In this document: positions 1-60,496 of the stretch, piece after piece
How the letters are laid out: every line of letters starts with the position of its first letter
Position numbering within the stretch: the first letter of the stretch is position 1
Origin: an uncultured Clostridia bacterium
GTDB taxonomy: Bacteria > Bacillota > Clostridia > Christensenellales > CAG-314
Direction of reading: 5' to 3'
Length of the DNA stretch: 60,496 bases
Assembly (NCBI GenBank): GCA_947629985.1
Contig: CANRFV010000009.1
Span: 1 to 60,496 of the forward strand
The notes under the pieces: model-generated
Seen by the model: only the letters and a program-made list of their open reading frames with translations
Database searches by the model: none
What the model was told of the DNA's origin: nothing
Made by a program: the position numbers and the translations under genes

Positions 1-70
1 TAGCTCAATCAGGCAGAGCAATTGATTTGTAATCAATAGGTTGATGGTTCGATTCCGTTCACCAGCTCCA
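1..70 (+). tRNA. tRNA-Thr (TGT), 5' end cut off by the window
   Basis: The D arm, anticodon arm, T arm and 3' acceptor strand are present, and CCA is encoded at 68-70. The seven-base loop reads TTTGTAA, giving anticodon TGT (Thr). The window opens at tRNA base 8, so the 5' acceptor strand lies upstream. It stands 17 bases before tRNA-Tyr and was probably transcribed with it. Confidence 0.92.
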
Positions 71-87
71 TTTTTTTGTAGATATAT

Positions 88-172
88 GGGGAGATTCCCG
101 AGCGGCCAAAGGGAACAGACTGTAAATCTGTCGTCCAAGACTTCGGTGGTTCGAATCCACCTCTCCCCACCA
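88..172 (+). tRNA. tRNA-Tyr (GTA)
   Basis: A complete class II tRNA. The acceptor strands GGGGAGA (88-94) and TCTCCCC (162-168) pair, the anticodon loop CTGTAAA gives GTA (Tyr), a long variable arm is present as expected for bacterial tRNA-Tyr, and CCA is encoded at 170-172. Confidence 0.96.
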
Positions 173-304
173 AAGCCTCTCGATTACTAAATGTTGTGGT
201 TGGGGGACTTTTTTTATACTTTTTTTTCGGTAAATTTCGTTTAATTACCAAATGCATTTTGTGCTTGGCTTATACTTTTATTGTTGTCAACTTGTATTTC
301 TTTG

Positions 305-335
305 TTGACAAATTATCGTCGGGGGGGGGTATACT
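305..335 (+). promoter_or_regulatory. Promoter with a nine-G tract in the -35/-10 spacer
   Basis: A perfect -35 TTGACA (305-310) and a good -10 TATACT (330-335) flank a 19-base spacer that contains nine consecutive G (321-329). Loss of two G would give the optimal 17-base spacing. An inverted repeat, TTGTCAAC (284-291) and GTTGACAA (304-311), overlaps the -35 and could be an operator. The downstream gene is the lipoprotein at 366. Slippage in this tract could switch expression, but that is inference. Confidence 0.7.
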
Positions 336-365
336 ATTTTTATATATAACTAATGGAGCGATTGT

Positions 366-2003
366 ATGAAGACAAAAATCTTTTTAATAACATTGTTGGT
401 ATGCGCTTTTGTCGCCGCGTTTGCGCTTGTTGCCTGTACTCCAAAGGTCCCCGTCGATTCTCCCAATGAACCCGCCGATCCTGTTCCGCACACGCACACT
501 TTTTCTCAAAACTGGGAATACAATTCTACCGAACATTGGCATGCCGCCACCTGCGAACACACAACGGAGCGAGATTCCGTTGCCCAACATATGTTTGATG
601 CGCACGGCAAATGCACTGTGTGTAATTACATAGTTCCCAAAATGACTTTCGACGAACTTGTAACGTCATCCAAGGCGCAACTGTGTTACTTTGTAGCAAC
701 AAACATTGCAACCAAAGTTTGCGGAGATAAACAAGTATTAAACGAAAGTTATTTTGTATCGCCTAACAGTGATGACGTTTTGGGAACGGTCGGCGTGCTT
801 TACGCATATAAAGACGGCGATACAAACAGAATTATCGAGTATGCTCAAGTTTCAATCGAAGACATTATAGAAAATAAAACAATTGCCGACGGAAACGCAA
901 CCGCACCTACGAGTATAAGCGTAAATACAACAACGGTGTTTGAGTTTGACGCCAAGGAAAACTATCTTAAGCAAAAACTTGCAGAAAGTTTATTCAAGGC
1001 GGCCGGCTATGAAGATGAAACCGTAAAATTATTCAAAGAAGTTGAAAGTCCATATGACAACTCTCGTATATTCTCGATCTTTATTCAAGACGGTAGTGCG
1101 CTTCAGGTAAAAAGTGTCGGGGTTTTTAAAGAAGATAGCAAAGATGAAACAATTATTAAAAATTTGACCGATTCAAACAAATTTTATGTAAACGATGAAT
1201 CTGAAGTTTCATTAAAAGGTGAAAACATTTTCAACGAAGACTACGCTCTTGAGTACTTTGAGCCGGATAAGGAAGATGTAACAATCACCGACAAGCAAAT
1301 GCAAGAGGCTATTGAACAATACTGCAAAGATGACTTGTTAAATCAATTGCCTACAAAGAGTATTATTGAAGAAATGTATGGATCTTTTGATAAGAGTAAT
1401 ATCTCTGAAGAAGACTGGCATGTTAATCAAGAAAATAACAAAATCACTGGACTTACTTACGCCTTCACTTATACAGCAAGAGCTACAAGTAGCTACTATA
1501 TAATAACATCAATGAACTTCAACGAACCTGTTTCGAGAGAAGATTTTATAGCCGGCAACTTACCAAAAGCTACTTATAAACAAGAATATTCTTTAGGATA
1601 TAACCCTTCAATACAAGCTGAGAGAAGCGGCCTTGCAAACGCAATCTTAACTGCTTGCAAAGGTGCTCCAGCTGCCGAAGGCTCTAAAGTAATATTGATT
1701 GATAGGGGTTCTACGGTTGATAACACATTTGGCGGTGACGGACAGATTGGTAGATTTACTGTAGCTGAAATAAATGAAAATGGAGCAACGGAGTATCAAG
1801 TAAAAATTAAGCACTCAACTAGCGATGAACAATATATACAAGAAATTGCAAATGGCAACTATGCACAAACAAAAACAGCCGCTGAGCACAATATTACTGG
1901 CAATAAATTGTCAGCAAAAGCTGAAACAAGCAGTTTGACAAAAGAAATTGCAAGCATAAACGGTGCTTTCCGAGACGAAATGATGGAGCAACTAAACAAA
2001 TAA
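366..2003 (+). CDS. Surface lipoprotein with His/Cys-rich N-terminal module
   Basis: A 545-residue exported protein. A lysine-containing start, a hydrophobic stretch (residues 5-23) and the lipobox LVAC place the lipidated Cys at residue 24. A Pro-rich linker follows, then a His/Cys-rich module at about 42-90 with the pattern HTHTFS...W...HWHAATCEH...H.FD..G.CTVC, which I recognise from many surface proteins of gut Clostridia. The remaining 450 residues are charged and Asn/Ser/Thr-rich, and I recognise no fold in them. GGAG at 355-358 is the ribosome site. The gene stands alone between tRNA genes and a terminator, behind the poly-G promoter. Its ligand or role is unknown. Confidence 0.8.
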   Translation: MKTKIFLITLLVCAFVAAFALVACTPKVPVDSPNEPADPVPHTHTFSQNWEYNSTEHWHAATCEHTTERDSVAQHMFDAHGKCTVCNYIVPKMTFDELVTSSKAQLCYFVATNIATKVCGDKQVLNESYFVSPNSDDVLGTVGVLYAYKDGDTNRIIEYAQVSIEDIIENKTIADGNATAPTSISVNTTTVFEFDAKENYLKQKLAESLFKAAGYEDETVKLFKEVESPYDNSRIFSIFIQDGSALQVKSVGVFKEDSKDETIIKNLTDSNKFYVNDESEVSLKGENIFNEDYALEYFEPDKEDVTITDKQMQEAIEQYCKDDLLNQLPTKSIIEEMYGSFDKSNISEEDWHVNQENNKITGLTYAFTYTARATSSYYIITSMNFNEPVSREDFIAGNLPKATYKQEYSLGYNPSIQAERSGLANAILTACKGAPAAEGSKVILIDRGSTVDNTFGGDGQIGRFTVAEINENGATEYQVKIKHSTSDEQYIQEIANGNYAQTKTAAEHNITGNKLSAKAETSSLTKEIASINGAFRDEMMEQLNK

Positions 2004-2069
2004 ATAAATAAAGCACGCCGTCATTTGCAATAATTTATATTTACTGCGTTGAGTTTTGGATAATAAGAA

Positions 2070-2107
2070 AATACTTTCGGACATTTTTGTTCGTAAGTAT
2101 TTTTTTA
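2070..2107 (+). terminator. Rho-independent terminator after the lipoprotein gene
   Basis: AATACTT (2070-2076) pairs with AAGTATT (2095-2101). Inside it, past one T:T mismatch, CGGAC pairs with GTTCG with one G:T pair. A T-run follows. It ends the single-gene transcript of 366-2003. Confidence 0.75.
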
Positions 2108-2219
2108 TGATATATAAATGTTATCTTATACCAATATTTTGGTTTCGCTTATACAATTCCGTCATTTATTGTCTTTGACGGTTCGTTATGAATGTAATTG
2201 CAAAATTCACCACTCCGTA

Positions 2220-2248
2220 TTGTCAAATAATCAGATATATGTTAAAAT
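2220..2248 (+). promoter_or_regulatory. Promoter of the thioesterase gene
   Basis: TTGTCA (2220-2225), a 17-base spacer and TAAAAT (2243-2248) precede the gene at 2303. The leader would be about 48 bases. Confidence 0.6.
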
Positions 2249-2302
2249 AACGAAAACTAATACAACAAATTGGCAAAGCGCCTTGGCAATGTGGAGTAAA
2301 AA

Positions 2303-2710
2303 ATGTATTTAAGAAAAGTTCAGTATCACGAAACCGACAAAATGGGCATAACACATCACTCAAATTACGTCAAGTGGATGGAAGAAGCGCGCGTAGACTA
2401 TCTCGACAACATCGGCTTGCCGTACTCAACTATGGAAAGTTTGGGTATCGCTTCGCCGCTTACGGAAATAGCCGTCAAGTACAAGTCGCCTACAACTTTC
2501 GGCGATTCGGTGCAGATAGATGTGTCTATGCGTGAATACGACGGCGTAAAACTTACCGTAAATTATGTAATGACCAATGCGCAAAGCGGCGTTACCGTTG
2601 CGGAAGCGGCGTCGAAACACTGCTTTTTGCACAACGGCAGGGTAATTTCTCTCAAACGCAGTTTTCCCGATATTCACGAGCGGTTGAACAGACAACTTGC
2701 GAATAAATAG
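2303..2710 (+). CDS. YbgC/FadM-type hotdog acyl-CoA thioesterase
   Basis: A 135-residue single-domain hotdog protein that probably hydrolyses acyl-CoA thioesters in the cytoplasm. The N-terminus carries the family signature YHETDKMGITHHSNYVKWME, where an acidic residue stands in the Tyr-x-x-x-Asp-x-x-Gly-x-x-H-H-x-x-Y block used by 4-hydroxybenzoyl-CoA-thioesterase-like enzymes. Length is typical for the family. GGAG (2293-2296) sits seven bases before the ATG. The gene has its own promoter, and no partner suggests a specific substrate. Confidence 0.85.
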   Translation: MYLRKVQYHETDKMGITHHSNYVKWMEEARVDYLDNIGLPYSTMESLGIASPLTEIAVKYKSPTTFGDSVQIDVSMREYDGVKLTVNYVMTNAQSGVTVAEAASKHCFLHNGRVISLKRSFPDIHERLNRQLANK

Positions 2711-2933
2711 CGGCTTGCCTATCGGGGCGGAACAACTGCCGCCGATTGGTGGCGAATTTAACGTTTGTTGGCGCGGGGTTAGAGCGCGGCATGGCGCAAC
2801 GTATGTATTTTGTGCGCAAGTCTATCGCCGTAAACGCGTTGGTCAATCAAAAAATAAATTAAAAAAATATGCGGCGGCGCGACAATAGAGCAATTTTCGC
2901 GTGCAAAACGTCGCGTTTTTAGGGGGCGTCGAT

Positions 2934-4043
2934 ATGAGATTTATCAAACCGGATTTTACACACAGCATACTCAACATTTCCGCAACGCTTGCCGAGTTTT
3001 TGGGCGCGCCCAACGACAATGCAACGCTGGACGTACTCAAACGCGAATTAGACAAAAATTACAAAAACGTGGTGTATATGTGCTTTGACGGAATGGGCGT
3101 CAACCCGCTGCGCGTCAATTTGCCCGCGACGGATTTTTTGCGCAAGCACACCGTAGCGGTACTTACGTCCACGTTTCCGTCAACCACAACAAACGCAACA
3201 ACGTCGTTGTGCCTTAACAAATTGCCGTTGGAACACGGTTGGTTCGGTTGGAGTTTGTATTTCGACGACGTAAAGCGCAATATCGACATATATTTGGGCA
3301 AAGATTCGCAGACGGGCGACGTAGTGGACTACAAATACCCGATTGCCGACGACGGGGACTGCTATTTTTACCACGGCAACGGAAAATATCGTATCAACAC
3401 CGTTTTTCCGTCGTACGTCAACTGTCGCGACGAAGGCAACGTAATAATAACCGAATGGAGCGATATCTTTGCCGAAGTAAAAAGGCTGTGCGCGCAGGAC
3501 GGCAACAATTTTATTTACGCTTACTGTCCGCAGCCTGATGGCACAATGCACCAATACGGCGTTACAAGCGACGTAACCCGCAATTTGCTGCAACAAATTT
3601 CGCACAATTTGCACCAATTGCAGGACGAAACGCACGATACGCTGTTTATCGTTTCGGCAGATCACGGGCAAATAGATGTTGCCGGCGTGGTGGAGTTTTA
3701 CAAAGACGCCGAATTGAACGATATGTTGCTGTCTCCGCCGTTTTTGGATTCGCGTACGCCCGCTTTCCGCGTAAAAAAAGGCTGCAAAACCCGTTTTGCA
3801 CAGTTGTTCCGTCAACGTTACGGCAAGGATTTTGTGCTTTACCGCACGGCGGATTTGCTTAAACGCGGCTATTTCGGCGATCGCGGCGCATACGGTTATT
3901 TGTTGGGCGACTTTATCGCAATAGGTACGGGTACAAACAAAATTTTTATGGGCAGTTTGCGCCCCGACAAAATGGAGTACAAGGGGCATCACGCGTCGCT
4001 TACGCTGGAAATGCAAGTTCCGCTCATTTTGTTTAACAGTTGA
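2934..4043 (+). CDS. Type I phosphodiesterase / nucleotide pyrophosphatase family protein
   Basis: A 369-residue member of the alkaline phosphatase superfamily, expected to cleave phosphodiester or pyrophosphate bonds with two metal ions. Visible motifs in order are CFDGMG (first metal Asp), TSTFPSTTTNATTS (nucleophilic Thr loop), DGTMHQYG and SADHGQ (metal ligands), and a C-terminal GHHASL segment. No signal peptide or membrane anchor is seen, so it is likely cytosolic. The ATG at 2934 is chosen because AGGGGGCG lies just upstream; a GTG at 2901 in the same frame lacks such a site. The substrate is not predictable from context. Confidence 0.85.
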   Translation: MRFIKPDFTHSILNISATLAEFLGAPNDNATLDVLKRELDKNYKNVVYMCFDGMGVNPLRVNLPATDFLRKHTVAVLTSTFPSTTTNATTSLCLNKLPLEHGWFGWSLYFDDVKRNIDIYLGKDSQTGDVVDYKYPIADDGDCYFYHGNGKYRINTVFPSYVNCRDEGNVIITEWSDIFAEVKRLCAQDGNNFIYAYCPQPDGTMHQYGVTSDVTRNLLQQISHNLHQLQDETHDTLFIVSADHGQIDVAGVVEFYKDAELNDMLLSPPFLDSRTPAFRVKKGCKTRFAQLFRQRYGKDFVLYRTADLLKRGYFGDRGAYGYLLGDFIAIGTGTNKIFMGSLRPDKMEYKGHHASLTLEMQVPLILFNS

Positions 4044-4174
4044 TTTACGTTTAACCGCATGCGTTTTGCGGCTTTTTGCCGTAAACCGTGCAATTTTCAT
4101 GATATTTCCGCATTTTTAAGTGTTTTTTACCGCAAAAACAGTGCAACTATTACGAAATTAGTCGAAATGCACAA

Positions 4175-4193
4175 TACTATTTTACACATAGTA
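4175..4193 (+). repeat. Dyad TACTAT-N5-AC-ATAGTA, copy 1 (intergenic)
   Basis: A perfect six-base inverted repeat with a seven-base centre (TTTACAC). Identical geometry recurs at 8662, 22569 and 38063. The flanks (TGCACAA before, TATTTT after) match those of the 22569 copy. Confidence 0.7.
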
Positions 4194-4238
4194 TATTTTC
4201 ACGTGCATATTTTGTTTTGTTCACGGCAAACTAACAAT

Positions 4239-4754
4239 ATGATAGTTGCAACTGCAATGTTGGTGTTTTTGCTGCTTGTATTTGCGCCGATCCGCGTAAA
4301 ATTATACGTTTATCTGTATCCTGTCGACTTGCGCCTTACGGTAAAAGCCGACGTGTGCGCGGTAAAAGTATTTGACGAAAACATCGTGCTTAGCGGTAAA
4401 TATTTACACTGCAACGGCACGCTCGATTCCGACGTGGACATTACGGCTATCAACGGAAAGAACGGCGTTGATTTGTTCAAATGTATAACCGTAGACAGGG
4501 TTTTTGTATCAGTGCAAAACAATATGTTCAACGTACCGTTTTTTGTTGCGGTAATTACCAACGTAGTTATGGCATTATCCGCCGCCGTTATGTGCAACGC
4601 TACGCACTGCCAAGTGCAAACTCGGCAATCGTTATGCCAAGGCGCAAGCAAATTATTTGTCGGCGTGGCGCTAAGCGCCAACGTTGCGGAACTATCATTT
4701 TGTCTTGCAAAACAGGGAGTACAACAATGGAAAACACGCAAATCAAAGAAATAG
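4239..4754 (+). CDS. DUF2953 (YtfI-like) membrane-associated protein
   Basis: A 171-residue protein with one N-terminal membrane segment (MIVATAMLVFLLLVF) followed by a beta-rich region. Bacillus YtfI and clostridial DUF2953 proteins have this layout and lie directly upstream of ytfJ/gerW, as here; the assignment rests mainly on that position. The ATG at 4239 is preferred over an in-frame ATG at 4059, because the extra 60 residues look like translated spacer containing a dyad repeat. The end overlaps gerW by 28 bases, which suggests translational coupling. Function is unknown; a sporulation or envelope role is inferred. Confidence 0.65.
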   Translation: MIVATAMLVFLLLVFAPIRVKLYVYLYPVDLRLTVKADVCAVKVFDENIVLSGKYLHCNGTLDSDVDITAINGKNGVDLFKCITVDRVFVSVQNNMFNVPFFVAVITNVVMALSAAVMCNATHCQVQTRQSLCQGASKLFVGVALSANVAELSFCLAKQGVQQWKTRKSKK

Positions 4755-5101
4755 TGGAAACGGCCGTAAGCAATTTAAGTAAGGTTGCCGAAGTCAATAC
4801 GATAGTCGGTCAGCCGCTTGTTACCATGGACGGCACGACAATTTTGCCCGTGTCGCAAATCACGTTCGCATTTATGGCGGGCGGCGGCGAATACGGCAAC
4901 AAGTCGGGCAAGCGCGGTTTTGTCAAGGACAGCACCGACGCCAACTTTGCAGGCGGTTCGGGCGGCGGCGCTTCGCTTACGCCGGTATGTTTTTTGGTGG
5001 TGGATCGTAACGGCGTAAAGGTAGTGGAAGCGGACAAAACCAACACCGTCGAAAAAATTTTCGATGTTGCCAAGGACGTTGTACACTCCTTCAAAAATTA
5101 A
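4727..5101 (+). CDS. ytfJ: GerW/YtfJ family spore protein
   Basis: A 124-residue protein. It has an amphipathic N-terminal helix, the core LPVSQITFAFMAGGGEYG, and a Gly-rich FAGGSGGGASLTPVCFLVV segment typical of YtfJ/GerW, a spore protein needed for normal germination in Bacillus. The family usually occurs in endospore formers. The ATG at 4727 has AGGGAGT ten bases upstream. It follows DUF2953 with an overlap and precedes the carboxypeptidase gene by two bases, so the three genes probably form one operon. Confidence 0.88.
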   Translation: MENTQIKEIVETAVSNLSKVAEVNTIVGQPLVTMDGTTILPVSQITFAFMAGGGEYGNKSGKRGFVKDSTDANFAGGSGGGASLTPVCFLVVDRNGVKVVEADKTNTVEKIFDVAKDVVHSFKN

Positions 5102-5103
5102 AT

Positions 5104-6147
5104 ATGAAACGCAACATCGCAATACTTGTTTTGTTGAGCGCGCTGTTTGCCTGTGCGCTTGTATTTGCCGCGGGCAGCGCCGCCGATACTTGTTCGTTCG
5201 GCACGTCGGCACAAAGCGCGGTCGTAATGGAGCGCGTTTCGCACCGCGTTTTGTTCGAAAAAAACAGCGACGCGCCCTTGCCTATGGCGAGCACAACCAA
5301 GATAGTAACCGCGCTTACCGTGCTTAACAACTGCGACGTAAACGACGTTGTGGAAGTGCCTGCGCAAGCCGTGGGTGTGGAAGGTTCGTCCGTTTATTTG
5401 CGCAAGGGCGAGCATCTTACCGTAAGGGAATTGTTGTACGGCTTGATGTTGCGCAGCGGTAACGACTGTGCAGTTGCGCTTGCCATACACGTCGCCGGTT
5501 CGGTGGACGCTTTTGCCGCCAAAATGAACGATTTGGCAAAACAACTCGGCTGTTGCAACAGCAATTTTGTCAATCCGCACGGTTTGCCCGACGAACGCCA
5601 CTATACCACGGCGTACGATTTGGCGTTGATTACTTGCCACGCGCTGTGCAACGAACAATTCCGTCAAATCGTCGGCACCAAAACCGTCAAAATTTCCAAC
5701 GAAGGAATGGAGTACGACCGCCTTTTGGTAAACAAAAACAAATTGTTAAGCACTCTTGACGGCGCCGACGGGGTAAAAACGGGATATACCAAGCGTGCGG
5801 GGCGCTGTTTTGTCGGCAGTGCAACGCGCAACGGCATGCAAGTTGTGGCTGTTGTGTTAAATTGCGGTCCGATGTTTGAAGAGACGGCGCAACTGTTAAA
5901 TGCGGCTTTTGCAAATTACACACTTAAATGCATTATTCCGCAAAACAAAGTTTTCGGCTGCCGCACGGAAAGAGACGGCGCAACGTATTACGGGTGCGCA
6001 CAAGGTTTTTATTACCCGCTTGCGCCCGACGAAAAAGTTTCCGTATGCGTAAATTGGGCTGATGCGCCCGCGGTTTGCGTTCGCTTGGGCGAAACTTCGA
6101 TTTTCGAGCGCCCGTTGGACGTACTGCATACCGTGTCCGACCTGTAA
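5104..6147 (+). CDS. D-alanyl-D-alanine carboxypeptidase (PBP5/DacF type)
   Basis: A 347-residue exported penicillin-binding protein that trims the terminal D-Ala from peptidoglycan stem peptides. A signal peptide spans residues 1-23. The catalytic triad motifs are all present: S63-TTK-66 (SxxK), S118-G-N120 (SxN) and K225-T-G (KTG). A C-terminal beta domain follows, but I see no clear amphipathic membrane anchor at the end. It starts two bases after gerW with no separate ribosome site, implying coupling. Next to gerW, it may act in cortex or sporulation wall remodelling, as DacF and DacB do in Bacillus. Confidence 0.9.
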   Translation: MKRNIAILVLLSALFACALVFAAGSAADTCSFGTSAQSAVVMERVSHRVLFEKNSDAPLPMASTTKIVTALTVLNNCDVNDVVEVPAQAVGVEGSSVYLRKGEHLTVRELLYGLMLRSGNDCAVALAIHVAGSVDAFAAKMNDLAKQLGCCNSNFVNPHGLPDERHYTTAYDLALITCHALCNEQFRQIVGTKTVKISNEGMEYDRLLVNKNKLLSTLDGADGVKTGYTKRAGRCFVGSATRNGMQVVAVVLNCGPMFEETAQLLNAAFANYTLKCIIPQNKVFGCRTERDGATYYGCAQGFYYPLAPDEKVSVCVNWADAPAVCVRLGETSIFERPLDVLHTVSDL

Positions 6148-6293
6148 TTTTGTAGCAAAATCCCCCGTCCGCGTATCTCACGCGGGTTGCCTACTCGCAA
6201 CTTTGAACCTATGTGCTCAATATACTCGATATATGCCGCGCATACCGCGCCCGCCATGTAATTTCGTTGCAAGCGTATTTGTTTTCTGCTTTT

Positions 6294-6328
6294 ATTGCCA
6301 AACAACAATGTAAGTTTGGCAATTTTTT
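6294..6328 (+). terminator. Rho-independent terminator of the DUF2953-gerW-carboxypeptidase operon
   Basis: A perfect 10-bp stem, ATTGCCAAAC (6294-6303) with GTTTGGCAAT (6314-6323), runs into a T-run. It lies about 150 bases after the carboxypeptidase stop codon. Confidence 0.85.
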
Positions 6329-6780
6329 ATGCCTTGTTCAAGCGAAAATCGACGGTAGCATTATTTTCAATATTATAATGTGGGCAATTTATGCGTTACC
6401 AAAACGACAAACTTTTTTGCAAACTTGCCGCGAACCACCGTCCGTGTATCATTTCGCGTATCATTCACGTTACAATTTCGCAATGGCTGTTGCCGCACCT
6501 ACCCAAAAAAGCGCCGGCGCGGCGTTTTCGCACAAAATTTTCATATTTACGCGCCCGCTTTATGTTAAATTTCAAACACAAGCGCGCACAAAATAAGTAT
6601 TTGCAACAACAATTTGCGCGCAGTACGGTTTGCGCGCGACGTTTGACGGCGCAAATACTTGATTTTTTATAAAAAACAGTTTACTATATATTATAATAAT
6701 CAACAAAATACGCATTGCGCACCCGTTAGTGTGCGGTGCGTTGCCTGTTAATTGTCTCTAAACAAGGTGTGTATACAATA
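6329..6780. other. Non-coding spacer before rluB
   Basis: I see no credible gene. A TATAAT at 6692-6697 lies in an AT-rich patch but has no good -35; a weak alternative is TTGACG (6643-6648) with TTATAA near 6667. A GC palindrome (GCGCCGGCGC, about 6511-6520) is present. Transcription of rluB probably starts near 6700. Confidence 0.4.
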
Positions 6781-7482
6781 ATGATCAGACTAAACAAATT
6801 TTTGGCTGAGTGCGGCGTCGCAGGTCGTCGCGAATGCGACAAACTTATTGCGGACGGCTGCGTAACGGTCAACGGCAAAGTGGCGCAACTCGGTTGTTGC
6901 GTAAGCGAAACCGACAAAATCGCCGTCAACGGCAGGCGCATTTCCGACGTACAGCGCAAGTATTATTTGATGTTGCACAAACCGAAAGGTTACGTAACCA
7001 CAGTAAAGGACGATTTGGGGCGCAAAACGGTAATGGATCTGATCGACATAAAAGCCCGCCTGTATCCCGTGGGACGTTTGGATTACGACACCGAAGGGTT
7101 GCTTATATTGACAAACGACGGTCAGTTGGCAAACCGACTTACGCATCCGCGCAACGAAGTGGACAAAACATATATTTGCAGGTTGTCGGGCATTTTGACG
7201 GAATCGGAACGCCTGCAACTCGAACGCGGCGTAATTATCGACGGCGTAAAAACGGCGCACGCGCGCGTAAAAATTCTCAAACGCGATCAGCATCACACGC
7301 GTTGCGAAATTACCATTCACGAAGGGCGCAACCGACAGGTAAAAAAGATGTTTCAAACGGTCGGCAAAGAAGTGGAGTTTCTCAAACGCGTAGCGGTCGG
7401 CAATTTGCGTTTGGGCGGATTGCCGCGCGGCGAATACCGTTTTCTCAATGCCGAAGAAATAGATTATCTTAAAAATTTGTAA
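6781..7482 (+). CDS. rluB: RluB/RsuA-family pseudouridine synthase
   Basis: A 233-residue rRNA pseudouridine synthase. An S4 RNA-binding domain (RLNKFLAECGVAGRRECD, residues 3-20) precedes the RsuA/RluB/E/F catalytic domain, whose motif GRLDYDTEGL carries catalytic Asp101. The C-terminal part has the family's HEGRNRQVKKMF block. The ATG at 6781 has AAGGTG upstream; an earlier in-frame codon at 6736 would add 15 residues lying before the S4 start. SurE begins two bases downstream, so rluB opens the operon rluB-surE-BaiN-aroH. Confidence 0.93.
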   Translation: MIRLNKFLAECGVAGRRECDKLIADGCVTVNGKVAQLGCCVSETDKIAVNGRRISDVQRKYYLMLHKPKGYVTTVKDDLGRKTVMDLIDIKARLYPVGRLDYDTEGLLILTNDGQLANRLTHPRNEVDKTYICRLSGILTESERLQLERGVIIDGVKTAHARVKILKRDQHHTRCEITIHEGRNRQVKKMFQTVGKEVEFLKRVAVGNLRLGGLPRGEYRFLNAEEIDYLKNL

Positions 7483-7484
7483 TT

Positions 7485-8234
7485 ATGAACATTCTTTTGA
7501 CCAACGACGACGGAATATATTGCGCGGGACTGCAATTGTTGTGCAGTCAACTTGCCGCGCTCAAACACAACGTATATGTAGTTGCCCCCGAAAGTCAGCG
7601 TTCGGGCTTTTCGCATGCGGTGTTTTTCGGCAAAAATTCTCAATTGACTCCGTTAAAACATTATTGCGGCGCGCAAGCCGCCTACGCGTGTAACGGAACG
7701 CCCGCAGATTGCGTTCGCGCGGCAAAATTAACCTTTGACGTTTCGTTCGATTTGTTGATCGCCGGTCCCAACAACGGCGCCAATTTGGGCAGGGGTATAA
7801 TTTATTCGGGAACGATCGGTGCCGCGGAAGAAGGCGTGTTGTCAGGAATCAGATCGATTGCATTGTCGCGCTTGGGCAGAAACAAACCGTATTTTTCCGC
7901 AGTGGAGTTTGCCGTAAACAATCTCGACAAGTTGGCGGCGGCAAATCTCGGCGACGACTCGTATATCAACATAAACGTCCCCGATTGCAAATTATCGCAA
8001 ACTCTCGGCGTAAAAGTATGCGATCAGGGCATTTGCGGCGATTGCGGTTTGCGCGCAAACGACCGCGACGTACCAATCGTATGCGACAAGCGGTGCCCCG
8101 ATAGTGATTTGCCCGACGAAATGTCTCAATGCGACGTCGCCTGCGCCAAAGAAGATTATATAACCGTATCCGCGCTTACCGTACGGCGTACAGCCACAGA
8201 TCGACTCGCGGCGTTGCGGGGGTTGCTCAAATGA
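7485..8234 (+). CDS. surE: 5'/3'-nucleotidase SurE
   Basis: A 249-residue nucleoside monophosphate phosphatase. The metal site motif is at the N-terminus (LLTNDDGI, Asp8-Asp9), with the PESQRSGFSHA loop, a conserved Asn in GPNNGANLGRG, and the YSGTIGAAEEG motif. Length matches the family. It dephosphorylates nucleotides and possibly short polyphosphate in the cytoplasm. It starts two bases after rluB and overlaps the next gene by four bases (ATGA). Confidence 0.95.
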   Translation: MNILLTNDDGIYCAGLQLLCSQLAALKHNVYVVAPESQRSGFSHAVFFGKNSQLTPLKHYCGAQAAYACNGTPADCVRAAKLTFDVSFDLLIAGPNNGANLGRGIIYSGTIGAAEEGVLSGIRSIALSRLGRNKPYFSAVEFAVNNLDKLAAANLGDDSYININVPDCKLSQTLGVKVCDQGICGDCGLRANDRDVPIVCDKRCPDSDLPDEMSQCDVACAKEDYITVSALTVRRTATDRLAALRGLLK

Positions 8235-9457
8235 AAGTGGCGGTGATAGGCGGCGGTCCCGCAGGCATGATGGCGGCATTGACGGCTGCGCAACAGGGCG
8301 CGCAGGTAACTTTGTACGAAAAAAACGAAAAACTCGGCAAAAAACTGTATATCAGCGGCAAGGGGCGGTGCAATATAACCAACGATTGTTCCGCGCGCGA
8401 GTTCTTCGGTAATGTCGTAAGCAACCCAAAATTTCTTTTCGGCGCAATAAATCGCTTTTCGCCGCAGGATACGGTTGCTTTTTGTGAAAATAACGGACTC
8501 AAACTCAAAACCGAACGCGGCAACAGAGTGTTCCCGTTGTCGGACAAATCGTCCGATGTCATCAAGTTTTTTGCTCGACAATTGCTAAATAGCGGTGTAC
8601 AAGTACGACTTAATACCCAAATTGACGCCGTACTATGTCAGAAAAACGGCATTTCATTAACTACTATTTCAGACATAGTATTTTTTGACGCCGTAATAAT
8701 CGCCACAGGCGGATTGAGTTACAGCGCCACGGGCAGCACGGGCGACGGTTACAAATTTGCCCAAGTTTTGGGACATAAAGTGGTGCCGCTTTGCCCCGCG
8801 CTTTGCCGAATTTTGTGCAAAGGCGTAGAAGATCTGCAAGGTCTCTCGTTAAAAAACGTCGGTGTTTCGCTGTTAAATAAGGACGGCAACGTCGCGGCAA
8901 GCCAATTCGGCGAAATGTTGTTTACGGACGACGGCGTAAGCGGTCCCGCCGTACTCACTTTGTCGTCTTTTGTAAACCGCCGCGTCGCTTCGCTATCCGC
9001 AGTGGCAATAGACTTGAAACCCGCCTTGGACGACGACAAGTTAGACGCTCGAATTTTGCGTGATTTCGCTCAAAATTCCAACAAAAATTTCATCAATTCG
9101 CTTGACGCGCTGTTGCCCGAACGTCTTATAAAAACCGTCGCCGCGCAGTGCGGCATACCTTTTGACAAAAAAGTCAATCAAATTACCGCCGCCGAGCGCC
9201 GAAATCTGGTTTATGCAATCAAAAACTTGCAATTTCCCTTTGTCGCGTTGGATTCGGTCGAATACGGCATAGTAACCGCAGGCGGAATAGACGTAAAACA
9301 AATCAACCCCGCAACAATGGAAAGCAAATTGGCAAAGGGCGTGTATTTTGCCGGCGAAATATTGGACGTGGACGCGCTTACCGGCGGATTCAATATTCAG
9401 ATCGCGCTGTCTACGGGCTATATTGCGGGGCTGTCAGCATCACAAAACAAGGAGTAA
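8231..9457 (+). CDS. BaiN/HI0933-family FAD-dependent oxidoreductase
   Basis: A 408-residue flavoprotein with an N-terminal Rossmann motif (VIGGGPAGMMAAL), the family block KLYISGKGRCNITND at about residues 40-54, the central ATGGLSYSATGSTGDGYKFA block, and a C-terminal CDALTGGF-like element (DVDALTGGFNIQIALSTGY). The family is often annotated as aminoacetone oxidase or BaiN, but physiological substrates are mostly unknown. The ATG at 8231 overlaps the surE stop. An AT-rich patch inside (8631-8690) contains a copy of the dyad repeat without lengthening the protein noticeably. Confidence 0.88.
   Translation: MKVAVIGGGPAGMMAALTAAQQGAQVTLYEKNEKLGKKLYISGKGRCNITNDCSAREFFGNVVSNPKFLFGAINRFSPQDTVAFCENNGLKLKTERGNRVFPLSDKSSDVIKFFARQLLNSGVQVRLNTQIDAVLCQKNGISLTTISDIVFFDAVIIATGGLSYSATGSTGDGYKFAQVLGHKVVPLCPALCRILCKGVEDLQGLSLKNVGVSLLNKDGNVAASQFGEMLFTDDGVSGPAVLTLSSFVNRRVASLSAVAIDLKPALDDDKLDARILRDFAQNSNKNFINSLDALLPERLIKTVAAQCGIPFDKKVNQITAAERRNLVYAIKNLQFPFVALDSVEYGIVTAGGIDVKQINPATMESKLAKGVYFAGEILDVDALTGGFNIQIALSTGYIAGLSASQNKE
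8662..8680 (+). repeat. Dyad TACTAT-N5-AC-ATAGTA, copy 2 (inside a gene)
   Basis: TACTAT (8662-8667) and ATAGTA (8675-8680) flank TTCAGAC. A further arm, TACTATGTC (8631-8639), is a perfect 9-base complement of GACATAGTA (8672-8680), so two alternative foldings exist. It encodes TTISDIV in the flavoprotein, in a locally AT-rich patch. Confidence 0.7.
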
Positions 9458-9460
9458 ATT

Positions 9461-9820
9461 ATGGGAGCGATTCGCGGCGCAGTGTGCGCCGAAAATACCG
9501 TCGGCGATATATCCGACCAATCCGTAAGGCTTATTTCGGAAATCATACGCGCAAATGCCTTGCAAACCGAGCGTATCGAAGCCATCATCTTTACCGCAAC
9601 CAAGGATCTTACCGCTTGCTATCCCGCAACGGCGGTGCGCACTCGGCTCAATTTGCCCAATGCCGCCTTTATGTGTTGCGCCGAAATGGACGCGGACGGC
9701 GCAATGCCGCATTGCATACGCGTGTGCGTTGTTGTGTCTGGTCTGGCGCAAAGCGACTGCAAACATTGCTATCTCGGCAAGGCGCAGGCGTTGCGACCCG
9801 ATCTGTACAGCGATCGTTAA
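9461..9820 (+). CDS. aroH: Chorismate mutase, AroH class
   Basis: A 119-residue monofunctional chorismate mutase of the Bacillus AroH fold, converting chorismate to prephenate. The pattern matches well: RGA near the start (Arg5), TKDLTACYPATAVR, the EMDADGAMPHCIRV strand with its catalytic Arg, and YLGKAQALRPDL near the C-terminus. AAGGAG precedes the ATG. It is last in the rluB-surE-BaiN-aroH run. In many Clostridia cmk follows aroH; here it does not. Confidence 0.9.
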   Translation: MGAIRGAVCAENTVGDISDQSVRLISEIIRANALQTERIEAIIFTATKDLTACYPATAVRTRLNLPNAAFMCCAEMDADGAMPHCIRVCVVVSGLAQSDCKHCYLGKAQALRPDLYSDR

Positions 9821-10022
9821 AAGTTTCAAGTTGTATCGGGCGTGCCGAACAGCGTGCGATACGAATCAAACTGTGAATAAAAAGCGCGTTTTTTGTGCGT
9901 CAAGCAGACGCGGTTGTGGCTCAAATCGTACTGCCGCAGAGCGCAGTTTTCTCCACGCCCGATTGCGCGCACTCGGCGGAAATATAACAAGTTACACGCG
10001 TAAATATATAATTTATTTTCGC

Positions 10023-10068
10023 AAACGGCGGCGCGCCGTTTGACTTTACGCATAATAACTGCTAAAAT
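10023..10068 (+). promoter_or_regulatory. Hairpin overlapping the promoter of plsC-ispH
   Basis: TTGACT (10040-10045), a 17-base spacer and TAAAAT (10063-10068) form a strong promoter. A perfect 8-bp GC hairpin, AAACGGCG (10023-10030) with CGCCGTTT (10034-10041), touches the -35 box. It could be an operator or an upstream terminator stem. The plsC ATG lies 36 bases downstream. Confidence 0.65.
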
Positions 10069-10103
10069 ACTTGCATACAAATATCTATCGGGAGGGGAGC
10101 GGC

Positions 10104-10889
10104 ATGAACAAGTTTGTGATGAGTTTGGCTAAGGTAGGCAAAGTTCTGTGCCGTTTGTTTATTCGAGTAAAAGTTTTCGGCGACAAAAACGTGCCTAACA
10201 AACGCAGCGTAATTGTGGGCAACCACATTTCCGGTTGGGATCCCATAGCCTATACCGTCGCGACGAAAAACTTTATTTCTTTTGTTTACAAGGCGGAGTT
10301 TCAAAAAAACGCCTTTTTGCGTTGGGCTCTCGGCGGGCTGGATTGCATACCCGTACACCGCGGCGAAGCGGACATAAACGCCACCAAATGTATTTTGCGC
10401 CTTTTGCGTAACGACAAGGCGGTGTGTCTGTTTCCGGAAGGCACACGCAACCCCGAAGTGGACTGCCTGCAACCCTTTCATACGGGCGCGGCGCTGTTTG
10501 CGCTCAAAACGCATGCGCCCTTGCGCGCCTTTTATATTTGGGACAAAACCAAGGCGTTTCGCAAAAATTATATGATAATCGGCGAAGAATTTACGTTGGA
10601 AGAATTTTACGGCTTGCCGTTGGATCACAGCACATTGGAAAGCGCAACCGAAGTAATACGCAGCAAAATGGACGCCCTGCGCGTAGAGTTGAACCAACTG
10701 TTGCAAGCGCGCGGAGTAAAACGTCGCCCCCGCACTCAAAAGGAGAAAGACAAAATCCGCCGATACAACGAAAAGCAGCGCGCCTTGGCAAAACAAGCGG
10801 CAGAGCAAAGCGGCGCGCAATCGCAGGATAATGCGGACGGTGCGGCAGTCGGCGCACCCCTACAAAAGGACGGCGGGCACAACGAATGA
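10104..10889 (+). CDS. plsC: 1-acyl-sn-glycerol-3-phosphate acyltransferase
   Basis: A 261-residue lysophosphatidic acid acyltransferase making phosphatidic acid at the inner membrane face. The motifs are GNHISGWDP (HX4D catalytic block, near residue 41), a central GGLDCIPVHRGE block and FPEGTRN (substrate binding). After about residue 205 comes a basic, then Gln/Ala-rich tail (KRRPRTQKEKDKIRRYNEKQ onward), which is unusual in the family. GGAGGGG sits seven bases before the ATG at 10104. It overlaps ispH by four bases, the usual clostridial arrangement. Confidence 0.92.
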   Translation: MNKFVMSLAKVGKVLCRLFIRVKVFGDKNVPNKRSVIVGNHISGWDPIAYTVATKNFISFVYKAEFQKNAFLRWALGGLDCIPVHRGEADINATKCILRLLRNDKAVCLFPEGTRNPEVDCLQPFHTGAALFALKTHAPLRAFYIWDKTKAFRKNYMIIGEEFTLEEFYGLPLDHSTLESATEVIRSKMDALRVELNQLLQARGVKRRPRTQKEKDKIRRYNEKQRALAKQAAEQSGAQSQDNADGAAVGAPLQKDGGHNE

Positions 10890-12925
10890 AACTGTATTTA
10901 CCCAAGGAAACGGGTTTTTGCAACGGCGTATCCGCCGCGCTGAATAAGGCATATCAAACGGAAGGCGGCGCGTACTGTCTGGGGCAGATAGTGCACAACA
11001 AAAGCGTAACCGACGCTTTGCTCGCTCGCGGCATAGTAACCGTAGACGATATTTCTCGCGTGCCGGACGGCGCAACGCTCATTATTCGCGCGCACGGCGC
11101 ACCCAAGTCCGTATACGACGAAGCGGAAAGGCGCAAACTGAATATTGTGGACGCAACCTGTCCGTCGGTACGGGCAATTCAGCGCAAGGCGGCAAAATAT
11201 CACGCGGACGGTTACACGATAGTTTTGGTTGGGGACGCGTCTCACCCCGAAATAATCGGCATAAACGGCTGGTGCGACAATTCCGCGATAATTTTCGACG
11301 GGCGCTCCAAATTGAATTTGGAAAACGCCGAAAAAGTGCTTGTAATGTTTCAAACGACGTTTGATACGCGTTTTTTTGAAAAAAGTTTGCAAAATATTTC
11401 AACAGACCACGTCAAAACGCTTGAAATATTTAATTCAATTTGTTATACTACATTACAAAGGCAATATTATGCCCAAATGCTGTCTGCCAAATGCGATCTG
11501 GCGGTCGTGGTGGGCGACGCCGACAGTTCCAACACAAAAAGGCTGTTCGAAATTGCGTCGCAAAACTGCCGCACCGTATTAACCGACGGCAACGGGGCGG
11601 ATATTGATTTAAGTAATTGTAAAAATGCCTGTATAATTTCAGGCGCATCAACTCCGACGGAGTTGGTGAAGGGGGTTTTTAGAAGAATGGTTGAAAATGC
11701 AAAAGATACCGTAGTTGTTGAAACGGTAACGTCCGACGAATCGGTCGAGACTACTTCCGGTGAAGTTGCAAAGGAAGTCGAAGTTGCCAAGGAAAAGGTA
11801 ATGGACAAAAACGAAGCGTTGCTTGCCAAAGCGGTTTCGGAAATGAAAGAGGGGCACAGATACAAACTCGGACAAAAAGTAAAGTGCCGCGTTGTTCTCG
11901 TCAGCGATGACGGAGTGTATGTGCGTATTCCCAGTTCCAAAAAGGAAGCGTTTATTCCCAACGAAGAACTTTCCTTGGACGGCGACTATCAGGAAGTAAA
12001 AAAGGCTCTTGCAGCCGATTCGATGTTGGAATGTGCCGTAATTTCCGTGGACAAGGGCATTACCCTTTCCAAAAAGGTCATCGACGAGCGGTATAAGGAC
12101 GACGCATTGGTAGAAGGCATAAAGCAAGGCGAAGAATTTAAGGTTACAATGACCCGCGTCGGCAAGGAATGTCTTACGGGCAAATTGGGCAGTTACACGG
12201 TAGTTGTACACGCTTCGCAAATAAAGGCTACGGGCTATGTAAAAAATCTTACCGATTACGTAGGCAAAACGTTGCGCCTTGTGGTAAGCGGTCCGGACAA
12301 GATCGACGATCGCAAACGCGTTATATTCGCAAGTCAAAAGGCGGTTTTGCTCGCCGAAAAGAAAGCCAAGGAAGATGAATTTTGGAACAACATCGCCGAA
12401 AACGAAATTGTGGAAGGCAAGGTTCTCAGATTTGCGTCCTTCGGCGCCTTTGTAGACGTAAGAGGTTTCGATTGCTTGGCTCACACTTCGGATCTGTCTT
12501 GGGAACGCATATCCGGTCCCGCCGAAGTATTGGAGATCGGCAAGGTTTACGAATTTTTGGTACTTGCTCTGGACAGAGAAAAGAACAGAGTTTCGTTGGG
12601 ATACAGACAACTTCAACCCAAACCTTGGGATGTTGCCGCGCAAAAGTTCCCCGTCGGTTCGGTTGTAAAGGGCAAAGTTGCACGCATTATGCCGTTTGGC
12701 GCATTTATCGAATTGGACAAGCACATCGACGGTTTGCTGCACGTATCCAACGTTTCGTGGGAGTGGCTTGACGACATCAACAAGGCGTTGAAAGTAGGCG
12801 ACGAAATCGAAGTTCAAATAATGGAATTCGACGCCGAAAACAAACGTATCACATTGTCGCGCAAGGCGGTTTTGCCCAAACCCGAAGAAGCGGCGCCTGC
12901 CGAAAGCGGCGACAACGCCGAATAA
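10886..12925 (+). CDS. ispH: Fused IspH reductase and S1-domain protein
   Basis: A 679-residue fusion. Residues 1-270 are 4-hydroxy-3-methylbut-2-enyl diphosphate reductase, the last step of the MEP isoprenoid pathway. The [4Fe-4S] ligands are Cys12, Cys92 and Cys186, and the substrate histidines His37, His70 and His120. After an acidic linker (about 280-310) come four S1 RNA-binding repeats; the first two are divergent, the last two classical (FGAFVDVRGFDCLAHTSDLSW and FGAFIELDKHIDGLLHVSNV). The same fusion is known from Clostridia. The S1 half may act as the ribosomal protein S1 homologue. It overlaps plsC by ATGA. Confidence 0.94.
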   Translation: MKLYLPKETGFCNGVSAALNKAYQTEGGAYCLGQIVHNKSVTDALLARGIVTVDDISRVPDGATLIIRAHGAPKSVYDEAERRKLNIVDATCPSVRAIQRKAAKYHADGYTIVLVGDASHPEIIGINGWCDNSAIIFDGRSKLNLENAEKVLVMFQTTFDTRFFEKSLQNISTDHVKTLEIFNSICYTTLQRQYYAQMLSAKCDLAVVVGDADSSNTKRLFEIASQNCRTVLTDGNGADIDLSNCKNACIISGASTPTELVKGVFRRMVENAKDTVVVETVTSDESVETTSGEVAKEVEVAKEKVMDKNEALLAKAVSEMKEGHRYKLGQKVKCRVVLVSDDGVYVRIPSSKKEAFIPNEELSLDGDYQEVKKALAADSMLECAVISVDKGITLSKKVIDERYKDDALVEGIKQGEEFKVTMTRVGKECLTGKLGSYTVVVHASQIKATGYVKNLTDYVGKTLRLVVSGPDKIDDRKRVIFASQKAVLLAEKKAKEDEFWNNIAENEIVEGKVLRFASFGAFVDVRGFDCLAHTSDLSWERISGPAEVLEIGKVYEFLVLALDREKNRVSLGYRQLQPKPWDVAAQKFPVGSVVKGKVARIMPFGAFIELDKHIDGLLHVSNVSWEWLDDINKALKVGDEIEVQIMEFDAENKRITLSRKAVLPKPEEAAPAESGDNAE

Positions 12926-12940
12926 CAACATTAAATAATA

Positions 12941-12987
12941 CCGTTTACTTCGATGTCAGAGTCTCCGACTTTCATCGCAGTTTACGG
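12941..12987 (+). promoter_or_regulatory. Candidate rpsO leader hairpin
   Basis: CGATG (12951-12955) pairs with CATCG (12973-12977), AGTC pairs with GACT inside, and CCGT (12941-12944) pairs with ACGG (12984-12987) outside. It sits just before the rpsO ribosome site. S15 represses its own mRNA through leader structures in several bacteria, so an autoregulatory role is plausible but unproven here. Confidence 0.45.
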
Positions 12988-13009
12988 CAAATAAATAAAG
13001 GAGAAAATT

Positions 13010-13270
13010 ATGGAACTTACAAAGCAAGAAATTATTGCCAAATTCGGCAGAAAGGAAGGAGACACAGGTTCTCCCGAAGTACAAATCGCATTGCTCACTC
13101 AACGTATCAATCACTTGACGGAGCATTTGAGAACGCACCAAAAGGATCACCATTCGAGACGCGGTCTGTTGCAAATGGTAGGTCGCAGAAAGGGACTTTT
13201 GGACTATCTCAAACAAACGGATATCGAAAAATACCGTAAAGTAATTGCAGATTTGGGACTTAGAAAATAA
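13010..13270 (+). CDS. rpsO: 30S ribosomal protein S15
   Basis: The 86-residue primary 16S rRNA-binding protein of the small subunit. The diagnostic blocks are [37 protein letters not shown] and RRKGLLDYL. The ribosome site AAGGAGA lies nine bases before the ATG. It is followed by a terminator/attenuator and then pnp, the near-universal bacterial arrangement. Confidence 0.98.
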
Positions 13271-13278
13271 TGAAAAAT

Positions 13279-13322
13279 TACAGGAGAAAGGGCTGAAATC
13301 TGTGCTCTCTCTCCTGTTTTTT
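13279..13322 (+). terminator. Terminator/attenuator between rpsO and pnp
   Basis: ACAGGAGA (13279-13286) pairs with TCTCCTGT (13309-13316), followed by a run of T. Read-through probably feeds pnp, since no clear separate pnp promoter is visible. Confidence 0.8.
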
Positions 13323-13349
13323 GTTGTTTTGTTAAATTTGTCTTTATCC

Positions 13350-13382
13350 GAAAAGCCGCGTTGTAACAACGGGCGGTTTTTC
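13350..13382 (+). promoter_or_regulatory. pnp leader hairpin
   Basis: GAAAAGCCGC (13350-13359) pairs with GCGGTTTTTC (13373-13382) with one G:T pair, and GTTG/CAAC pair inside. No T-run follows, so it is not a terminator. In enterobacteria a double-stranded pnp leader is cut by RNase III and controlled by PNPase itself; a similar role here is inference. Confidence 0.5.
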
Positions 13383-13417
13383 GACGGGAAATAAGAAGTA
13401 AGGAGATAGGTAGAAGA

Positions 13418-15541
13418 ATGGAAAAATTCAGAAAAAGCGAACACACAATAGGCAACCGCGTCTACCATGTGTTCGAGACCGAAATCGGCGGCAGAACCGT
13501 AAAGGTCGAAGTTGGTAAATATGCCGAGCAAGCAAACGGCTCTTGCAGAGTTTCTTGCGGCGAAACGGTTGTTATGACAAACGTTACATTGGCTGCAAAA
13601 CCGCGCGACGGGATAGATTTCTTCCCTTTGGGCGTGGATTTTGAAGAAAAAATGTATTCCGTCGGCAAAATCCCCGGCGGCTTTAAGAAAAGAGAAGGCA
13701 GAGCAAGCGACAAGGCAATATTGACGTCGCGTTTGATCGACCGCCCGATACGTCCGTTGTTTCCCAAGGGATTTTTAAACGACGTATCCGTAATTGCAAC
13801 GGCAATGTCGGTCGAGCCGGACATTCAACCCGAAGTTTACGCAATGATGGGCAGTTCGATCGCATTGTCCATATCCGATATTCCCTTTGCGGGTCCCACG
13901 GGTAGTGTAGTTGTGGGGTATGTGGACGGCAAATACATCATCAACCCCAATGCCGAACAGCGCGAGCGCAGTTTGCTCAACCTCAATTTGGCAGGCACGA
14001 AAGACGCCATAATGATGGTGGAAGCGGGCGCAAACGAAATTTCCGAAAAAGAAATGCTGGACGCAATTCTGTTCGGACACGAAGCGATCAAAGAACAGTG
14101 CGATTTTATCGAATTTATACGCGCCGAAGTGGGCAAGCCCAAGGCGGACATAGAATTGCATTTGCCCCCTGCGGAACACGAAGCGCTCATTCGTCCTTAT
14201 GCCGACGAAATGCTTACCCAAGCGCTCAAAACATTCGACAGGGCCGAACGTCAAGCCAATCAGGACGCCGTCGAAAAGGCGGTGCGCGAGCATTTTGCCG
14301 AAACCAATCCCGAAGTTTTGGATTCCGTAGGCGACGTGCTGTACAAAATGACCAAAGAAAAGGTGCGCGCGCGTATTCTCAACGAAGGTATCCGTCCCGA
14401 CGGCAGAGGCCTTACAGACATTCGTCCCATTTGGTGCGAAGTCGGTATTTTGCCCAGAGTACACGGCAGCGGAGTATTTACGCGCGGTATGACGCAGGTT
14501 ATTACAACCGCAACGTTGGGCACAATTTCCGAAGTGCAAAAGTTGGAAAACCTTGACGACAGCGAAACTTTCAAACGTTATATGCATCATTACAATATGC
14601 CCGGATACTCTACAGGCGAAGCCAAGCCTTTGCGTAGCCCCGGCAGACGCGAGATAGGTCATGGTGCGTTGGCGGAACGCGCGTTGGAGCCCGTAATTCC
14701 TTCGGAAGAAGAATTTCCGTACGCAATACGTACCGTTTCGGAAGTGGTAAGCAGTAACGGCAGCACTTCGCAGGCAAGCGTATGCGGTTCAACGTTGGCA
14801 TTGATGGACGCAGGCGTACCCATCAAAGCGCCCGTTGCGGGTATTGCAATGGGCTTGATGAAGTCCGAAGACGGTTCCAAAGTTGCCATTTTGTCCGATA
14901 TACAGGGCTTGGAAGACTTTTTGGGCGATATGGACTTCAAAGTTGCTGGTACAGCCAAAGGTATCACGGCGATCCAGATGGACATCAAAATAAAGGGTAT
15001 CGACGAAAATATTTTGCGCACTGCGTTGGAACAAGCGCGTCAGGGCAGACTGTTTATTTTGGACAAGATGCTTCAAGTTTTGCCCGAACCGCGCAAGGAA
15101 ATTTCCAAGTACGCGCCCAAGATCATATCCTTCACGATCGATCCCGACAAGATTCGCGAAGTTATCGGCAGCGGCGGCAAGACTATCAACAAGATAATCG
15201 ACGAAACCGGCGTAAAGATAGACATAACCGACGACGGCACGGTATTTATCGCCACACCCGATCAGGAAATGTCCGACAAGGCAAAGCAAATGATCTTGGC
15301 TATTGCCAAAGATCCCGAAGTGGGCGACGAATTTACGGGTAAAGTTGTAAGAATACTCGATTTCGGCGCATTTGTGGAACTCGCTCCCGGCAAAGACGGT
15401 ATGATCCACATTTCCAAACTTGCCAAAGAGCGCGTAGACAAGGTTACCGACGTAGTAAACATCGACGATACGGTTACCGTCAAGGTTATTAAAGTAGACG
15501 ACAAGGGCAGGATCGATCTCAAACTTATCAAAAAACTGTAA
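13418..15541 (+). CDS. pnp: Polynucleotide phosphorylase
   Basis: A 707-residue 3'-5' exoribonuclease that phosphorolyses RNA, normally a trimer in the degradosome. Two RNase PH domains (about 15-230 and 320-550) are separated by a helical segment. The second carries the active-site blocks SGVFTRGMTQV and DIQGLEDFLGDMDFKVAGT. A KH domain (GSGGKTINKIIDETG, about 585-640) and a C-terminal S1 domain (about 645-707) follow. Length is typical. AAGGAGATAGG precedes the ATG. A terminator separates it from the next gene. Confidence 0.97.
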   Translation: MEKFRKSEHTIGNRVYHVFETEIGGRTVKVEVGKYAEQANGSCRVSCGETVVMTNVTLAAKPRDGIDFFPLGVDFEEKMYSVGKIPGGFKKREGRASDKAILTSRLIDRPIRPLFPKGFLNDVSVIATAMSVEPDIQPEVYAMMGSSIALSISDIPFAGPTGSVVVGYVDGKYIINPNAEQRERSLLNLNLAGTKDAIMMVEAGANEISEKEMLDAILFGHEAIKEQCDFIEFIRAEVGKPKADIELHLPPAEHEALIRPYADEMLTQALKTFDRAERQANQDAVEKAVREHFAETNPEVLDSVGDVLYKMTKEKVRARILNEGIRPDGRGLTDIRPIWCEVGILPRVHGSGVFTRGMTQVITTATLGTISEVQKLENLDDSETFKRYMHHYNMPGYSTGEAKPLRSPGRREIGHGALAERALEPVIPSEEEFPYAIRTVSEVVSSNGSTSQASVCGSTLALMDAGVPIKAPVAGIAMGLMKSEDGSKVAILSDIQGLEDFLGDMDFKVAGTAKGITAIQMDIKIKGIDENILRTALEQARQGRLFILDKMLQVLPEPRKEISKYAPKIISFTIDPDKIREVIGSGGKTINKIIDETGVKIDITDDGTVFIATPDQEMSDKAKQMILAIAKDPEVGDEFTGKVVRILDFGAFVELAPGKDGMIHISKLAKERVDKVTDVVNIDDTVTVKVIKVDDKGRIDLKLIKKL

Positions 15542-15562
15542 TAACCGATTTATCGCATAACT

Positions 15563-15622
15563 CAAACACCCCGAATGTTTGGCGCGCGCAGTAGCGTGCT
15601 GACCGAAATTTGGGGTGTTTTG
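15563..15622 (+). terminator. Terminator after pnp
   Basis: AAACACCCC (15564-15572) and GGGGTGTTT (15612-15620) form a perfect 9-bp stem around a GC-rich inner stem-loop, ending in TTTTG. It closes the rpsO-pnp transcript. Confidence 0.75.
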
Positions 15623-15696
15623 CGTCAATCGGCTGTCGCAACGCAACTTTCCGTTTTGTTTTAATATAATAGATTAACGATATTATGGAGAAATCG

Positions 15697-16434
15697 ATGG
15701 AAAGACGCGTATTTACGCACATTGTCGCCAATGTTATACTTGTAATATTGATCGCCGCCGTGGCTACGGTGGGGTTTGTGGGCACAACCGCCAATGTTTT
15801 TAACAATACCGACAATGCACCGATATACAGGGGCAGCGGTGTAAAGCAGGTTTCCCTTATGATCAACGTGTATTGGGGAACGGAATATTTGGACGGAATG
15901 TTGGCAATATTAGCAAAGTACGGCGTACATACGACCTTTTTCGTCGGCGGTTCGTGGGTGGCGCAATATCCGCAAATGTTGCAGCAAATAGTCGCTTGCG
16001 GGCACGAAGTGGGCAACCACGGATACTCTCACAAACAGCACAGTACGCTAAGTTACGACGAAAACGTGCGCGAAATAGAAGCGTGCGGCAAAATGGTTTT
16101 TGAATATACGGGGTATATTATGCACTTGTTCGCTCCTCCGGGCGGCGATTTCGGCACCGACGCGCTAAACGCGGCAAGCGACTGCGGATACAAAACGATA
16201 ATGTGGTCGCGCGATACCATCGATTGGCGAGACAAGGACGCGCAAAAAGTATTCAGCCGCGCGACAAAATCCACGTCGGACGGCGAGTTGATATTGTTAC
16301 ATCCCACTCAGCACACGCTGAGCGTATTCGACAAAATAATCCGATACTACTCGGACAACGGGTACGAAATAGTGCCCGTAAGCACAAATATAGGTGAATT
16401 ATGCAATTCTTCAAGCGGTACCCAAGCGGATTGA
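15697..16434 (+). CDS. YlxY-like polysaccharide deacetylase-fold protein, probable catalytic Asp replaced
   Basis: A 245-residue protein with an N-terminal membrane anchor (about residues 8-28) and a NodB fold outside the membrane. The metal-site His motif GNHGYSH, the APPGG loop, W-rich MWSRDTIDW and LLHP are present. Motif 1, normally (T/A)FD(D/x), reads MINVYWG, so Asn57 stands where the Asp should be. The ATG at 15697 is preferred over 15685 because GGAG (15687-15690) lies between them. In Bacillus, rpsO-pnpA is followed by ylxY and an M16 peptidase gene, exactly as here. The Asn may be normal for this subgroup or mark a non-enzymatic protein. Confidence 0.82.
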   Translation: MERRVFTHIVANVILVILIAAVATVGFVGTTANVFNNTDNAPIYRGSGVKQVSLMINVYWGTEYLDGMLAILAKYGVHTTFFVGGSWVAQYPQMLQQIVACGHEVGNHGYSHKQHSTLSYDENVREIEACGKMVFEYTGYIMHLFAPPGGDFGTDALNAASDCGYKTIMWSRDTIDWRDKDAQKVFSRATKSTSDGELILLHPTQHTLSVFDKIIRYYSDNGYEIVPVSTNIGELCNSSSGTQAD

Positions 16435-17657
16435 GACTTGTGGCGGAACAAATAGATCATTACCACACAGTGTCGTTGGGCGTTTTCGTAGACGTGGGGT
16501 GCGTGCGCGAAACAACCCAAACAAACGGTTACGCGCACTTTATAGAACATTTGGTTTTCAAGGGAACGCAGCGCCGCACGTGCCTGCAAATTTCCGAAGA
16601 AATAGACGATCTGGGCGCAAATATCAACGCCTATACAGCCAAGGACGCCACTTGCTTTTACACAAAAAGTTCGTCTGACGATCTGGCTGTGTGTATGGAC
16701 ATTTTGTCGGATATGTATTTCAACGCCACAATTCCGCAGGATGAATTGGAACGCGAAAAGGGAGTGGTAATAGAAGAAATAAAGATGTGCGAGGACACTC
16801 CCGACGACGTTTGTCAGGATTTGTCGTCTGCGGCGCTGTTTTACAAGCAAAAAATGGGACAAACTATTCTCGGAAATGCCGAAAACATAAAATACTCTGA
16901 CAGACATAGTTTGCTCGATTTCAAAAAATGCTTTTATATTCCCACATCGACCGTAGTTGCCGTTTGCGGCAATTTCGATTGGGCGCAACTAACCGACTTG
17001 GTGCAGCAATATTTCGAAGATCATTGCGAGCAAACGTCTTGCAAGTTGCCCGACGAACCCGCGGTAAATTACGGATCCGAATTTTTGTATTCGTTCAAGC
17101 CGATAGAGCAATCGCACATACAGTTGGCATGGGGCGGGTGCGCACTCGGTTCGTCCGACAGATTTGCTTTAAGTATGTTGGCTTCTATTTTGGGCGGCGG
17201 ATTGTCCAGCCGACTCAATCAGGAAATACGCGAAAAAAACGGATTGGCATACAGCGTTTACGCCTATCCGTCGTACTATTCTAATTGCGGCGCTTTTGAA
17301 ATTTACGCGGGGCTCAGTCCCGACAATTGCGCACGCGTGTGCGATTTGATCGAAGGTGAAATAAACAAGTTGCTAAGCGACGGCATTACCGAACGCGAAT
17401 TGTTGCGTGCGCGCACTCAGGCGGTAAACGCATTGTATATGAATTCGGAAAGTAATATGACATTGATGCGCCTGTACGGCAGATCTATGCTCAAACTTAA
17501 CGAAGTGTTTGTTTTGCAGGACGACATTGCGGCATACAACGCGGTAACGGCACAGCAGATCGATCTGCTTGCGCGCAAATTATTTGCCCAAAAACACGCG
17601 TCGGCGTACGTCGGTCCGCAGGTAAAAGGCTACGATTTGGTAACTAAAATTCACTGA
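16401..17657 (+). CDS. M16-family zinc metallopeptidase (MlpA/YmxG-like)
   Basis: A 418-residue processing-peptidase-like protein. The inverted zinc motif HFIEH (near residue 49) and the downstream Glu region EKGVVIEEIKMCED are intact in the N-terminal half; a typical non-catalytic C-terminal half follows (GGGLSSRLNQEIREKNGLAYSVYAYPS). No signal peptide is seen, so it is probably cytosolic. AGGTGA precedes the ATG, which lies 34 bases inside the deacetylase gene. Position matches mlpA of Bacillus, next to ylxY. Substrate unknown. Confidence 0.9.
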   Translation: MQFFKRYPSGLRLVAEQIDHYHTVSLGVFVDVGCVRETTQTNGYAHFIEHLVFKGTQRRTCLQISEEIDDLGANINAYTAKDATCFYTKSSSDDLAVCMDILSDMYFNATIPQDELEREKGVVIEEIKMCEDTPDDVCQDLSSAALFYKQKMGQTILGNAENIKYSDRHSLLDFKKCFYIPTSTVVAVCGNFDWAQLTDLVQQYFEDHCEQTSCKLPDEPAVNYGSEFLYSFKPIEQSHIQLAWGGCALGSSDRFALSMLASILGGGLSSRLNQEIREKNGLAYSVYAYPSYYSNCGAFEIYAGLSPDNCARVCDLIEGEINKLLSDGITERELLRARTQAVNALYMNSESNMTLMRLYGRSMLKLNEVFVLQDDIAAYNAVTAQQIDLLARKLFAQKHASAYVGPQVKGYDLVTKIH

Positions 17658-17692
17658 ATATAAGAATTCGCTGAACACAAGGATTAACCGAA

Positions 17693-17738
17693 AAAAAACG
17701 GCAATAGCGCAATTATTACCCGCTGTTTGCCGTTTTTT
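17693..17738. terminator. Bidirectional terminator between convergent genes
   Basis: AAAAAACGGCAA (17693-17704 region) pairs with TTGCCGTTTTTT (17727-17738), with AGCG/CGCT inside. It has an A-run on one side and a T-run on the other. It serves the M16 gene (plus) and the phosphodiesterase gene (minus), whose stop is at 17741. Confidence 0.85.
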
Positions 17739-17740
17739 GC

Positions 17741-18502
17741 TTATTTGTCTATTTGTTCCAAGTCCGCTCTTTCGGGCAGAAACGAATCGAATATCATATT
17801 GTCGAAGTAATTGTGCAACTGCTCATACTGTTGCTGACTGCGCACCGTCCAGCACAAAATGGGTATTTTCTTTGCAAAGCGCTGAACGGCGGCGTTATCT
17901 TTGATAATACTGCAATCGTATGCGATAAATTGACTGCCGTTCCATTTGCACAATTTCAGATCTCTCAACAGCCATATACGCAGTTTGGTAAATTTCGCCC
18001 CCACAAACGAGCAGGACAGTTGTCCGCGAATAATATCGGGCGCATGCACCTTAAACCAGCGCACAATCAGCGGATTGAACGATTCTATACAGTAGTTGCC
18101 TTTGTAGTTTTTCAATGCCTCAACAACTTTGCGCTCCGTTTTGCCAATGTGCGCGTGCGTTTTTATTTCCACAACAAGATTGGCGCCGTTTGCCGCGCGC
18201 AAAAATTCTTCGAATGTGGGTATGGTGCAGTCGGTATTCAGCAGTCTCAATTTGCGCAATTCTTCAAAAGTTAAGTCGCGCACGCGCCCCTTGTGTCCCG
18301 TCATTCTGTCTGTCGTGTCGTCGTGAAAAACCACCAAAACGCCGTCCGCAGTTTGCTGAACGTCGGTTTCTATTGCAAAATTTTGTTCGCTTGCCCGAAC
18401 AAACGCCGGCAACGAATTTTCGGGGATACCGTTTTCATTATCGAACAGTCCCCTGTGGGCAACAAATTTTTCCGTAAGCCATTTGTATTCTTGTTTTATC
18501 AC
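17741..18502 (-). CDS. Glycerophosphodiester phosphodiesterase
   Basis: A 253-residue cytosolic GDPD enzyme that hydrolyses glycerophosphodiesters to glycerol-3-phosphate and an alcohol. Catalytic and metal motifs of the TIM barrel are present: AHRGLFDNENGIPENSLPAF (catalytic His, Glu), ETDVQQTADGVLVVFHDDT (metal residues and second His), a VEIKT strand and the C-terminal CWTVRS. Translation starts at GTG (18500-18502), behind a good GGAGAT. It is the only gene of its transcript and has a likely leader of nearly 300 bases. Confidence 0.93.
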   Translation of the reverse strand: MIKQEYKWLTEKFVAHRGLFDNENGIPENSLPAFVRASEQNFAIETDVQQTADGVLVVFHDDTTDRMTGHKGRVRDLTFEELRKLRLLNTDCTIPTFEEFLRAANGANLVVEIKTHAHIGKTERKVVEALKNYKGNYCIESFNPLIVRWFKVHAPDIIRGQLSCSFVGAKFTKLRIWLLRDLKLCKWNGSQFIAYDCSIIKDNAAVQRFAKKIPILCWTVRSQQQYEQLHNYFDNMIFDSFLPERADLEQIDK

Positions 18503-18794
18503 TGCGTGATCTCCTTATAATGTTCGTTTTATATGCGTTGCGTTTTTGCGTTTATGTATCGCTGTTTTGCGTGCAATTTGATTTTACAATCGTTTGTGCG
18601 AAGGTTGCGTTACTGCAACAAATTGCATACTTATTGTTGGTACTGCGCGCCTGTATTTTGCGTAAACGTAAATGAGCCCAAATATGGACTGTTTTATCGC
18701 AACGATGTTGTGCGCGGACTACCCAAACAATATTTACTTCGCTGTTTTGGGTTGTTTGAGTCGCGCTCGCAGTCGATCTGCACAAATCGATCTT
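18503..18794 (-). promoter_or_regulatory. Long structured 5' leader of the phosphodiesterase gene
   Basis: Read on the minus strand from the promoter at 18801-18829, a stem of about 15 bp forms within the first 80 bases: GCGCG(G)ACT (18712-18720) with AGTCGCGC (18759-18766), and CAAACAA (18724-18730) with TTGTTTG (18752-18758). The adjacent CCCAAAC can instead pair with GTTTTGGG (18744-18751), so two exclusive foldings exist. I see no terminator before the start codon. It matches no riboswitch I know. Confidence 0.4.
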
Positions 18795-18800
18795 TTTCAA

Positions 18801-18829
18801 TTTTAACACAATATTGCTCCGTAAATCAA
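18801..18829 (-). promoter_or_regulatory. Minus-strand promoter upstream of the phosphodiesterase gene
   Basis: On the minus strand, TTGATT (18829-18824), a 17-base spacer and TTAAAA (18806-18801). Transcription would begin near 18794 and run into the GTG at 18502. Confidence 0.55.
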
Positions 18830-19320
18830 GCGTATAGTTCAACTGTCGCTGCGCAAGCCCGTTTTTGCAATGGTTCTGCACGTGTGCGCTTTCTCCGCGC
18901 GCTTGTCTGTGCATTATTCGGGCAAACAGGCAATGCGCGCCGCACATACAACTATTCCGGCTGAAATCTGTCGTCATCGCTTTGTAAACAAGTTGTTTCC
19001 ACTCCGTTTTGTTGCGGTGCATTGCAACGCTTGATTAAATACATACAGCATAGCGTAAGAGTTGTAGTTTGCAAAGGTAAATCCGTTGTCTCTCGCGCCG
19101 TAAGGAGTAATACTGTCTTCAATCCGCCTGTTTCGCGTACCGGTGCAACCGTAACCGTAACATAAAGCGATCATCTGCGCTGTTACCGCTATATACTGCT
19201 TTTACAACAAAGGTTCTGTCGCCGTTGCGGACCGAATGCCGTTTGCAACTTGCTCGGTTTCGGAGCCGTTCGTCTTTGTTACGTTTGGCTTGTGCGTAAA
19301 TTTGGCGCGCAATTGGCGCT
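18830..19320. other. Spacer with possible gene debris on the minus strand
   Basis: No intact gene. On the minus strand two short overlapping frames (about 19240-19130 and 19174-18974) read like fragments of a secreted protein, with text such as GDRTFVVKAVYSG and ARDNGFTFANYNSYAML. They have no start, ribosome site or shared frame. They may be a decayed gene or chance. Confidence 0.25.
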
Positions 19321-19326
19321 ACATTA

Positions 19327-19355
19327 TGGACAAATTTACCTTTTTGTTTTATAAT
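19327..19355 (+). promoter_or_regulatory. lepA promoter
   Basis: TGGACA (19327-19332), a 17-base spacer and perfect TATAAT (19350-19355), giving a leader of about 30 bases before the lepA ATG. Confidence 0.75.
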
Positions 19356-19390
19356 AAATTACAATTACCAACAAAACGGAAAAATATCAC

Positions 19391-21190
19391 ATGGCACAAA
19401 AAAATACGCGAAATTTTTGCATAATAGCGCACATCGACCACGGCAAAAGCACCCTTGCCGACCGTCTTATGGAATACACGGGGCAGGTTGCCAAGCGCGA
19501 TCTGTCGGCGCAAATGCTTGATTCTATGGATATCGAGCGCGAGCGCGGCATTACCATCAAACTTACGCCTGTCAGAATGAAGTACGTCAAGGACGGAACC
19601 GAATACACGCTCAATCTGATCGACACTCCGGGGCACGTAGACTTCAATTACGAAGTGTCGCGTTCGCTTGCCGCGTGCGAAGGCGCGCTTTTGGTGGTGG
19701 ACGCGTCGCAAGGCGTCGAAGCGCAAACTCTTGCCAACTGTTATCTGGCATTGGAAAACGATCTCGAAATTATTCCCGTAATAAACAAAATCGACCTTCC
19801 CAGCGCGGACATAGACGGCGCCAAGCGCGAAATAGAGGACGCAATAGGCTTGGATACCGCCAACGCTCCGTTGGTTTCCGCCAAGGAAGGCATAAATATC
19901 AAGGACGTTCTCGACGCGGTAGTGGATCGCGTGCCCGCTCCAGACGGCGATCCCAACGCGCCGCTCAAAGCGCTTATTTTCGACTGTCAATACGACAACT
20001 ACAAGGGCGTAATAATTTTTACGCGCATCGTAGACGGCGAAGTTAAGGTGGGCAGCGTAATAAAGATGTTCGAAACCGCAGGCAAAACATTCGACGTTAC
20101 CGAAGTGGGGATTTTTGCTCCGGCAATGCAACCCGTCGGCAGCCTTACCGCGGGCGATGTGGGGTACATTTGCGCAAGTATCAAAACCGTATCCGACACC
20201 AAGGTGGGCGACACGATAACCGACGCTTACGCCCCGTGCGCCGCGCCCTTGCACGGCTACAAGGAAGTAAAACCCATGGTTTTTTGCGGAATATTCCCCG
20301 CGGACGGCAGCAAATACAACGACTTGAAGGACGCATTGGAAAAGTTGAAACTAAACGACGCTTCGCTTACGTACGAACCCGACACTTCGGTTGCGCTGGG
20401 TTTTGGCTTTCGGTGCGGCTTTTTGGGCTTGTTGCATATGGAGATAATACAGGAGCGGTTGGAGCGCGAGTTCGATCTCGATCTGGTTACTACCGCGCCC
20501 AGCGTTATATACAAGGTTTTTACCACGCAAGGCGAAGTGCAGTATATCGACAATCCCACCAAGTTGCCGCCGCCCACAGCAATAGAGCATATCGAAGAGC
20601 CCATCGTAAAGGCGGAGATATTTTCGCCGCCCGAATATGTGGGCGATGTAATGGGGCTTTGTCAGGACAAGCGCGGCGTATTTATCGATATGACGTATTT
20701 GGATACCCGCCGCGTAAAAATAACGTACGAAATTCCGCTCAACGAAATAATCTACAACTTTTTCGATACGCTCAAATCGCGTACGCGCGGTTACGCAAGT
20801 TTGGATTACGAAATAAAGGGCTTTACCCCGGGCAAACTTGTGCGTATGGATATGCTGCTCAACGGCGAAGTGTGCGACGCGCTGTCCATCATAGTCAACG
20901 AAGAGCGCGCTTATGCCCGCGGCAGACAAATGGCGGAAAAGTTAAAGGACGCCATTCCGCGCCAAATGTTCGAAATTCCCATTCAGGCGGCAATCGGCAA
21001 CAAAATTATCGCGCGCGAAACGGTAAAGGCGCTGCGTAAGGACGTACTCGCCAAGTGTTACGGCGGCGATATTACCCGCAAAAAGAAACTGTTGGAGAAA
21101 CAAAAAGAAGGCAAAAAACGTATGCGCCAGGTCGGCTCGGTAAGCGTTCCCAGTGAAGCGTTTATGTCTATACTCAAAATTGACGATTGA
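19391..21190 (+). CDS. lepA: Elongation factor 4 (LepA)
   Basis: A 599-residue translational GTPase that acts on stalled ribosomes and in ribosome biogenesis. G motifs are AHIDHGKST (P-loop), RGITIK (switch I), DTPGH and NKIDLPSAD. The LepA-specific C-terminal domain ends with [16 protein letters not shown]-type residues ([17 protein letters not shown]). Length is exactly typical. The upstream ribosome site is weak. The next gene is hemW, a very common lepA neighbour, though a terminator lies between them. Confidence 0.97.
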
Positions 21191-21216
21191 TTTTTTGTGC
21201 GTAAGCGTATGCGCGA

Positions 21217-21239
21217 ACCGCGGCGCGGTCAGTTTTTTT
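21217..21239 (+). terminator. lepA terminator
   Basis: ACCGC (21217-21221) pairs with GCGGT (21225-21229), followed by CAG and seven T. The stem is short but GC-rich. Confidence 0.65.
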
Positions 21240-21246
21240 GCGCAAG

Positions 21247-21284
21247 GCGGTGTGCCGACTTGATAAAAAGTCGGCGCGCACCGC
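21247..21284 (+). repeat. Strong GC hairpin without a T-run
   Basis: GCGGTG-T-GCCGACTT (21247-21261) pairs with AAGTCGGC-GCG-CACCGC (21268-21284) around the loop GATAAA. A smaller hairpin with the same GTGCCGAC core lies at 24365-24385. It may stabilise an mRNA end or be a REP-like unit. Confidence 0.5.
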
Positions 21285-21393
21285 AGTAGTGTGTGTACTT
21301 CGGTGTGCGGCAGTTTGGGCCTGCATTGTGTGTTGCGTTTGCGGGTAATAACATCGTTTTGCGCCGTTTGCCTGCGTTTGCCCGTTTGTAAAT

Positions 21394-22506
21394 ATGAAAG
21401 ACAATTATTCCGTTTACATTCACATTCCGTTTTGTAAAGCGCGGTGCGGTTACTGCGTTTTTTCTTCGTGTATCGATCTGTCTTTAGCAGACAAGTACGC
21501 GGACGCGCTTTGCCGCGAAATGGAATTTTATTCTGACAAATCCCTGCCTATCTACACGGTCTATTTAGGCGGCGGCACTCCGTCCTGTTTGCCCGCGGCG
21601 ATACTTAACAAAATTTTTTCCGCTCTTAACAAGTATTTCGATATGTCGCAAGTATGCGAAATGACGGTGGAGTGCAACCCCGAAAGCACAACGCCGCAAT
21701 TACTCGAATGTCTTGCCGAAAACGGCGTAAACAGGCTTAGTTTCGGCTTGCAAAGCGTCAACGACGCAACACTCAAACGTATCGGGCGCTTGCATACATA
21801 CGGTGGTTTTGTCGCGGCATACGATCTGGCGCGCAAATACGGATTTAACAATATCAATGCCGACGTGATCATCGGCTTGCCCGAAAGCGAAAGCGATTTT
21901 GTCCGCACGGTGCAAACTGTCGCCGATATGGATCTGTCCCACGTCAGCGCGTATGCGTTGGAACTGCACCCCGAAACGCCCCTGTACAAAACGTTTCCAC
22001 AAAACGCCCGTTATAGCGACGACGCCCTTGCCGATATGTACGACAAAGCGGTGCAAATTTTGTCCGACAACGGCTTTGCGCGTTACGAAATATCCAATTT
22101 TGCCCGCGGCGGCAGTGTGTGCAAACACAATCTCAATTATTGGCGCGAAGGCAGATATTTCGCTTTCGGCGCGGCGGCAAGCGGCTTTGTCGGCGACGTC
22201 AGGTTTACGCACCCATTTGGCTTGACCGACTATCTCCGTACCGATGCGTCGCAAATGCATTGCGAGTGCGAAACGTTGTCCGCGCGTCAGCAAGCGGAAG
22301 AGTATGTTATGCTCGGAATGCGCCTTGCCGACGGTATTGACGTCGAGTATTTGTCGCGTCGCTACGGCTGTGATTTTTTCAACGCTTTTTCCAATGCCGA
22401 CAAACTTATAAAGCAGGGCTTTTTGCAATGCGAAAGCGGCAGAGTATTCGTTCCAAGCGACAAATTTTACGTTGTCAACTCAATTTTGTGCGAATTATTG
22501 AATTAA
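21394..22506 (+). CDS. hemW: Heme chaperone HemW (radical SAM)
   Basis: A 370-residue radical SAM protein of the HemN-like family. The iron-sulfur motif is HIPFCKARCGYC (CxxxCxxC), followed by GGGTPS, VECNPE and GLQSVNDATLKRIGR. The C-terminal HemN domain is present. Proteins of this size next to lepA are usually HemW, which delivers heme, rather than coproporphyrinogen oxidase. I see no other heme gene here. Ends just before the dyad-repeat hairpin at 22567. Confidence 0.9.
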   Translation: MKDNYSVYIHIPFCKARCGYCVFSSCIDLSLADKYADALCREMEFYSDKSLPIYTVYLGGGTPSCLPAAILNKIFSALNKYFDMSQVCEMTVECNPESTTPQLLECLAENGVNRLSFGLQSVNDATLKRIGRLHTYGGFVAAYDLARKYGFNNINADVIIGLPESESDFVRTVQTVADMDLSHVSAYALELHPETPLYKTFPQNARYSDDALADMYDKAVQILSDNGFARYEISNFARGGSVCKHNLNYWREGRYFAFGAAASGFVGDVRFTHPFGLTDYLRTDASQMHCECETLSARQQAEEYVMLGMRLADGIDVEYLSRRYGCDFFNAFSNADKLIKQGFLQCESGRVFVPSDKFYVVNSILCELLN

Positions 22507-22566
22507 AAACGACTGTTTTTTTTGCTTAAAATATAACAAATTATATCGAAAAACGGCACTTTGCAC

Positions 22567-22589
22567 AATACTATGCAACACATAGTATT
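22567..22589 (+). repeat. Dyad TACTAT-N5-AC-ATAGTA, copy 3 (22569-22587), extended hairpin
   Basis: Here the dyad extends to a perfect 9-bp stem, AATACTATG/CATAGTATT, with loop CAACA and TATTTT after it. It may double as the hemW terminator. It also lies about 140 bases upstream of the LysR start. Confidence 0.7.
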
Positions 22590-22637
22590 TATTTTAACTG
22601 ATTTTCCGCTGTCTTTAATTTAATTATTCTATATGGC

Positions 22638-22666
22638 TTGCAATATGACGTCGATTTTGTTATAAT
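22638..22666 (+). promoter_or_regulatory. Promoter of the LysR regulator gene
   Basis: TTGCAA (22638-22643), a 17-base spacer and TATAAT (22661-22666). The leader would be about 50 bases. Confidence 0.7.
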
Positions 22667-22724
22667 ATAAACAAAATTTTACAATCTTGCAAATTTACAA
22701 GATTTTTTTACGGTTGGAAATTAT

Positions 22725-23603
22725 ATGAAACTTTTGCAAATGAAATACTTTCAAACTGTTTGCCGTTACGGCAGTATAACCAAAGCGGCGGAAGAACTGT
22801 TTGTCAGTCAGCCTACAATATCCTTTTGTTTGAAGGAACTCGAAGAAGAATTCGGCGTAAAATTATTTCATCGTCGCCACAACCGTCTGCAACTTACCGT
22901 GGAAGGGCAGTTCTTTTTGGACAAAATCAACTACATTTTGCAGTCGATAGATTCGCTTACCACGCAGATGAAAGATATGGGCAACAACCACAATCATATC
23001 AAGATTGCCGTTCCCGCAATGATCTCGACTTTTTTGTTCCCGCAGATGTTCAACGCGTACACTCAAATGTATCCCGATGTGGAACTTGAAATGTTGGAAA
23101 CGGGTTCTTTGCAAGCGCGCAAACTTGTAGACGCCAACTCCGTCGATCTGGGCATTACCATACTCGATACCGCCGTTACCGATTCGTACAACGTTTTGCC
23201 GTTGGTAAGCACGGAACTTGTTTTTTGCGTCAGCAAAACACACCCTTTGGCAAGCCGTACCCACATATCTTTCCGCGAATTGGCAGACGAGCATATAATT
23301 TTGTTCAAAGCCGACAGTTACCAAAACATCTTTATAAAACGCGCCTTTTCGGAAGTGGGCGTCGACCCAAAAATATTGCTGTATTCGTCGCAACTGTACA
23401 CAATAAAGCAATTTCTTTCGTACGGGTATGCGGGCGCGTTTTTGTACAGACAAGTTGCCGAAATGGACAGCGACCTTGTGTGTATTCCAATGGATCGCCC
23501 CATTATTCAAAACATTGTGCTTATTTGGTCCAAAAGCAGCAGTCTGTATTCCGACTCGGAAAATTTTATCCGTTTTGCCAAGCAGTTTCACTACGAAAAG
23601 TAG
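22725..23603 (+). CDS. LysR-family transcriptional regulator
   Basis: A 292-residue regulator. The winged helix-turn-helix is at residues 1-60 (FQTVCRYGSITKAAEELFVSQPTISFCLKELEEEFGVKLF), followed by a linker helix and a periplasmic-binding-like effector domain from about 90. Its target is not evident: no divergently transcribed enzyme gene flanks it, which is unusual for LysR proteins. It may act on its own promoter or on ppa. The ribosome site is weak. Confidence 0.93.
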   Translation: MKLLQMKYFQTVCRYGSITKAAEELFVSQPTISFCLKELEEEFGVKLFHRRHNRLQLTVEGQFFLDKINYILQSIDSLTTQMKDMGNNHNHIKIAVPAMISTFLFPQMFNAYTQMYPDVELEMLETGSLQARKLVDANSVDLGITILDTAVTDSYNVLPLVSTELVFCVSKTHPLASRTHISFRELADEHIILFKADSYQNIFIKRAFSEVGVDPKILLYSSQLYTIKQFLSYGYAGAFLYRQVAEMDSDLVCIPMDRPIIQNIVLIWSKSSSLYSDSENFIRFAKQFHYEK

Positions 23604-23792
23604 TGCCGCAGCGCGAGTATGCTGCTAAATCTTTTGTCCGCGGCCTGTAGCGGCGACTGCCGAAAGCGTAAATACCCCACCTGACGGTAACGTTATGCGC
23701 CTAAACGCTCGGCAAGAGTTGTAGAACCCCAACTCGCAAGGCTTTAATGTAACAACAATACAAAAATTTATCACAACAAACTTGGAGGTATT
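23604..23792 (+). other. Folded spacer between the LysR gene and ppa
   Basis: CCG...AGCGT (23660-23669) pairs with ACGCT-CGG (23705-23712), and GAGTTG (23716-23721) pairs with CAACTC (23730-23735). The enclosed bases include AAATACCCCACC. No T-run follows. I considered a fluoride riboswitch because ppa follows, but could not fit the consensus. It could be a ppa leader element. Confidence 0.3.
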
Positions 23793-24329
23793 ATGAATAT
23801 TTGGCACGATATAGCCCGTAGCAGAATCAAGGCCGACGATTTTTACGCCGTGGTTGAAATTACAAAAGGCAGTAAAATGAAGTACGAATTGGACAAGGAA
23901 ACGGGATTGTTGGTTTTGGACAGGATCCTGTACACGTCCACGCATTATCCCGCAAACTACGGATTTATTCCGCGCACATTGGCGGACGACGGCGACCCTA
24001 TGGACGTATTGGTATTGTGTTCGGAAGCGTTGCTTCCCCATTCGTTGGTAAGGTGCTACCCCATCGGCGTAATAACTATGAACGACAACGGCGCCACGGA
24101 CGAAAAAATCATCGCAATTCCCTTTACCGATCCTACGTATAACACGTACCATTCCATTCGCGAATTGCCGCAGCACATTTTCGACGAAATGCAGCACTTT
24201 TTCCGCGTGTACAAGGAGTTGGAAAACAAGCCCACGTCCGTTTCGGAAGTTTTCGACGCTGACAAAGCCAAAGCCATAGTGCAAAAATCCATAGACGAAT
24301 ACATCGTAAACATTTTGTCCAAGATGTAA
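23793..24329 (+). CDS. ppa: Inorganic pyrophosphatase (family I)
   Basis: A 178-residue soluble pyrophosphatase that hydrolyses PPi and so drives biosynthesis. The family I signature [11 protein letters not shown] is intact, with [12 protein letters not shown] upstream and [12 protein letters not shown] downstream. TTGGAGGTA gives a strong ribosome site. It appears to be monocistronic; its possible leader is folded. Confidence 0.96.
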
Positions 24330-24364
24330 CCGCGCGCCGCGTGTACGCGCATTTCAATGCCCGT

Positions 24365-24385
24365 GTGCCGACGTTTAGTCGGCAC
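24365..24385 (+). repeat. GTGCCGAC hairpin after ppa
   Basis: GTGCCGAC (24365-24372) and GTCGGCAC (24378-24385) form a perfect 8-bp stem with loop GTTTA. No T-run follows. Same core as the hairpin at 21247-21284. Confidence 0.5.
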
Positions 24386-24441
24386 TATTCGGCTTTGTGC
24401 GTTTGTAATGCGCCGTGCATTCTCGATTTTAGCCGCGGGAT

Positions 24442-24545
24442 CCTACTGTACCCGAACAAAGCCGTTTTGCAAGCACGTGCAATGGTCAATCGGCGGCTCG
24501 TCCCCGAAAGGAGAGCAATGCGGCTCGTTTCTTTGTTCGTGTAGG
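24442..24545 (+). ncRNA. Candidate structured RNA between ppa and ktrB
   Basis: A closing helix, CCTAC (24442-24446) with GTAGG (24541-24545), stacks on a perfect 9-bp helix, CGAACAAAG (24453-24461) with CTTTGTTCG (24531-24539). Inside are TTGCA/TGCAA (24467-24482) and GCTC-G-TCC/GGA-GAGC (24496-24516) with loop CCGAAA. A direct repeat, GCGGCTCGT, occurs at 24494 and 24519. No gene overlaps it. A terminator lies at 24720. I could not match it to a known riboswitch, including the c-di-AMP (ydaO) class. Confidence 0.4.
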
Positions 24546-24719
24546 CGCGTTATTGCAAACGCGGGACGTCGGCTTCCTACCATACCCGTAACTTCGCGTT
24601 CCGTGCGGGCGTATGATCACAATTAACGCTATTTTGGTTCGTAAAGTCGCTCCCGGCGTCTCTTTTATACGTGTGATTGTAATTCATCGTTTGTTACAAT
24701 TTATATCTTAAAACACTTT

Positions 24720-24748
24720 CCGCGCGGCAACTTTGCGCGGCTCTTTTT
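24720..24748 (+). terminator. Rho-independent terminator upstream of ktrB
   Basis: CCGCGC (24720-24725) pairs with GCGCGG (24735-24740), then CTCTTTTT. No gene ends nearby, so it ends either ppa read-through or the candidate RNA. The rest of 24546-25010 holds no gene; a TATAAT at 24970-24975 lacks a well-spaced -35. Confidence 0.75.
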
Positions 24749-25010
24749 ATATTCGGTTATAAGCCGCAACAACAACGCACGTAAGTGTTAGGTAAATTTC
24801 CTCGGCTCGTTTTATTTCGGGCAAAGCATTTTTCGATATCCCGTTACTACGCCAATCGGGCTTTCGCTACGCTTGCCACAATGTATATTTGGCAAATTTG
24901 CGCCGCGCAAACGCGTTCTTTATGTTTTCTTAATTTTGCCGTTCAAATCTTTACACACTTTTTAAGCGGTATAATGTAAAATTTAAGTCAATAAAAGGAA
25001 AAATGTCTTT

Positions 25011-26339
25011 ATGGTACACAAAAGGATACATCTCAACTCATTTCAGGTAATACTTATCGGATTTGCCCTGTTTATAGTGCTGGGCTCGCTGTTGTTGTTA
25101 CTGCCCGTCTCCACAAAGAGCCGACAGGTAACTCCGTATAATCAATGCCTGTTTACGGCGGTTTCCGCAATGTGCGTAACGGGGCTCGTCGTGGTGGATA
25201 CTGCGGCGCATTGGTCGGTATTCGGGCAGGTAATAATATTGCTGATGATACAAATCGGCGGTTTGGGCGTAATTACCGCAATGGCTTCGTTGATGTTGCT
25301 GTTCGACCGCAAACTGTCGCTTATGCAAAAGATAACCATGCAGGAAGCGGTTTCCGCCCCGAAAGTAGGCGGAGTCGTGCGCCTTACGGTGTTTGTTTTG
25401 GTAACGTCGTTGGTAATAGAAGCGGTCGGCGCAATAGCGATGTTGCCCACGTTCATAATAAATTTCGGCGCGCGCGGCATCTGGATGGCAATTTTCCACT
25501 CGGTATCGGCATTTTGCAACGCGGGGTTCGACATTATGGGCACCGCCGAAACCCAATTTGTATCGCTTACGGCTTTTGCCGGCAACGTTCCCGTAAACAT
25601 TACGGTAATGTTGCTAATTATGGTGGGTGGTATCGGCTTTTTGACGCTGGACGACATCAAAACCAACAAATGGCACGTCAAGCGTTACGGTTTGCAAACC
25701 AAGGTAGTTTTAATAACCACCGCAATTTTGATCGTCGTACCGTTTGTATACTTTTTCTTTGCGGAGTTTTCGTCGCTGCCCTTGGGACGGCGCATACTCG
25801 TCTCGCTGTTTCAATCGGTAACGCCGCGTACTGCGGGCTTTAACACGGTAGACTTAAATTCGCTAAGCGGTTCGGGGCGTACGCTTACGATAATACTTAT
25901 GCTTATCGGCGGTTCGCCCGGATCGACCGCAGGCGGAATAAAAACGACAACGTTCGCGCTTATTTTTGCCAACGCGCTGTCGGTATTCGGCAACCGCAAA
26001 GATACGCATATGTTGCGCCGCAACGTGGACGACCAAACGGTAAAGCGCGCAAACGCATTGTTGCTGATGTATTTGATGTTGTTTGTCGTGGGCGCCTGCG
26101 TAATAAGTCTTGCGGAAGGCTTGCCTATGGACGTGTGTCTGTTCGAAACGGCTTCGGCAATAGGCACGGTGGGGCTTACGTTGGGCATTACCACACAACT
26201 CGGCATACTGTCGCAAATCGTGCTTATGTTGCTTATGTTTGTCGGCAGAGTGGGCGGTTTGACCATTTTGTACGCCGCGTTGTCGGCGTCGCGCAAAGAT
26301 CTTACAAAATATCCTCAGGAAAAAATAGCAATAGGTTAA
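25011..26339 (+). CDS. ktrB: Potassium uptake channel subunit, TrkH/KtrB family
   Basis: A 442-residue membrane protein with about eight transmembrane helices and four half-pore (P-loop) motifs lining the filter: TAVSAMCVTGL, HSVSAFCNAGFD, QSVTPRTAGFN and ETASAIGTVGL. It carries K+ (with Na+ coupling in KtrB) and needs the cytosolic partner encoded 11 bases downstream. AAGGAA lies about ten bases before the ATG at 25011; another ATG at 25003 is out of frame. First gene of the ktrB-ktrA-peptide-kinase-regulator run. Confidence 0.95.
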   Translation: MVHKRIHLNSFQVILIGFALFIVLGSLLLLLPVSTKSRQVTPYNQCLFTAVSAMCVTGLVVVDTAAHWSVFGQVIILLMIQIGGLGVITAMASLMLLFDRKLSLMQKITMQEAVSAPKVGGVVRLTVFVLVTSLVIEAVGAIAMLPTFIINFGARGIWMAIFHSVSAFCNAGFDIMGTAETQFVSLTAFAGNVPVNITVMLLIMVGGIGFLTLDDIKTNKWHVKRYGLQTKVVLITTAILIVVPFVYFFFAEFSSLPLGRRILVSLFQSVTPRTAGFNTVDLNSLSGSGRTLTIILMLIGGSPGSTAGGIKTTTFALIFANALSVFGNRKDTHMLRRNVDDQTVKRANALLLMYLMLFVVGACVISLAEGLPMDVCLFETASAIGTVGLTLGITTQLGILSQIVLMLLMFVGRVGGLTILYAALSASRKDLTKYPQEKIAIG

Positions 26340-26349
26340 AGGAGTAATT

Positions 26350-26997
26350 ATGAAAACGGTTTTACTAATAGGTTTGGGCAGGTTCGGCAAGCACGTGGCG
26401 ATGGAATTGTACGGCTTGGGCTGCGAAGTAATGGCGGTAGACAAGGAAGAGGACAAAATAAACGATGTTTTGCCCTATCTTACGAGCGCGCAAATCGGCG
26501 ACAGCACCAAGGCGGACTTTCTCAAAACATTGGGCGTGCGCAATTTTGACGTGTGCATAGTTGCAATAAGCAACAATTTTCAAAGTTCGTTGGAAACCAC
26601 GGCGTTACTGCGCGAAATGGACGCTCAATACATCGTGGCTCGCGCCGAACGCGACGTGCAGGAAAAGTTTCTCAAACTAAGCGGCGCAAACGACGTCGTA
26701 TATCCCGAAAAGCAAATGGCAAAATGGACGGCAATACGGTTTGGGCTGGACAACGTTCTCGATTACGTCGAATTGGACGACAGCCACGCCATATTCGAAG
26801 TAAAAGTGCCCAAAATGTGGCTCAACAAAACCGTCGGCGAAATCGATATTCGCCGCAAATACAACATCAACATAATAGGACTTAAAAGCGACAACAAACT
26901 CAACGTCGAAATATCTCACGACACGCGGTTGACAACCGACGTAACGCTTTTGGTAGTGGGGGAATACCGCGCATTGCAAAAGTGTTTCAAATTGTAA
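26350..26997 (+). CDS. ktrA: Potassium uptake regulatory subunit, TrkA/KtrA family
   Basis: A 215-residue RCK protein. The N-terminal Rossmann domain has the nucleotide motif LIGLGRFGKHVAMEL and the acidic VDKEED that binds the ribose; the C-terminal RCK_C domain follows from about residue 135. It forms a ring under the KtrB dimer and gates it by ATP/ADP binding, and in relatives by c-di-AMP. AAAGGAG precedes the ATG. Confidence 0.95.
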   Translation: MKTVLLIGLGRFGKHVAMELYGLGCEVMAVDKEEDKINDVLPYLTSAQIGDSTKADFLKTLGVRNFDVCIVAISNNFQSSLETTALLREMDAQYIVARAERDVQEKFLKLSGANDVVYPEKQMAKWTAIRFGLDNVLDYVELDDSHAIFEVKVPKMWLNKTVGEIDIRRKYNINIIGLKSDNKLNVEISHDTRLTTDVTLLVVGEYRALQKCFKL

Positions 26998-27012
26998 CGG
27001 GAGAACTATGTT

Positions 27013-27159
27013 ATGTATATAATTATTCCGCTTTTGATAGTTATCGGCGTAATAGGCTATATTGTGGCGGTCAATTACGATCGATTTGGGCAACAAACCA
27101 AAAAAGACAGGCGCAAACACAAAAACGACGAGCGCCAAAACGCCGACAAAAATAAATAA
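27013..27159 (+). CDS. Unannotated 48-residue single-pass membrane peptide
   Basis: Residues 2-20 form one hydrophobic helix (YIIIPLLIVIGVIGYIVAV), then a strongly basic, Lys/Arg-rich tail ending NADKNK. Positive charge after the helix predicts N-out/C-in. GGGAGA (26999-27004) lies nine bases before the ATG, and the gene starts 15 bases after ktrA. I know no family for it. Small peptides such as KdpF stabilise K+ pumps, so a Ktr or kinase accessory subunit is plausible inference. Confidence 0.7.
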   Translation: MYIIIPLLIVIGVIGYIVAVNYDRFGQQTKKDRRKHKNDERQNADKNK

Positions 27160-27179
27160 TAGTTTTTCTTTAATATGTG

Positions 27180-27188
27180 TGTTATAAT
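27180..27188 (+). promoter_or_regulatory. Extended -10 promoter before the KdpD-like kinase
   Basis: TGTTATAAT (27180-27188) is a perfect extended -10 box without a good -35. It would give the two-component genes their own transcription start inside the operon, with a leader of about 12 bases. Confidence 0.5.
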
Positions 27189-27206
27189 AAAGCACGGGAG
27201 GGCTTT

Positions 27207-29162
27207 ATGCAAAAAAACGACTTTCAGGAACACATATTGGTTTGTTTGTCCTCTTCGCCGTCCAACGGCAAAATAATCGAAACCGCGGCAAAAATGGTAA
27301 AAGCGTTCGGCGGCAATTTTACCGCGCTGTATGTAAAAACCACCAACGACGCCAAGATGTCCGACGACGACCGCCGGCGTTTGCAAAACAACATCGCTCT
27401 GGCGGAAGGCTTGGGCGCTGCGGTAACCACCGTTTACGGCGACGACGTAAGTTACCAGATTGCGGAATTTGCGCGCCTTTCGCGCGTTACCAAGATAGTA
27501 ATAGGGCGCAGCAGCGTAAAAAGACGTCATTTTTGGAGTAAACCCACCCTTACCGAACAACTGTCCGCTGTTGCGCCGGATATCGACATACATATAATAC
27601 CCGATGCGGCGGCAGAAACAAAATACGTCAGGCACAAATCCGAATTTACGCGTAAGTTGTTGCCCAATTGGAAAGACATCTTGGCAACAGTTGCGGTTTT
27701 GGCTGTGGCAACGGCAATAGGGTACTTGTTTCACGTACTCAAAATTTCCGAAGCCAACATCATTACGGTATATATTCTCGGCGTACTGCTGACGTCGCTG
27801 TTTACTCAAAATTATATCTGCAACGTAGTCGGAGCGATCGCAAGCGTTATCATATTCAATATTTTGTTTGTCGAACCGCTGTTTTCACTGCGCGTCAACA
27901 AGGACGCATACGTAACGTTTGCAATAATGTTCGTCGCTTCGCTCATTACCGCAACCCTTGCCAACCGCTTGCAAACAAACGCTCGTCAATCAGCGCGGTC
28001 GGCGTACCGCACAAAGGTACTGTTTGATACCAACCGTCTGTTGCAAAGCGAAAAAAACAGCCGTCAGGTGCTGTGCATTGCCGCAAAGCAAATAGGAAAT
28101 TTGATGGATCGCGACGTCGTGGCATATCACACAAGCGGCGGCGCGGCTACAGAGCGGCAGCTTTTCCCGTCGCACGGTTCGCAACTCAGCGCAAGCGACT
28201 TTGCGAACGAAGATCAAATTACCCAATGGTTGTTTAGCGGCAGTTATGTCGGCGACAACATTGTTGCGTACAACGGCTGTAAGTATTATTTTGTGGGCAT
28301 GCAGGGCAATATTTACGGCGTTTTGGGCATAAGAGACGAATCGGGGCGTCTCGATTCGTTGGAAAACAGCATAATTCAGTCGGTTATAGGCGAGTGCGCC
28401 TTGGCAATAGACAATATTCGCAACGCCGAAGAAAAGGAATCTTCCGCATTGCTTGCCAAGCAAGAGCAGGTTAGGGTCAACTTGTTGCGTACCATTTCGC
28501 ACGATCTGCGTACGCCGCTTACCTCCATTTCGGGCAACGCCGACTATCTGCTCAATTCCGGTTGCGATCTCGACGAAAGCGTCCGCAAGCAAATTTACAC
28601 GGATATTTACGACGATTCGATGTGGCTGGTGTCTTTGGTGGAAAATTTGCTGTCCGTAACCCGTTTTGAAAACGGCAAAGCGGACATGCATCTTACCTGC
28701 GAACTTGCCGAAGACATCATCGACGAAACATTGCGCCACGTAAACAGGCGCGCGGTAAATCACCACATACGCAGTCAAGTCGACGACAAACTGCTTATGG
28801 CGCGCGTGGATACGCGGCTTATTTTGCAAGTGCTTGCCAATCTGATAGACAATGCCATCAAATACACGCCCGACGGCAGCGATATTACCGTTTCCGCTGT
28901 GCGCGACGGCGACTTTGTGCGTTTTTCCGTTGCGGATAACGGCGCGGGCATACCCGACGAATTGAAGGAAAAAGTGTTTGAAATGTTTTATACGGGCAAC
29001 GTCGCGCTTGCCGACAGCAGGCGCAGTATGGGTTTGGGGCTTGCGCTGTGCAAAACCATAGTAAACGCCCACGGCGGCGAAATTACCGTAGTGGACAATG
29101 TTCCGCACGGGGCTGTTTTTACATTTACGGTTCCGTTCGGGGAGGTTGTAATAAATGAATAA
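27207..29162 (+). CDS. KdpD-like sensor histidine kinase lacking the KdpD N-terminal ATPase domain
   Basis: A 651-residue kinase. A universal-stress-like domain (about 1-135, HILVCLSSSPSNGKIIETAAKM...) begins the protein. Four transmembrane helices of the DUF4118 type lie at about 150-240, a GAF-like region at 270-400, and a DHp domain has phospho-acceptor His432 (TISHDLRTPL). The ATPase domain has NLIDNAIKYTPDG, DNGAGIP and GLGLALCKTIV. Full-length KdpD (about 900 residues) has an extra N-terminal Walker-type domain that is missing here. GGGAGGGC precedes the ATG at 27207. It probably senses K+ or osmotic state for the adjacent transporter. Confidence 0.9.
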   Translation: MQKNDFQEHILVCLSSSPSNGKIIETAAKMVKAFGGNFTALYVKTTNDAKMSDDDRRRLQNNIALAEGLGAAVTTVYGDDVSYQIAEFARLSRVTKIVIGRSSVKRRHFWSKPTLTEQLSAVAPDIDIHIIPDAAAETKYVRHKSEFTRKLLPNWKDILATVAVLAVATAIGYLFHVLKISEANIITVYILGVLLTSLFTQNYICNVVGAIASVIIFNILFVEPLFSLRVNKDAYVTFAIMFVASLITATLANRLQTNARQSARSAYRTKVLFDTNRLLQSEKNSRQVLCIAAKQIGNLMDRDVVAYHTSGGAATERQLFPSHGSQLSASDFANEDQITQWLFSGSYVGDNIVAYNGCKYYFVGMQGNIYGVLGIRDESGRLDSLENSIIQSVIGECALAIDNIRNAEEKESSALLAKQEQVRVNLLRTISHDLRTPLTSISGNADYLLNSGCDLDESVRKQIYTDIYDDSMWLVSLVENLLSVTRFENGKADMHLTCELAEDIIDETLRHVNRRAVNHHIRSQVDDKLLMARVDTRLILQVLANLIDNAIKYTPDGSDITVSAVRDGDFVRFSVADNGAGIPDELKEKVFEMFYTGNVALADSRRSMGLGLALCKTIVNAHGGEITVVDNVPHGAVFTFTVPFGEVVINE

Positions 29163-29844
29163 AGACCTTATTTTGGTGGTGGAAGACGACGCGTCCGTGC
29201 GCAACCTTATAACGACCACGCTCAAAACAAACAATTACAAATATGTAACCGCCGACAGCGGCGCGGGCGCAATTTCCGCCGCGGCAACGCACAATCCCGC
29301 AATAGTGTTGTTGGATCTGGGCTTGCCCGATATCGACGGAGTGCAAGTTATCAACCAAATACGCAGTTGGTCGAGTATGCCCATAGTGGTGGTAAGCGCG
29401 CGCGGCGACGACAGCGACAAAATTCTCGCTTTGGACGCAGGCGCGGACGATTATATTACAAAACCGTTTTCCGTTGCGGAATTGCTTGCGCGCATACGCG
29501 TAATGCAACGCCGTATCAACGTCAGCGGTCAGGAAGAATCGCCCGTATTCGTAAACGGCGCGTTGACGATAGATTACGCCGCGGGTTGCGCCTATCTCGA
29601 CGGCGAAGAAATGCGCCTTACCCCCATCGAATACAAATTGCTGTGCCTGTTGGCGCACAACGTAGGCAAGGTGCTTACTCACACCTACATAACGCAAAAA
29701 GTGTGGGGCAGCAGTTGGGAAAACGACATTGCGTCTTTGCGCGTTTTTATGGCAACGTTGCGTAAAAAATTGGAAAACGGCAGCAAACAGGAGTTTATTC
29801 AGACCCACGTCGGAATAGGTTACCGAATGAACAAAGTGGATTGA
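29155..29844 (+). CDS. KdpE-like OmpR-family response regulator
   Basis: A 229-residue regulator. Its receiver domain has acidic pocket E10-D11-D12, phospho-acceptor Asp54 (LLDLGLPD), and KPF. The winged-helix OmpR/PhoB DNA-binding domain follows (LTPIEYKLLCLLAHNVGKVLTH, GIGYRM). It overlaps the kinase gene by eight bases, so it is its cognate partner. Likely targets are the ktr genes, as no kdpFABC is present in the window. Confidence 0.95.
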   Translation: MNKDLILVVEDDASVRNLITTTLKTNNYKYVTADSGAGAISAAATHNPAIVLLDLGLPDIDGVQVINQIRSWSSMPIVVVSARGDDSDKILALDAGADDYITKPFSVAELLARIRVMQRRINVSGQEESPVFVNGALTIDYAAGCAYLDGEEMRLTPIEYKLLCLLAHNVGKVLTHTYITQKVWGSSWENDIASLRVFMATLRKKLENGSKQEFIQTHVGIGYRMNKVD

Positions 29845-30084
29845 CGTCATATTTGCGCGCGCCTACAAACAACGGCTATCGGCGGTAAAAACACGCACAC
29901 AACCGTTGCATGTTATATTGCGCAAGGCAATACCATCCGCGTACAACATTTCGATTTTCGCAATTGCGGCGCCTGCGTTTGCTTAAACCCGTTTGGGCGA
30001 CGTTGCGCAGTTGGGCAGGGCAATCGGCTGTCCGACTTGTCGCCGCACGCAACAGCGTCGCGAATGTATCATATAATATAAAAA
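29845..30084. other. Spacer after the potassium module
   Basis: No gene, strong promoter or repeat seen. A TATAAT at about 30072 lies in an AT-rich patch just before the terminator hairpin and lacks a convincing -35. Confidence 0.3.
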
Positions 30085-30134
30085 TGTGCCCGTAACCATA
30101 CCGCATTGCAATGCGTATTTGTTACGGGCATTTT
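30085..30134. terminator. Long bidirectional terminator
   Basis: GCCCGTAAC (30088-30096) pairs with GTTACGGGC (30121-30129), and the inner CGCATTGCAATGCG is itself palindromic. A-run and T-run flank it. It separates the regulator gene (plus) from the converging gene ending at 30170. Confidence 0.85.
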
Positions 30135-30169
30135 GACAACATTGGTCTATCGCAAATTTTTCGGCAATA

Positions 30170-30469
30170 TCAGTCGTCGATCGCTTCCAGCAAAAAACTC
30201 ACCGGGCGAAAGCCGTCGTTGCAACTCAGCATTGCCGACTTGGGATTTTTCATCCACTCCCCGTAAAATTTTCCGCCGCCCGCAAGCAACTGCTCCACAA
30301 AGGGTAGCAACGTTTGCCAAGCGCTGTCGCACATTCCGTCGGGACGCTCGCCGTGGGTGTAAAATATTTGTCCCGTGCGCATATTGCAGGGTATTTCCTG
30401 CGGCAGTTCGTATTCTTTTTGCAAATCGGCGTAGTGCGCCTTTTTCATTACGGTAATTCTTACTTTCAT
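30170..30469 (-). CDS. TIGR04076-family protein
   Basis: A 99-residue cytosolic protein of unknown function. I recognise the family pattern: an opening VRITV strand, a Cys in IPCNMRTGQIF, the block ERPDGMCDSAWQTLLPFV, and the end LSCNDGFRPVSFLLEAI. Conserved cysteines suggest metal or cofactor binding, but no activity is established. The ATG at 30469 has GGGAG upstream; the frame stays open further upstream but without support. Single-gene transcript. Confidence 0.75.
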   Translation of the reverse strand: MKVRITVMKKAHYADLQKEYELPQEIPCNMRTGQIFYTHGERPDGMCDSAWQTLLPFVEQLLAGGGKFYGEWMKNPKSAMLSCNDGFRPVSFLLEAIDD

Positions 30470-30547
30470 TGTCGTCTCCCGCACTTGATTATACCGCGGT
30501 AGCGCAATTTTTGCAACAAGTCGCGTTTGGACAATTTTATTTTTATG

Positions 30548-30577
30548 TTGACTTGAACATTCGCCCTGGTTTATAAT
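30548..30577 (+). promoter_or_regulatory. Promoter of the DUF2974 hydrolase gene
   Basis: TTGACT (30548-30553), an 18-base spacer and TATAAT (30572-30577). The start codon follows 15 bases later, so the leader is very short. Confidence 0.7.
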
Positions 30578-30592
30578 GTTGCCAGGTAGATT

Positions 30593-31693
30593 ATGGATAT
30601 AGTCAAATATGTGCGGAAGTATCAATCGGATTTTTCAAAACGTCCCTTAAACCAAGCAGACAGTCTTATTCTTTGCGAACTGTCCTATCTCAATTTCAAC
30701 CGCTCGGTTGCGGGATCTCCGCGCAAAACGTTGCGGCAGTTGATAGCGTCGGAAAGCGAATCTTTAATTACGGACACGCTTTTGCCGCAAAAGAACGCTC
30801 GTTTGCTCAAAGCGATAGAATCGAGCAAACGCTTTGCCGATGTAAAAGTGGGCTTTTTCCGTCAGCGCAACAATCGCACGACAACGCGTTTCGCCGCGGT
30901 AACGTTTGTGTTGCCCGACGGTACGGCGTACGTTGCCTTTCGCGGTACGGACATAACCTTACTTGGTTGGAAAGAAGATTTCAATATGGCTTGCTACAAT
31001 ACTGTTCCGTCTCAGCCGCTGTCTCAACGGTATTTGTGCTATGTCGCAAGCAAACTCGACGGTAATATTATCGTCGGCGGACACAGCAAAGGCGGAAATC
31101 TTGCCGTATATGCCGCGGCATACGCTTCCGAAGACGTGCAAAAGCGTATCGTAGCCGTGTACAATCACGACGGACCGGGCTTTAACCGCGACATTTATTC
31201 CCAATCGGGTTACAAAGCGGTAAGCGATCGCATTTACAAAACCGTCCCACACGATTCCGTTATCGGAATGTTGCTCGCAATCGACTCCAATTACAACGTA
31301 GTGGAGTGCCGCAGCGTATCGGTTGCGCAACACGATCCCTTCAATTGGAACGTAACAGACGAACACGGATTCAAAATTCTGCCCAAAACAACGGAAATTT
31401 CGCAAATAACCGATAGGGCAATGCGCAGATGGCTGGACGAAATGGACGTTCCCTCTCGCCGCAGATTTGTAAATGCTCTGTTCAAGATCGTTTACGGCAG
31501 CGGGGCGACTACCGTGTTGGAATTGCGCAAACATCCCGCCTCTCGCGTAAAGGGAATGAAACAAGCGTACGACGCATTACCCCCACAAGACAAAAAGTTG
31601 CTCGCTATGTACGGCAAAGAACTCATCGCCCTGTGGTTCAAAGTGCTGTTCAATCGTCCGTACATCGGCAAAAAGCCCGTTTCGTCCGAGTAA
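30593..31693 (+). CDS. Mbeg1-like (DUF2974) alpha/beta-hydrolase
   Basis: A 366-residue lipase-like protein. The nucleophile elbow GGHSKGGNLA, the strand VAFRGTD ahead of it, and a downstream YNHDGPGF are the family marks. No signal peptide. The substrate is unknown, with lipids or esters most likely. AGGTAG precedes the ATG. A decayed copy of the first third of this gene lies 100-380 bases downstream, so the locus was once a tandem duplication. Confidence 0.85.
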   Translation: MDIVKYVRKYQSDFSKRPLNQADSLILCELSYLNFNRSVAGSPRKTLRQLIASESESLITDTLLPQKNARLLKAIESSKRFADVKVGFFRQRNNRTTTRFAAVTFVLPDGTAYVAFRGTDITLLGWKEDFNMACYNTVPSQPLSQRYLCYVASKLDGNIIVGGHSKGGNLAVYAAAYASEDVQKRIVAVYNHDGPGFNRDIYSQSGYKAVSDRIYKTVPHDSVIGMLLAIDSNYNVVECRSVSVAQHDPFNWNVTDEHGFKILPKTTEISQITDRAMRRWLDEMDVPSRRRFVNALFKIVYGSGATTVLELRKHPASRVKGMKQAYDALPPQDKKLLAMYGKELIALWFKVLFNRPYIGKKPVSSE

Positions 31694-31744
31694 CGGTTCG
31701 ACTGCGTTTGCAACAGAGCAAAACATAAATTTATCATCTCAAAT

Positions 31745-31775
31745 GCGGTTGCGTAAATGCGTAGCCGCGTTTTTT
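31745..31775 (+). terminator. Terminator after the DUF2974 hydrolase gene
   Basis: GCGGTTGCG (31745-31753) pairs with CGTAGCCGC (31760-31768) with two G:T pairs, then GTTTTTT. Confidence 0.7.
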
Positions 31776-31794
31776 ACGCTTTTCAAATTTTTGA

Positions 31795-32070
31795 CGGGAT
31801 ATGCTCATATGTGTCGCAACCAACGCGATCGCTCGGCAATTGCGCATGTTTTCGTTTTGGAATGTAATACCGCTTACTTACAGGTTATTTTGTCCCGCGG
31901 CAAAACGTTGCGGCAGTTGATAGCGTCGTAACGCGAATTTTTATACGTATGCGTTTTTGCCCCAAAAGAATGCTCGCCTGCTCAAAGCAATCGCAACAAG
32001 CAAACGCTTTGCCGATGTAAAGCGGGCGCTTTCCGTCAGCGTAACAATCGCACGCAAGCGTTTAGCCGAT
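31795..32070 (+). pseudogene. Decayed partial copy of the DUF2974 hydrolase gene
   Basis: This stretch aligns with about 30593-30895 of the intact gene. The blocks around 31900-31928 and 32000-32020 are nearly identical to the parent around 30722-30750 and 30826-30846. Between them are indels, and a TAA stands right after the codons for LRQLIAS. Only the 5' third of the gene is represented. The remaining spacer to 32180 holds nothing else. Confidence 0.85.
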
Positions 32071-32180
32071 AGCCCGATATTTTTACGCCATTTTCGCCGA
32101 GTTTTGTCGTTTGCGCTTTGCATGGCGCACGGCAACGCATTTATTTATGTAATATACTTTCAATATCTTATGTTATTATC

Positions 32181-32209
32181 TTGCATTGTGCGGTAAAATT
32201 TGTTAAAAT
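32181..32209 (+). promoter_or_regulatory. rarA promoter placing the start site at or near the ATG
   Basis: TTGCAT (32181-32186), a 17-base spacer and TAAAAT (32204-32209). The first base of the rarA ATG is seven bases after the -10, so the mRNA may be leaderless. Confidence 0.6.
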
Positions 32210-32215
32210 AATATC

Positions 32216-33583
32216 ATGCCGCAATATGAACAAAACTCAATATTTCAGGAAGAAAAGACGTCTAACATACCTTTGGCGGAGCGTATGCGCCCCAAGGTTT
32301 TGTCCGAATTTATCGGTCAGCAACACATAATATTCGACGGTTCGTTGCTTTGCCGTGCAATCAAAGCGGACAAATTGGGCAGTTGTATTTTTTGGGGTGC
32401 GCCGGGCACGGGCAAAACGTCCCTTGCCAACGTTATCGCCAATACGACGGGCAGCCATTTCGAAAAGTTGAACGCCGTAAGCAGCGGCGTTGCCGACGCC
32501 AAAAAGATCATCGACGACGCTACCCGCCGTTTTAACGCTTACGGGCAAAAAACCTATTTGCTGTTGGACGAATGTCATAGGTGGAACAAGGCGCAAAGCG
32601 ACTGTATGTTGCCCGCCATCGAAAAAGGTTATGTAACGTTTATAGGTTCCACAACGGAAAATCCTTACGTGTCGATGACTCGCGCGATAGTTTCGCGTTG
32701 CCGCGTATTCGAATTTCTGCCCCTTACCAAACAGGATATTATTCAGGGGCTCAACTCCGCATTACAGCGCGACCCCGTGTTGTCTCGCCGCAAAATAATC
32801 GTAGACGACGACGCAATGGAGTACATAGCCGAAACGGCGTCGGGCGATTTGCGCAACGCCTACAACGCGTTGGAACTTGCCGTTATCACAACCGACGTGC
32901 AGTCGGACGGCGCAGTACACGTAACAAGGCTTATCGCGTCGCAATCTATGCAAAAAAAGGCGCTGTCGGTCGATACGGGGATGTATTACGATATGATCAG
33001 CGCGTTTATCAAAAGTATGCGCGGCAGCGATCCCAACGCGGCAATGTTTTGGTTCGAACGCCTGTTGGAAGCGGGCACCGACCCGTTGTTGCTTGCCCGT
33101 CGCATTGTCATTCACGCCGCGGAAGACGTGGGACTTGCCGATCCGCAGGCATTGGTGGTGGCTACCGCCGCGCTTACGGCATTTCAAAACATAGGTTTGC
33201 CCGAAGGTCGTATTCCGTTGACCGAAGCGATATTGTATATATGCAACTGTCCCAAGTCCAACAGTGTGGTCAACACGCTGTATGCGGCGGAAAGCAGTGC
33301 CAAACAGCATCCTACGGCGCGCGTGCCGCGGTATCTGATGGACGAAAATCACCCGCGCGATACCGAAACGCTCGACGGCACTCCCTACAAATATCCGCAC
33401 AATTACGGCGGTTGGGTAGAGCAGCAATATTTGCCCGACGAGATAAAGGACGACGTGTATTACGTTCCCATCGGCAACGGACAAGACACAGGTTGCCGCC
33501 AGCCGAAGGGCAAAAAAGATTACGCCAAACAGCAAGTACCCAACAAGTGGTTCGAACACGACGACGGCTCGGACGGCAAATAG
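32216..33583 (+). CDS. rarA: Replication-associated recombination protein RarA
   Basis: A 455-residue AAA+ ATPase that acts at stalled replication forks. Walker A is GAPGTGKTSL; Walker B is LLLDECHRWN, where the usual DEIHRF reads DECHRW; sensor 1 is IGSTTENP. The conserved opening PLAERMRPKVLSEFIGQQH begins at residue 19, after a short N-terminal extension. The C-terminal tetramerisation domain ends with HNYGGWVEQQYLPD. No ribosome-binding site precedes the ATG. Confidence 0.93.
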   Translation: MPQYEQNSIFQEEKTSNIPLAERMRPKVLSEFIGQQHIIFDGSLLCRAIKADKLGSCIFWGAPGTGKTSLANVIANTTGSHFEKLNAVSSGVADAKKIIDDATRRFNAYGQKTYLLLDECHRWNKAQSDCMLPAIEKGYVTFIGSTTENPYVSMTRAIVSRCRVFEFLPLTKQDIIQGLNSALQRDPVLSRRKIIVDDDAMEYIAETASGDLRNAYNALELAVITTDVQSDGAVHVTRLIASQSMQKKALSVDTGMYYDMISAFIKSMRGSDPNAAMFWFERLLEAGTDPLLLARRIVIHAAEDVGLADPQALVVATAALTAFQNIGLPEGRIPLTEAILYICNCPKSNSVVNTLYAAESSAKQHPTARVPRYLMDENHPRDTETLDGTPYKYPHNYGGWVEQQYLPDEIKDDVYYVPIGNGQDTGCRQPKGKKDYAKQQVPNKWFEHDDGSDGK

Positions 33584-33652
33584 TTATTGCATTGTCTCCG
33601 CACCTGTCGCACAGGTAAAATATTTCTAAAATCAAAGCAAAAGGGAGCGTTT

Positions 33653-34384
33653 ATGATAAGACTTACCGACGTATCCAAAACATACAAGTCAGGCGTCAAA
33701 GCCGTTGACGGGCTTACATTGCAAGTAAACGACGGCGAAATTTTCGGCTTTTTGGGACCGAACGGTGCCGGCAAATCCACAACCATCAAGATGATAACGG
33801 GTATTTTGTCGCCCGACGGCGGCACGGTGGAAATCGACGGCGTCAATATGGCTGAACAACCCATCGCCGCAAAGTCGCTTATCGGCTTTGTGCCCGACAA
33901 TCACGAAATATACGAAACGCTCAAAGGGACGGAATTTCTCAACTTTGTGGGCACAATGTACGGCGTAGACAGCGCCGCAATGGCTGCGCGCATAGACGAA
34001 TACGCGACTATTTTCGACATAAAGTCCGTTTTGCCCAATTTGATAAGTTCGTACTCCCACGGAATGAAGCAAAAGTTACTTATGGTAGCCGCCTTGCTGC
34101 ATCAACCCAAAGTTTGGGTACTTGACGAGCCGCTTACGGGGTTGGATCCGCAGTCGGCGTTCCAACTGAAACAAATTATGCGCAAGCAAGCCGATATGGG
34201 CAACACCGTATTTTTCAGTTCGCACGTCATCGACGTCGTCGAAAAGGTGTGCGACCGCATAGGCATTATCGACCACGGCAAGTTGGTGGCGGTGGATACG
34301 CTGGACAACTTACGCGCGGACGGAAACGTCTCTTTGGAAAGTTTGTTTCTCACTATTACTGCGCACGACGGAGACAAGGAATGA
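33653..34384 (+). CDS. ABC transporter ATP-binding protein
   Basis: A 243-residue ATPase of an ABC-2-like exporter. Walker A is GPNGAGKST, the signature appears as SSYSHGMKQKL (a variant of LSGGQ), Walker B is VWVLDEPLTGLDP, and the switch His lies in FFSSHVID. AAGGGAG precedes the ATG at 33653; the frame is open further back but lacks a site. It overlaps the permease gene by four bases (ATGA), so the two are one exporter. Substrate unknown. Confidence 0.93.
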   Translation: MIRLTDVSKTYKSGVKAVDGLTLQVNDGEIFGFLGPNGAGKSTTIKMITGILSPDGGTVEIDGVNMAEQPIAAKSLIGFVPDNHEIYETLKGTEFLNFVGTMYGVDSAAMAARIDEYATIFDIKSVLPNLISSYSHGMKQKLLMVAALLHQPKVWVLDEPLTGLDPQSAFQLKQIMRKQADMGNTVFFSSHVIDVVEKVCDRIGIIDHGKLVAVDTLDNLRADGNVSLESLFLTITAHDGDKE

Positions 34385-36135
34385 AAAAATATTTCGCTTT
34401 GGTCAAACTGTTTTTTACGCAACAATACAAGATGCGTAGCACCGTCGGCAGTAAAGACAAAAAACATATCGGCTGGATATTTACCGTAGTAGTGATTATA
34501 CTGGGTCTTTTGCCCTTTGCAATAAGCGTTGCCGTGGCAATGTTCTATATGGGGCAAATATCCCAAGGAAACGAGTACGTTAATGCCTTTTTGATACTTA
34601 TGTGCCAAGGGTTGGTACTTATGTTCGGCGTTCACGCAATAATTTCCAACGTGTTTATTGTGGGCGACGCCGAAAGGTTGGCTTACTTGCCCGTGCGCTC
34701 GTTGACGGTATTTTTGGCTAAGTTTACCGTAACGTACCTTAACGAAGTAATTACAACTGCGGTTACGTTATGTGTTATTGTGTTACCGTTCGGAATAGGC
34801 GCAGGCGCGTCGGCGGCGTTTTACTGTACATTGCCGTTTGCGTTGCTTTTAATTCCCGTATTGCCGCTGTTTGTCGGCACGGTCGTTGCTATGCCGTTAT
34901 CGGCTTTAATGGCTGCCGTGGGCAAGAACGGCACGTTAAAAACCGTTGTTCGCGTGCTTATGTACCTTACGGTAATGGCGCTGTATATGTACGTAATGTA
35001 CAACTTCGGCTTTTTCTCGGGCTCGGAAAATAATATTTTGGACAACCCGCAAGAATATATCGCGGAAATGATCGACGGCTTTATCAACCGCTTGCAAGGC
35101 ATTGTGGTGTACGCCCATTCCGACTATATGCTTTCGTGCGCTATGCTGTCGGGATCGTTTGGCGACCGGATAGGCAGCATTGCGGCAAGTATAGGCGAAA
35201 ACCTGCTGATGTTGGCAATAGTGATGGTTATGGCGTTGCCGTTTTACAACACAATTGTGCGTCAATCGTTGGAAAGCGGCGGTATTGCGCGCCGCAAAAG
35301 TAAAAACGCCGTTGCAAACTCTCAATCTCTTAAATTGCGCAACAAAGGTTCGCTGTTGCAGTTGATAATTACAGATTTCAAGCGAACGGTACGCGACGGG
35401 CAGTTGGGCTTTCAATCTTTTGCGGGGTTGGTAATGCTTCCCGTAACGATAGTTATATTCTATTTTATGTTGGGGCAGGCAAGCGACGGCGACGCTTCGT
35501 TTTTGGAAGTAATGTCCATTTCACCTATGTACCAGATAATTGCGCCATTGGTGGTGTTGGGATATACGGGAATGCTAAGCGTTATTACAAACGTATGGGG
35601 ACTGTATCCCATTACGCGCGAAAACACGTCGTTTTATTTACTGAAAAGTTTACCGATCTCGTTTAACAAAATTTTGTTGGCAAAAGTAATATTGGCAACT
35701 GCGGTAATGTCTGTTTGCGATTTTATTACGTGCCTGCTCATCGTGCTTTTGTTGGGGATAAAATGGTATTACGGCATAGCGATATTCGTTACAATGGCGC
35801 TTATCGGATTCGGCGCTATGTGTATAACGACGTTGCTCGATCTCAAATCGCCCAAATTTCGCTGGGCAAATTTCAATCAGGGGCTTAACAATGCCAAAAA
35901 CCATTGGTATGCTATATTGATAAGTATGCTGCTGGATCTGGCAATTGCATTGGCTTCTACGCCGTTTTTGATTTGGTGCTATGCAACGAGCAACGCTCAG
36001 GACGTTGCGCCGATGTGGTATATACCGTTTTTGATGTGGCTGTTGCTGTTGGTAATTTCGTTTGCGTTTGCGATGGTGGCGTACAAAGTAATGGCACGCA
36101 AGGCAAGCGGATACTTTAACAGGATAGAAACGTAA
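34381..36135 (+). CDS. ABC transporter permease (large, multi-pass)
   Basis: A 584-residue integral membrane protein with roughly twelve hydrophobic segments, in two clusters separated by a cytosolic basic loop (ARRKSKNAVANSQSLKLRNK, near residue 300). It has the look of the putative ABC exporter permeases of Firmicutes, which pair with one ATPase gene as here. No peptidase or other domain is seen. Which molecule it exports cannot be read from context. Confidence 0.85.
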   Translation: MKKYFALVKLFFTQQYKMRSTVGSKDKKHIGWIFTVVVIILGLLPFAISVAVAMFYMGQISQGNEYVNAFLILMCQGLVLMFGVHAIISNVFIVGDAERLAYLPVRSLTVFLAKFTVTYLNEVITTAVTLCVIVLPFGIGAGASAAFYCTLPFALLLIPVLPLFVGTVVAMPLSALMAAVGKNGTLKTVVRVLMYLTVMALYMYVMYNFGFFSGSENNILDNPQEYIAEMIDGFINRLQGIVVYAHSDYMLSCAMLSGSFGDRIGSIAASIGENLLMLAIVMVMALPFYNTIVRQSLESGGIARRKSKNAVANSQSLKLRNKGSLLQLIITDFKRTVRDGQLGFQSFAGLVMLPVTIVIFYFMLGQASDGDASFLEVMSISPMYQIIAPLVVLGYTGMLSVITNVWGLYPITRENTSFYLLKSLPISFNKILLAKVILATAVMSVCDFITCLLIVLLLGIKWYYGIAIFVTMALIGFGAMCITTLLDLKSPKFRWANFNQGLNNAKNHWYAILISMLLDLAIALASTPFLIWCYATSNAQDVAPMWYIPFLMWLLLLVISFAFAMVAYKVMARKASGYFNRIET

Positions 36136-36273
36136 TTTTATTGCGGCATCGATAACGCGTTCTGTAATCAAGCGCGCTTGTCGCAATACTAACGGCATAG
36201 TTTTCTGCAGTGCGCGCGGGCGCGTTCATCGACGTAAAATCGAACAAAAAGAAAGTAAAACAGGAGAAAATAT

Positions 36274-37473
36274 ATGAAGAATGTACTTGACACATTGAGA
36301 GAGCGCGGATATCTTAAACAAGCGGTTTTCGAGGACGAATTGTACGAATTGTTGGGCAAAGAAAAGGTGGTGTTTTACAACGGTTACGACCCAACTGCGG
36401 ACAGTTTGACTGCGGGGCACTTTGTTACGCTTATGGCTATGGCTCATTTTCAGCGTGCCGGACACACGCCCATTATTTTGATTGGCGGCGGCACGGCTAT
36501 GGTGGGCGATCCCAGCGGACGTACGGATATGCGTACAATGATGAGCAAGGAGACGATAAATCACAACGTAGAGTGTTTCAAAAAGCAAATGGCGCGGTTT
36601 ATCGACGTTGACAAGGCAATATTCGTAAACAACGCCGATTGGCTGTGGAATCTTAATTATATCGATTTCCTGCGCGAAATAGGCACGTGTTTTTCGGTAA
36701 ATCAAATGCTTACCGCCGAATGTTTCAAGCAACGGTTGGAAAGGGGTTTGAGTTTTCTCGAATTTAACTATATGCTTATGCAAGGATACGACTTTTTGGT
36801 GCTTAACCGCAAATATAACTGCATATTGCAAACGGGCGGCGACGACCAATGGAGCAATATGCTTGCGGGAGCCGACCTTATACGTCGCAAGGAAGGCAAA
36901 AAGGCTTACGCGCTTACGTATACGCTGCTTACAACTTCTGACGGCAAAAAGATGGGCAAGACGGCAAAAGGCGCGATATGGTTGGACGCCGCCAAAACAA
37001 GCCCGTTCGACTTTTTCCAATATTGGCGCAACATCGAAGACGACCGCGTAGAGACTTGTCTCAAACTGCTTACTTTTTTGGATCTGGACGAAATCGCCCG
37101 TCTTACGGAATACAAGGACGAACGAATAAACGCCGCCAAAGAGCGCTTGGCATACGAAGTAACGGCGATCGTACACGGCAAGGAAGTGGCGGACGAAGTG
37201 CTGAAACAAGTTCACGCGTCATTTTCGCAAGACGTAGACAATATGCCTACGGTTGAAATATGCCAACCCACAAATATAATCGATATACTTGTAAAATGCG
37301 GTCAATGCAAGTCTAACGGCGAAGCGCGCAGACTTGTGGACGGCGGCGGCGTATCTGTAAACGATTGCAAAATAACTTCCGCCGCATGGACGTTGCCCGA
37401 CCAAGTAATTGCCGACGGCGAATTTGTGTTGCACAAGGGCAAAAAAGTTCACTTGCGCGTAAAAATCGTTTGA
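36274..37473 (+). CDS. tyrS: Tyrosyl-tRNA synthetase
   Basis: A 399-residue class I synthetase charging tRNA-Tyr. It has YNGYDPTADSLTAGHF (HIGH region), GGGTAMVGDPSGR, the Tyr-binding QTGGDDQWSN, the KMSKS equivalent GKKMGKT, and a C-terminal S4 domain (GEARRLVDGGGVSVND). This resembles the TyrZ-type branch. AGGAGA precedes the ATG. The 138-base upstream spacer is too short for a T-box and shows no T-box sequence. Confidence 0.95.
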   Translation: MKNVLDTLRERGYLKQAVFEDELYELLGKEKVVFYNGYDPTADSLTAGHFVTLMAMAHFQRAGHTPIILIGGGTAMVGDPSGRTDMRTMMSKETINHNVECFKKQMARFIDVDKAIFVNNADWLWNLNYIDFLREIGTCFSVNQMLTAECFKQRLERGLSFLEFNYMLMQGYDFLVLNRKYNCILQTGGDDQWSNMLAGADLIRRKEGKKAYALTYTLLTTSDGKKMGKTAKGAIWLDAAKTSPFDFFQYWRNIEDDRVETCLKLLTFLDLDEIARLTEYKDERINAAKERLAYEVTAIVHGKEVADEVLKQVHASFSQDVDNMPTVEICQPTNIIDILVKCGQCKSNGEARRLVDGGGVSVNDCKITSAAWTLPDQVIADGEFVLHKGKKVHLRVKIV

Positions 37474-37529
37474 AATATTGTCGCGCGCGGCAGGTCAGTC
37501 AAGCAAACGCAGCGCCACGGGAGTAACCT

Positions 37530-38147
37530 ATGAAAGAATACGTAACCGTCGGCACGGAACCGATCGTTGTCGAAACAGTTATAGACAAATCTCGTTTTAT
37601 CGCTTATGCCATACGCGTAGACAGCGTGGAGCAGGCAACGGAATGCATTGCGGAAATCAAAAAACGCTATTTTGACGCAACGCACAATTGTTACGCCTAC
37701 ATCGTGGGCGATCGCGCCAAATTCAGCGACGACGGTGAGCCGCAGGGCACGGCAGGTATGCCCATATACGAATGTATAAAGAACAACTCGCTCGATCACG
37801 TTTGCGTTGTTGTAACGCGATATTTCGGCGGCATAAAACTCGGTGCGGGCGGATTGGTTCGCGCGTACGGCGGCAGTTGTGCAAGTGCGCTTAACGCATG
37901 CAAAAAAGTGCAAATGACCGATTGCACGTTGTTGCAAATTACCGTAGAATACAGTCTGTTGCAGCCCATTCGCAAGGCTTTGCAGTCTTATGCGCATGAA
38001 AAATCGGTATTTTACGGCGATAAAGTAGTGTTACTATTCTTGTTTCCGACGGTATTATATAATACTATTATAGACATAGTAACCGAAAGCACGTTGGGAC
38101 AGGCGTTATTCGAAGTTAAAAACAGACAGTTGTGCGAATTTGAGTAA
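37530..38147 (+). CDS. yigZ: YigZ/IMPACT-family protein
   Basis: A 205-residue member of UPF0029. The N-terminal Impact domain has the pattern KSRFIAYAIRV, ATHNCYAYIVG, SDDGEPQGTAGMP and VVTRYFGGIKLGAGGLVRAYG; a DUF1949 C-terminal domain follows. The biochemical role in bacteria is unclear; eukaryotic IMPACT regulates Gcn2. GGGAG precedes the ATG. A copy of the dyad repeat lies in the C-terminal part. Confidence 0.93.
   Translation: MKEYVTVGTEPIVVETVIDKSRFIAYAIRVDSVEQATECIAEIKKRYFDATHNCYAYIVGDRAKFSDDGEPQGTAGMPIYECIKNNSLDHVCVVVTRYFGGIKLGAGGLVRAYGGSCASALNACKKVQMTDCTLLQITVEYSLLQPIRKALQSYAHEKSVFYGDKVVLLFLFPTVLYNTIIDIVTESTLGQALFEVKNRQLCEFE
38063..38081 (+). repeat. Dyad TACTAT-N5-AC-ATAGTA, copy 4 (inside yigZ)
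   Basis: TACTAT (38063-38068), TATAGAC and ATAGTA (38076-38081). It encodes TIIDIV, close to the TISDIV encoded by copy 2, because the motif sits in the same reading phase in both genes. Confidence 0.7.
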
Positions 38148-38227
38148 ACGATGTTTTTTTGTACCTAAATTTGCTTAAATTTGCGCGTTGTCAGTAAAAA
38201 ATATAGTTGTCGGTTGGTAAATTTGTT

Positions 38228-38881
38228 ATGAAAAAACAACTTAAAGGCGCTGTTTTGCTTGCTCCGTTACCTGTGGTAATGGTTTCGGTGGGCACAAACG
38301 AGCGTTCCAACATAATTACCGTCGCTTGGACGGGTACTGTTTGTTCATATCCGCCGCGCGTATATATTTCCGTACGCAAGGAACGTTATTCCTACGACAT
38401 TTTGCGCGGCACGGGCGAATTTGTTATCAATTTTACCACCGACAAGTTGCTTGCCGCTTGCGATTATTGCGGAATACGCAGCGGCAGGGACATAGACAAA
38501 TTTGACGAAATGCGGTTTACGCGTCAGCCCGCTTCGTATGTATCCGCGCCTATGATCGCCGAAAGTCCGATAAATATGGAATGCAAAGTTTTTGACGTTA
38601 TTAATCTGGGTTCTCACGATATGTTTTTGGCGGACGTTCTTGCCGTGCATGTGGATGAAACGTTGCTTAACGGCGACGGCGCAATAGATTATTCAAAAGC
38701 AAATTTGGTAAATTATCAGCATGGCGAGTATTACGCCACGGGCAAACATCTGGGGCGTTTCGGATTTGCCGCTCAGCGTAAATATATTGCAAAATACGGC
38801 AAGGGTAAGGACGCATTTGCGCCTGCCGCGCCCCTTGTCAAACGTAAAAACAATGGCGGTAACTACAAAACAAAAAGATAA
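38228..38881 (+). CDS. Flavin reductase-like FMN-binding protein
   Basis: A 217-residue split-barrel flavoprotein of the flavin reductase/HpaC-like group. It shows SNIITVAWTGTVCSYPPRVYISVRKERYS, GEFVINF and an HDMFLADVLAVHVDE strand. Such proteins bind FMN and often reduce it with NAD(P)H; the partner is unknown. The ATG at 38228 is preferred to a TTG at 38207. The C-terminus is basic. It stands between yigZ and pcrA with short gaps. Confidence 0.87.
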   Translation: MKKQLKGAVLLAPLPVVMVSVGTNERSNIITVAWTGTVCSYPPRVYISVRKERYSYDILRGTGEFVINFTTDKLLAACDYCGIRSGRDIDKFDEMRFTRQPASYVSAPMIAESPINMECKVFDVINLGSHDMFLADVLAVHVDETLLNGDGAIDYSKANLVNYQHGEYYATGKHLGRFGFAAQRKYIAKYGKGKDAFAPAAPLVKRKNNGGNYKTKR

Positions 38882-38932
38882 TGTTACGCGTTGCGCAGGG
38901 TACTTGCGCCGCGTGCAAAATAAGGGTATAAA

Positions 38933-41158
38933 GTGAATTTGCAGCAATTAAACGACGCGCAGATGGCTGCCGTAACGGCGCCGCTTGCTCCAACATTGGT
39001 GTTGGCGGGCGCAGGCAGCGGCAAAACGCGCGTTCTTACCAACAGAATATTATATCTGGTACAGCAATGCGGCGTGCAACCGTCGCAAATTCTTGCCATA
39101 ACTTTTACAAACAAGGCGGCAAACGAAATGAAACGCCGTCTTTACGAGTTCGATTGCGCCGCGCAATATATGCACATATCTACAATTCACTCGTTTTGCG
39201 CAAGCGTATTGCGCGTCGAAGCGGCGGCGCTTGAAAGAAGCGGTAATTTTTCCATTTACACCGAAGAAGAGAAAAAAAGCGTTGTAAAACAAATTGTCAA
39301 AACGGTGTTCGACGACGGCGACGGCAAGGTGGTGGACGGCTTTTGCGACAGCATTTCCGATATAAAAAACAACGCTCCCGACCTGTTGGACGGCGACATC
39401 GTCAAAGCCGCCGACAGCGACGAGTATTTTAAGGAACAATTAGAGCGTCTCGGCGCCATTACCGCCTGTGCCGACAACGAAGATCTACTCAAAGTAATTA
39501 CGGAATATACAGCCAAAATGGCGGAAAACAACGCAATGGACTTTGACGATCTGCTGTATTACACGCACAAATTATTCAGCGGTTTTCCCGAAATTCTCGA
39601 CAAGTACCGCGAGCGTTTTCGTTACATACTTATTGACGAATTTCAGGATACCAACAAGGTTCAATACCAAATTTTCCGTATGTTGGGCGAAAAGTATCGC
39701 AATATCTTCGTCGTAGGCGACGACGATCAGTCGATATACAGTTGGCGCGGCGCGGACGCATACAATTTGCAAAAGTTTCAAACCGATTTTCCCGATTGCA
39801 ACCTGTACAAATTGGAACAGAATTACCGTTCCACAAAGCGGATTTTGGACGTTGCCAATTTGCTGATTTCCCCCAATGCAAACAGATTCGACAAGGTTTT
39901 GTGGACGAACAATCCCGACGGAATAAAGGCGCAACTTTATGCGGCATACAACGAGCAGGACGAGGCGTATTACGTCTGCGAACAAATAAAAAACATTTGT
40001 TTTCTCAATCCGGAGTACAAATTGCGCGATTTTGCTGTGCTTATGCGCGTAAATGCGTTGTCGCGCAGTTTCGAGCAGATGTTTCAACGCAACCGTATGC
40101 CGTACAAAGTGTTCGGCGGCTTTAAGTTTTTCGAGCGCAAGGAAATAAAAGATATTCTTGCCTATATGCGGCTTATTCACAACCCGTACGATTCCGAAGC
40201 GTTTGTGCGCGCGCTTAACGTGCCTGTGCGCCGCGGAATTGGCGACACAAGCGTTGCCAAACTCAAAGCCCTGTCCGCCGAATACGGTTTGCCGTTGCTT
40301 GACGTAATTTACGACGAGCGCAATCTCGACGTTTTCAATTCGTCAATGCGCGCCAAATTTGCCGAATTTTACAAACTTATCGAAGATTTGCGGCAAATAT
40401 CGCAACAAAACAACGTAAGCGTTTTTGTTCATCGAATGTTGGACATATTGGACTTCCGCAAGGCGTTGAACGACGCAGGCGAAGAGGACCGCGCGCTAAA
40501 TATCGACGAATTCGAAGAATCGGTGTTGGAATTTCAGGAAAGCGCGCCGCAAGCGACCCTGTCCGATTATTTGCAGACGGTAAGTTTGTCGTCGGATATC
40601 GACGAAGAAAACGGCGGAGATTACATAACGGTTGCCACTATTCATGCGGTAAAGGGGTTGGAGTACAAAACGGTGTTTGTCGTCGGTTTGGAAGACGGGC
40701 TGTTTCCGTCTTCGCGCTCAACTTACAGCCGAGAAAACATGCAGGAAGAGCGCCGTCTGATGTATGTTGCGGTAACCCGCGCCAAAGAGCGGCTGTTTTT
40801 GACCCGCGCGTCATCGCGTTTTTTGTGGGGACAGCGCAAAAACACAATTGCCAGCCGCTATTACAACGAAGTGCAAAAAAATTACGCGCCGATACGTCAA
40901 CCGATCACCGAGCGCGACTTATCCGACAACGCGGTTTTGGATAGACTTATAAAATCGCAACCCGAACGTCCCAAAGCGTCTCAGGGTAAAAGCGGCAAAG
41001 AGATTTCGGCTTACAGGGCGGGGCAGATAGTGCATCACGCAACGTTCGGCAAGGGCATTATCTTGCGTATCGATCGCGACGTCGCCGACGTTGCGTTCGA
41101 CGCCGTGGGCAAAAAATCGCTCAATCTTAAATTTGCGCCGCTTACAATAATCAAATAA
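38933..41158 (+). CDS. pcrA: ATP-dependent DNA helicase PcrA/UvrD
   Basis: A 741-residue superfamily 1 helicase for repair and rolling-circle replication. Motif I is AGAGSGKTRVL, motif Ia ITFTNKAANEM, motif II ILIDEFQDTN, motif III VVGDDDQSIYSWRGAD, motif V IHAVKGLEY and motif VI YVAVTRAKERL. The C-terminal tail ends in a small beta domain typical of PcrA. It starts at GTG (38933), with AAGGG upstream. It is 18 bases before ligA; pcrA-ligA is a conserved pair. Confidence 0.96.
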   Translation: MNLQQLNDAQMAAVTAPLAPTLVLAGAGSGKTRVLTNRILYLVQQCGVQPSQILAITFTNKAANEMKRRLYEFDCAAQYMHISTIHSFCASVLRVEAAALERSGNFSIYTEEEKKSVVKQIVKTVFDDGDGKVVDGFCDSISDIKNNAPDLLDGDIVKAADSDEYFKEQLERLGAITACADNEDLLKVITEYTAKMAENNAMDFDDLLYYTHKLFSGFPEILDKYRERFRYILIDEFQDTNKVQYQIFRMLGEKYRNIFVVGDDDQSIYSWRGADAYNLQKFQTDFPDCNLYKLEQNYRSTKRILDVANLLISPNANRFDKVLWTNNPDGIKAQLYAAYNEQDEAYYVCEQIKNICFLNPEYKLRDFAVLMRVNALSRSFEQMFQRNRMPYKVFGGFKFFERKEIKDILAYMRLIHNPYDSEAFVRALNVPVRRGIGDTSVAKLKALSAEYGLPLLDVIYDERNLDVFNSSMRAKFAEFYKLIEDLRQISQQNNVSVFVHRMLDILDFRKALNDAGEEDRALNIDEFEESVLEFQESAPQATLSDYLQTVSLSSDIDEENGGDYITVATIHAVKGLEYKTVFVVGLEDGLFPSSRSTYSRENMQEERRLMYVAVTRAKERLFLTRASSRFLWGQRKNTIASRYYNEVQKNYAPIRQPITERDLSDNAVLDRLIKSQPERPKASQGKSGKEISAYRAGQIVHHATFGKGIILRIDRDVADVAFDAVGKKSLNLKFAPLTIIK

Positions 41159-41176
41159 CGGAGAGTATGTATTGCC

Positions 41177-43114
41177 ATGACAATGGAAGAAATGGTTGCA
41201 CAGTTAAATAAATGGGCTTACGAATACTATGTTTTAGACAATCCGTCGGTTTCCGATGTTCAGTATGACGCTCTTTACGACCGCCTTGTTTTGTTGGAAA
41301 AGCAAACGGGCACGGTATTACCCGACAGTCCCACTCGGCGTGTTGGGGGCGAAACGCTCAAAAATTTCGAGCGGCACACTCATTTGAAACGACTGTACAG
41401 CCTTGACAAAGCGCAGAGTTTCGGTGAACTTGAAGATTGGGTGGAAAAGGTGCGCCGCGCGCTGGGCGACGTTTGGTTTACCGTGGAAATAAAATACGAC
41501 GGTCTTACGATAAGCGTAACGTATCGCGACGGCGTAATGACGGGGGCGGCAACTCGCGGCAACGGCGTTGTGGGCGAAGACGTAACCGAACAGGTAAAAA
41601 CTATTCGCACAGTGCCGCTGACCATTCCCTACAAGGGCGTATGCGAATTGCAGGGCGAAGGCATAATGCGCTTGTCCGTTTTGGACAAATACAACCGTGC
41701 GCACCCCGACGATCCACTGAAAAACGCGCGTAACGCCGCCGCGGGCGCAATACGCAATCTCAACCCCAAGGTAACCGCACAGCGCAATTTGGACGTTGTT
41801 TTTCACAGTATGGGTTACAACGACAATGCCGATATACGTTCGCAAAGTCAATTAAACGACTTTTTTGCTCAATGCGGTATGGTTACAAACTATGTGTTCC
41901 GCCGCGTTAGCACATTTGAAGAAATAAAACGTACAATCGAACTTATCGGTTCGCAACGCGGCAGTTACGACTTTTTGTTGGACGGCGTTGTTATAAAAGT
42001 GGACGATTTCGCTTTGCGCGAGCAACTCGGCTACACCGACAAGTTTCCGCGTTGGGCAATCGCATACAAATTTGACGCCGAACAGGTTACTACCAAACTT
42101 TGCGGCGTAGAGTGGCAAGTGGGGCGCACCGGCAAACTTACCCCGATAGGTAAATTGGACCCCGTGGAACTGTGCGGAGCAACAATAAAGCGCGCAACTC
42201 TAAACAATTACGGCGACATTGTGCGCAAGCGTCTCAAAACCGACGCCTTGGTATTTGTACGCCGCAGTAACGACGTTATACCGGAAGTACTCGGCGCGGC
42301 GGAGAACGGCGGCAACGAGATAGACAAGCCCGACAAATGTCCCGCGTGCGGGTGCGGTTTGCAAGAAGTAGGCGCCAATTTGTATTGCGTAAACGCCGAA
42401 CATTGCTTGCCGCAGATCGTGGCGAGAATTACGCATTATTGCTCGAAAAACGCCTGCGACGTGGACGGCATAAGCGAAAAAACCGTCAAATTGCTTGTGG
42501 ACGAACTCGGCGTACATTCTGTTGCCGATCTTTATACGCTTTCGACGGACGACTTGCTCAAATTGGAAGGGTTCAAGCAAAAGAAGGCGCAAAACGTAAT
42601 AGACGCGCTGAACAAAAGCGTACATGTTTCGCTTGCCCATTACATTTACGCGCTTGGGCTGGACAACGTAGGTGCAGTTACCGCCAAAGATCTTGCGGCG
42701 CGCTTCGGCAGCGTGGACGAGTTGGCAAAGGCAACGGCACAGCAACTTGTGCAAATCGACGGAATAGGCGACGTCGTAGCCGACGGAATAGTGCAATATT
42801 TTCGCGAACCGCAAAATCTGGAAATAATTGCGCGGCTCAAAGCGATCGGGATCGACCCCAAATACGAAAATGCGGTAAAACAAGGCGCTTTTGCAGGTAA
42901 AAAAGTTGTGCTTACGGGCAGTCTTACCAAATATACGCGCAGCCAAGCGGGCGCTTTAATCGAACAAAACGGCGGCGAAGTGGCGGCAACCGTCAGCAAA
43001 TCCGTCAATTTGGTCGTCTCGGGAGCGGATGCAGGCAGCAAATTGGACAAGGCGCGCGCGTTGGGCATACAGGTAATAGACGAAGCGCAGTTCGAACAAA
43101 TGTTATGCGAGTGA
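41177..43114 (+). CDS. ligA: NAD-dependent DNA ligase
   Basis: A 645-residue replicative ligase. The adenylation motif is EIKYDG with active Lys106. The OB fold, a Cys4 zinc finger (CPACGCG...LYCVNAEHC), HhH repeats (about 450-560) and a C-terminal BRCT domain (GKKVVLTGSLTKYTRSQAG) follow in the standard order. It is slightly shorter than the 670-residue E. coli enzyme. It joins Okazaki fragments using NAD+. In many Firmicutes gatC follows; here a terminator does. Confidence 0.96.
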   Translation: MTMEEMVAQLNKWAYEYYVLDNPSVSDVQYDALYDRLVLLEKQTGTVLPDSPTRRVGGETLKNFERHTHLKRLYSLDKAQSFGELEDWVEKVRRALGDVWFTVEIKYDGLTISVTYRDGVMTGAATRGNGVVGEDVTEQVKTIRTVPLTIPYKGVCELQGEGIMRLSVLDKYNRAHPDDPLKNARNAAAGAIRNLNPKVTAQRNLDVVFHSMGYNDNADIRSQSQLNDFFAQCGMVTNYVFRRVSTFEEIKRTIELIGSQRGSYDFLLDGVVIKVDDFALREQLGYTDKFPRWAIAYKFDAEQVTTKLCGVEWQVGRTGKLTPIGKLDPVELCGATIKRATLNNYGDIVRKRLKTDALVFVRRSNDVIPEVLGAAENGGNEIDKPDKCPACGCGLQEVGANLYCVNAEHCLPQIVARITHYCSKNACDVDGISEKTVKLLVDELGVHSVADLYTLSTDDLLKLEGFKQKKAQNVIDALNKSVHVSLAHYIYALGLDNVGAVTAKDLAARFGSVDELAKATAQQLVQIDGIGDVVADGIVQYFREPQNLEIIARLKAIGIDPKYENAVKQGAFAGKKVVLTGSLTKYTRSQAGALIEQNGGEVAATVSKSVNLVVSGADAGSKLDKARALGIQVIDEAQFEQMLCE

Positions 43115-43210
43115 TTGGAAAACGCTACCGATAACCCGCGTGTTGCGCGTGAAACGTTGCGGCAGCCCATTATTTGTGCTTGGGTAAATTGCAATAGCAG
43201 ATAATTTTAC

Positions 43211-43246
43211 AAAAACTCCGCAGCAAATATCGCTTGCGGAGTTTTG
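43211..43246 (+). terminator. Terminator of the pcrA-ligA operon
   Basis: AAAACTCCGCA (43212-43222) pairs with TGCGGAGTTTT (43235-43245): an 11-bp stem with flanking A and T runs. Confidence 0.85.
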
Positions 43247-43340
43247 TATCGGGCAACCGTGCTCTCAAACGGCATTTATACGTTTATTTTATCCGTTTCA
43301 TACGCGCGTTATTATATTTTATTTTTTAGTATGATATTGA

Positions 43341-43369
43341 TTGAAAAAAATTTTGCATTGTGCTACAAT
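43341..43369 (+). promoter_or_regulatory. Promoter of the yicC-to-rsgA cluster
   Basis: TTGAAA (43341-43346), a 17-base spacer and TACAAT (43364-43369) with an extended TGC just before it. It probably drives the long run of translation and cofactor genes that follows. Confidence 0.75.
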
Positions 43370-43403
43370 ATATTTTTAGAAAATAATACTGCACAGGTGT
43401 ATT

Positions 43404-44282
43404 ATGAAAAGTATGACAGGCTACGGTAAAGCGACGATTTTGAGAGACAATCGAGAACTTACCGTTGAATTGAAGAGTGTAAATCACAGATTTTTGGATA
43501 TATCCACAAAAATTCCGCGCGCTTTTATCGAATTTGAAGACGTAATTCGCAATACTTTGTCCGAGTCGGTTTCGCGCGGACACGTGGACGTATTTATAAA
43601 TTACCGCCTTGTGGGCGATACCGACCGTGAAGTTAGCGTCGATACGGCGTTGGCAAGCAGTTACATCGACGCCGCCAAGCAATTGCAACAGGATTTTCCC
43701 GATCTGCATTACGATTTCAACATTACCGCGCTTATGCGTTCCGGCGACGTGCTTGCGATAGTTCAGAAGGACGAAGACGCGGATACGATCCGCATTATGC
43801 TCGGCGAAGCGGTTGCCGCCGCCGCAGAAAAACTCAACGAAATGCGCCTGCGTGAAGGCGAAGCGCTCAAATCGGATCTTTCCGGCAAAATCGACAATGT
43901 TCAGGCGTTGCTTGACCGCGTGGAAGAATACGCTCCGCAGGTTGCGACGCAATATCGCGACAAATTGCGTCAGCGCATTACCGAAGCGTTGGCGGGTATT
44001 CAAATAGACGAAGCGAAGTTGGCAAACGAAGTCTGCTTTTTCGTCGACAAGTCGTGCATAGACGAAGAAATTACTCGTTTGCGCGGGCACATTTCCCATG
44101 CGCGCGAAATAATGGCGCTATCCGAGCCTGCCGGGCGCAAATTGGATTTTTTGGTGCAGGAATTCAATCGCGAAGCGAATACCATTTGCAGTAAATCCAA
44201 TTTTGCCGAACTTACGGGCGTGGTATTGGAAATGAAAAACGAAATCGAAAAGATTCGCGAACAGGTACAAAATATAGAATAA
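43404..44282 (+). CDS. yicC: YicC/YloC-family endoribonuclease
   Basis: A 292-residue protein of the YicC/YloC family, members of which cut single-stranded RNA. The N-terminus MKSMTGYGKA and ELKSVNHRFLDIS are diagnostic. The C-terminal DUF1732 block is present (EITRLRGHISHAREI, KLDFLVQEFNREANTICSKS). AGGTG lies just before the ATG. It opens the cluster. In Bacillus, remA stands between this gene and gmk; here only 21 bases separate them. Confidence 0.94.
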   Translation: MKSMTGYGKATILRDNRELTVELKSVNHRFLDISTKIPRAFIEFEDVIRNTLSESVSRGHVDVFINYRLVGDTDREVSVDTALASSYIDAAKQLQQDFPDLHYDFNITALMRSGDVLAIVQKDEDADTIRIMLGEAVAAAAEKLNEMRLREGEALKSDLSGKIDNVQALLDRVEEYAPQVATQYRDKLRQRITEALAGIQIDEAKLANEVCFFVDKSCIDEEITRLRGHISHAREIMALSEPAGRKLDFLVQEFNREANTICSKSNFAELTGVVLEMKNEIEKIREQVQNIE

Positions 44283-44303
44283 AAATACACATTGGAGAAT
44301 GTT

Positions 44304-44873
44304 ATGGACAACCAAAAACAAGGTAAACTCATCATTATTTCCGGTCCGAGCGGCGCCGGCAAGGGTACGATATGCGCGGAATTGATGCGCTTGATGCCCG
44401 ATCTGGTGCTGTCTTGCTCGGTAACAACGCGCGCGCCTCGTCCCAACGAGCGCCGAGACAGAAGTTATTTCTTTGTTTCGGAAGAAACTTTTTTGGATAT
44501 GGTGCGCAAAAACGAACTTTTGGAATACGACCAACATTTTGAAAACTATTACGGCACTCCCAAAAAGTTTGTCGTTGATATGCTTAATTACGGCAAGGAC
44601 GTAATTTTAGAAATCGACGTCAAGGGCGCCTTGCAGGTAAAGCAAAATTACAAGGACAGCATTTTGTTTTTCATCGAAGCGCCCAGCGAACAGGCATTGT
44701 ACGAAAGGCTTGTAAAGCGCGGTTCCGAAAGCGAAGAGAAAATTCAAATACGTATGGCTCGCAACAAATTGGAACTTGCCCAGCGTTACAAATACGATTA
44801 CTGCATAATGAACGACGATCTCGACAGAGCAGTAGCCGAAATTATCGATATTTTGAAAGAAAGGAGAAAGTAA
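44304..44873 (+). CDS. gmk: Guanylate kinase
   Basis: A 189-residue kinase that phosphorylates GMP to GDP. The P-loop is SGPSGAGKGT; the GMP-binding region has SVTTRAPRPNERRDRSYFFV and YYGTPKKFV; the lid carries RMARNKLEL. The ATG at 44304 is chosen because TTGGAGAA lies directly upstream (44293-44299). rpoZ begins one base after its stop codon, as in Bacillus. Confidence 0.97.
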   Translation: MDNQKQGKLIIISGPSGAGKGTICAELMRLMPDLVLSCSVTTRAPRPNERRDRSYFFVSEETFLDMVRKNELLEYDQHFENYYGTPKKFVVDMLNYGKDVILEIDVKGALQVKQNYKDSILFFIEAPSEQALYERLVKRGSESEEKIQIRMARNKLELAQRYKYDYCIMNDDLDRAVAEIIDILKERRK

Positions 44874-44874
44874 A

Positions 44875-45060
44875 ATGATAACAAAACCGCCGATTGACGA
44901 ACTTACCGAAAAAGCGGGCGACAAATACGCATTGTGCTGCGTAATTGCCAAACGCGCCAAGGAACTTAACAACAGTCCCGAACTTCCGCAAAATTTCAAA
45001 CCCATTTCGTATGCCGCGGGAGAATTTGACGACGGACTTACCGAAATAAGAAGAAAATAA
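44875..45060 (+). CDS. rpoZ: RNA polymerase omega subunit
   Basis: 61 residues, short but complete for the clostridial type. The sequence has ITKPPIDELTEKAGDKYALC and VIAKRAKEL, matching the omega core that clamps the beta-prime C-terminus. The tail ends in DDGLTEIRRK. It sits one base after gmk and one base before coaBC, the standard gmk-rpoZ-coaBC order. Confidence 0.9.
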   Translation: MITKPPIDELTEKAGDKYALCCVIAKRAKELNNSPELPQNFKPISYAAGEFDDGLTEIRRK

Positions 45061-45061
45061 A

Positions 45062-46246
45062 ATGAGTCGACTTGACGGAAAAAACATAGTAATAGGCATA
45101 AGCGGCGGCATAGCCGTCTACAAGGTTTGCCAAGTGGTGCGGTTGTTCAAAACTCTCGGCGCCAACGTAGACGTAATAATGACGGAAAACGCCACAAAAT
45201 TTGTTTCGCCGCTTACATTCGAAACGTTGTCCGCGCGCCCCGTTGTGTGCGATATGTTCGAACACAGCGGACATTGGGAAGTGGAACACATTTCGCTTGC
45301 GAAAAAAGCCGATTTGTTTGTAGTATGCCCCGCAACCGCCAATATTTTGGGTAAATATGCCAACGGCATTGCCGACGATATGCTGTCGACAACGCTTATG
45401 GCAACGCGTGCGCCGGTTGTCGTTTGCCCCGCAATGAATGCTAACATGTATCACAGCGCGTCTTTCAACGCCAATCTCGACACTCTTGTAAAGCGCGGCG
45501 TGCATGTGGTAAATGCGGAAAGCGGCTTTTTGGCGTGCGGCGATGTGGGCGACGGCAGAATGGCAGAACCGCAAACTATTGTTGACTATTGCACGAATTT
45601 GCTTTGTCCGCAAAGCGATCTGCAAGGCAAAAAGGTTCTTGTAACCTGCGGAGCGACGTCCGAAAAGTTGGACGACGTGCGTTTTATTTCCAATTATTCC
45701 AGCGGCAAGATGGGCGCAGCCGTTGCGTATGCCGCGCTTGAACGCGGTGCGGATGTAACGGTAATTTGCGGCAGGCACACAGCCCCGATCGACTTGCGCG
45801 CGCAGGTTGTAAATGTGGAAACAACGCTGCAGATGTTTGATGAAACCGTTTCGCGCACGAGCGATACGGACATTTTTGTTATGGCGGGAGCGCCGTGCGA
45901 TTACCGTCCCGAAGAAGTAAGCCCCGTCAAAATAAAAGCCGACGAACTTACCGTACATTTTGTAAAAAATCCCGACATAGCGCAAAAAGTGGGCGAACTT
46001 AAAAACAGCGACGCTTTTTTGTGCGTTTTTGCCGCTGAAACCGATTCGGACGAGCAACTTGCCCGTCAAAAACTTGACAAAAAACACGCCGATCTTGCCG
46101 TGCTTAACGACGTAAAACACAACGAAGTATTCGGCAGCGACTACAACACAGTAACTTTTGTTACGCAAAAAGGCGCGGTGCAATATCCGCGTCAAAGCAA
46201 ATTGCAGGTTGCAAATTTAATTTTGGACAGGGCGATCGGTAAATGA
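45062..46246 (+). CDS. coaBC: Bifunctional phosphopantothenoylcysteine decarboxylase/synthetase
   Basis: A 394-residue enzyme for two steps of coenzyme A synthesis. The CoaC half (1-185) binds FMN, with ISGGIAVYK, the active-site His in HISLAKKADLFVVCPATAN, the PAMNANMY motif, and catalytic Cys in ESGFLACGDVGDGRM. The CoaB half has VLVTCGATSEKLDDVRFISNYSSGKMG and a Lys near KPDIxxKVG-like KNPDIAQKVG. It overlaps priA by four bases. Confidence 0.96.
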   Translation: MSRLDGKNIVIGISGGIAVYKVCQVVRLFKTLGANVDVIMTENATKFVSPLTFETLSARPVVCDMFEHSGHWEVEHISLAKKADLFVVCPATANILGKYANGIADDMLSTTLMATRAPVVVCPAMNANMYHSASFNANLDTLVKRGVHVVNAESGFLACGDVGDGRMAEPQTIVDYCTNLLCPQSDLQGKKVLVTCGATSEKLDDVRFISNYSSGKMGAAVAYAALERGADVTVICGRHTAPIDLRAQVVNVETTLQMFDETVSRTSDTDIFVMAGAPCDYRPEEVSPVKIKADELTVHFVKNPDIAQKVGELKNSDAFLCVFAAETDSDEQLARQKLDKKHADLAVLNDVKHNEVFGSDYNTVTFVTQKGAVQYPRQSKLQVANLILDRAIGK

Positions 46247-48441
46247 TTTATTCCGTCATCGTAGATGTATCCGCAAGCGAAGTAGACAGAATATTCGATT
46301 ACACGGGCGAAGGCTACGCGGTCGGTACTCGCGTTTTGGTCAACTTTGCCAATCGCCAAACCGAAGGGTTTATCGTAGAAGAAAAGCAAACTACCGATTA
46401 CGATCCCGCCAAACTAAAACCCATCATTCGCGCTTTGGACGACTTTACCGCAATATCTCCGCAACTGTTGCAGTTGGGGCAATATATGCGCAGTAGGTAT
46501 CATTTGCGCTGGGTAGACGTTTTACGGCTGTTTATTCCCGCCGAATTACGTAAAAACCGCGTAAAAGTGCTGTCTAAAAAGCAAATTTGTCTGGCAACGG
46601 ACGACGATTTGGACGTAATATTGAATTCGCTTAAATCCAACGCCACAATGCAGCGCGATTTGGTTTCGTATCTGTATATTAACGGCTCGGCTTTGGCGGA
46701 AGATATCAACCGAGAATTCGGCTTTTCCGCGGTAAACGCGTTGCTCAAAAAGGGAATCGTGTGCGCGCACGACATTACAATACGGCGCACCCCCTACAAG
46801 GATATGCCCGCAACTCCGCAGGACAAGCGTACTTTGTATTCCGCTCAGCAAAACGCCGTCGATACGATATTGTCCGATCCGCAGGGCAAATTTTTGCTTC
46901 ACGGAGTAACGGGCAGCGGCAAAACGGAAGTGTACCTTACCGTAATGGAGCGCGTTGTGGCAACGGGCAAAACCTGCATAATGTTGGTGCCCGAAATAGC
47001 GCTAACGCCCAATATGCTAAGGCAGTTGCGCCAACGTTTCGGCGACAGCGTGGCGTTGTTGCACAGCGGTTTGTCGGTAGGAGAACGGTTTGACGAGTGG
47101 CTGCGGTTAAAAAACGGCGAAGCGCAAATTGCCGTAGGCGCTCGCAGCGCGGTGTTTGCTCCGCTTAACAATATCGGCGCAATTATCATTGACGAAGAAC
47201 ACGACAGCAGTTACGTATCGGATTTCAACCCGCGCTACAACACGGTGGAAGTTGCCGATTACCGTGCCCGTCAAAACGGCGCAATGCTTGTTTTGGGCAG
47301 CGCAACGCCCAGCCTTAACAGTTACTACGCCGCCAAACAAGGCAAACTCAAACTTATCGAAATGCCCGAACGCATCAACAAACGTCCGCTACCGCAAGTG
47401 GAAATTGTGGATATGACGTTGGAAACGCGTCGCGGCAACAAAGGCATATTTTCTCAACTGCTCAAACAGCGTTTGCAACATACTATCGAAAACGGCAATC
47501 AGGCAATGATATTTCTCAATCGTCGCGGTTATTCGTCGTTTTTGATGTGTACAAAGTGCGGCTATGTTGCCAAATGCGCCGACTGCGACGTAAGTTTGAC
47601 TGTTCACCGCGAAGACAATATGCTTAAATGTCATTATTGCGGCAAGCAGTATTATATGTTGGACAAATGTCCCAACTGTCATCAAAGCAGTTTTCGCTAC
47701 GGCAAAATAGGCACTCAGCAGGTGGTGGATCTGCTCCGACAAATGTTTCCCGACGTAAACATTTTGCGTATGGACGCGGATACTACGCAAAACAAAGAGA
47801 GCCACGGTAAAATAATCGACGCTTTCAAAAACGGCGAAGCGCAAATTTTGGTAGGCACGCAGATGATTGCCAAGGGGCACGATTTTCCCAAAGTAACGTT
47901 GGTGGGAATACTCGACGGCGATCAAAGTTTGCATTATTCGGACTACCTTGCAACCGAACGTACTTTTCAACTTATCACGCAGGTTGCTGGGCGCAGCGGC
48001 CGCGACAAAGACGTAGGCAGCGTGGTGTTGCAAACTTACACGCCCACTCATTACTGTTTGCAATTGGCGGCAAAGCAGGATTATGTCGGCTTTTACAAAC
48101 GCGAAATAAGTCTGCGCGAAGCGTCGGCGTTTCCGCCTTTTTCCGAAATTGTGCGTATTTTGTACCAAGGCGAAAAGGAAAAAGACTGTATCGACTTGCT
48201 TACCGAACATTACGCGCAAATATGCAATATAAAAAGCAATTTCAGTCGTGATTTCTATTATCTGGACAAAATGCGCTGTCCGTTGCGGCGCGCGGAAAAG
48301 AAATTTCGATTTCAAATATTATTAAAACTGTCTCAAAACAATCTTGACGCGATATTGCAGCAAATATACGCCGCCTGCGACGCAGTAAAACGTAACGGCG
48401 TGCAAGTATTTGTCGAACGCAATCCGCAAAATCTATCGTAG
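46243..48441 (+). CDS. priA: Primosomal protein N' (PriA helicase)
   Basis: A 732-residue replication-restart helicase. The N-terminal DNA-binding domain (1-180) is followed by Walker A GVTGSGKTEVYL, the IIDEEHDSSY box, GSATPS, and paired Cys clusters binding two zinc ions (CTKCGYVAKCADC and CHYCGKQYYMLDKCPNC). Helicase motifs VGTQMIAKGHDFP and QVAGRSGR are intact. It starts inside the coaBC stop. Confidence 0.97.
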   Translation: MIYSVIVDVSASEVDRIFDYTGEGYAVGTRVLVNFANRQTEGFIVEEKQTTDYDPAKLKPIIRALDDFTAISPQLLQLGQYMRSRYHLRWVDVLRLFIPAELRKNRVKVLSKKQICLATDDDLDVILNSLKSNATMQRDLVSYLYINGSALAEDINREFGFSAVNALLKKGIVCAHDITIRRTPYKDMPATPQDKRTLYSAQQNAVDTILSDPQGKFLLHGVTGSGKTEVYLTVMERVVATGKTCIMLVPEIALTPNMLRQLRQRFGDSVALLHSGLSVGERFDEWLRLKNGEAQIAVGARSAVFAPLNNIGAIIIDEEHDSSYVSDFNPRYNTVEVADYRARQNGAMLVLGSATPSLNSYYAAKQGKLKLIEMPERINKRPLPQVEIVDMTLETRRGNKGIFSQLLKQRLQHTIENGNQAMIFLNRRGYSSFLMCTKCGYVAKCADCDVSLTVHREDNMLKCHYCGKQYYMLDKCPNCHQSSFRYGKIGTQQVVDLLRQMFPDVNILRMDADTTQNKESHGKIIDAFKNGEAQILVGTQMIAKGHDFPKVTLVGILDGDQSLHYSDYLATERTFQLITQVAGRSGRDKDVGSVVLQTYTPTHYCLQLAAKQDYVGFYKREISLREASAFPPFSEIVRILYQGEKEKDCIDLLTEHYAQICNIKSNFSRDFYYLDKMRCPLRRAEKKFRFQILLKLSQNNLDAILQQIYAACDAVKRNGVQVFVERNPQNLS

Positions 48442-48448
48442 GTAAATT

Positions 48449-48907
48449 ATGGCAATAAGAAACATTATCAAAATGGGCGACCCGTTGTTGCGCAAAAAAT
48501 GTAAAGTGGTGGACGCTTTCGACAGCCGTCTGCACATGTTGTTGGACGATCTCAAAGATACCTTGCATTACGCCGAAGGTTTAGGACTTGCCGCTCCGCA
48601 AGTGGGCGTACTCAAACGCGTATGCATTGTCGAATACGAAGGAAATTCGTACGAATTGGTCAATCCCGTAGTTGTAAAGACAAGCGGAAAATGCGTGGAT
48701 AACGAAGGCTGTTTGTCCGTGGTGGGATTTCGCGGTTTGGTAGAACGCCCCGAAAAAATCGATTTGGAATATTACGATCGCAACGGCGTAAAGCGTTTTT
48801 TGCACGCCGAAGGCTATTTTGCCCGAGTGTTTTTGCACGAAATCGACCACTTGGACGGCATATTGTTCGCCGACAAAATGATAAAGAAAATCCCCGACGA
48901 AGACTGA
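48449..48907 (+). CDS. def: Peptide deformylase
   Basis: A 152-residue metalloenzyme removing the N-formyl group from new proteins. All three motifs are intact: GLGLAAPQVG, EGCLSV (metal Cys) and HEIDHLDG (metal His, catalytic Glu). It lies seven bases after priA and 19 before fmt; def and fmt form the formylation cycle. Confidence 0.97.
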   Translation: MAIRNIIKMGDPLLRKKCKVVDAFDSRLHMLLDDLKDTLHYAEGLGLAAPQVGVLKRVCIVEYEGNSYELVNPVVVKTSGKCVDNEGCLSVVGFRGLVERPEKIDLEYYDRNGVKRFLHAEGYFARVFLHEIDHLDGILFADKMIKKIPDED

Positions 48908-48926
48908 CTCGATCACGGAGAATAAT

Positions 48927-49856
48927 ATGAGAGTTGTATTTTTGGGTACGCCCGATTTCGGCGTGCCCGCATTGCAAAAAATATGCCGACATCACACGGT
49001 AGTTGGGTGCGTATGTCAACCCGACAAGCCCGGCGCGCGCGGCAAAGTAGAGTATTGTGCGGTAAAGCGTTTTGCCTTACAGCACGATTTGCCCGTTTTT
49101 CAGTTTGAAAAAATTTCTCGCGACGGTGCGGAAACGTTGAGAAATTTGCAACCGGACATAATGGTAACCGCGGCATACGGTCAAATTCTTTCTCAGGAAA
49201 TAATCGACATCGCTCCGCACGGCATAATAAATATTCACGGTTCGCTTTTGCCCCAATTACGCGGCGCGGCGCCCATTCAGTACGCCGTTTGGCAAGGGCT
49301 TAAAGTTACGGGCATTACAATATTGCAGACCGCGCTCAAAGTAGACGCGGGCAACATCATTTTGCAACAACCGCTTGAAATATTGCCTTACGAAACTAAC
49401 GGCGAACTGTTTGAACGAATGTCCTTGTTGGGCGCGGACGCCGTAATCAAGGCATTGGATATGATACAAAACGGCACTGCGACCTACACTCCGCAGGACG
49501 AATCAAAGGCAACATTTTGCAGTAAAATAACCGCCGAGCAGGAAAAAATCAATTGGAACAACAGCGCCGAAGAAATAATAAATTTGACGCGTGCGCTCAA
49601 TCCCACGCCCGTGGCTTGGACAACGGCAAACGGCAAGCGCCTTAAAATTTACGAATTGCGCCCTTGCGACAAAACTTTCGAAAACGCCGCCGCAGGGCAG
49701 GTTGTGGAGTGCGGCAAAAAAACATTGGCAGTTATGTGCGGCGACGGCAATGCCGTTTACGTAAACAAGTTGCAGGCAGAAAATGCCAAAGTTCTTTGCA
49801 TTGCGGATTTTTTGAACGGCAAAAAATTTCCCGTCGGAACAATATTCGGTAAATAA
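48927..49856 (+). CDS. fmt: Methionyl-tRNA formyltransferase
   Basis: A 309-residue enzyme formylating initiator Met-tRNA with 10-formyl-tetrahydrofolate. It has FLGTPDFGVPAL at the N-terminus, the NIHGSLLPQLRGAAPIQYA active block with Asn/His, and TGITILQT. The C-terminal tRNA-binding domain starts near 205. GGAG precedes the ATG. Its TAA shares one base with the rsmB ATG. Confidence 0.97.
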   Translation: MRVVFLGTPDFGVPALQKICRHHTVVGCVCQPDKPGARGKVEYCAVKRFALQHDLPVFQFEKISRDGAETLRNLQPDIMVTAAYGQILSQEIIDIAPHGIINIHGSLLPQLRGAAPIQYAVWQGLKVTGITILQTALKVDAGNIILQQPLEILPYETNGELFERMSLLGADAVIKALDMIQNGTATYTPQDESKATFCSKITAEQEKINWNNSAEEIINLTRALNPTPVAWTTANGKRLKIYELRPCDKTFENAAAGQVVECGKKTLAVMCGDGNAVYVNKLQAENAKVLCIADFLNGKKFPVGTIFGK

Positions 49857-51121
49857 TGAATAATGCATTATTGCACAGTTTTCAAACGTTAAAGCAAGTG
49901 TATGCCGACGGCGCATTTTCGTCCATCGCGCTTAACAAAACGCTAAACCTATGTAAAAATCAGGACAAAGCGCTTATTACGAAAATAGTTTACGGCGTGC
50001 TGGATAACGACATCAAACTTGAATATATAATTTCGCGTTTCGTTCGCAAAATGCCCAAAAACGACGTTTTGCTTTATATGAAAATTGGCACATACTGTTT
50101 GTGCGAGTTATCTATGCCCGTATATGCCGTGGTAAACAACGTTGCGGAATTGTCCAAACTTTCCGCAGATATACACATTGTGGGGTTTGTAAACGCCACG
50201 CTAAAACAAATCGCCGCCCGTTTGTCCGAAGTGGAGTACCCGCAAGACGAAACGGAACGCATATCGGTCGAGTATTCGTACCCGATGTGGGCGTTAAAGA
50301 AACTAATAAAAGATTACGGAATGGACGCCGCAAAACAAATTGCGACGTTTAAGTTGCCGAATTATACCACGGTGCGCGTTTGCAACGACTTTGATGTGGC
50401 GGAAAACTGCAAGCAATGCGGCGTGCAGGCGCAAACAACGCCGTTTGACGACGCATATTACATCGACGGTAAAACCGACGGCTTTACGGGGCGTTGGACA
50501 GTGCAAAGTTTGTCGTCTATGGCAGTCGCGCGTATATGCGCTGCCGATGCCTGCGGCTCTTTTCTCGATTGTTGTGCGGCTCCCGGCGGCAAAGCGGTGT
50601 ATGTAAAACAATTGCGCCCTAACCTGCAAGTTGCGGCGTGCGACATACACGAACATCGCGTTCAACTTATCGACAGTTACGCCAAGCGTATGGGCGTGGA
50701 GATTGCAACGTACAGGCGGGATATGACGCAACCCGAACAACAATGGTTAGGCGCTTTCGACACTGTTTTGTGCGACGTTCCGTGCAGCGGTTTCGGCGTA
50801 CTCGACACGCGTCCGGACATAAAGTGGTTTCGAACAAGTCTCGACATAAGCAATTTAATGAAACTGCAATATGCCATATTGGACAATTGCAGTAATTATG
50901 TAAAAACAGGCGGACGGCTTGTGTATTCGACTTGTACGGTATTCGACAACGAAAACGGGCAAAACATTCGCAAATTTTTGAAAGAACACCCATATTTTAC
51001 ATACGGATCGATAAATTTGCCGCAATTTTCGCAGGCAAACGGCAAGGCGGAATATCAATTTTTGCCCTACAAAGACGGCGTACAGGGTTTTTATGTGGCA
51101 GTATTGGTGCGCACGGAGTAA
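49856..51121 (+). CDS. rsmB: 16S rRNA (cytosine-C5) methyltransferase RsmB
   Basis: A 421-residue enzyme. An N-terminal NusB-like helical domain (1-130) is followed by the SAM-binding fold (SFLDCCAAPGGKAVYV). Both catalytic cysteines are visible: one in CDVPCSGFGVLDTRPDIKW and one in STCTVFDNENGQNI. It methylates 16S rRNA near position 967. It overlaps fmt by one base, so translation is coupled. Confidence 0.96.
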   Translation: MNNALLHSFQTLKQVYADGAFSSIALNKTLNLCKNQDKALITKIVYGVLDNDIKLEYIISRFVRKMPKNDVLLYMKIGTYCLCELSMPVYAVVNNVAELSKLSADIHIVGFVNATLKQIAARLSEVEYPQDETERISVEYSYPMWALKKLIKDYGMDAAKQIATFKLPNYTTVRVCNDFDVAENCKQCGVQAQTTPFDDAYYIDGKTDGFTGRWTVQSLSSMAVARICAADACGSFLDCCAAPGGKAVYVKQLRPNLQVAACDIHEHRVQLIDSYAKRMGVEIATYRRDMTQPEQQWLGAFDTVLCDVPCSGFGVLDTRPDIKWFRTSLDISNLMKLQYAILDNCSNYVKTGGRLVYSTCTVFDNENGQNIRKFLKEHPYFTYGSINLPQFSQANGKAEYQFLPYKDGVQGFYVAVLVRTE

Positions 51122-51127
51122 ATTTTT

Positions 51128-52177
51128 ATGGTACTATTGCAAGACTTCACAATTGAAGAATTGAGCGCATATTTGACGGGCAATTTCAATGTCAAGCCGT
51201 ATGTTGCCAAACAAATTTATTCCTGGTTGAACAAATCGGTCGATTTCGACGATATGACCGACGTTTCCAAAACATTGCGCGCCCAATTGAAAGAACAATG
51301 TTTTGCCAAGGGGTGCGAGATAATACAAACATTGTCGTCGCGCTTGGACGGCACGCAAAAATTCTTGTTTCGGCTGCACGACGGAAACGTAGTGGAAGGC
51401 GTATTGATGAATTACAAGTACGGCAACACTTTGTGCGTATCAAGCCAAGTGGGGTGCCGTATGGGGTGCAAATTTTGCGCAAGCACATTGGAAGGGTTGG
51501 TTCGCAATCTTTCCGCAGGTGAAATTTTGGGGCAGGTAACCGCAGTAAATGCTCTTGGCGGCGGCGACGCGCGGCACGTTACCAATATCGTCCTGATGGG
51601 CAGCGGCGAACCGCTCGATAATTACGACAACGTTACAAAATTTTTGCATTTGGTAACCGATCCTTGCGGACTTAATATTTCGCAACGTAACATTTCTCTG
51701 TCCACTTGCGGCATTGTGCCAAATATCAAAAGGTTGGCAGACGACGGTTTTTCGGTCAATCTGACGCTCAGTTTGCACAATCCTTTTGACGAACAGCGCG
51801 TTGCCATTATGCCCGTTACGCGCGCGTACGGCGTTCAACAGGCTGTGGACGCCTGCAAATATTATTTTGACAAAACAGGTCGCAGAATAATTGTGGAATA
51901 TACGTTGATCGACGGGCAAAACGATAGCCGCGAACACGCGCTCAAATTGGCGTCGTTGTTACGCGGCGTTTCCGCACACGTCAACGTTATTGCGCTCAAT
52001 CCCGTAAAAGAAACGGGGCTAAAAGCAACCAACGAAACAAATTTGAAAAAGTTTATACAATATTTGGAAGAAAAGGGCGTGTCTGCAACTCGCAGACGAA
52101 CGATGGGGCAAGATATAGAAGGAGCGTGCGGGCAGTTGCGTAGGCGGTATTTGAGTAATGGTACAAAAAACAGTTAA
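51128..52177 (+). CDS. rlmN: Dual-specificity RNA methyltransferase RlmN
   Basis: A 349-residue radical SAM enzyme methylating C2 of A2503 in 23S rRNA and A37 in some tRNAs. The cluster motif is CRMGCKFCAST. The methyl-carrying Cys lies in the C-terminal block RRTMGQDIEGACGQL. GGAG lies ten bases before the ATG. It runs 20 bases into rsgA. In Bacillus and most Clostridia prpC-prkC would stand between; they are absent. Confidence 0.96.
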   Translation: MVLLQDFTIEELSAYLTGNFNVKPYVAKQIYSWLNKSVDFDDMTDVSKTLRAQLKEQCFAKGCEIIQTLSSRLDGTQKFLFRLHDGNVVEGVLMNYKYGNTLCVSSQVGCRMGCKFCASTLEGLVRNLSAGEILGQVTAVNALGGGDARHVTNIVLMGSGEPLDNYDNVTKFLHLVTDPCGLNISQRNISLSTCGIVPNIKRLADDGFSVNLTLSLHNPFDEQRVAIMPVTRAYGVQQAVDACKYYFDKTGRRIIVEYTLIDGQNDSREHALKLASLLRGVSAHVNVIALNPVKETGLKATNETNLKKFIQYLEEKGVSATRRRTMGQDIEGACGQLRRRYLSNGTKNS

Positions 52178-53042
52178 AAGCGGCGTCGTCGTCAAATCAG
52201 TGGGCGGAGTGTTTAACGTACTGTGCGACGACGGAATACGGCTTGTGTGCTACTCGCCCAAAAAATTTCGTTACGACAGCAAGGACGTTGTTGTCGGCGA
52301 CAAAGTTTGCGTGCAAGACATTCGTCAAGGCAAGGGCGTAATTACGGAAATTTTGCCGCGCAAAAACAAACTTAACCGCCCCGAAATTGCCAATGTAGAC
52401 GTTTGCTTTGTGGTTGTTGCATGCCAACCGCAACCCGATTTGATGTTGGCGGACAAAATTCTCATCAACTGTTTTCAGCAGCGGATCGAGCCGATAGTAG
52501 TGGTAAACAAAACCGATCTGCCTTCGGATACCGAACAAATTATATTGCAAAATTACCGCGACATTGCCCAAACGGTAAACGTAAGCGCGTTGGACGGCAG
52601 TGCGACCGAACTGTTGCGTTTTATTGCAAAAGGCGTCGTTGCGTGCTTTGCTGGGCAGTCCGCCGTGGGCAAAACTTCGCTGTTGAATGCGTTGCTCCCG
52701 CAAGCGAACGGCAAGGTGGGCAACTTGTCCGAAAAGAGCGGCAGGGGTATGCATACCACGCGCCACAGCGCGCTATATCGTGCGGGCGACGGTTTTGTCG
52801 CCGATACTTGCGGATTTTCGCTGTGCGATTTGACGGATATTCGTTCGGAACAGTTGCATTTGTATTTGGACGACTTTGTGCGGTTGTCGGCTGGATGCAA
52901 ATTTACTTCCTGTACGCACACTGCGGAACCAGACTGCGCCGTAAAGCGGGCGGTAGAACAGGGTACGCTATGCAGAGACCGTTACGACAGGTATCTTAAA
53001 CAATTTGAAGAACTTAAACAGCGTGAAAAAGCGCAATATTGA
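52158..53042 (+). CDS. rsgA: Small-subunit maturation GTPase RsgA
   Basis: A 294-residue circularly permuted GTPase (YjeQ/CpgA) in late 30S assembly. The order is N-terminal OB fold, NKTDL (G4) before GQSAVGKTSLLNAL (G1), then DTCGF (G3). The C-terminal zinc knuckle is present (CKFTSCTHTAEPDC). The gene begins 20 bases inside rlmN. In Bacillus the PrkC kinase encoded next to it phosphorylates this protein. Confidence 0.96.
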   Translation: MVQKTVKSGVVVKSVGGVFNVLCDDGIRLVCYSPKKFRYDSKDVVVGDKVCVQDIRQGKGVITEILPRKNKLNRPEIANVDVCFVVVACQPQPDLMLADKILINCFQQRIEPIVVVNKTDLPSDTEQIILQNYRDIAQTVNVSALDGSATELLRFIAKGVVACFAGQSAVGKTSLLNALLPQANGKVGNLSEKSGRGMHTTRHSALYRAGDGFVADTCGFSLCDLTDIRSEQLHLYLDDFVRLSAGCKFTSCTHTAEPDCAVKRAVEQGTLCRDRYDRYLKQFEELKQREKAQY

Positions 53043-53111
53043 TAGCAAACTCAAAAGAAAATTTGTACGCCAAAACAACGCGGATACAATTTAAGCAAGG
53101 GAGAAATATTT

Positions 53112-53759
53112 ATGAGAAAAATTTTTATAAGTCCGTCTATTTTGACCGCGGATTTTGCCAGATTGGAGCAGGAGTGCAAACTGCTTGAAAAGAGCGGTGC
53201 AGATTGGATCCACTGCGACGTTATGGACGGCAATTTCGTTCCCAACCTTACGTTCGGCATGCCTGTGGTAAAAAGCATTCGCAAATGCGTTGTTTTGCCG
53301 CTTGACGTACATCTTATGATAGACCGACCCGAACGTTATGTAACTCAGTTCGTATCCGCAGGCGCGGATATAATAACTTTTCACGTGGAAGCCACCGACA
53401 AGGTTGCCGAAACGTGCAAACTTATACGCGATTGCGGCAAAAAGGCAGGGTTGTCGGTTAAGCCGTCCACCCCCGTCGAAATATTGGAACAGTATCGCGG
53501 ATTATTTGATATGATACTGATAATGTCTGTGGAGCCGGGCTTCGGCGGACAGAAATTTATCGAGAGCAGCGTAGAAAAAATCAAAACCGCGCGCAGGCTT
53601 TTTAACGACGCGCTTATCGAAGTGGACGGCGGCATAAACAGCGAAACCGCGCGCAAGGTTATTCAGGCGGGCGCGGACGTTATAGTTGCCGGCAATGCCG
53701 TAATCGGCGCAAAAGACCGCCGGGCGGCTATCGAAAACATACGCAATGCCGGACAATAA
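53112..53759 (+). CDS. rpe: Ribulose-phosphate 3-epimerase
   Basis: A 215-residue TIM barrel of the pentose phosphate pathway, interconverting ribulose-5-phosphate and xylulose-5-phosphate. Metal and catalytic motifs are SILTADFARLEQE, HCDVMDGNFVPN, DVHLMI, SVEPGFGGQKF and VDGGIN. AGGGAG precedes the ATG. It follows rsgA as in Bacillus. Confidence 0.97.
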   Translation: MRKIFISPSILTADFARLEQECKLLEKSGADWIHCDVMDGNFVPNLTFGMPVVKSIRKCVVLPLDVHLMIDRPERYVTQFVSAGADIITFHVEATDKVAETCKLIRDCGKKAGLSVKPSTPVEILEQYRGLFDMILIMSVEPGFGGQKFIESSVEKIKTARRLFNDALIEVDGGINSETARKVIQAGADVIVAGNAVIGAKDRRAAIENIRNAGQ

Positions 53760-53830
53760 GTACAAGCCAAAACGTAACACTTTGCTTTCGATTTTCATAT
53801 ATTGTTATAAAAATCTTCGGGAGAAGTGGT

Positions 53831-53938
53831 ATGAAAGCAAAAATTTACTGTTTCAGACTGCCCAATTTTATCGGTTCGATATTAAGACTGTTTTTAAGAT
53901 CCAACCGTACAAACGGCGAAAAAAAGCGCTCTGTTTAG
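53831..53938 (+). CDS. spoVM: SpoVM-like sporulation peptide
   Basis: A 35-residue amphipathic peptide. Bacillus SpoVM (26 residues) has the pattern K.P.F.G.I.R, and this one reads CFRLPNFIGSILRLFLRS after a Met-Lys start, sharing Leu-Pro-x-Phe-(Leu/Ile)-Gly and the following Ile and Arg. GGGAGAAG lies just before the ATG. It sits after rpe and before rpmB, where spoVM lies in Bacillus. SpoVM binds the curved forespore membrane and anchors the coat base. The C-terminus is longer than in Bacillus and overlaps a terminator. Confidence 0.85.
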   Translation: MKAKIYCFRLPNFIGSILRLFLRSNRTNGEKKRSV

Positions 53939-53953
53939 CAAGAGCGCTTTTTG
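53920..53953 (+). terminator. Terminator overlapping the spoVM stop codon
   Basis: AAAAAGCGCTCT (53921-53932) pairs with AGAGCGCTTTTT (53941-53952): a 12-bp stem with the spoVM stop codon in the loop. It ends the gene cluster begun at 43404. Confidence 0.88.
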
Positions 53954-54135
53954 TATTTTATTTTCGATATGTTTGCGATTTATAATAGCCGACATTCCGC
54001 ATGCCGTGTTGTGATGCTGTGCCGCCTATGTTGTGCGTGCAAATACATTGCGCAAATTTACATTTTGCAAAGTTTACACAACGGCGTGTGGCACAGTCGA
54101 CTCAAAAGTGCGGCGAGTTTGCCGTTTAGGCAATT

Positions 54136-55230
54136 TTAATTGTCTTTTTCGTCGCTATTGACATTGTCGGCATTGTCGCTTGCGGCAGTTTCGGCAATTT
54201 CTTTTTGTTCTGCGCAGTCGTTCTGCGCGCATTCCGCAACGGCGGGCTCGTCGCCCAGTGGCGCGTCGTTGCGTTTGGACTTGCCTATCCAACCAAACTT
54301 TTTCCACAATTTTTCCGTCTGCGCAAACAAAATCGGATATACGCCGATCATTGCAAATACCACAACGGCGTAGCGCAACGTACGGAATATTCTTTCGAAC
54401 CAGACGTTGCTTTCGTATGTGGGATAAATAAGTTTTACAACAAGTTTTATTCCTTCGTTTAGCCCAAGGAACAGCGCTCCGCCTATCGCAACGCGCAATA
54501 TTATTCGCCACCATACTTTGGTATTTTCAAATTTTACAACGCGTTCTTCAAACAATATTCCCATTACAAAGCCCAGCAAAATGCCGTATCCCGTGTAAAA
54601 GTCCTCGGTAGTGCAATAGAAAAATCCCGCAAGCCCCACAGTAAGTAAGCCGCCGTACACCCAATACTTGTTGGGAACGACATTCAACAGCGCGTTGAAA
54701 CCGAATACTACCGCAACTCCCAACGCCAATCCGCACAACACATCGGTAAAGTAGTGCGCGCCCAAATACATACGCGACAAAGCCACAAGCACGGGTACGA
54801 CCACGGCAACGGCAATTAACCATTTGTACTTTTTGTCTTTGTAAGCAACGGCAGTGCCGACAAGCGTCGAAGCCGAACCGGAAGAGTGTCCCGACGGGAA
54901 GGAATATCCGTCCACATCGCGAAAATTGTGTATTTCGGGATTGCTGTCAAACGGACGCGTTCGGCAGACGATATTTTTCAACATCGGGTTTAGCAGTGTG
55001 GCGCTTATCAGCATAAATCCAACGTGTTCGCCGCGCGTTTTGTCGAATCCCCAATAAATAAGACCCATTATTGCTACAAGTATCATTTCTTCGCCGAACA
55101 TCGAAATGAAGTTCATCAGGTAGTACAAAAAACCGCCTTCTCCGCCAAGACTTTGCAGCCATATAATAAACGGCTCTTCAAACGGCAACGACCAACTGTT
55201 GCCTATTGCGGCATTTAATAAATTCAGCAT
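54136..55230 (-). CDS. PAP2-family membrane phosphatase
   Basis: A 364-residue membrane protein with about eight transmembrane helices. The phosphatase motifs are KNIVCRTRPF, FPSGHSSGSAS and SRMYLGAHYFTDV, in order and intact, so it should hydrolyse a lipid phosphate such as undecaprenyl pyrophosphate or phosphatidic acid at the outer face. The C-terminal 60 residues are an acidic cytosolic tail ending NSDEKDN, unusual for the family. CGGAGGAAAAC precedes the ATG on the minus strand. Confidence 0.9.
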   Translation of the reverse strand: MLNLLNAAIGNSWSLPFEEPFIIWLQSLGGEGGFLYYLMNFISMFGEEMILVAIMGLIYWGFDKTRGEHVGFMLISATLLNPMLKNIVCRTRPFDSNPEIHNFRDVDGYSFPSGHSSGSASTLVGTAVAYKDKKYKWLIAVAVVVPVLVALSRMYLGAHYFTDVLCGLALGVAVVFGFNALLNVVPNKYWVYGGLLTVGLAGFFYCTTEDFYTGYGILLGFVMGILFEERVVKFENTKVWWRIILRVAIGGALFLGLNEGIKLVVKLIYPTYESNVWFERIFRTLRYAVVVFAMIGVYPILFAQTEKLWKKFGWIGKSKRNDAPLGDEPAVAECAQNDCAEQKEIAETAASDNADNVNSDEKDN

Positions 55231-55324
55231 ATGTTTTCCTCCGTTAAATTATATGATACCACGCATACGCGCCGTTTACAAGCCTACAAATCAATTTCGG
55301 CAGCGGTAATGTACGCGGCAGCAT

Positions 55325-55353
55325 AAAAAAACAGCCTCGAAAAAAATCGAGGC
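55325..55353 (-). terminator. rpmB terminator
   Basis: On the minus strand GCCTCGA (55353-55347) and TCGAGGC (55340-55334) enclose a T-rich loop, followed by TG and a run of seven T (55331-55325). Confidence 0.8.
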
Positions 55354-55370
55354 ACAACGTTAATAAACGT

Positions 55371-55556
55371 TTAGTTTTCTTTGTTTGCGGTTCTGATGCA
55401 ACGTGTGCAAACGTATTCGGTGGATTCTTTTCCGTTGATTTCCACCTTAACTTTTTGCAAATTGGCACTGTATGTTTTGGGAGTCTTTCTGTTGGAGTGA
55501 GAGACCTTGTTGCCTGACATTTTGCCTTTTCCGCATATCGCACATACTCTGGACAT
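55371..55556 (-). CDS. rpmB: 50S ribosomal protein L28
   Basis: 61 residues, full length for L28. MSRVCAICGKGKMSGNKVSHSNRKT opens the protein, and CTRC near the C-terminus completes a four-Cys zinc-ribbon set. GGAGGTG precedes the ATG at 55556. It is transcribed opposite to its neighbours, as in Bacillus where rpmB faces away from yloU. Confidence 0.96.
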   Translation of the reverse strand: MSRVCAICGKGKMSGNKVSHSNRKTPKTYSANLQKVKVEINGKESTEYVCTRCIRTANKEN

Positions 55557-55607
55557 ATCGAACACCTCCGTGTTGGTAAACAAATTTGGGTAATTTAATG
55601 CTAAAAT

Positions 55608-55636
55608 ATAATAGCATTTTTTTGTTTTTTTGGCAA
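55608..55636 (-). promoter_or_regulatory. rpmB promoter
   Basis: On the minus strand, TTGCCA (55636-55631), a 17-base A-rich spacer and TATTAT (55613-55608). The leader is about 45 bases. Confidence 0.65.
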
Positions 55637-55726
55637 GCGAATACGCTAAATTTTTTATTTTATGTGTTTTTTTGCGGTTTTTGGGGCTAAATATATGCTG
55701 AATATAGCAAAATTACTTGCAAACAC

Positions 55727-55755
55727 TTGTGAAATAATGTTTTTTGTTGTAAAAT
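55727..55755 (+). promoter_or_regulatory. Promoter of the Asp23-FakA-like operon
   Basis: TTGTGA (55727-55732), a 17-base spacer and TAAAAT (55750-55755), about 30 bases before the Asp23 ATG. Confidence 0.6.
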
Positions 55756-55785
55756 AGTAATACATATATTCAGGAGGCTAATCGA

Positions 55786-56136
55786 ATGGCATTACGAACA
55801 AGAAATTCGTATGGGGTTATTACGGTATCCGATGATGTAATAGCAACCCTTGCAGGACATCTCGCAACCGAGTGTTACGGTGTGGTAGAGATTGTCCCAT
55901 TCGGTTTCTCCGATGCCTTTACCGATTTGTTTAAGCGCAACGGCAAAAGCCGCGGTGTGCGCGTTGAGACCAAAGGGGACAGAATATTTGTTGATTTGTA
56001 CGTAAAAATTAAATATGGTTTACCTGTTTCCGCTGTTTCGTCCAGTTTGAAAGGGTCGGTAAAGTACGGTTTGGAACGTTTTACGGGCATGATCGTCGAA
56101 GAGATCAATGTACACGTTGTCGGCGTCAAACTGTAA
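55786..56136 (+). CDS. Asp23/Gls24-family envelope stress protein (YloU)
   Basis: A 116-residue protein with the Asp23 pattern: YGVITVSDDVIATLAGHLATECYGVVEI, a VDLYVKIKYG strand, and a final VEEINVHVVGVKL. Family members line the membrane and are linked to envelope stress and phospholipid synthesis. AGGAGG gives a strong ribosome site. The gene pairs with the FakA-like gene 37 bases downstream, as yloU-yloV do. Confidence 0.92.
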   Translation: MALRTRNSYGVITVSDDVIATLAGHLATECYGVVEIVPFGFSDAFTDLFKRNGKSRGVRVETKGDRIFVDLYVKIKYGLPVSAVSSSLKGSVKYGLERFTGMIVEEINVHVVGVKL

Positions 56137-56173
56137 CAAAACTTATTTACGAAATTAAAGGAAACGATATCTC

Positions 56174-57856
56174 ATGGCTTCTGCTCATTCAAGCACTACA
56201 CATATTACACCGTCCATCATGAAGCGGATGTTTATTGCCGGCGGCAAAATGCTGGAAGTAAACAAGGCGCAGGTAGACGCTCTTAACGTCTTTCCTGTAC
56301 CCGACGGCGATACCGGTACAAATATGTCGCTGACAATGATGTCGGCTGTTAAAGAAATCAACGCCGTAAACGGCACGTCGATGTCCGAATTGGCTGAAAA
56401 GTTAAGTAAGGGCGCATTGCGCGGCGCTCGCGGTAACTCGGGCGTTATACTTTCTCAGATACTTAAAGGTTTTTCCAATATTATTGCGCAAAAAGACGAA
56501 TGTGATGCGCGCACTTTTGCAAAAGGTCTGCGCGAAGGCGCCGAACTTGCATATCGCGCCGTCAGCAAGCCCAAGGAAGGCACAATTTTGACGGTTGTGC
56601 GTTCTATGGCGGAAGAAGCGGTAGACGTTGCCAAGCGCAATACGGACATCAAAACATTACTTGACGCCACGGTGCAAAAGGGCGAAGAGACCCTTGCCAA
56701 AACGCCCGATATGTTGGACGTACTCAAACGCGCAGGCGTTGTAGACAGCGGCGGCTACGGGCTTATTACCCTGTTTAAGGGCATAATAATGGGCTATCTG
56801 GACCAGGAAGTTACAGGTGCGGAAGAATATGATTCCACCGACAGCCCCGCCAAACCGCAAACTATCGATTCGGCTTTTCCCGACGACAACGATCTTATTG
56901 TGGATTACGAATCGCTCGGTCAGTTGGATTTCGGTTATTGTACGGAATTTTTCATTACCAATATCAAAAAACGCACAACGGTAACCGATATAGACAAGTT
57001 GCGCGAATATCTTAACGAAATAGGCAACTCGGTAATTTGTATAGGCGACCTTAATTTGGTAAAGGTACACGTACATACCAACAACCCAGGCAAGGCGTTG
57101 TCCAAGGCGTTGACTCTCGGCGAACTTGACAAGGTAAAAATCGAAAATATGATGGAGCAAAACCGTCAATTGCGCGCAAGATACGAAGCGGAACGCAAAC
57201 CGATAGGTTTGTTGGCTGTATGCTCGGGCGACGGCTTTGCGGCAATATTCAAAGATTTGTTGGTAGATCAGGTAATAGAAGGCGGTCAGACGATGAACCC
57301 GTCGGCAGACGATATTGCGTCCGCGGCTAAAAAGATCAACGCCGAAAACATAATTATATTGCCCAACAACAAAAATATTATTTTGTCTGCGGAGCAATCG
57401 CGCACATTGGTGCAAAACCGCAACATATTTGTGTTGCAAACAAAAGATATTCCGCAAGGACTTGCCGCGGTGCTTAATTTCAGCCCCGACGCGTCGCTTT
57501 CCGAAAATTTGGAAAATATGACTGCGGCATTTTCGTGCGTAGACGCGGGGCAAGTTACCTACGCCGTTCGTGATACGGTAATTGACAAAATTGCCATCAA
57601 AAAGGACGACATTATCGGTTTGGACAAGGGCGCAATTGTTACAAGCGGCAGCGATGTGGAAGCGGTAACCACCAAATTGATAGAAGGTATGTTGACCGAG
57701 GACAAGGAAGTTGTAACGTTGTACTATGGGCAGGACGTTACGGAAGAAAGCGCCGAAGCGTTTGTTTCCAAGTTGGAAGATAAACATCCCGACATCGAAT
57801 TTATATTGCATTACGGCGGACAACCGTTGTATTATTACGTGCTAAGCGTAGAATAG
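56174..57856 (+). CDS. DAK2-domain fatty acid kinase-like protein (YloV/FakA)
   Basis: A 560-residue protein. The N-terminal DhaL/DAK2 domain has VNVFPVPDGDTG-type residues (NVFPVPDGDTGTNM, nucleotide and Mg binding) and LRGARGNSGVILSQ. A long middle linker and a C-terminal domain ending HYGGQPLYYYVLSVE match YloV/FakA. FakA phosphorylates fatty acids presented by FakB proteins; no fakB is in this window. It follows Asp23, with AAAGGAAA at the start. Confidence 0.92.
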   Translation: MASAHSSTTHITPSIMKRMFIAGGKMLEVNKAQVDALNVFPVPDGDTGTNMSLTMMSAVKEINAVNGTSMSELAEKLSKGALRGARGNSGVILSQILKGFSNIIAQKDECDARTFAKGLREGAELAYRAVSKPKEGTILTVVRSMAEEAVDVAKRNTDIKTLLDATVQKGEETLAKTPDMLDVLKRAGVVDSGGYGLITLFKGIIMGYLDQEVTGAEEYDSTDSPAKPQTIDSAFPDDNDLIVDYESLGQLDFGYCTEFFITNIKKRTTVTDIDKLREYLNEIGNSVICIGDLNLVKVHVHTNNPGKALSKALTLGELDKVKIENMMEQNRQLRARYEAERKPIGLLAVCSGDGFAAIFKDLLVDQVIEGGQTMNPSADDIASAAKKINAENIIILPNNKNIILSAEQSRTLVQNRNIFVLQTKDIPQGLAAVLNFSPDASLSENLENMTAAFSCVDAGQVTYAVRDTVIDKIAIKKDDIIGLDKGAIVTSGSDVEAVTTKLIEGMLTEDKEVVTLYYGQDVTEESAEAFVSKLEDKHPDIEFILHYGGQPLYYYVLSVE

Positions 57857-57877
57857 CATAACAATAGTGTAAAATGT

Positions 57878-57908
57878 AACCCGTTTACTTACTGTAAGCG
57901 GGTTTTTC
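57878..57908 (+). terminator. Terminator after the FakA-like gene
   Basis: AACCCGTTTAC (57878-57888) pairs with GTAAGCGGGTT (57894-57904) with one mismatch position, followed by TTTC. In Bacillus recG follows nearby; here the cluster ends. Confidence 0.8.
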
Positions 57909-58060
57909 TTTGTTTATTTGTTTGATTGTTGCTGTTGGCGCTCAAGCATTTGGCGCGGCTTATTAAGGCAAAATGCATATTGGCGTGCCGCGCTTGCGCT
58001 AAAAAAGCGTTTGAGTTTTGCCGTGCCGAGCGTTGCGGTGGTGCGTTGGTAGCGCGGAGA

Positions 58061-58465
58061 CTAATTTTTATTATCGCTACGTTTGCGCGGCGTACTGCAC
58101 ACAATGGCGTAACTTTCGTCCACAAGTTGATAGGCAAGTTGTTTGTCAACCGAGCCGTCCAACAAAACGCCTATCCAATGCAATTTGTTCAAATGATAGC
58201 CCGGCACAAAACCGTGCTGTTGCAGCAAAATTTCACGCGCAAACGGATCGCATTTTAAATCCAACACATCAATGGGTTCATTGCCGTCCAAACCGAGCCT
58301 GTTGCACGGCACATCCATAATAATTCCGTACCATTTTCGGTTGTCCTGTCTGCGCAAAACGGCGTAATCGGGCGCGCTTGCCCACAAGTATTCGGGCTGC
58401 GTTCCGTATTGATTTGCAACATATTCAAATATGTCCGCTCTTGTTGCGCCGATTGTTTTTGTCAT
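58061..58465 (-). CDS. MmcQ/YjbR-family protein
   Basis: A 134-residue protein with the MmcQ/YjbR layout: an N-terminal helix (RADIFEYVANQYGTQPEYLW), the motif YAVLRRQDNRKWYGIIM, DVLDLKCDPF, and a C-terminal HLNKLHWIGVLLDGSV segment. The fold resembles DNA-binding CyaY-like domains, but the cellular role is not known. The ATG at 58465 is the first with full family length; upstream is only weakly ribosome-site-like. It is 83 bases after the zinc-ribbon gene and probably shares its transcript. Confidence 0.85.
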   Translation of the reverse strand: MTKTIGATRADIFEYVANQYGTQPEYLWASAPDYAVLRRQDNRKWYGIIMDVPCNRLGLDGNEPIDVLDLKCDPFAREILLQQHGFVPGYHLNKLHWIGVLLDGSVDKQLAYQLVDESYAIVCSTPRKRSDNKN

Positions 58466-58548
58466 GATTTTTCTTTTAATACGCGGTGTTGCCGCTGATT
58501 TTATTTGGGTAAAGTTAGGCTGATAATGCTGTTTGGGTTGCGCAAATT

Positions 58549-58770
58549 TTATTTGCGGCGATCTTTGGACGGAAACAGTTTTTCGGGAGTTTTGGTATAC
58601 ATACGAACAACGCTGCCGCAATCTCTGCACACCAACGCAAACAAACCTGCGCTGTGATAACATTTGCGCGCTTTGTACGAGACATACAATCCGCCGTACG
58701 ACTCGCACCTGCAATCGAGCAATTCCGTTCCGCCGCAGTAAGGGCATTTTTCTGTTTTTACTTCTTGCAT
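58549..58770 (-). CDS. Small zinc-ribbon protein
   Basis: 73 residues. CPYCGG near the N-terminus and CRDCG near residue 48 form a Cys4 zinc ribbon, with two further Cys (CRCES) between. GGAGAG precedes the ATG, and a strong promoter lies upstream. I recognise similar short zinc-ribbon proteins in Firmicutes but no defined function. Confidence 0.75.
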   Translation of the reverse strand: MQEVKTEKCPYCGGTELLDCRCESYGGLYVSYKARKCYHSAGLFALVCRDCGSVVRMYTKTPEKLFPSKDRRK

Positions 58771-58800
58771 AACAATTCTCTCCGAATATTTGTAAAAAAC

Positions 58801-58829
58801 ATTATACTACCAAATAGGCAGCGGTGCAA
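58801..58829 (-). promoter_or_regulatory. Promoter of the zinc-ribbon gene
   Basis: On the minus strand, TTGCAC (58829-58824), a 17-base spacer and TATAAT (58806-58801). Confidence 0.7.
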
Positions 58830-59145
58830 TACGTTGAAATCAAAATATGTCTGTTGCGTTCGACAAAACTCGATTAAAATGCGACAAAACAGTAAAAGGA
58901 ACAACATAGTCCGTAAGTTCGTATGATACTGCGCACCATATATGGTTGTGTATAATATTATTATTTACGTAATGCGCAGTCGGTATAAAATTGTCGGGTA
59001 TTAAATACAAGAATTGCATTACGCAATAAATTATGTTTTGCTGAAATAATCGCGAGTTGTGCGCAATCTTTTACGGTTTAATTAAGTATAATTTATCTTT
59101 TTATACATATTTTCAATATTATACACACAAAATACCGTAAAACCG
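58830..59145. other. AT-rich spacer with nested inverted repeats
   Basis: No gene. ACTGCGCA (58928-58935) is repeated inverted as TGCGCAGT (58973-58980). CGTAATGC (58968-58975), part of the second arm, is also complementary to GCATTACG (59016-59023), so two pairings compete. CCATATATGG and a TATAAT lie inside. This could be a small RNA or a divergent operator region. Confidence 0.4.
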
Positions 59146-59174
59146 TTGCTTTTTTAATGATTTTTTGGTAAAAT
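59146..59174 (+). promoter_or_regulatory. tRNA-Cys promoter
   Basis: TTGCTT (59146-59151), a 17-base spacer and TAAAAT (59169-59174), 13 bases before the tRNA. Confidence 0.7.
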
Positions 59175-59187
59175 AAATAAGGTTATA

Positions 59188-59261
59188 CGGCACCATAGCC
59201 AAGAGGTAAGGCAGAGCTCTGCAAAAGCTTCACCCCCAGTCCGAATCTGGGTGGTGCCTCC
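59188..59261 (+). tRNA. tRNA-Cys (GCA)
   Basis: 74 bases including encoded CCA (59259-59261). Acceptor strands GGCACCA and TGGTGCC pair, and the anticodon loop CTGCAAA gives GCA. Confidence 0.96.
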
Positions 59262-59303
59262 AATAAAGTGCAAGGCGTTATTACAGCCTTGCACTTTATC
59301 TTT
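59262..59303 (+). terminator. Hairpin terminator after tRNA-Cys
   Basis: ATAAAGTGCAAGGC pairs perfectly with GCCTTGCACTTTAT (59286-59299), a 14-bp stem directly after the tRNA. The T tract is weak (CTTT). Confidence 0.75.
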
Positions 59304-59405
59304 GCCGATGTGGCTAAATACTTCGCTCGCATGCTTGCTTAGTGGCGTTTACTCACATGTGTTCGCTCGACTGAGAGACAAACGCAAGGGACGGCAAAAA
59401 TCTTT
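59304..59405 (+). other. tRNA-Leu-like remnant
   Basis: The first 17 bases match the 5' end of tRNA-Leu at 60340 with one mismatch (GCCGATGTGGC then T for G). After about 60 unrelated bases, ACGCAAGGGAC (59382-59392) matches tRNA-Leu from its D arm into the anticodon stem. GCGTTT/AAACGC (59345 and 59380 regions) bracket the unrelated part. No intact tRNA can form. Spacer 59406-59547 holds nothing else I recognise. Confidence 0.45.
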
Positions 59406-59547
59406 GCGAGTTCTATTTTCTTGATAACATTACTCTCGTAGCTATATATTGCTTCGTGTTGGTTGTAGGGCGAATTACAGTTTCTTTGTCAGCATTATTC
59501 ACTTCCCGTATTACCGATTTTTCCTACCCCATATTGCATTTAGGGGG

Positions 59548-59880
59548 TTAGTTAGTCTTTGTTCGCGCCCAAATCAGAATGTCCGTTTGGATTACGTCGT
59601 CGTGTCGGTTTTTCGGCACTTTGTAGATGTCGATCACCGCAAATTCATACTGTTCGGCGGTATTCACATCGGCGATTATTTGTCCGTCAAACAGTCGTTT
59701 GCCGTTGGCTGTCAGATACTCGGCTCCGTCAATTGTTTTGCCTTTTGCAAGTTCCAACAGGCTCAAATGGTGCAATTGCTTGTGTTTGGCGCAATCAAAG
59801 TAGCCTGCCACTCGCAACGCCTTTTTTATTTTGCGTTTGTTTGTCAATTTAGTGATGTTGTTCAATTCTGTGATCGTCAT
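59548..59880 (-). CDS. Unknown 110-residue protein
   Basis: I do not recognise this protein. It opens with a basic helical segment (TELNNITKLTNKRKIKKALRVAGYF), then HHLSLLELAKG, a region TANGKRLFDGQIIADV, and ends with a strand-rich VIDIYKVPKNRHDDVIQTDILIW. No membrane segment. The ATG at 59880 has GGAGAA upstream within the end of a broken upstream gene, with which it overlaps by 32 bases. The pair looks like accessory genes parked between two tRNA genes. Confidence 0.6.
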   Translation of the reverse strand: MTITELNNITKLTNKRKIKKALRVAGYFDCAKHKQLHHLSLLELAKGKTIDGAEYLTANGKRLFDGQIIADVNTAEQYEFAVIDIYKVPKNRHDDVIQTDILIWARTKTN

Positions 59881-60119
59881 TGCTGTCGCGTTCTCCGTGT
59901 TTCAATAGTCTATTTATTTGATAGTGCGCGCGCCAAATGTCTGTTCTTGCGTTGTTATATTCGCCCGTTTCGATATTGCGCGTCAAATACCCGTTTTCGC
60001 CGTCGTGGTAAATTCCCAATTCTGTGCCATCGTCGGCGGTAGCGATCGAACGGTAATATTTGCGGGGTACGGCAGTGGTGATCGGCTCGCCAGAATATTA
60101 CATTTTCAAAATACAACAT
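59849..60119 (-). pseudogene. Frameshifted unknown gene upstream of the 110-residue gene
   Basis: On the minus strand, a frame from 60119 begins MLYFENVIF. At about 60100 the coding text moves to another frame and reads YSGEPITTAVPRKYYRSIAT, then DDGTELGIYHDGENG and TDIWRAHYQINRLLKHGE, to a stop at 59849. The second frame has no start codon of its own. One inserted base near 60098 would join them. The true start is unclear; the first frame is open back to about 60296. Function unknown. Confidence 0.5.
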
Positions 60120-60301
60120 TTGATTGTTTTCGTCAACTTCCTGCTGCGCTTGTTCTGTTGATTTTATGCGTTTGTGCCGCTGTTGATTTTTCCGTGTAAA
60201 CTGTTGTTTTTTTATGCAGCGAGTTTTCGGGTGTACGCAGAAATTATTTCTTTGCTTCATTCCCGAATTTGTTGCGCAACAAGTAAAATGCGCCAAAATG
60301 C

Positions 60302-60330
60302 TTGCTTTTTAGCATAATTTTGTATATAAT
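60302..60330 (+). promoter_or_regulatory. tRNA-Leu promoter
   Basis: TTGCTT (60302-60307), a 17-base spacer and TATAAT (60325-60330), nine bases before the tRNA. Same -35 as the tRNA-Cys promoter. Confidence 0.75.
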
Positions 60331-60339
60331 CTCATTATT

Positions 60340-60427
60340 GCCGATGTGGCGAAATAGGCAGACGCAAGGGACTTAAAATCCCTCGACCCAATAAGTCGTA
60401 CCGGTTCGAGTCCGGTCATCGGCACCA
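60340..60427 (+). tRNA. tRNA-Leu (TAA)
   Basis: Complete class II tRNA: GCCGATG pairs with CATCGGC, the anticodon loop CTTAAAA gives TAA, a long variable arm is present and CCA is encoded (60425-60427). Confidence 0.96.
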
Positions 60428-60436
60428 AGTCAGTAT

Positions 60437-60477
60437 AATCCGAACCAAATACTCGTAACGAGTGAATGGTTCGGATT
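60437..60477 (+). terminator. Terminator after tRNA-Leu
   Basis: ATCCGAACCA (60438-60447) pairs with TGGTTCGGAT (60467-60476), and ACTCG pairs with CGAGT inside. A weak T tract follows (TTACTTTTA). Confidence 0.75.
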
Positions 60478-60496
60478 TACTTTTATAATTTAGCGA

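Follow-up and report, generated by a model that had tools for sequence, protein, structure and literature searches.

Copies of a polar dyad in the window

The window analysed here, a stretch of 60,496 nucleotides from an uncultured Clostridia bacterium, contains four exact copies of the dyad TACTAT-N7-ATAGTA, located at positions 4175–4193, 8662–8680, 22569–22587 and 38063–38081. All four lie on the + strand and have AC before ATAGTA, as the initial annotation of this DNA had described, and the near copy with two mismatches that it had reported at 16893–16911 (+ strand) was also re-found. Allowing up to two mismatches, we detected six matches in the window versus a mean of 1.03 in shuffled sequences (maximum 4 in 100 shuffles); the sixth match, at 27171–27189, is probably due to chance. 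In a census of all dyads with 6-bp arms and a 7-bp spacer, TACTAT was the commonest arm both in the window (four occurrences, at most one for each other arm) and in 400 kb of the related genome G020 (eight occurrences, two for the runner-up).

The first copy, TACTATTTTACACATAGTA (4175–4193), reads 5′ to 3′ toward the terminus, as judged by both GC skew and synteny, and scores 31.8 with our position weight matrix (PWM), to whose training set it belongs. It falls within the longest form of the ORF 4059–4754, but the presence of an in-frame ATG at 4239 and the shorter orthologue in genome G018, which begins 45 bp past its own site, suggest that this copy is intergenic. The copy at 22569–22587 is intergenic and located 5′ of a LysR gene; its core, TACTATGCAACACATAGTA, is less typical and passes a PWM threshold of 16 but fails one of 18. 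The two other exact copies are genic, at 8662–8680 in a BaiN/HI0933-like gene (8129–9457) and at 38063–38081 in a yigZ-like (UPF0029) gene (37530–38147), which agrees with the two genic and two intergenic copies annotated initially. The degenerate copy at 16893–16911 lies in gene 16401–17657 and has a PWM score below 16. At this place G020 presents TACTCT and GACAGACATAG at the same offset in the gene (492, 498) and G017 presents TACTCT alone; the copy is missing from G018.

The site at 8662 has homologous sites in G020, G018 and G017, and the site at 38063 in G020 and G017. Where the amino acids are identical, codons within the 8662 site agree in 32 of 32 pairs versus 784 of 1673 elsewhere in the gene, and codons within the 38063 site in 15 of 15 pairs versus 180 of 386 in the remainder (pairs that are not independent). 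These two in-gene sites are thus conserved as DNA beyond protein constraint. Considering all sites, a site persists at the same place in relatives in 96 of 199 comparisons versus 103 of 1284, every pair being counted both ways and adjacent genes possibly sharing one site. The flanks are better conserved on the origin side than on the dif side (7.1 versus 2.8 bits for intergenic sites, 4.8 versus 2.4 for genic ones), with equal values in G017 alone (3.6 and 3.5 bits). No clear second dyad was detected in these flanks, in which orthologous sites are included.

Genome-wide spread and polarity of the sites

The genome containing the window (G000) encloses 21 exact sites and none of the reversed control pattern, and all 25 genomes of the genus contain between 2 and 23. 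In 16 genomes from other families, exact matches (0–4) are about as frequent as those of the reversed control (0–2). Exact sites are also present on the unplaced contigs C6 and C8 of G000 and C23 of G020; the dnaA contig of G000 (C2) has none. Using a simple longest-ORF rule, 33 of 65 sites were classified as intergenic and 32 as located inside ORFs, on contigs that are 85–91% coding. The distance from intergenic sites to a start codon varies between 9 and 998 bp, without any fixed value, and five of the 33 are located between convergent genes. With half of the sites outside genes, some might additionally influence transcription.

A canonical dif matrix built from four known dif sites produced no convincing match by the GC-skew switch of G020: the only one of the 24 listed matches near the switch, at 207,208, ranked last by score (11.6). 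A dif-like palindrome was spotted in the gap before an Xer recombinase gene and then searched for in relatives, the reversed control (up to two mismatches) giving no match in 18 of 24 genomes and one to four in the other six. The recombinase gene closest to XerS is 0.3–2 kb from this dif-like site in the four genomes tested, and in G020 ftsK is about 13 kb and dnaA 629 kb away from it. XerS is the top-scoring model for the Xer gene with 184.3 bits, under the NCBIfam cut-off of 267, and we do not assign the dif-like site to the XerS/difSL single-recombinase systems.

Around a dozen or more sites lie within roughly 170 kb of dif, with the consensus TACTAT-TTYASRC-ATAGTA when read toward it. On 14 contigs, 45 of 48 sites point to the dif-like site, or 48 of 53 when padR promoter operators are included; these counts, collated by hand using TACTATNNNANNCATAGTA as the pattern for genomes of the genus and a less strict pattern for those of other genera, comprise orthologous sites that are not independent. 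Eight further dif contigs without any such site fall outside the count, and one site (G003 C8:88687, of the small-PadR operator type discussed below) is excluded from the 48 and included in the 53. Sites in the wrong orientation amount to three of 48 in this count and to nine of 55 at PWM scores of at least 18. Sites from G000, G020 and other genomes served to train the matrix; in the only two genomes held out, 13 of 16 sites in G018 and 9 of 12 in G017 point to dif. The orientation reverses at the dif-like site; in G020, G018, G017 and contig C1 of G000, the reversal is no more than about 10 kb away from the GC-skew switch. On 32 contigs lacking dif, 39 of 42 neighbouring pairs agree in orientation, excluding three mixed contigs from other genera (G042 C1, G046 C8 and G048 C29, the last two from genomes outside the dif search), and 41 of 50 when these are added (hand count). 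In ORFs running against the replication fork (longest-ORF rule), the orientation is kept in four of four sites.

The initial annotation had proposed a dispersed polar motif of chromosome organisation rather than an ordinary operator and had suggested examining genome-wide counts, strand bias and conservation in relatives; the excess over the control, the strong bias toward dif and the persistence of the sites all support this proposal. Of the precedents that it offered, Noc, SlmA and MatS have symmetric sites; the polarity is closer to that of KOPS, or of Ter.

A PadR-family gene with apparent membrane helices near the terminus

The likely reader of these sites, judging from gene neighbourhood and sequence, is a protein that we call PadR-TM. 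It is composed of a winged helix, a linker of about 200–240 residues and four hydrophobic C-terminal helices that form an apparent membrane anchor. The G020 protein belongs to the PadR family (PF03551, 70.9 bits for a cut-off of 27), and its fold matches include PadR/LmrR proteins and the PadR-like pNOB8 centromere-binding protein (4rs8), short chains (84–178 residues) that stop before the linker and membrane part. The four-helix block is predicted with pLDDT values mostly between 80 and 95, and the C-terminal domain has no PDB match at an E-value of 0.001 or better. At the sequence level, this domain was detected in one of 245 genomes of the class, the window's own, and no further family member appears among the matches listed.

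The padR-TM gene and the dif-like site are on the same contig in 19 of 24 genomes, at most 7 kb apart in 18 of these (33 kb in G010), and padR-TM is transcribed away from dif in all 19. In the window's own genome they are on separate contigs, C13 and C1 respectively, and the strict sites flanking padR-TM on either side read +. Sites are present in G019, where neither padR-TM nor dif was found, perhaps because of an assembly gap. In other families, a padR-TM homologue lies 55 kb from a dif-like site in G026, and no dif-like site was found in the G038 stretch. The stretches around such homologues contain no site-like match in G026 and G029 and a single weak one in G038; in G029 a different dyad precedes the gene, and a 100-kb scan revealed no clear relatives of it. 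The site array is therefore established for family f1 only.

The dyad, with up to two mismatches in its arms, is present 76–89 bp upstream of 26 of 28 padR-TM genes. It is likewise found in other genera of the family, and it precedes one gene from another family (G054). Two genes, L073 and L074, have none. The count excludes L079, truncated by a contig end, and L083, whose start was not recognised automatically and which also has a dyad upstream. The core of this operator mostly has one direction relative to the gene (ambiguous in L069 and L072). The presence of the dyad in its own promoter suggests that padR-TM is probably autoregulated. The same arms are found near the gene of a second, small PadR protein: dyads with the cores ACATTGC, ACATTAC or ACAATGC lie 24–199 bp from a small PadR gene match in seven genomes. 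We treat this dyad as a separate operator; the small PadR protein could be an alternative reader of the sites.

A candidate one-way terminus system and its relation to known ones

Computation establishes that the sites exist, cluster, are polar and are conserved, that a copy lies in the promoter region, and where the gene is located. We propose that the motif is the site of a membrane-anchored PadR-TM marking the terminus in a one-way system, probably a fork barrier, a reading drawn from sequence to which we give a probability of about 50%. It is weakened by the absence of an RTP-family protein over the cut-off, by the misoriented sites and mixed contigs, by the separation of padR-TM from dif in G000, G010 and G026, and by G019, where sites occur and neither the gene nor dif was found. 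The direction of the sites toward dif corresponds to that of replication on each arm. The mechanism that we consider most likely resembles RTP-Ter or Tus-Ter: a PadR-TM dimer would bind the nearly palindromic, asymmetric site, let the fork of its own arm through and hinder one that has run past the terminus, and its membrane part would keep the terminus region close to FtsK and Xer at the envelope.

Two other readings accept PadR-TM as a terminus protein, and both seem to us unlikely. The sites could steer or load FtsK, as KOPS, SRS or AIMS do, with a PadR-TM at the septum indicating on which side dif lies, DNA being pumped in that direction for recombination by Xer, and forks uninvolved. The flip of polarity at the dif-like site itself fits this possibility, as do the nearby recombinase and ftsK genes and the fact that KOPS likewise point to dif, with about one per 13 kb (PMC5357621). 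However, KOPS are 8 bp long and read by FtsK gamma, whereas the sites described here are 19-bp dyads recurring before a PadR gene. Furthermore, other strongly skewed 7- and 8-mers near dif in G020 could be the true KOPS; a scan for skewed octamers yielded candidates with no clear winner. No more probable is a MatP-like tether, in which PadR-TM would condense the terminus or anchor it to the membrane or divisome, polarity being a by-product of asymmetric binding. The apparent four-helix membrane domain and the clustering around the terminus agree with such a role; yet a tether needs no polarity, which is kept in nearly all sites, including those located in ORFs running against the fork.

Regulation of transcription explains the data less well. 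That the sites are the operators of an ordinary PadR regulon of scattered target genes is improbable: the dyad in the padR-TM promoter region and the proportion of intergenic sites on such densely coding contigs speak for it, but nearly half of the sites are inside ORFs, the others lie at widely varying distances from start codons or between convergent genes, and their orientation tracks the replication arm. The alternative raised initially, a LysR-type site, was prompted by the copy at 22569, which a LysR gene does follow. The dyad nevertheless recurs upstream of 26 of 28 padR-TM genes, intergenic sites keep no constant distance from start codons, and the sites track padR-TM and dif; together with the 21 sites against none in the control, this makes both a LysR site and pure chance extremely improbable.

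According to a review, chromosomal fork traps have two unrelated origins, Tus and RTP (PMC10331603), and their function has been called enigmatic (PMC4999828). With somewhat less confidence than for the fork barrier reading itself, we suggest that PadR-TM might represent a third independent bacterial terminus system, in which, in uncultured Clostridia, a PadR winged helix fused to a membrane domain would have given up gene regulation to act as a membrane-anchored one-way gate, linking the arrest of forks (or the direction of FtsK) with attachment to the envelope beside dif. If true, a third origin with an RTP-like fold, but membrane-anchored, would provide an independent natural experiment on the purpose of fork traps, and the sites would serve as terminus marks to orient genomes of uncultured Clostridia. 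Such handling of the terminus looks unreported: the literature searched, which covered few subscription papers, mentioned no PadR membrane protein at the terminus.

Among known systems, we know of no polar terminus array for PadR/LmrR regulators or the PadR-like pNOB8 protein, whose chains differ from PadR-TM in ending before the linker and membrane part. Noc, SlmA and parS sites are concentrated outside the terminus region or near the origin, whereas the sites described here gather around dif and are lacking on the dnaA contig of G000, which sets them apart from these systems. The matS sites are symmetric, non-polar palindromes; the sites described here are polar, with an asymmetric core oriented toward dif and a candidate reader having its own apparent membrane helices, and we do not assign them to MatP-matS. 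The two systems nevertheless share sites at the terminus and a link to the membrane, proposed here and reported for MatP (PMC6538776). KOPS, SRS and AIMS, the sites of FtsK/SpoIIIE, also point to dif. KOPS do so on the leading strand as 8-bp motifs read by FtsK gamma (PMC5357621), unlike a 19-bp dyad common to the PadR promoter region, and we do not assign the array to KOPS.

In enterobacteria, Tus-Ter likewise has polar sites flanking the terminus and a gene tied to one of them; Tus is described as a polar monomer (PMC10331603), whereas the candidate reader here has a PadR winged helix and would bind a dyad. This candidate is not a member of the RTP family, since no protein exceeds the Pfam cut-off for the RTP domain (PF02334) in the 25 genomes of the genus (best E-value 0.0236), in a search in which the B. 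subtilis control did; the absence of RTP among the PadR-TM fold matches listed has no bearing on this point. RTP-Ter further differs in its A+B pair of dimer sites, of which the single 19-bp dyad gives no clear equivalent, and PadR-TM has in addition a long linker and an apparent membrane domain, and its arrest of forks is a prediction. Neither Tus nor RTP is known to have a membrane domain, which also speaks against the fork barrier reading. The site itself may resemble the B. subtilis Ter consensus, a similarity on which we do not rely. With RTP-Ter, the proposed system shares a winged-helix dimer of PadR-like fold, since the topology and dimer organisation of PadR-s2 dimers are similar to those of B. 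subtilis RTP (PMC3506622), as well as polar terminus sites and probable promoter-site autoregulation, tus and rtp both being autoregulated by a ter site (PMC10331603). The layout common to fork traps and this array thus consists of a gene at the terminus, a site in the promoter region of the reader gene, opposite polar sites on both arms that flip at the terminus, and an RTP-like fold.

Distribution and conservation of the dyad

The four exact copies of the dyad TACTAT-N7-ATAGTA in the window (4175-4193, 8662-8680, 22569-22587 and 38063-38081) and the near copy with two mismatches (16893-16911) were confirmed at the positions given in the initial annotation. The genome-wide scan that it had proposed, carried out on the 2.37 Mb assembly (157 contigs), yielded 21 exact sites, distributed on contigs C1 (9), C13 (5), C9 (the window; 4), C6 (2) and C8 (1), versus none for the reversed control pattern. 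Exact sites are present in all 25 genomes of the genus (2-23 per genome; reversed control 0 in 22 genomes and 1 in three). In the same order but outside the family, 16 genomes were scanned; 11 contain no exact site and five contain 1-4 (control 0-2). Among all dyads of 6-bp arms separated by 7 bp, TACTAT is the most frequent, both in the window and in the relative G020 (400 kb counted). The assembly containing the window is larger than those of its genus (2.37 Mb in 157 contigs versus 1.2-1.7 Mb) and may include foreign contigs.

The sites, previously interpreted as dispersed chromosomal motifs, indeed often persist at equivalent places in relatives: a site-near orthologue was found in 96 of 199 comparisons for site-near genes versus 103 of 1284 for site-less genes. 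In the BaiN-like gene, same-residue codons are identical in 32/32 pairs within the site versus 784/1673 outside, and the corresponding values for yigZ are 15/15 and 180/386. Most letters of the near copy at 16893 are kept at the equivalent place in G020; they are not kept at that place in the relatives G018 or G017.

Orientation of the sites relative to the terminus

In G020, in which dnaA is located at 832 kb on contig C1, the cumulative GC skew reaches its maximum at ~200-210 kb. A palindrome is present at C1 203,171, with an inner part, TTCGCAAAA-N6-TTTTGCGAA, embedded in an 11-6-11 layout resembling a Xer dif site. The full palindrome, TATTCGCAAAA-N6-TTTTGCGAATA (positions 3169-3196 of fetched locus L030, C1 ~203.17 kb), has a tyrosine recombinase gene at a distance of 0.3 kb, and the best-scoring model for the latter is XerS. 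This palindrome, which is unlike canonical dif, is a putative dif site. In a search of 24 genomes, its inner 24 bp were found as a single mismatch-free copy in 21 and with one mismatch in G022; there was none in G019, and G042 gave only a two-mismatch match, located elsewhere.

The strand bias relative to the terminus, for which the initial annotation had proposed a test, was recovered: 45 of the 48 strict sites, on 14 contigs that carry both elements, face the dif-like site (48/53 if the five padR-gene operators, excluded from this count, are added). On 32 contigs lacking a dif-like site, 39 of 42 neighbouring pairs of sites share the same orientation, a count that omits three mixed contigs from other genera (41/50 with them). 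With a PWM whose training left out G018 and G017, the sites facing dif at a score of 18 were 14/14 in G020, 13/16 in G018, 9/12 in G017 and 10/13 on C1 of the window's own genome. In the 400 kb stretch of G020 (PWM ≥18), all 14 sites are on the + strand left of 203 kb and on the - strand right of it. The switch on C1 of the window's own genome is tightly bracketed (+ at 8,495, dif-like site at 11,448, - at 14,054), and the last strict site on this 330 kb contig is at 189 kb.

Site polarity is not a by-product of gene direction; all four sites internal to against-fork ORFs still face dif, as do 16/20 sites in with-fork ORFs and 26/31 intergenic sites. The distance of intergenic sites to a start codon varies from 9 to 998 bp and 5/33 are flanked by convergent gene pairs; these are therefore not a promoter set. 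The window has two counterparts in G020, ~16-29 kb and 56-100 kb from the dif-like site, which are swapped in order compared to the window, yet both are oriented toward dif. At ~16.4-19 kb in the window, gene order jumps relative to G020, G018 and G017, from ~16-22 to ~100-122 kb from dif, reflecting either a rearrangement or an assembly join.

A PadR-family gene close to the dif-like site

A gene near the dif-like site, here called padR-TM, encodes a protein whose winged helix matches PadR in Pfam at 70.9 bits. The predicted structure of the protein comprises a low-confidence linker followed by a C-terminal helical bundle of good confidence, read from its hydrophobic sequence as four putative membrane helices. 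The gene is present in 24/25 genomes of the genus (G019 has small PadR matches only) and in at least 8/12 genomes of other genera of the family. It shares a contig with the dif-like site in 19/24 genomes, at less than 7 kb in 18 of them (33 kb in G010), and is transcribed away from this site in all 19. The two are on separate contigs in G000 (the window's genome), G002 and G023. In G000, padR-TM is on C13 with strict + sites on either side and is therefore not at an orientation flip there. In other families, the padR-TM homologue of G029 is 0.6 kb away from a palindrome that has identical dif-like arms (C1:264607), and that of G026 is 55 kb away from a dif-like palindrome whose outer bases differ slightly (C2:64309).

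The dyad occurs 76-89 bp upstream of 26 of the 28 padR-TM genes with a recognised start, with perfect arms in 14; a version with one arm mismatch also precedes padR-TM in L083, G047 and G042 (same family) and its homologue in G054 (another family). Another dyad, TTTTACATC-N5-GATGTAAAA, directly precedes the homologue's start in G029 (C1:265181-265205; L138 ~1182-1206), and no clear relatives of it were detected in the 100 kb scanned. Dyads with the same arms and a different core, TACTATACATTGCATAGTA or a near variant, are present in seven genomes (in G020 at C1:945838, with comparable positions in six others), 24-199 bp from the matched stretch of a second, small PadR gene, and are probably its own operator. 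This provides an independent indication that the arms correspond to a PadR-type operator. The padR-TM protein is a likely candidate reader of the sites.

Most named records encoding the padR-TM protein family carry the title uncultured Clostridia or Clostridiales, and gut samples of rabbit (our reading of "Lapin"), goat, sheep, roe deer and chicken are the source of several; others are named Candidatus Fimimonas, Limihabitans and Heteroclostridium. Two records titled Corallococcus sp. (L116, JAMPAB010000050.1 and L120, JAMPEJ010000001.1) have Clostridia MAGs as relatives, and this title is probably misleading.

Putative mechanism and comparison with known systems

The polarity of the sites suggests the involvement of a replication fork or a translocase, since polarity should matter only to DNA-moving machinery. 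Tus and RTP are described as having their gene at the terminus, a site in its promoter region and polar sites on both arms (PMC10331603), and the padR-TM system shares these three features. Furthermore, PadR-s2 dimers are described as matching RTP both in topology and in how the dimer is organised (PMC3506622). We therefore rank first a putative one-way fork barrier with membrane attachment, in which PadR-TM would bind the sites, arrest the fork and tether the terminus. Guidance of FtsK by the sites and a plain tether rank next. The asymmetric core T-W-Y-A-S-R-C between the arms could confer one-directional action on a dimer, as could the conserved ori-side flank, which is the better conserved one in three of four genomes.

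By its domain, the padR-TM protein belongs to the PadR family; membership in the RTP family was rejected, with RTP above the cut-off in 0/25 genomes. Searches of an open-access library listed no published account of such a PadR terminus system. As judged from its genes and sites, with fork arrest being putative, the padR-TM system matches Ter systems in the features examined here by sequence.
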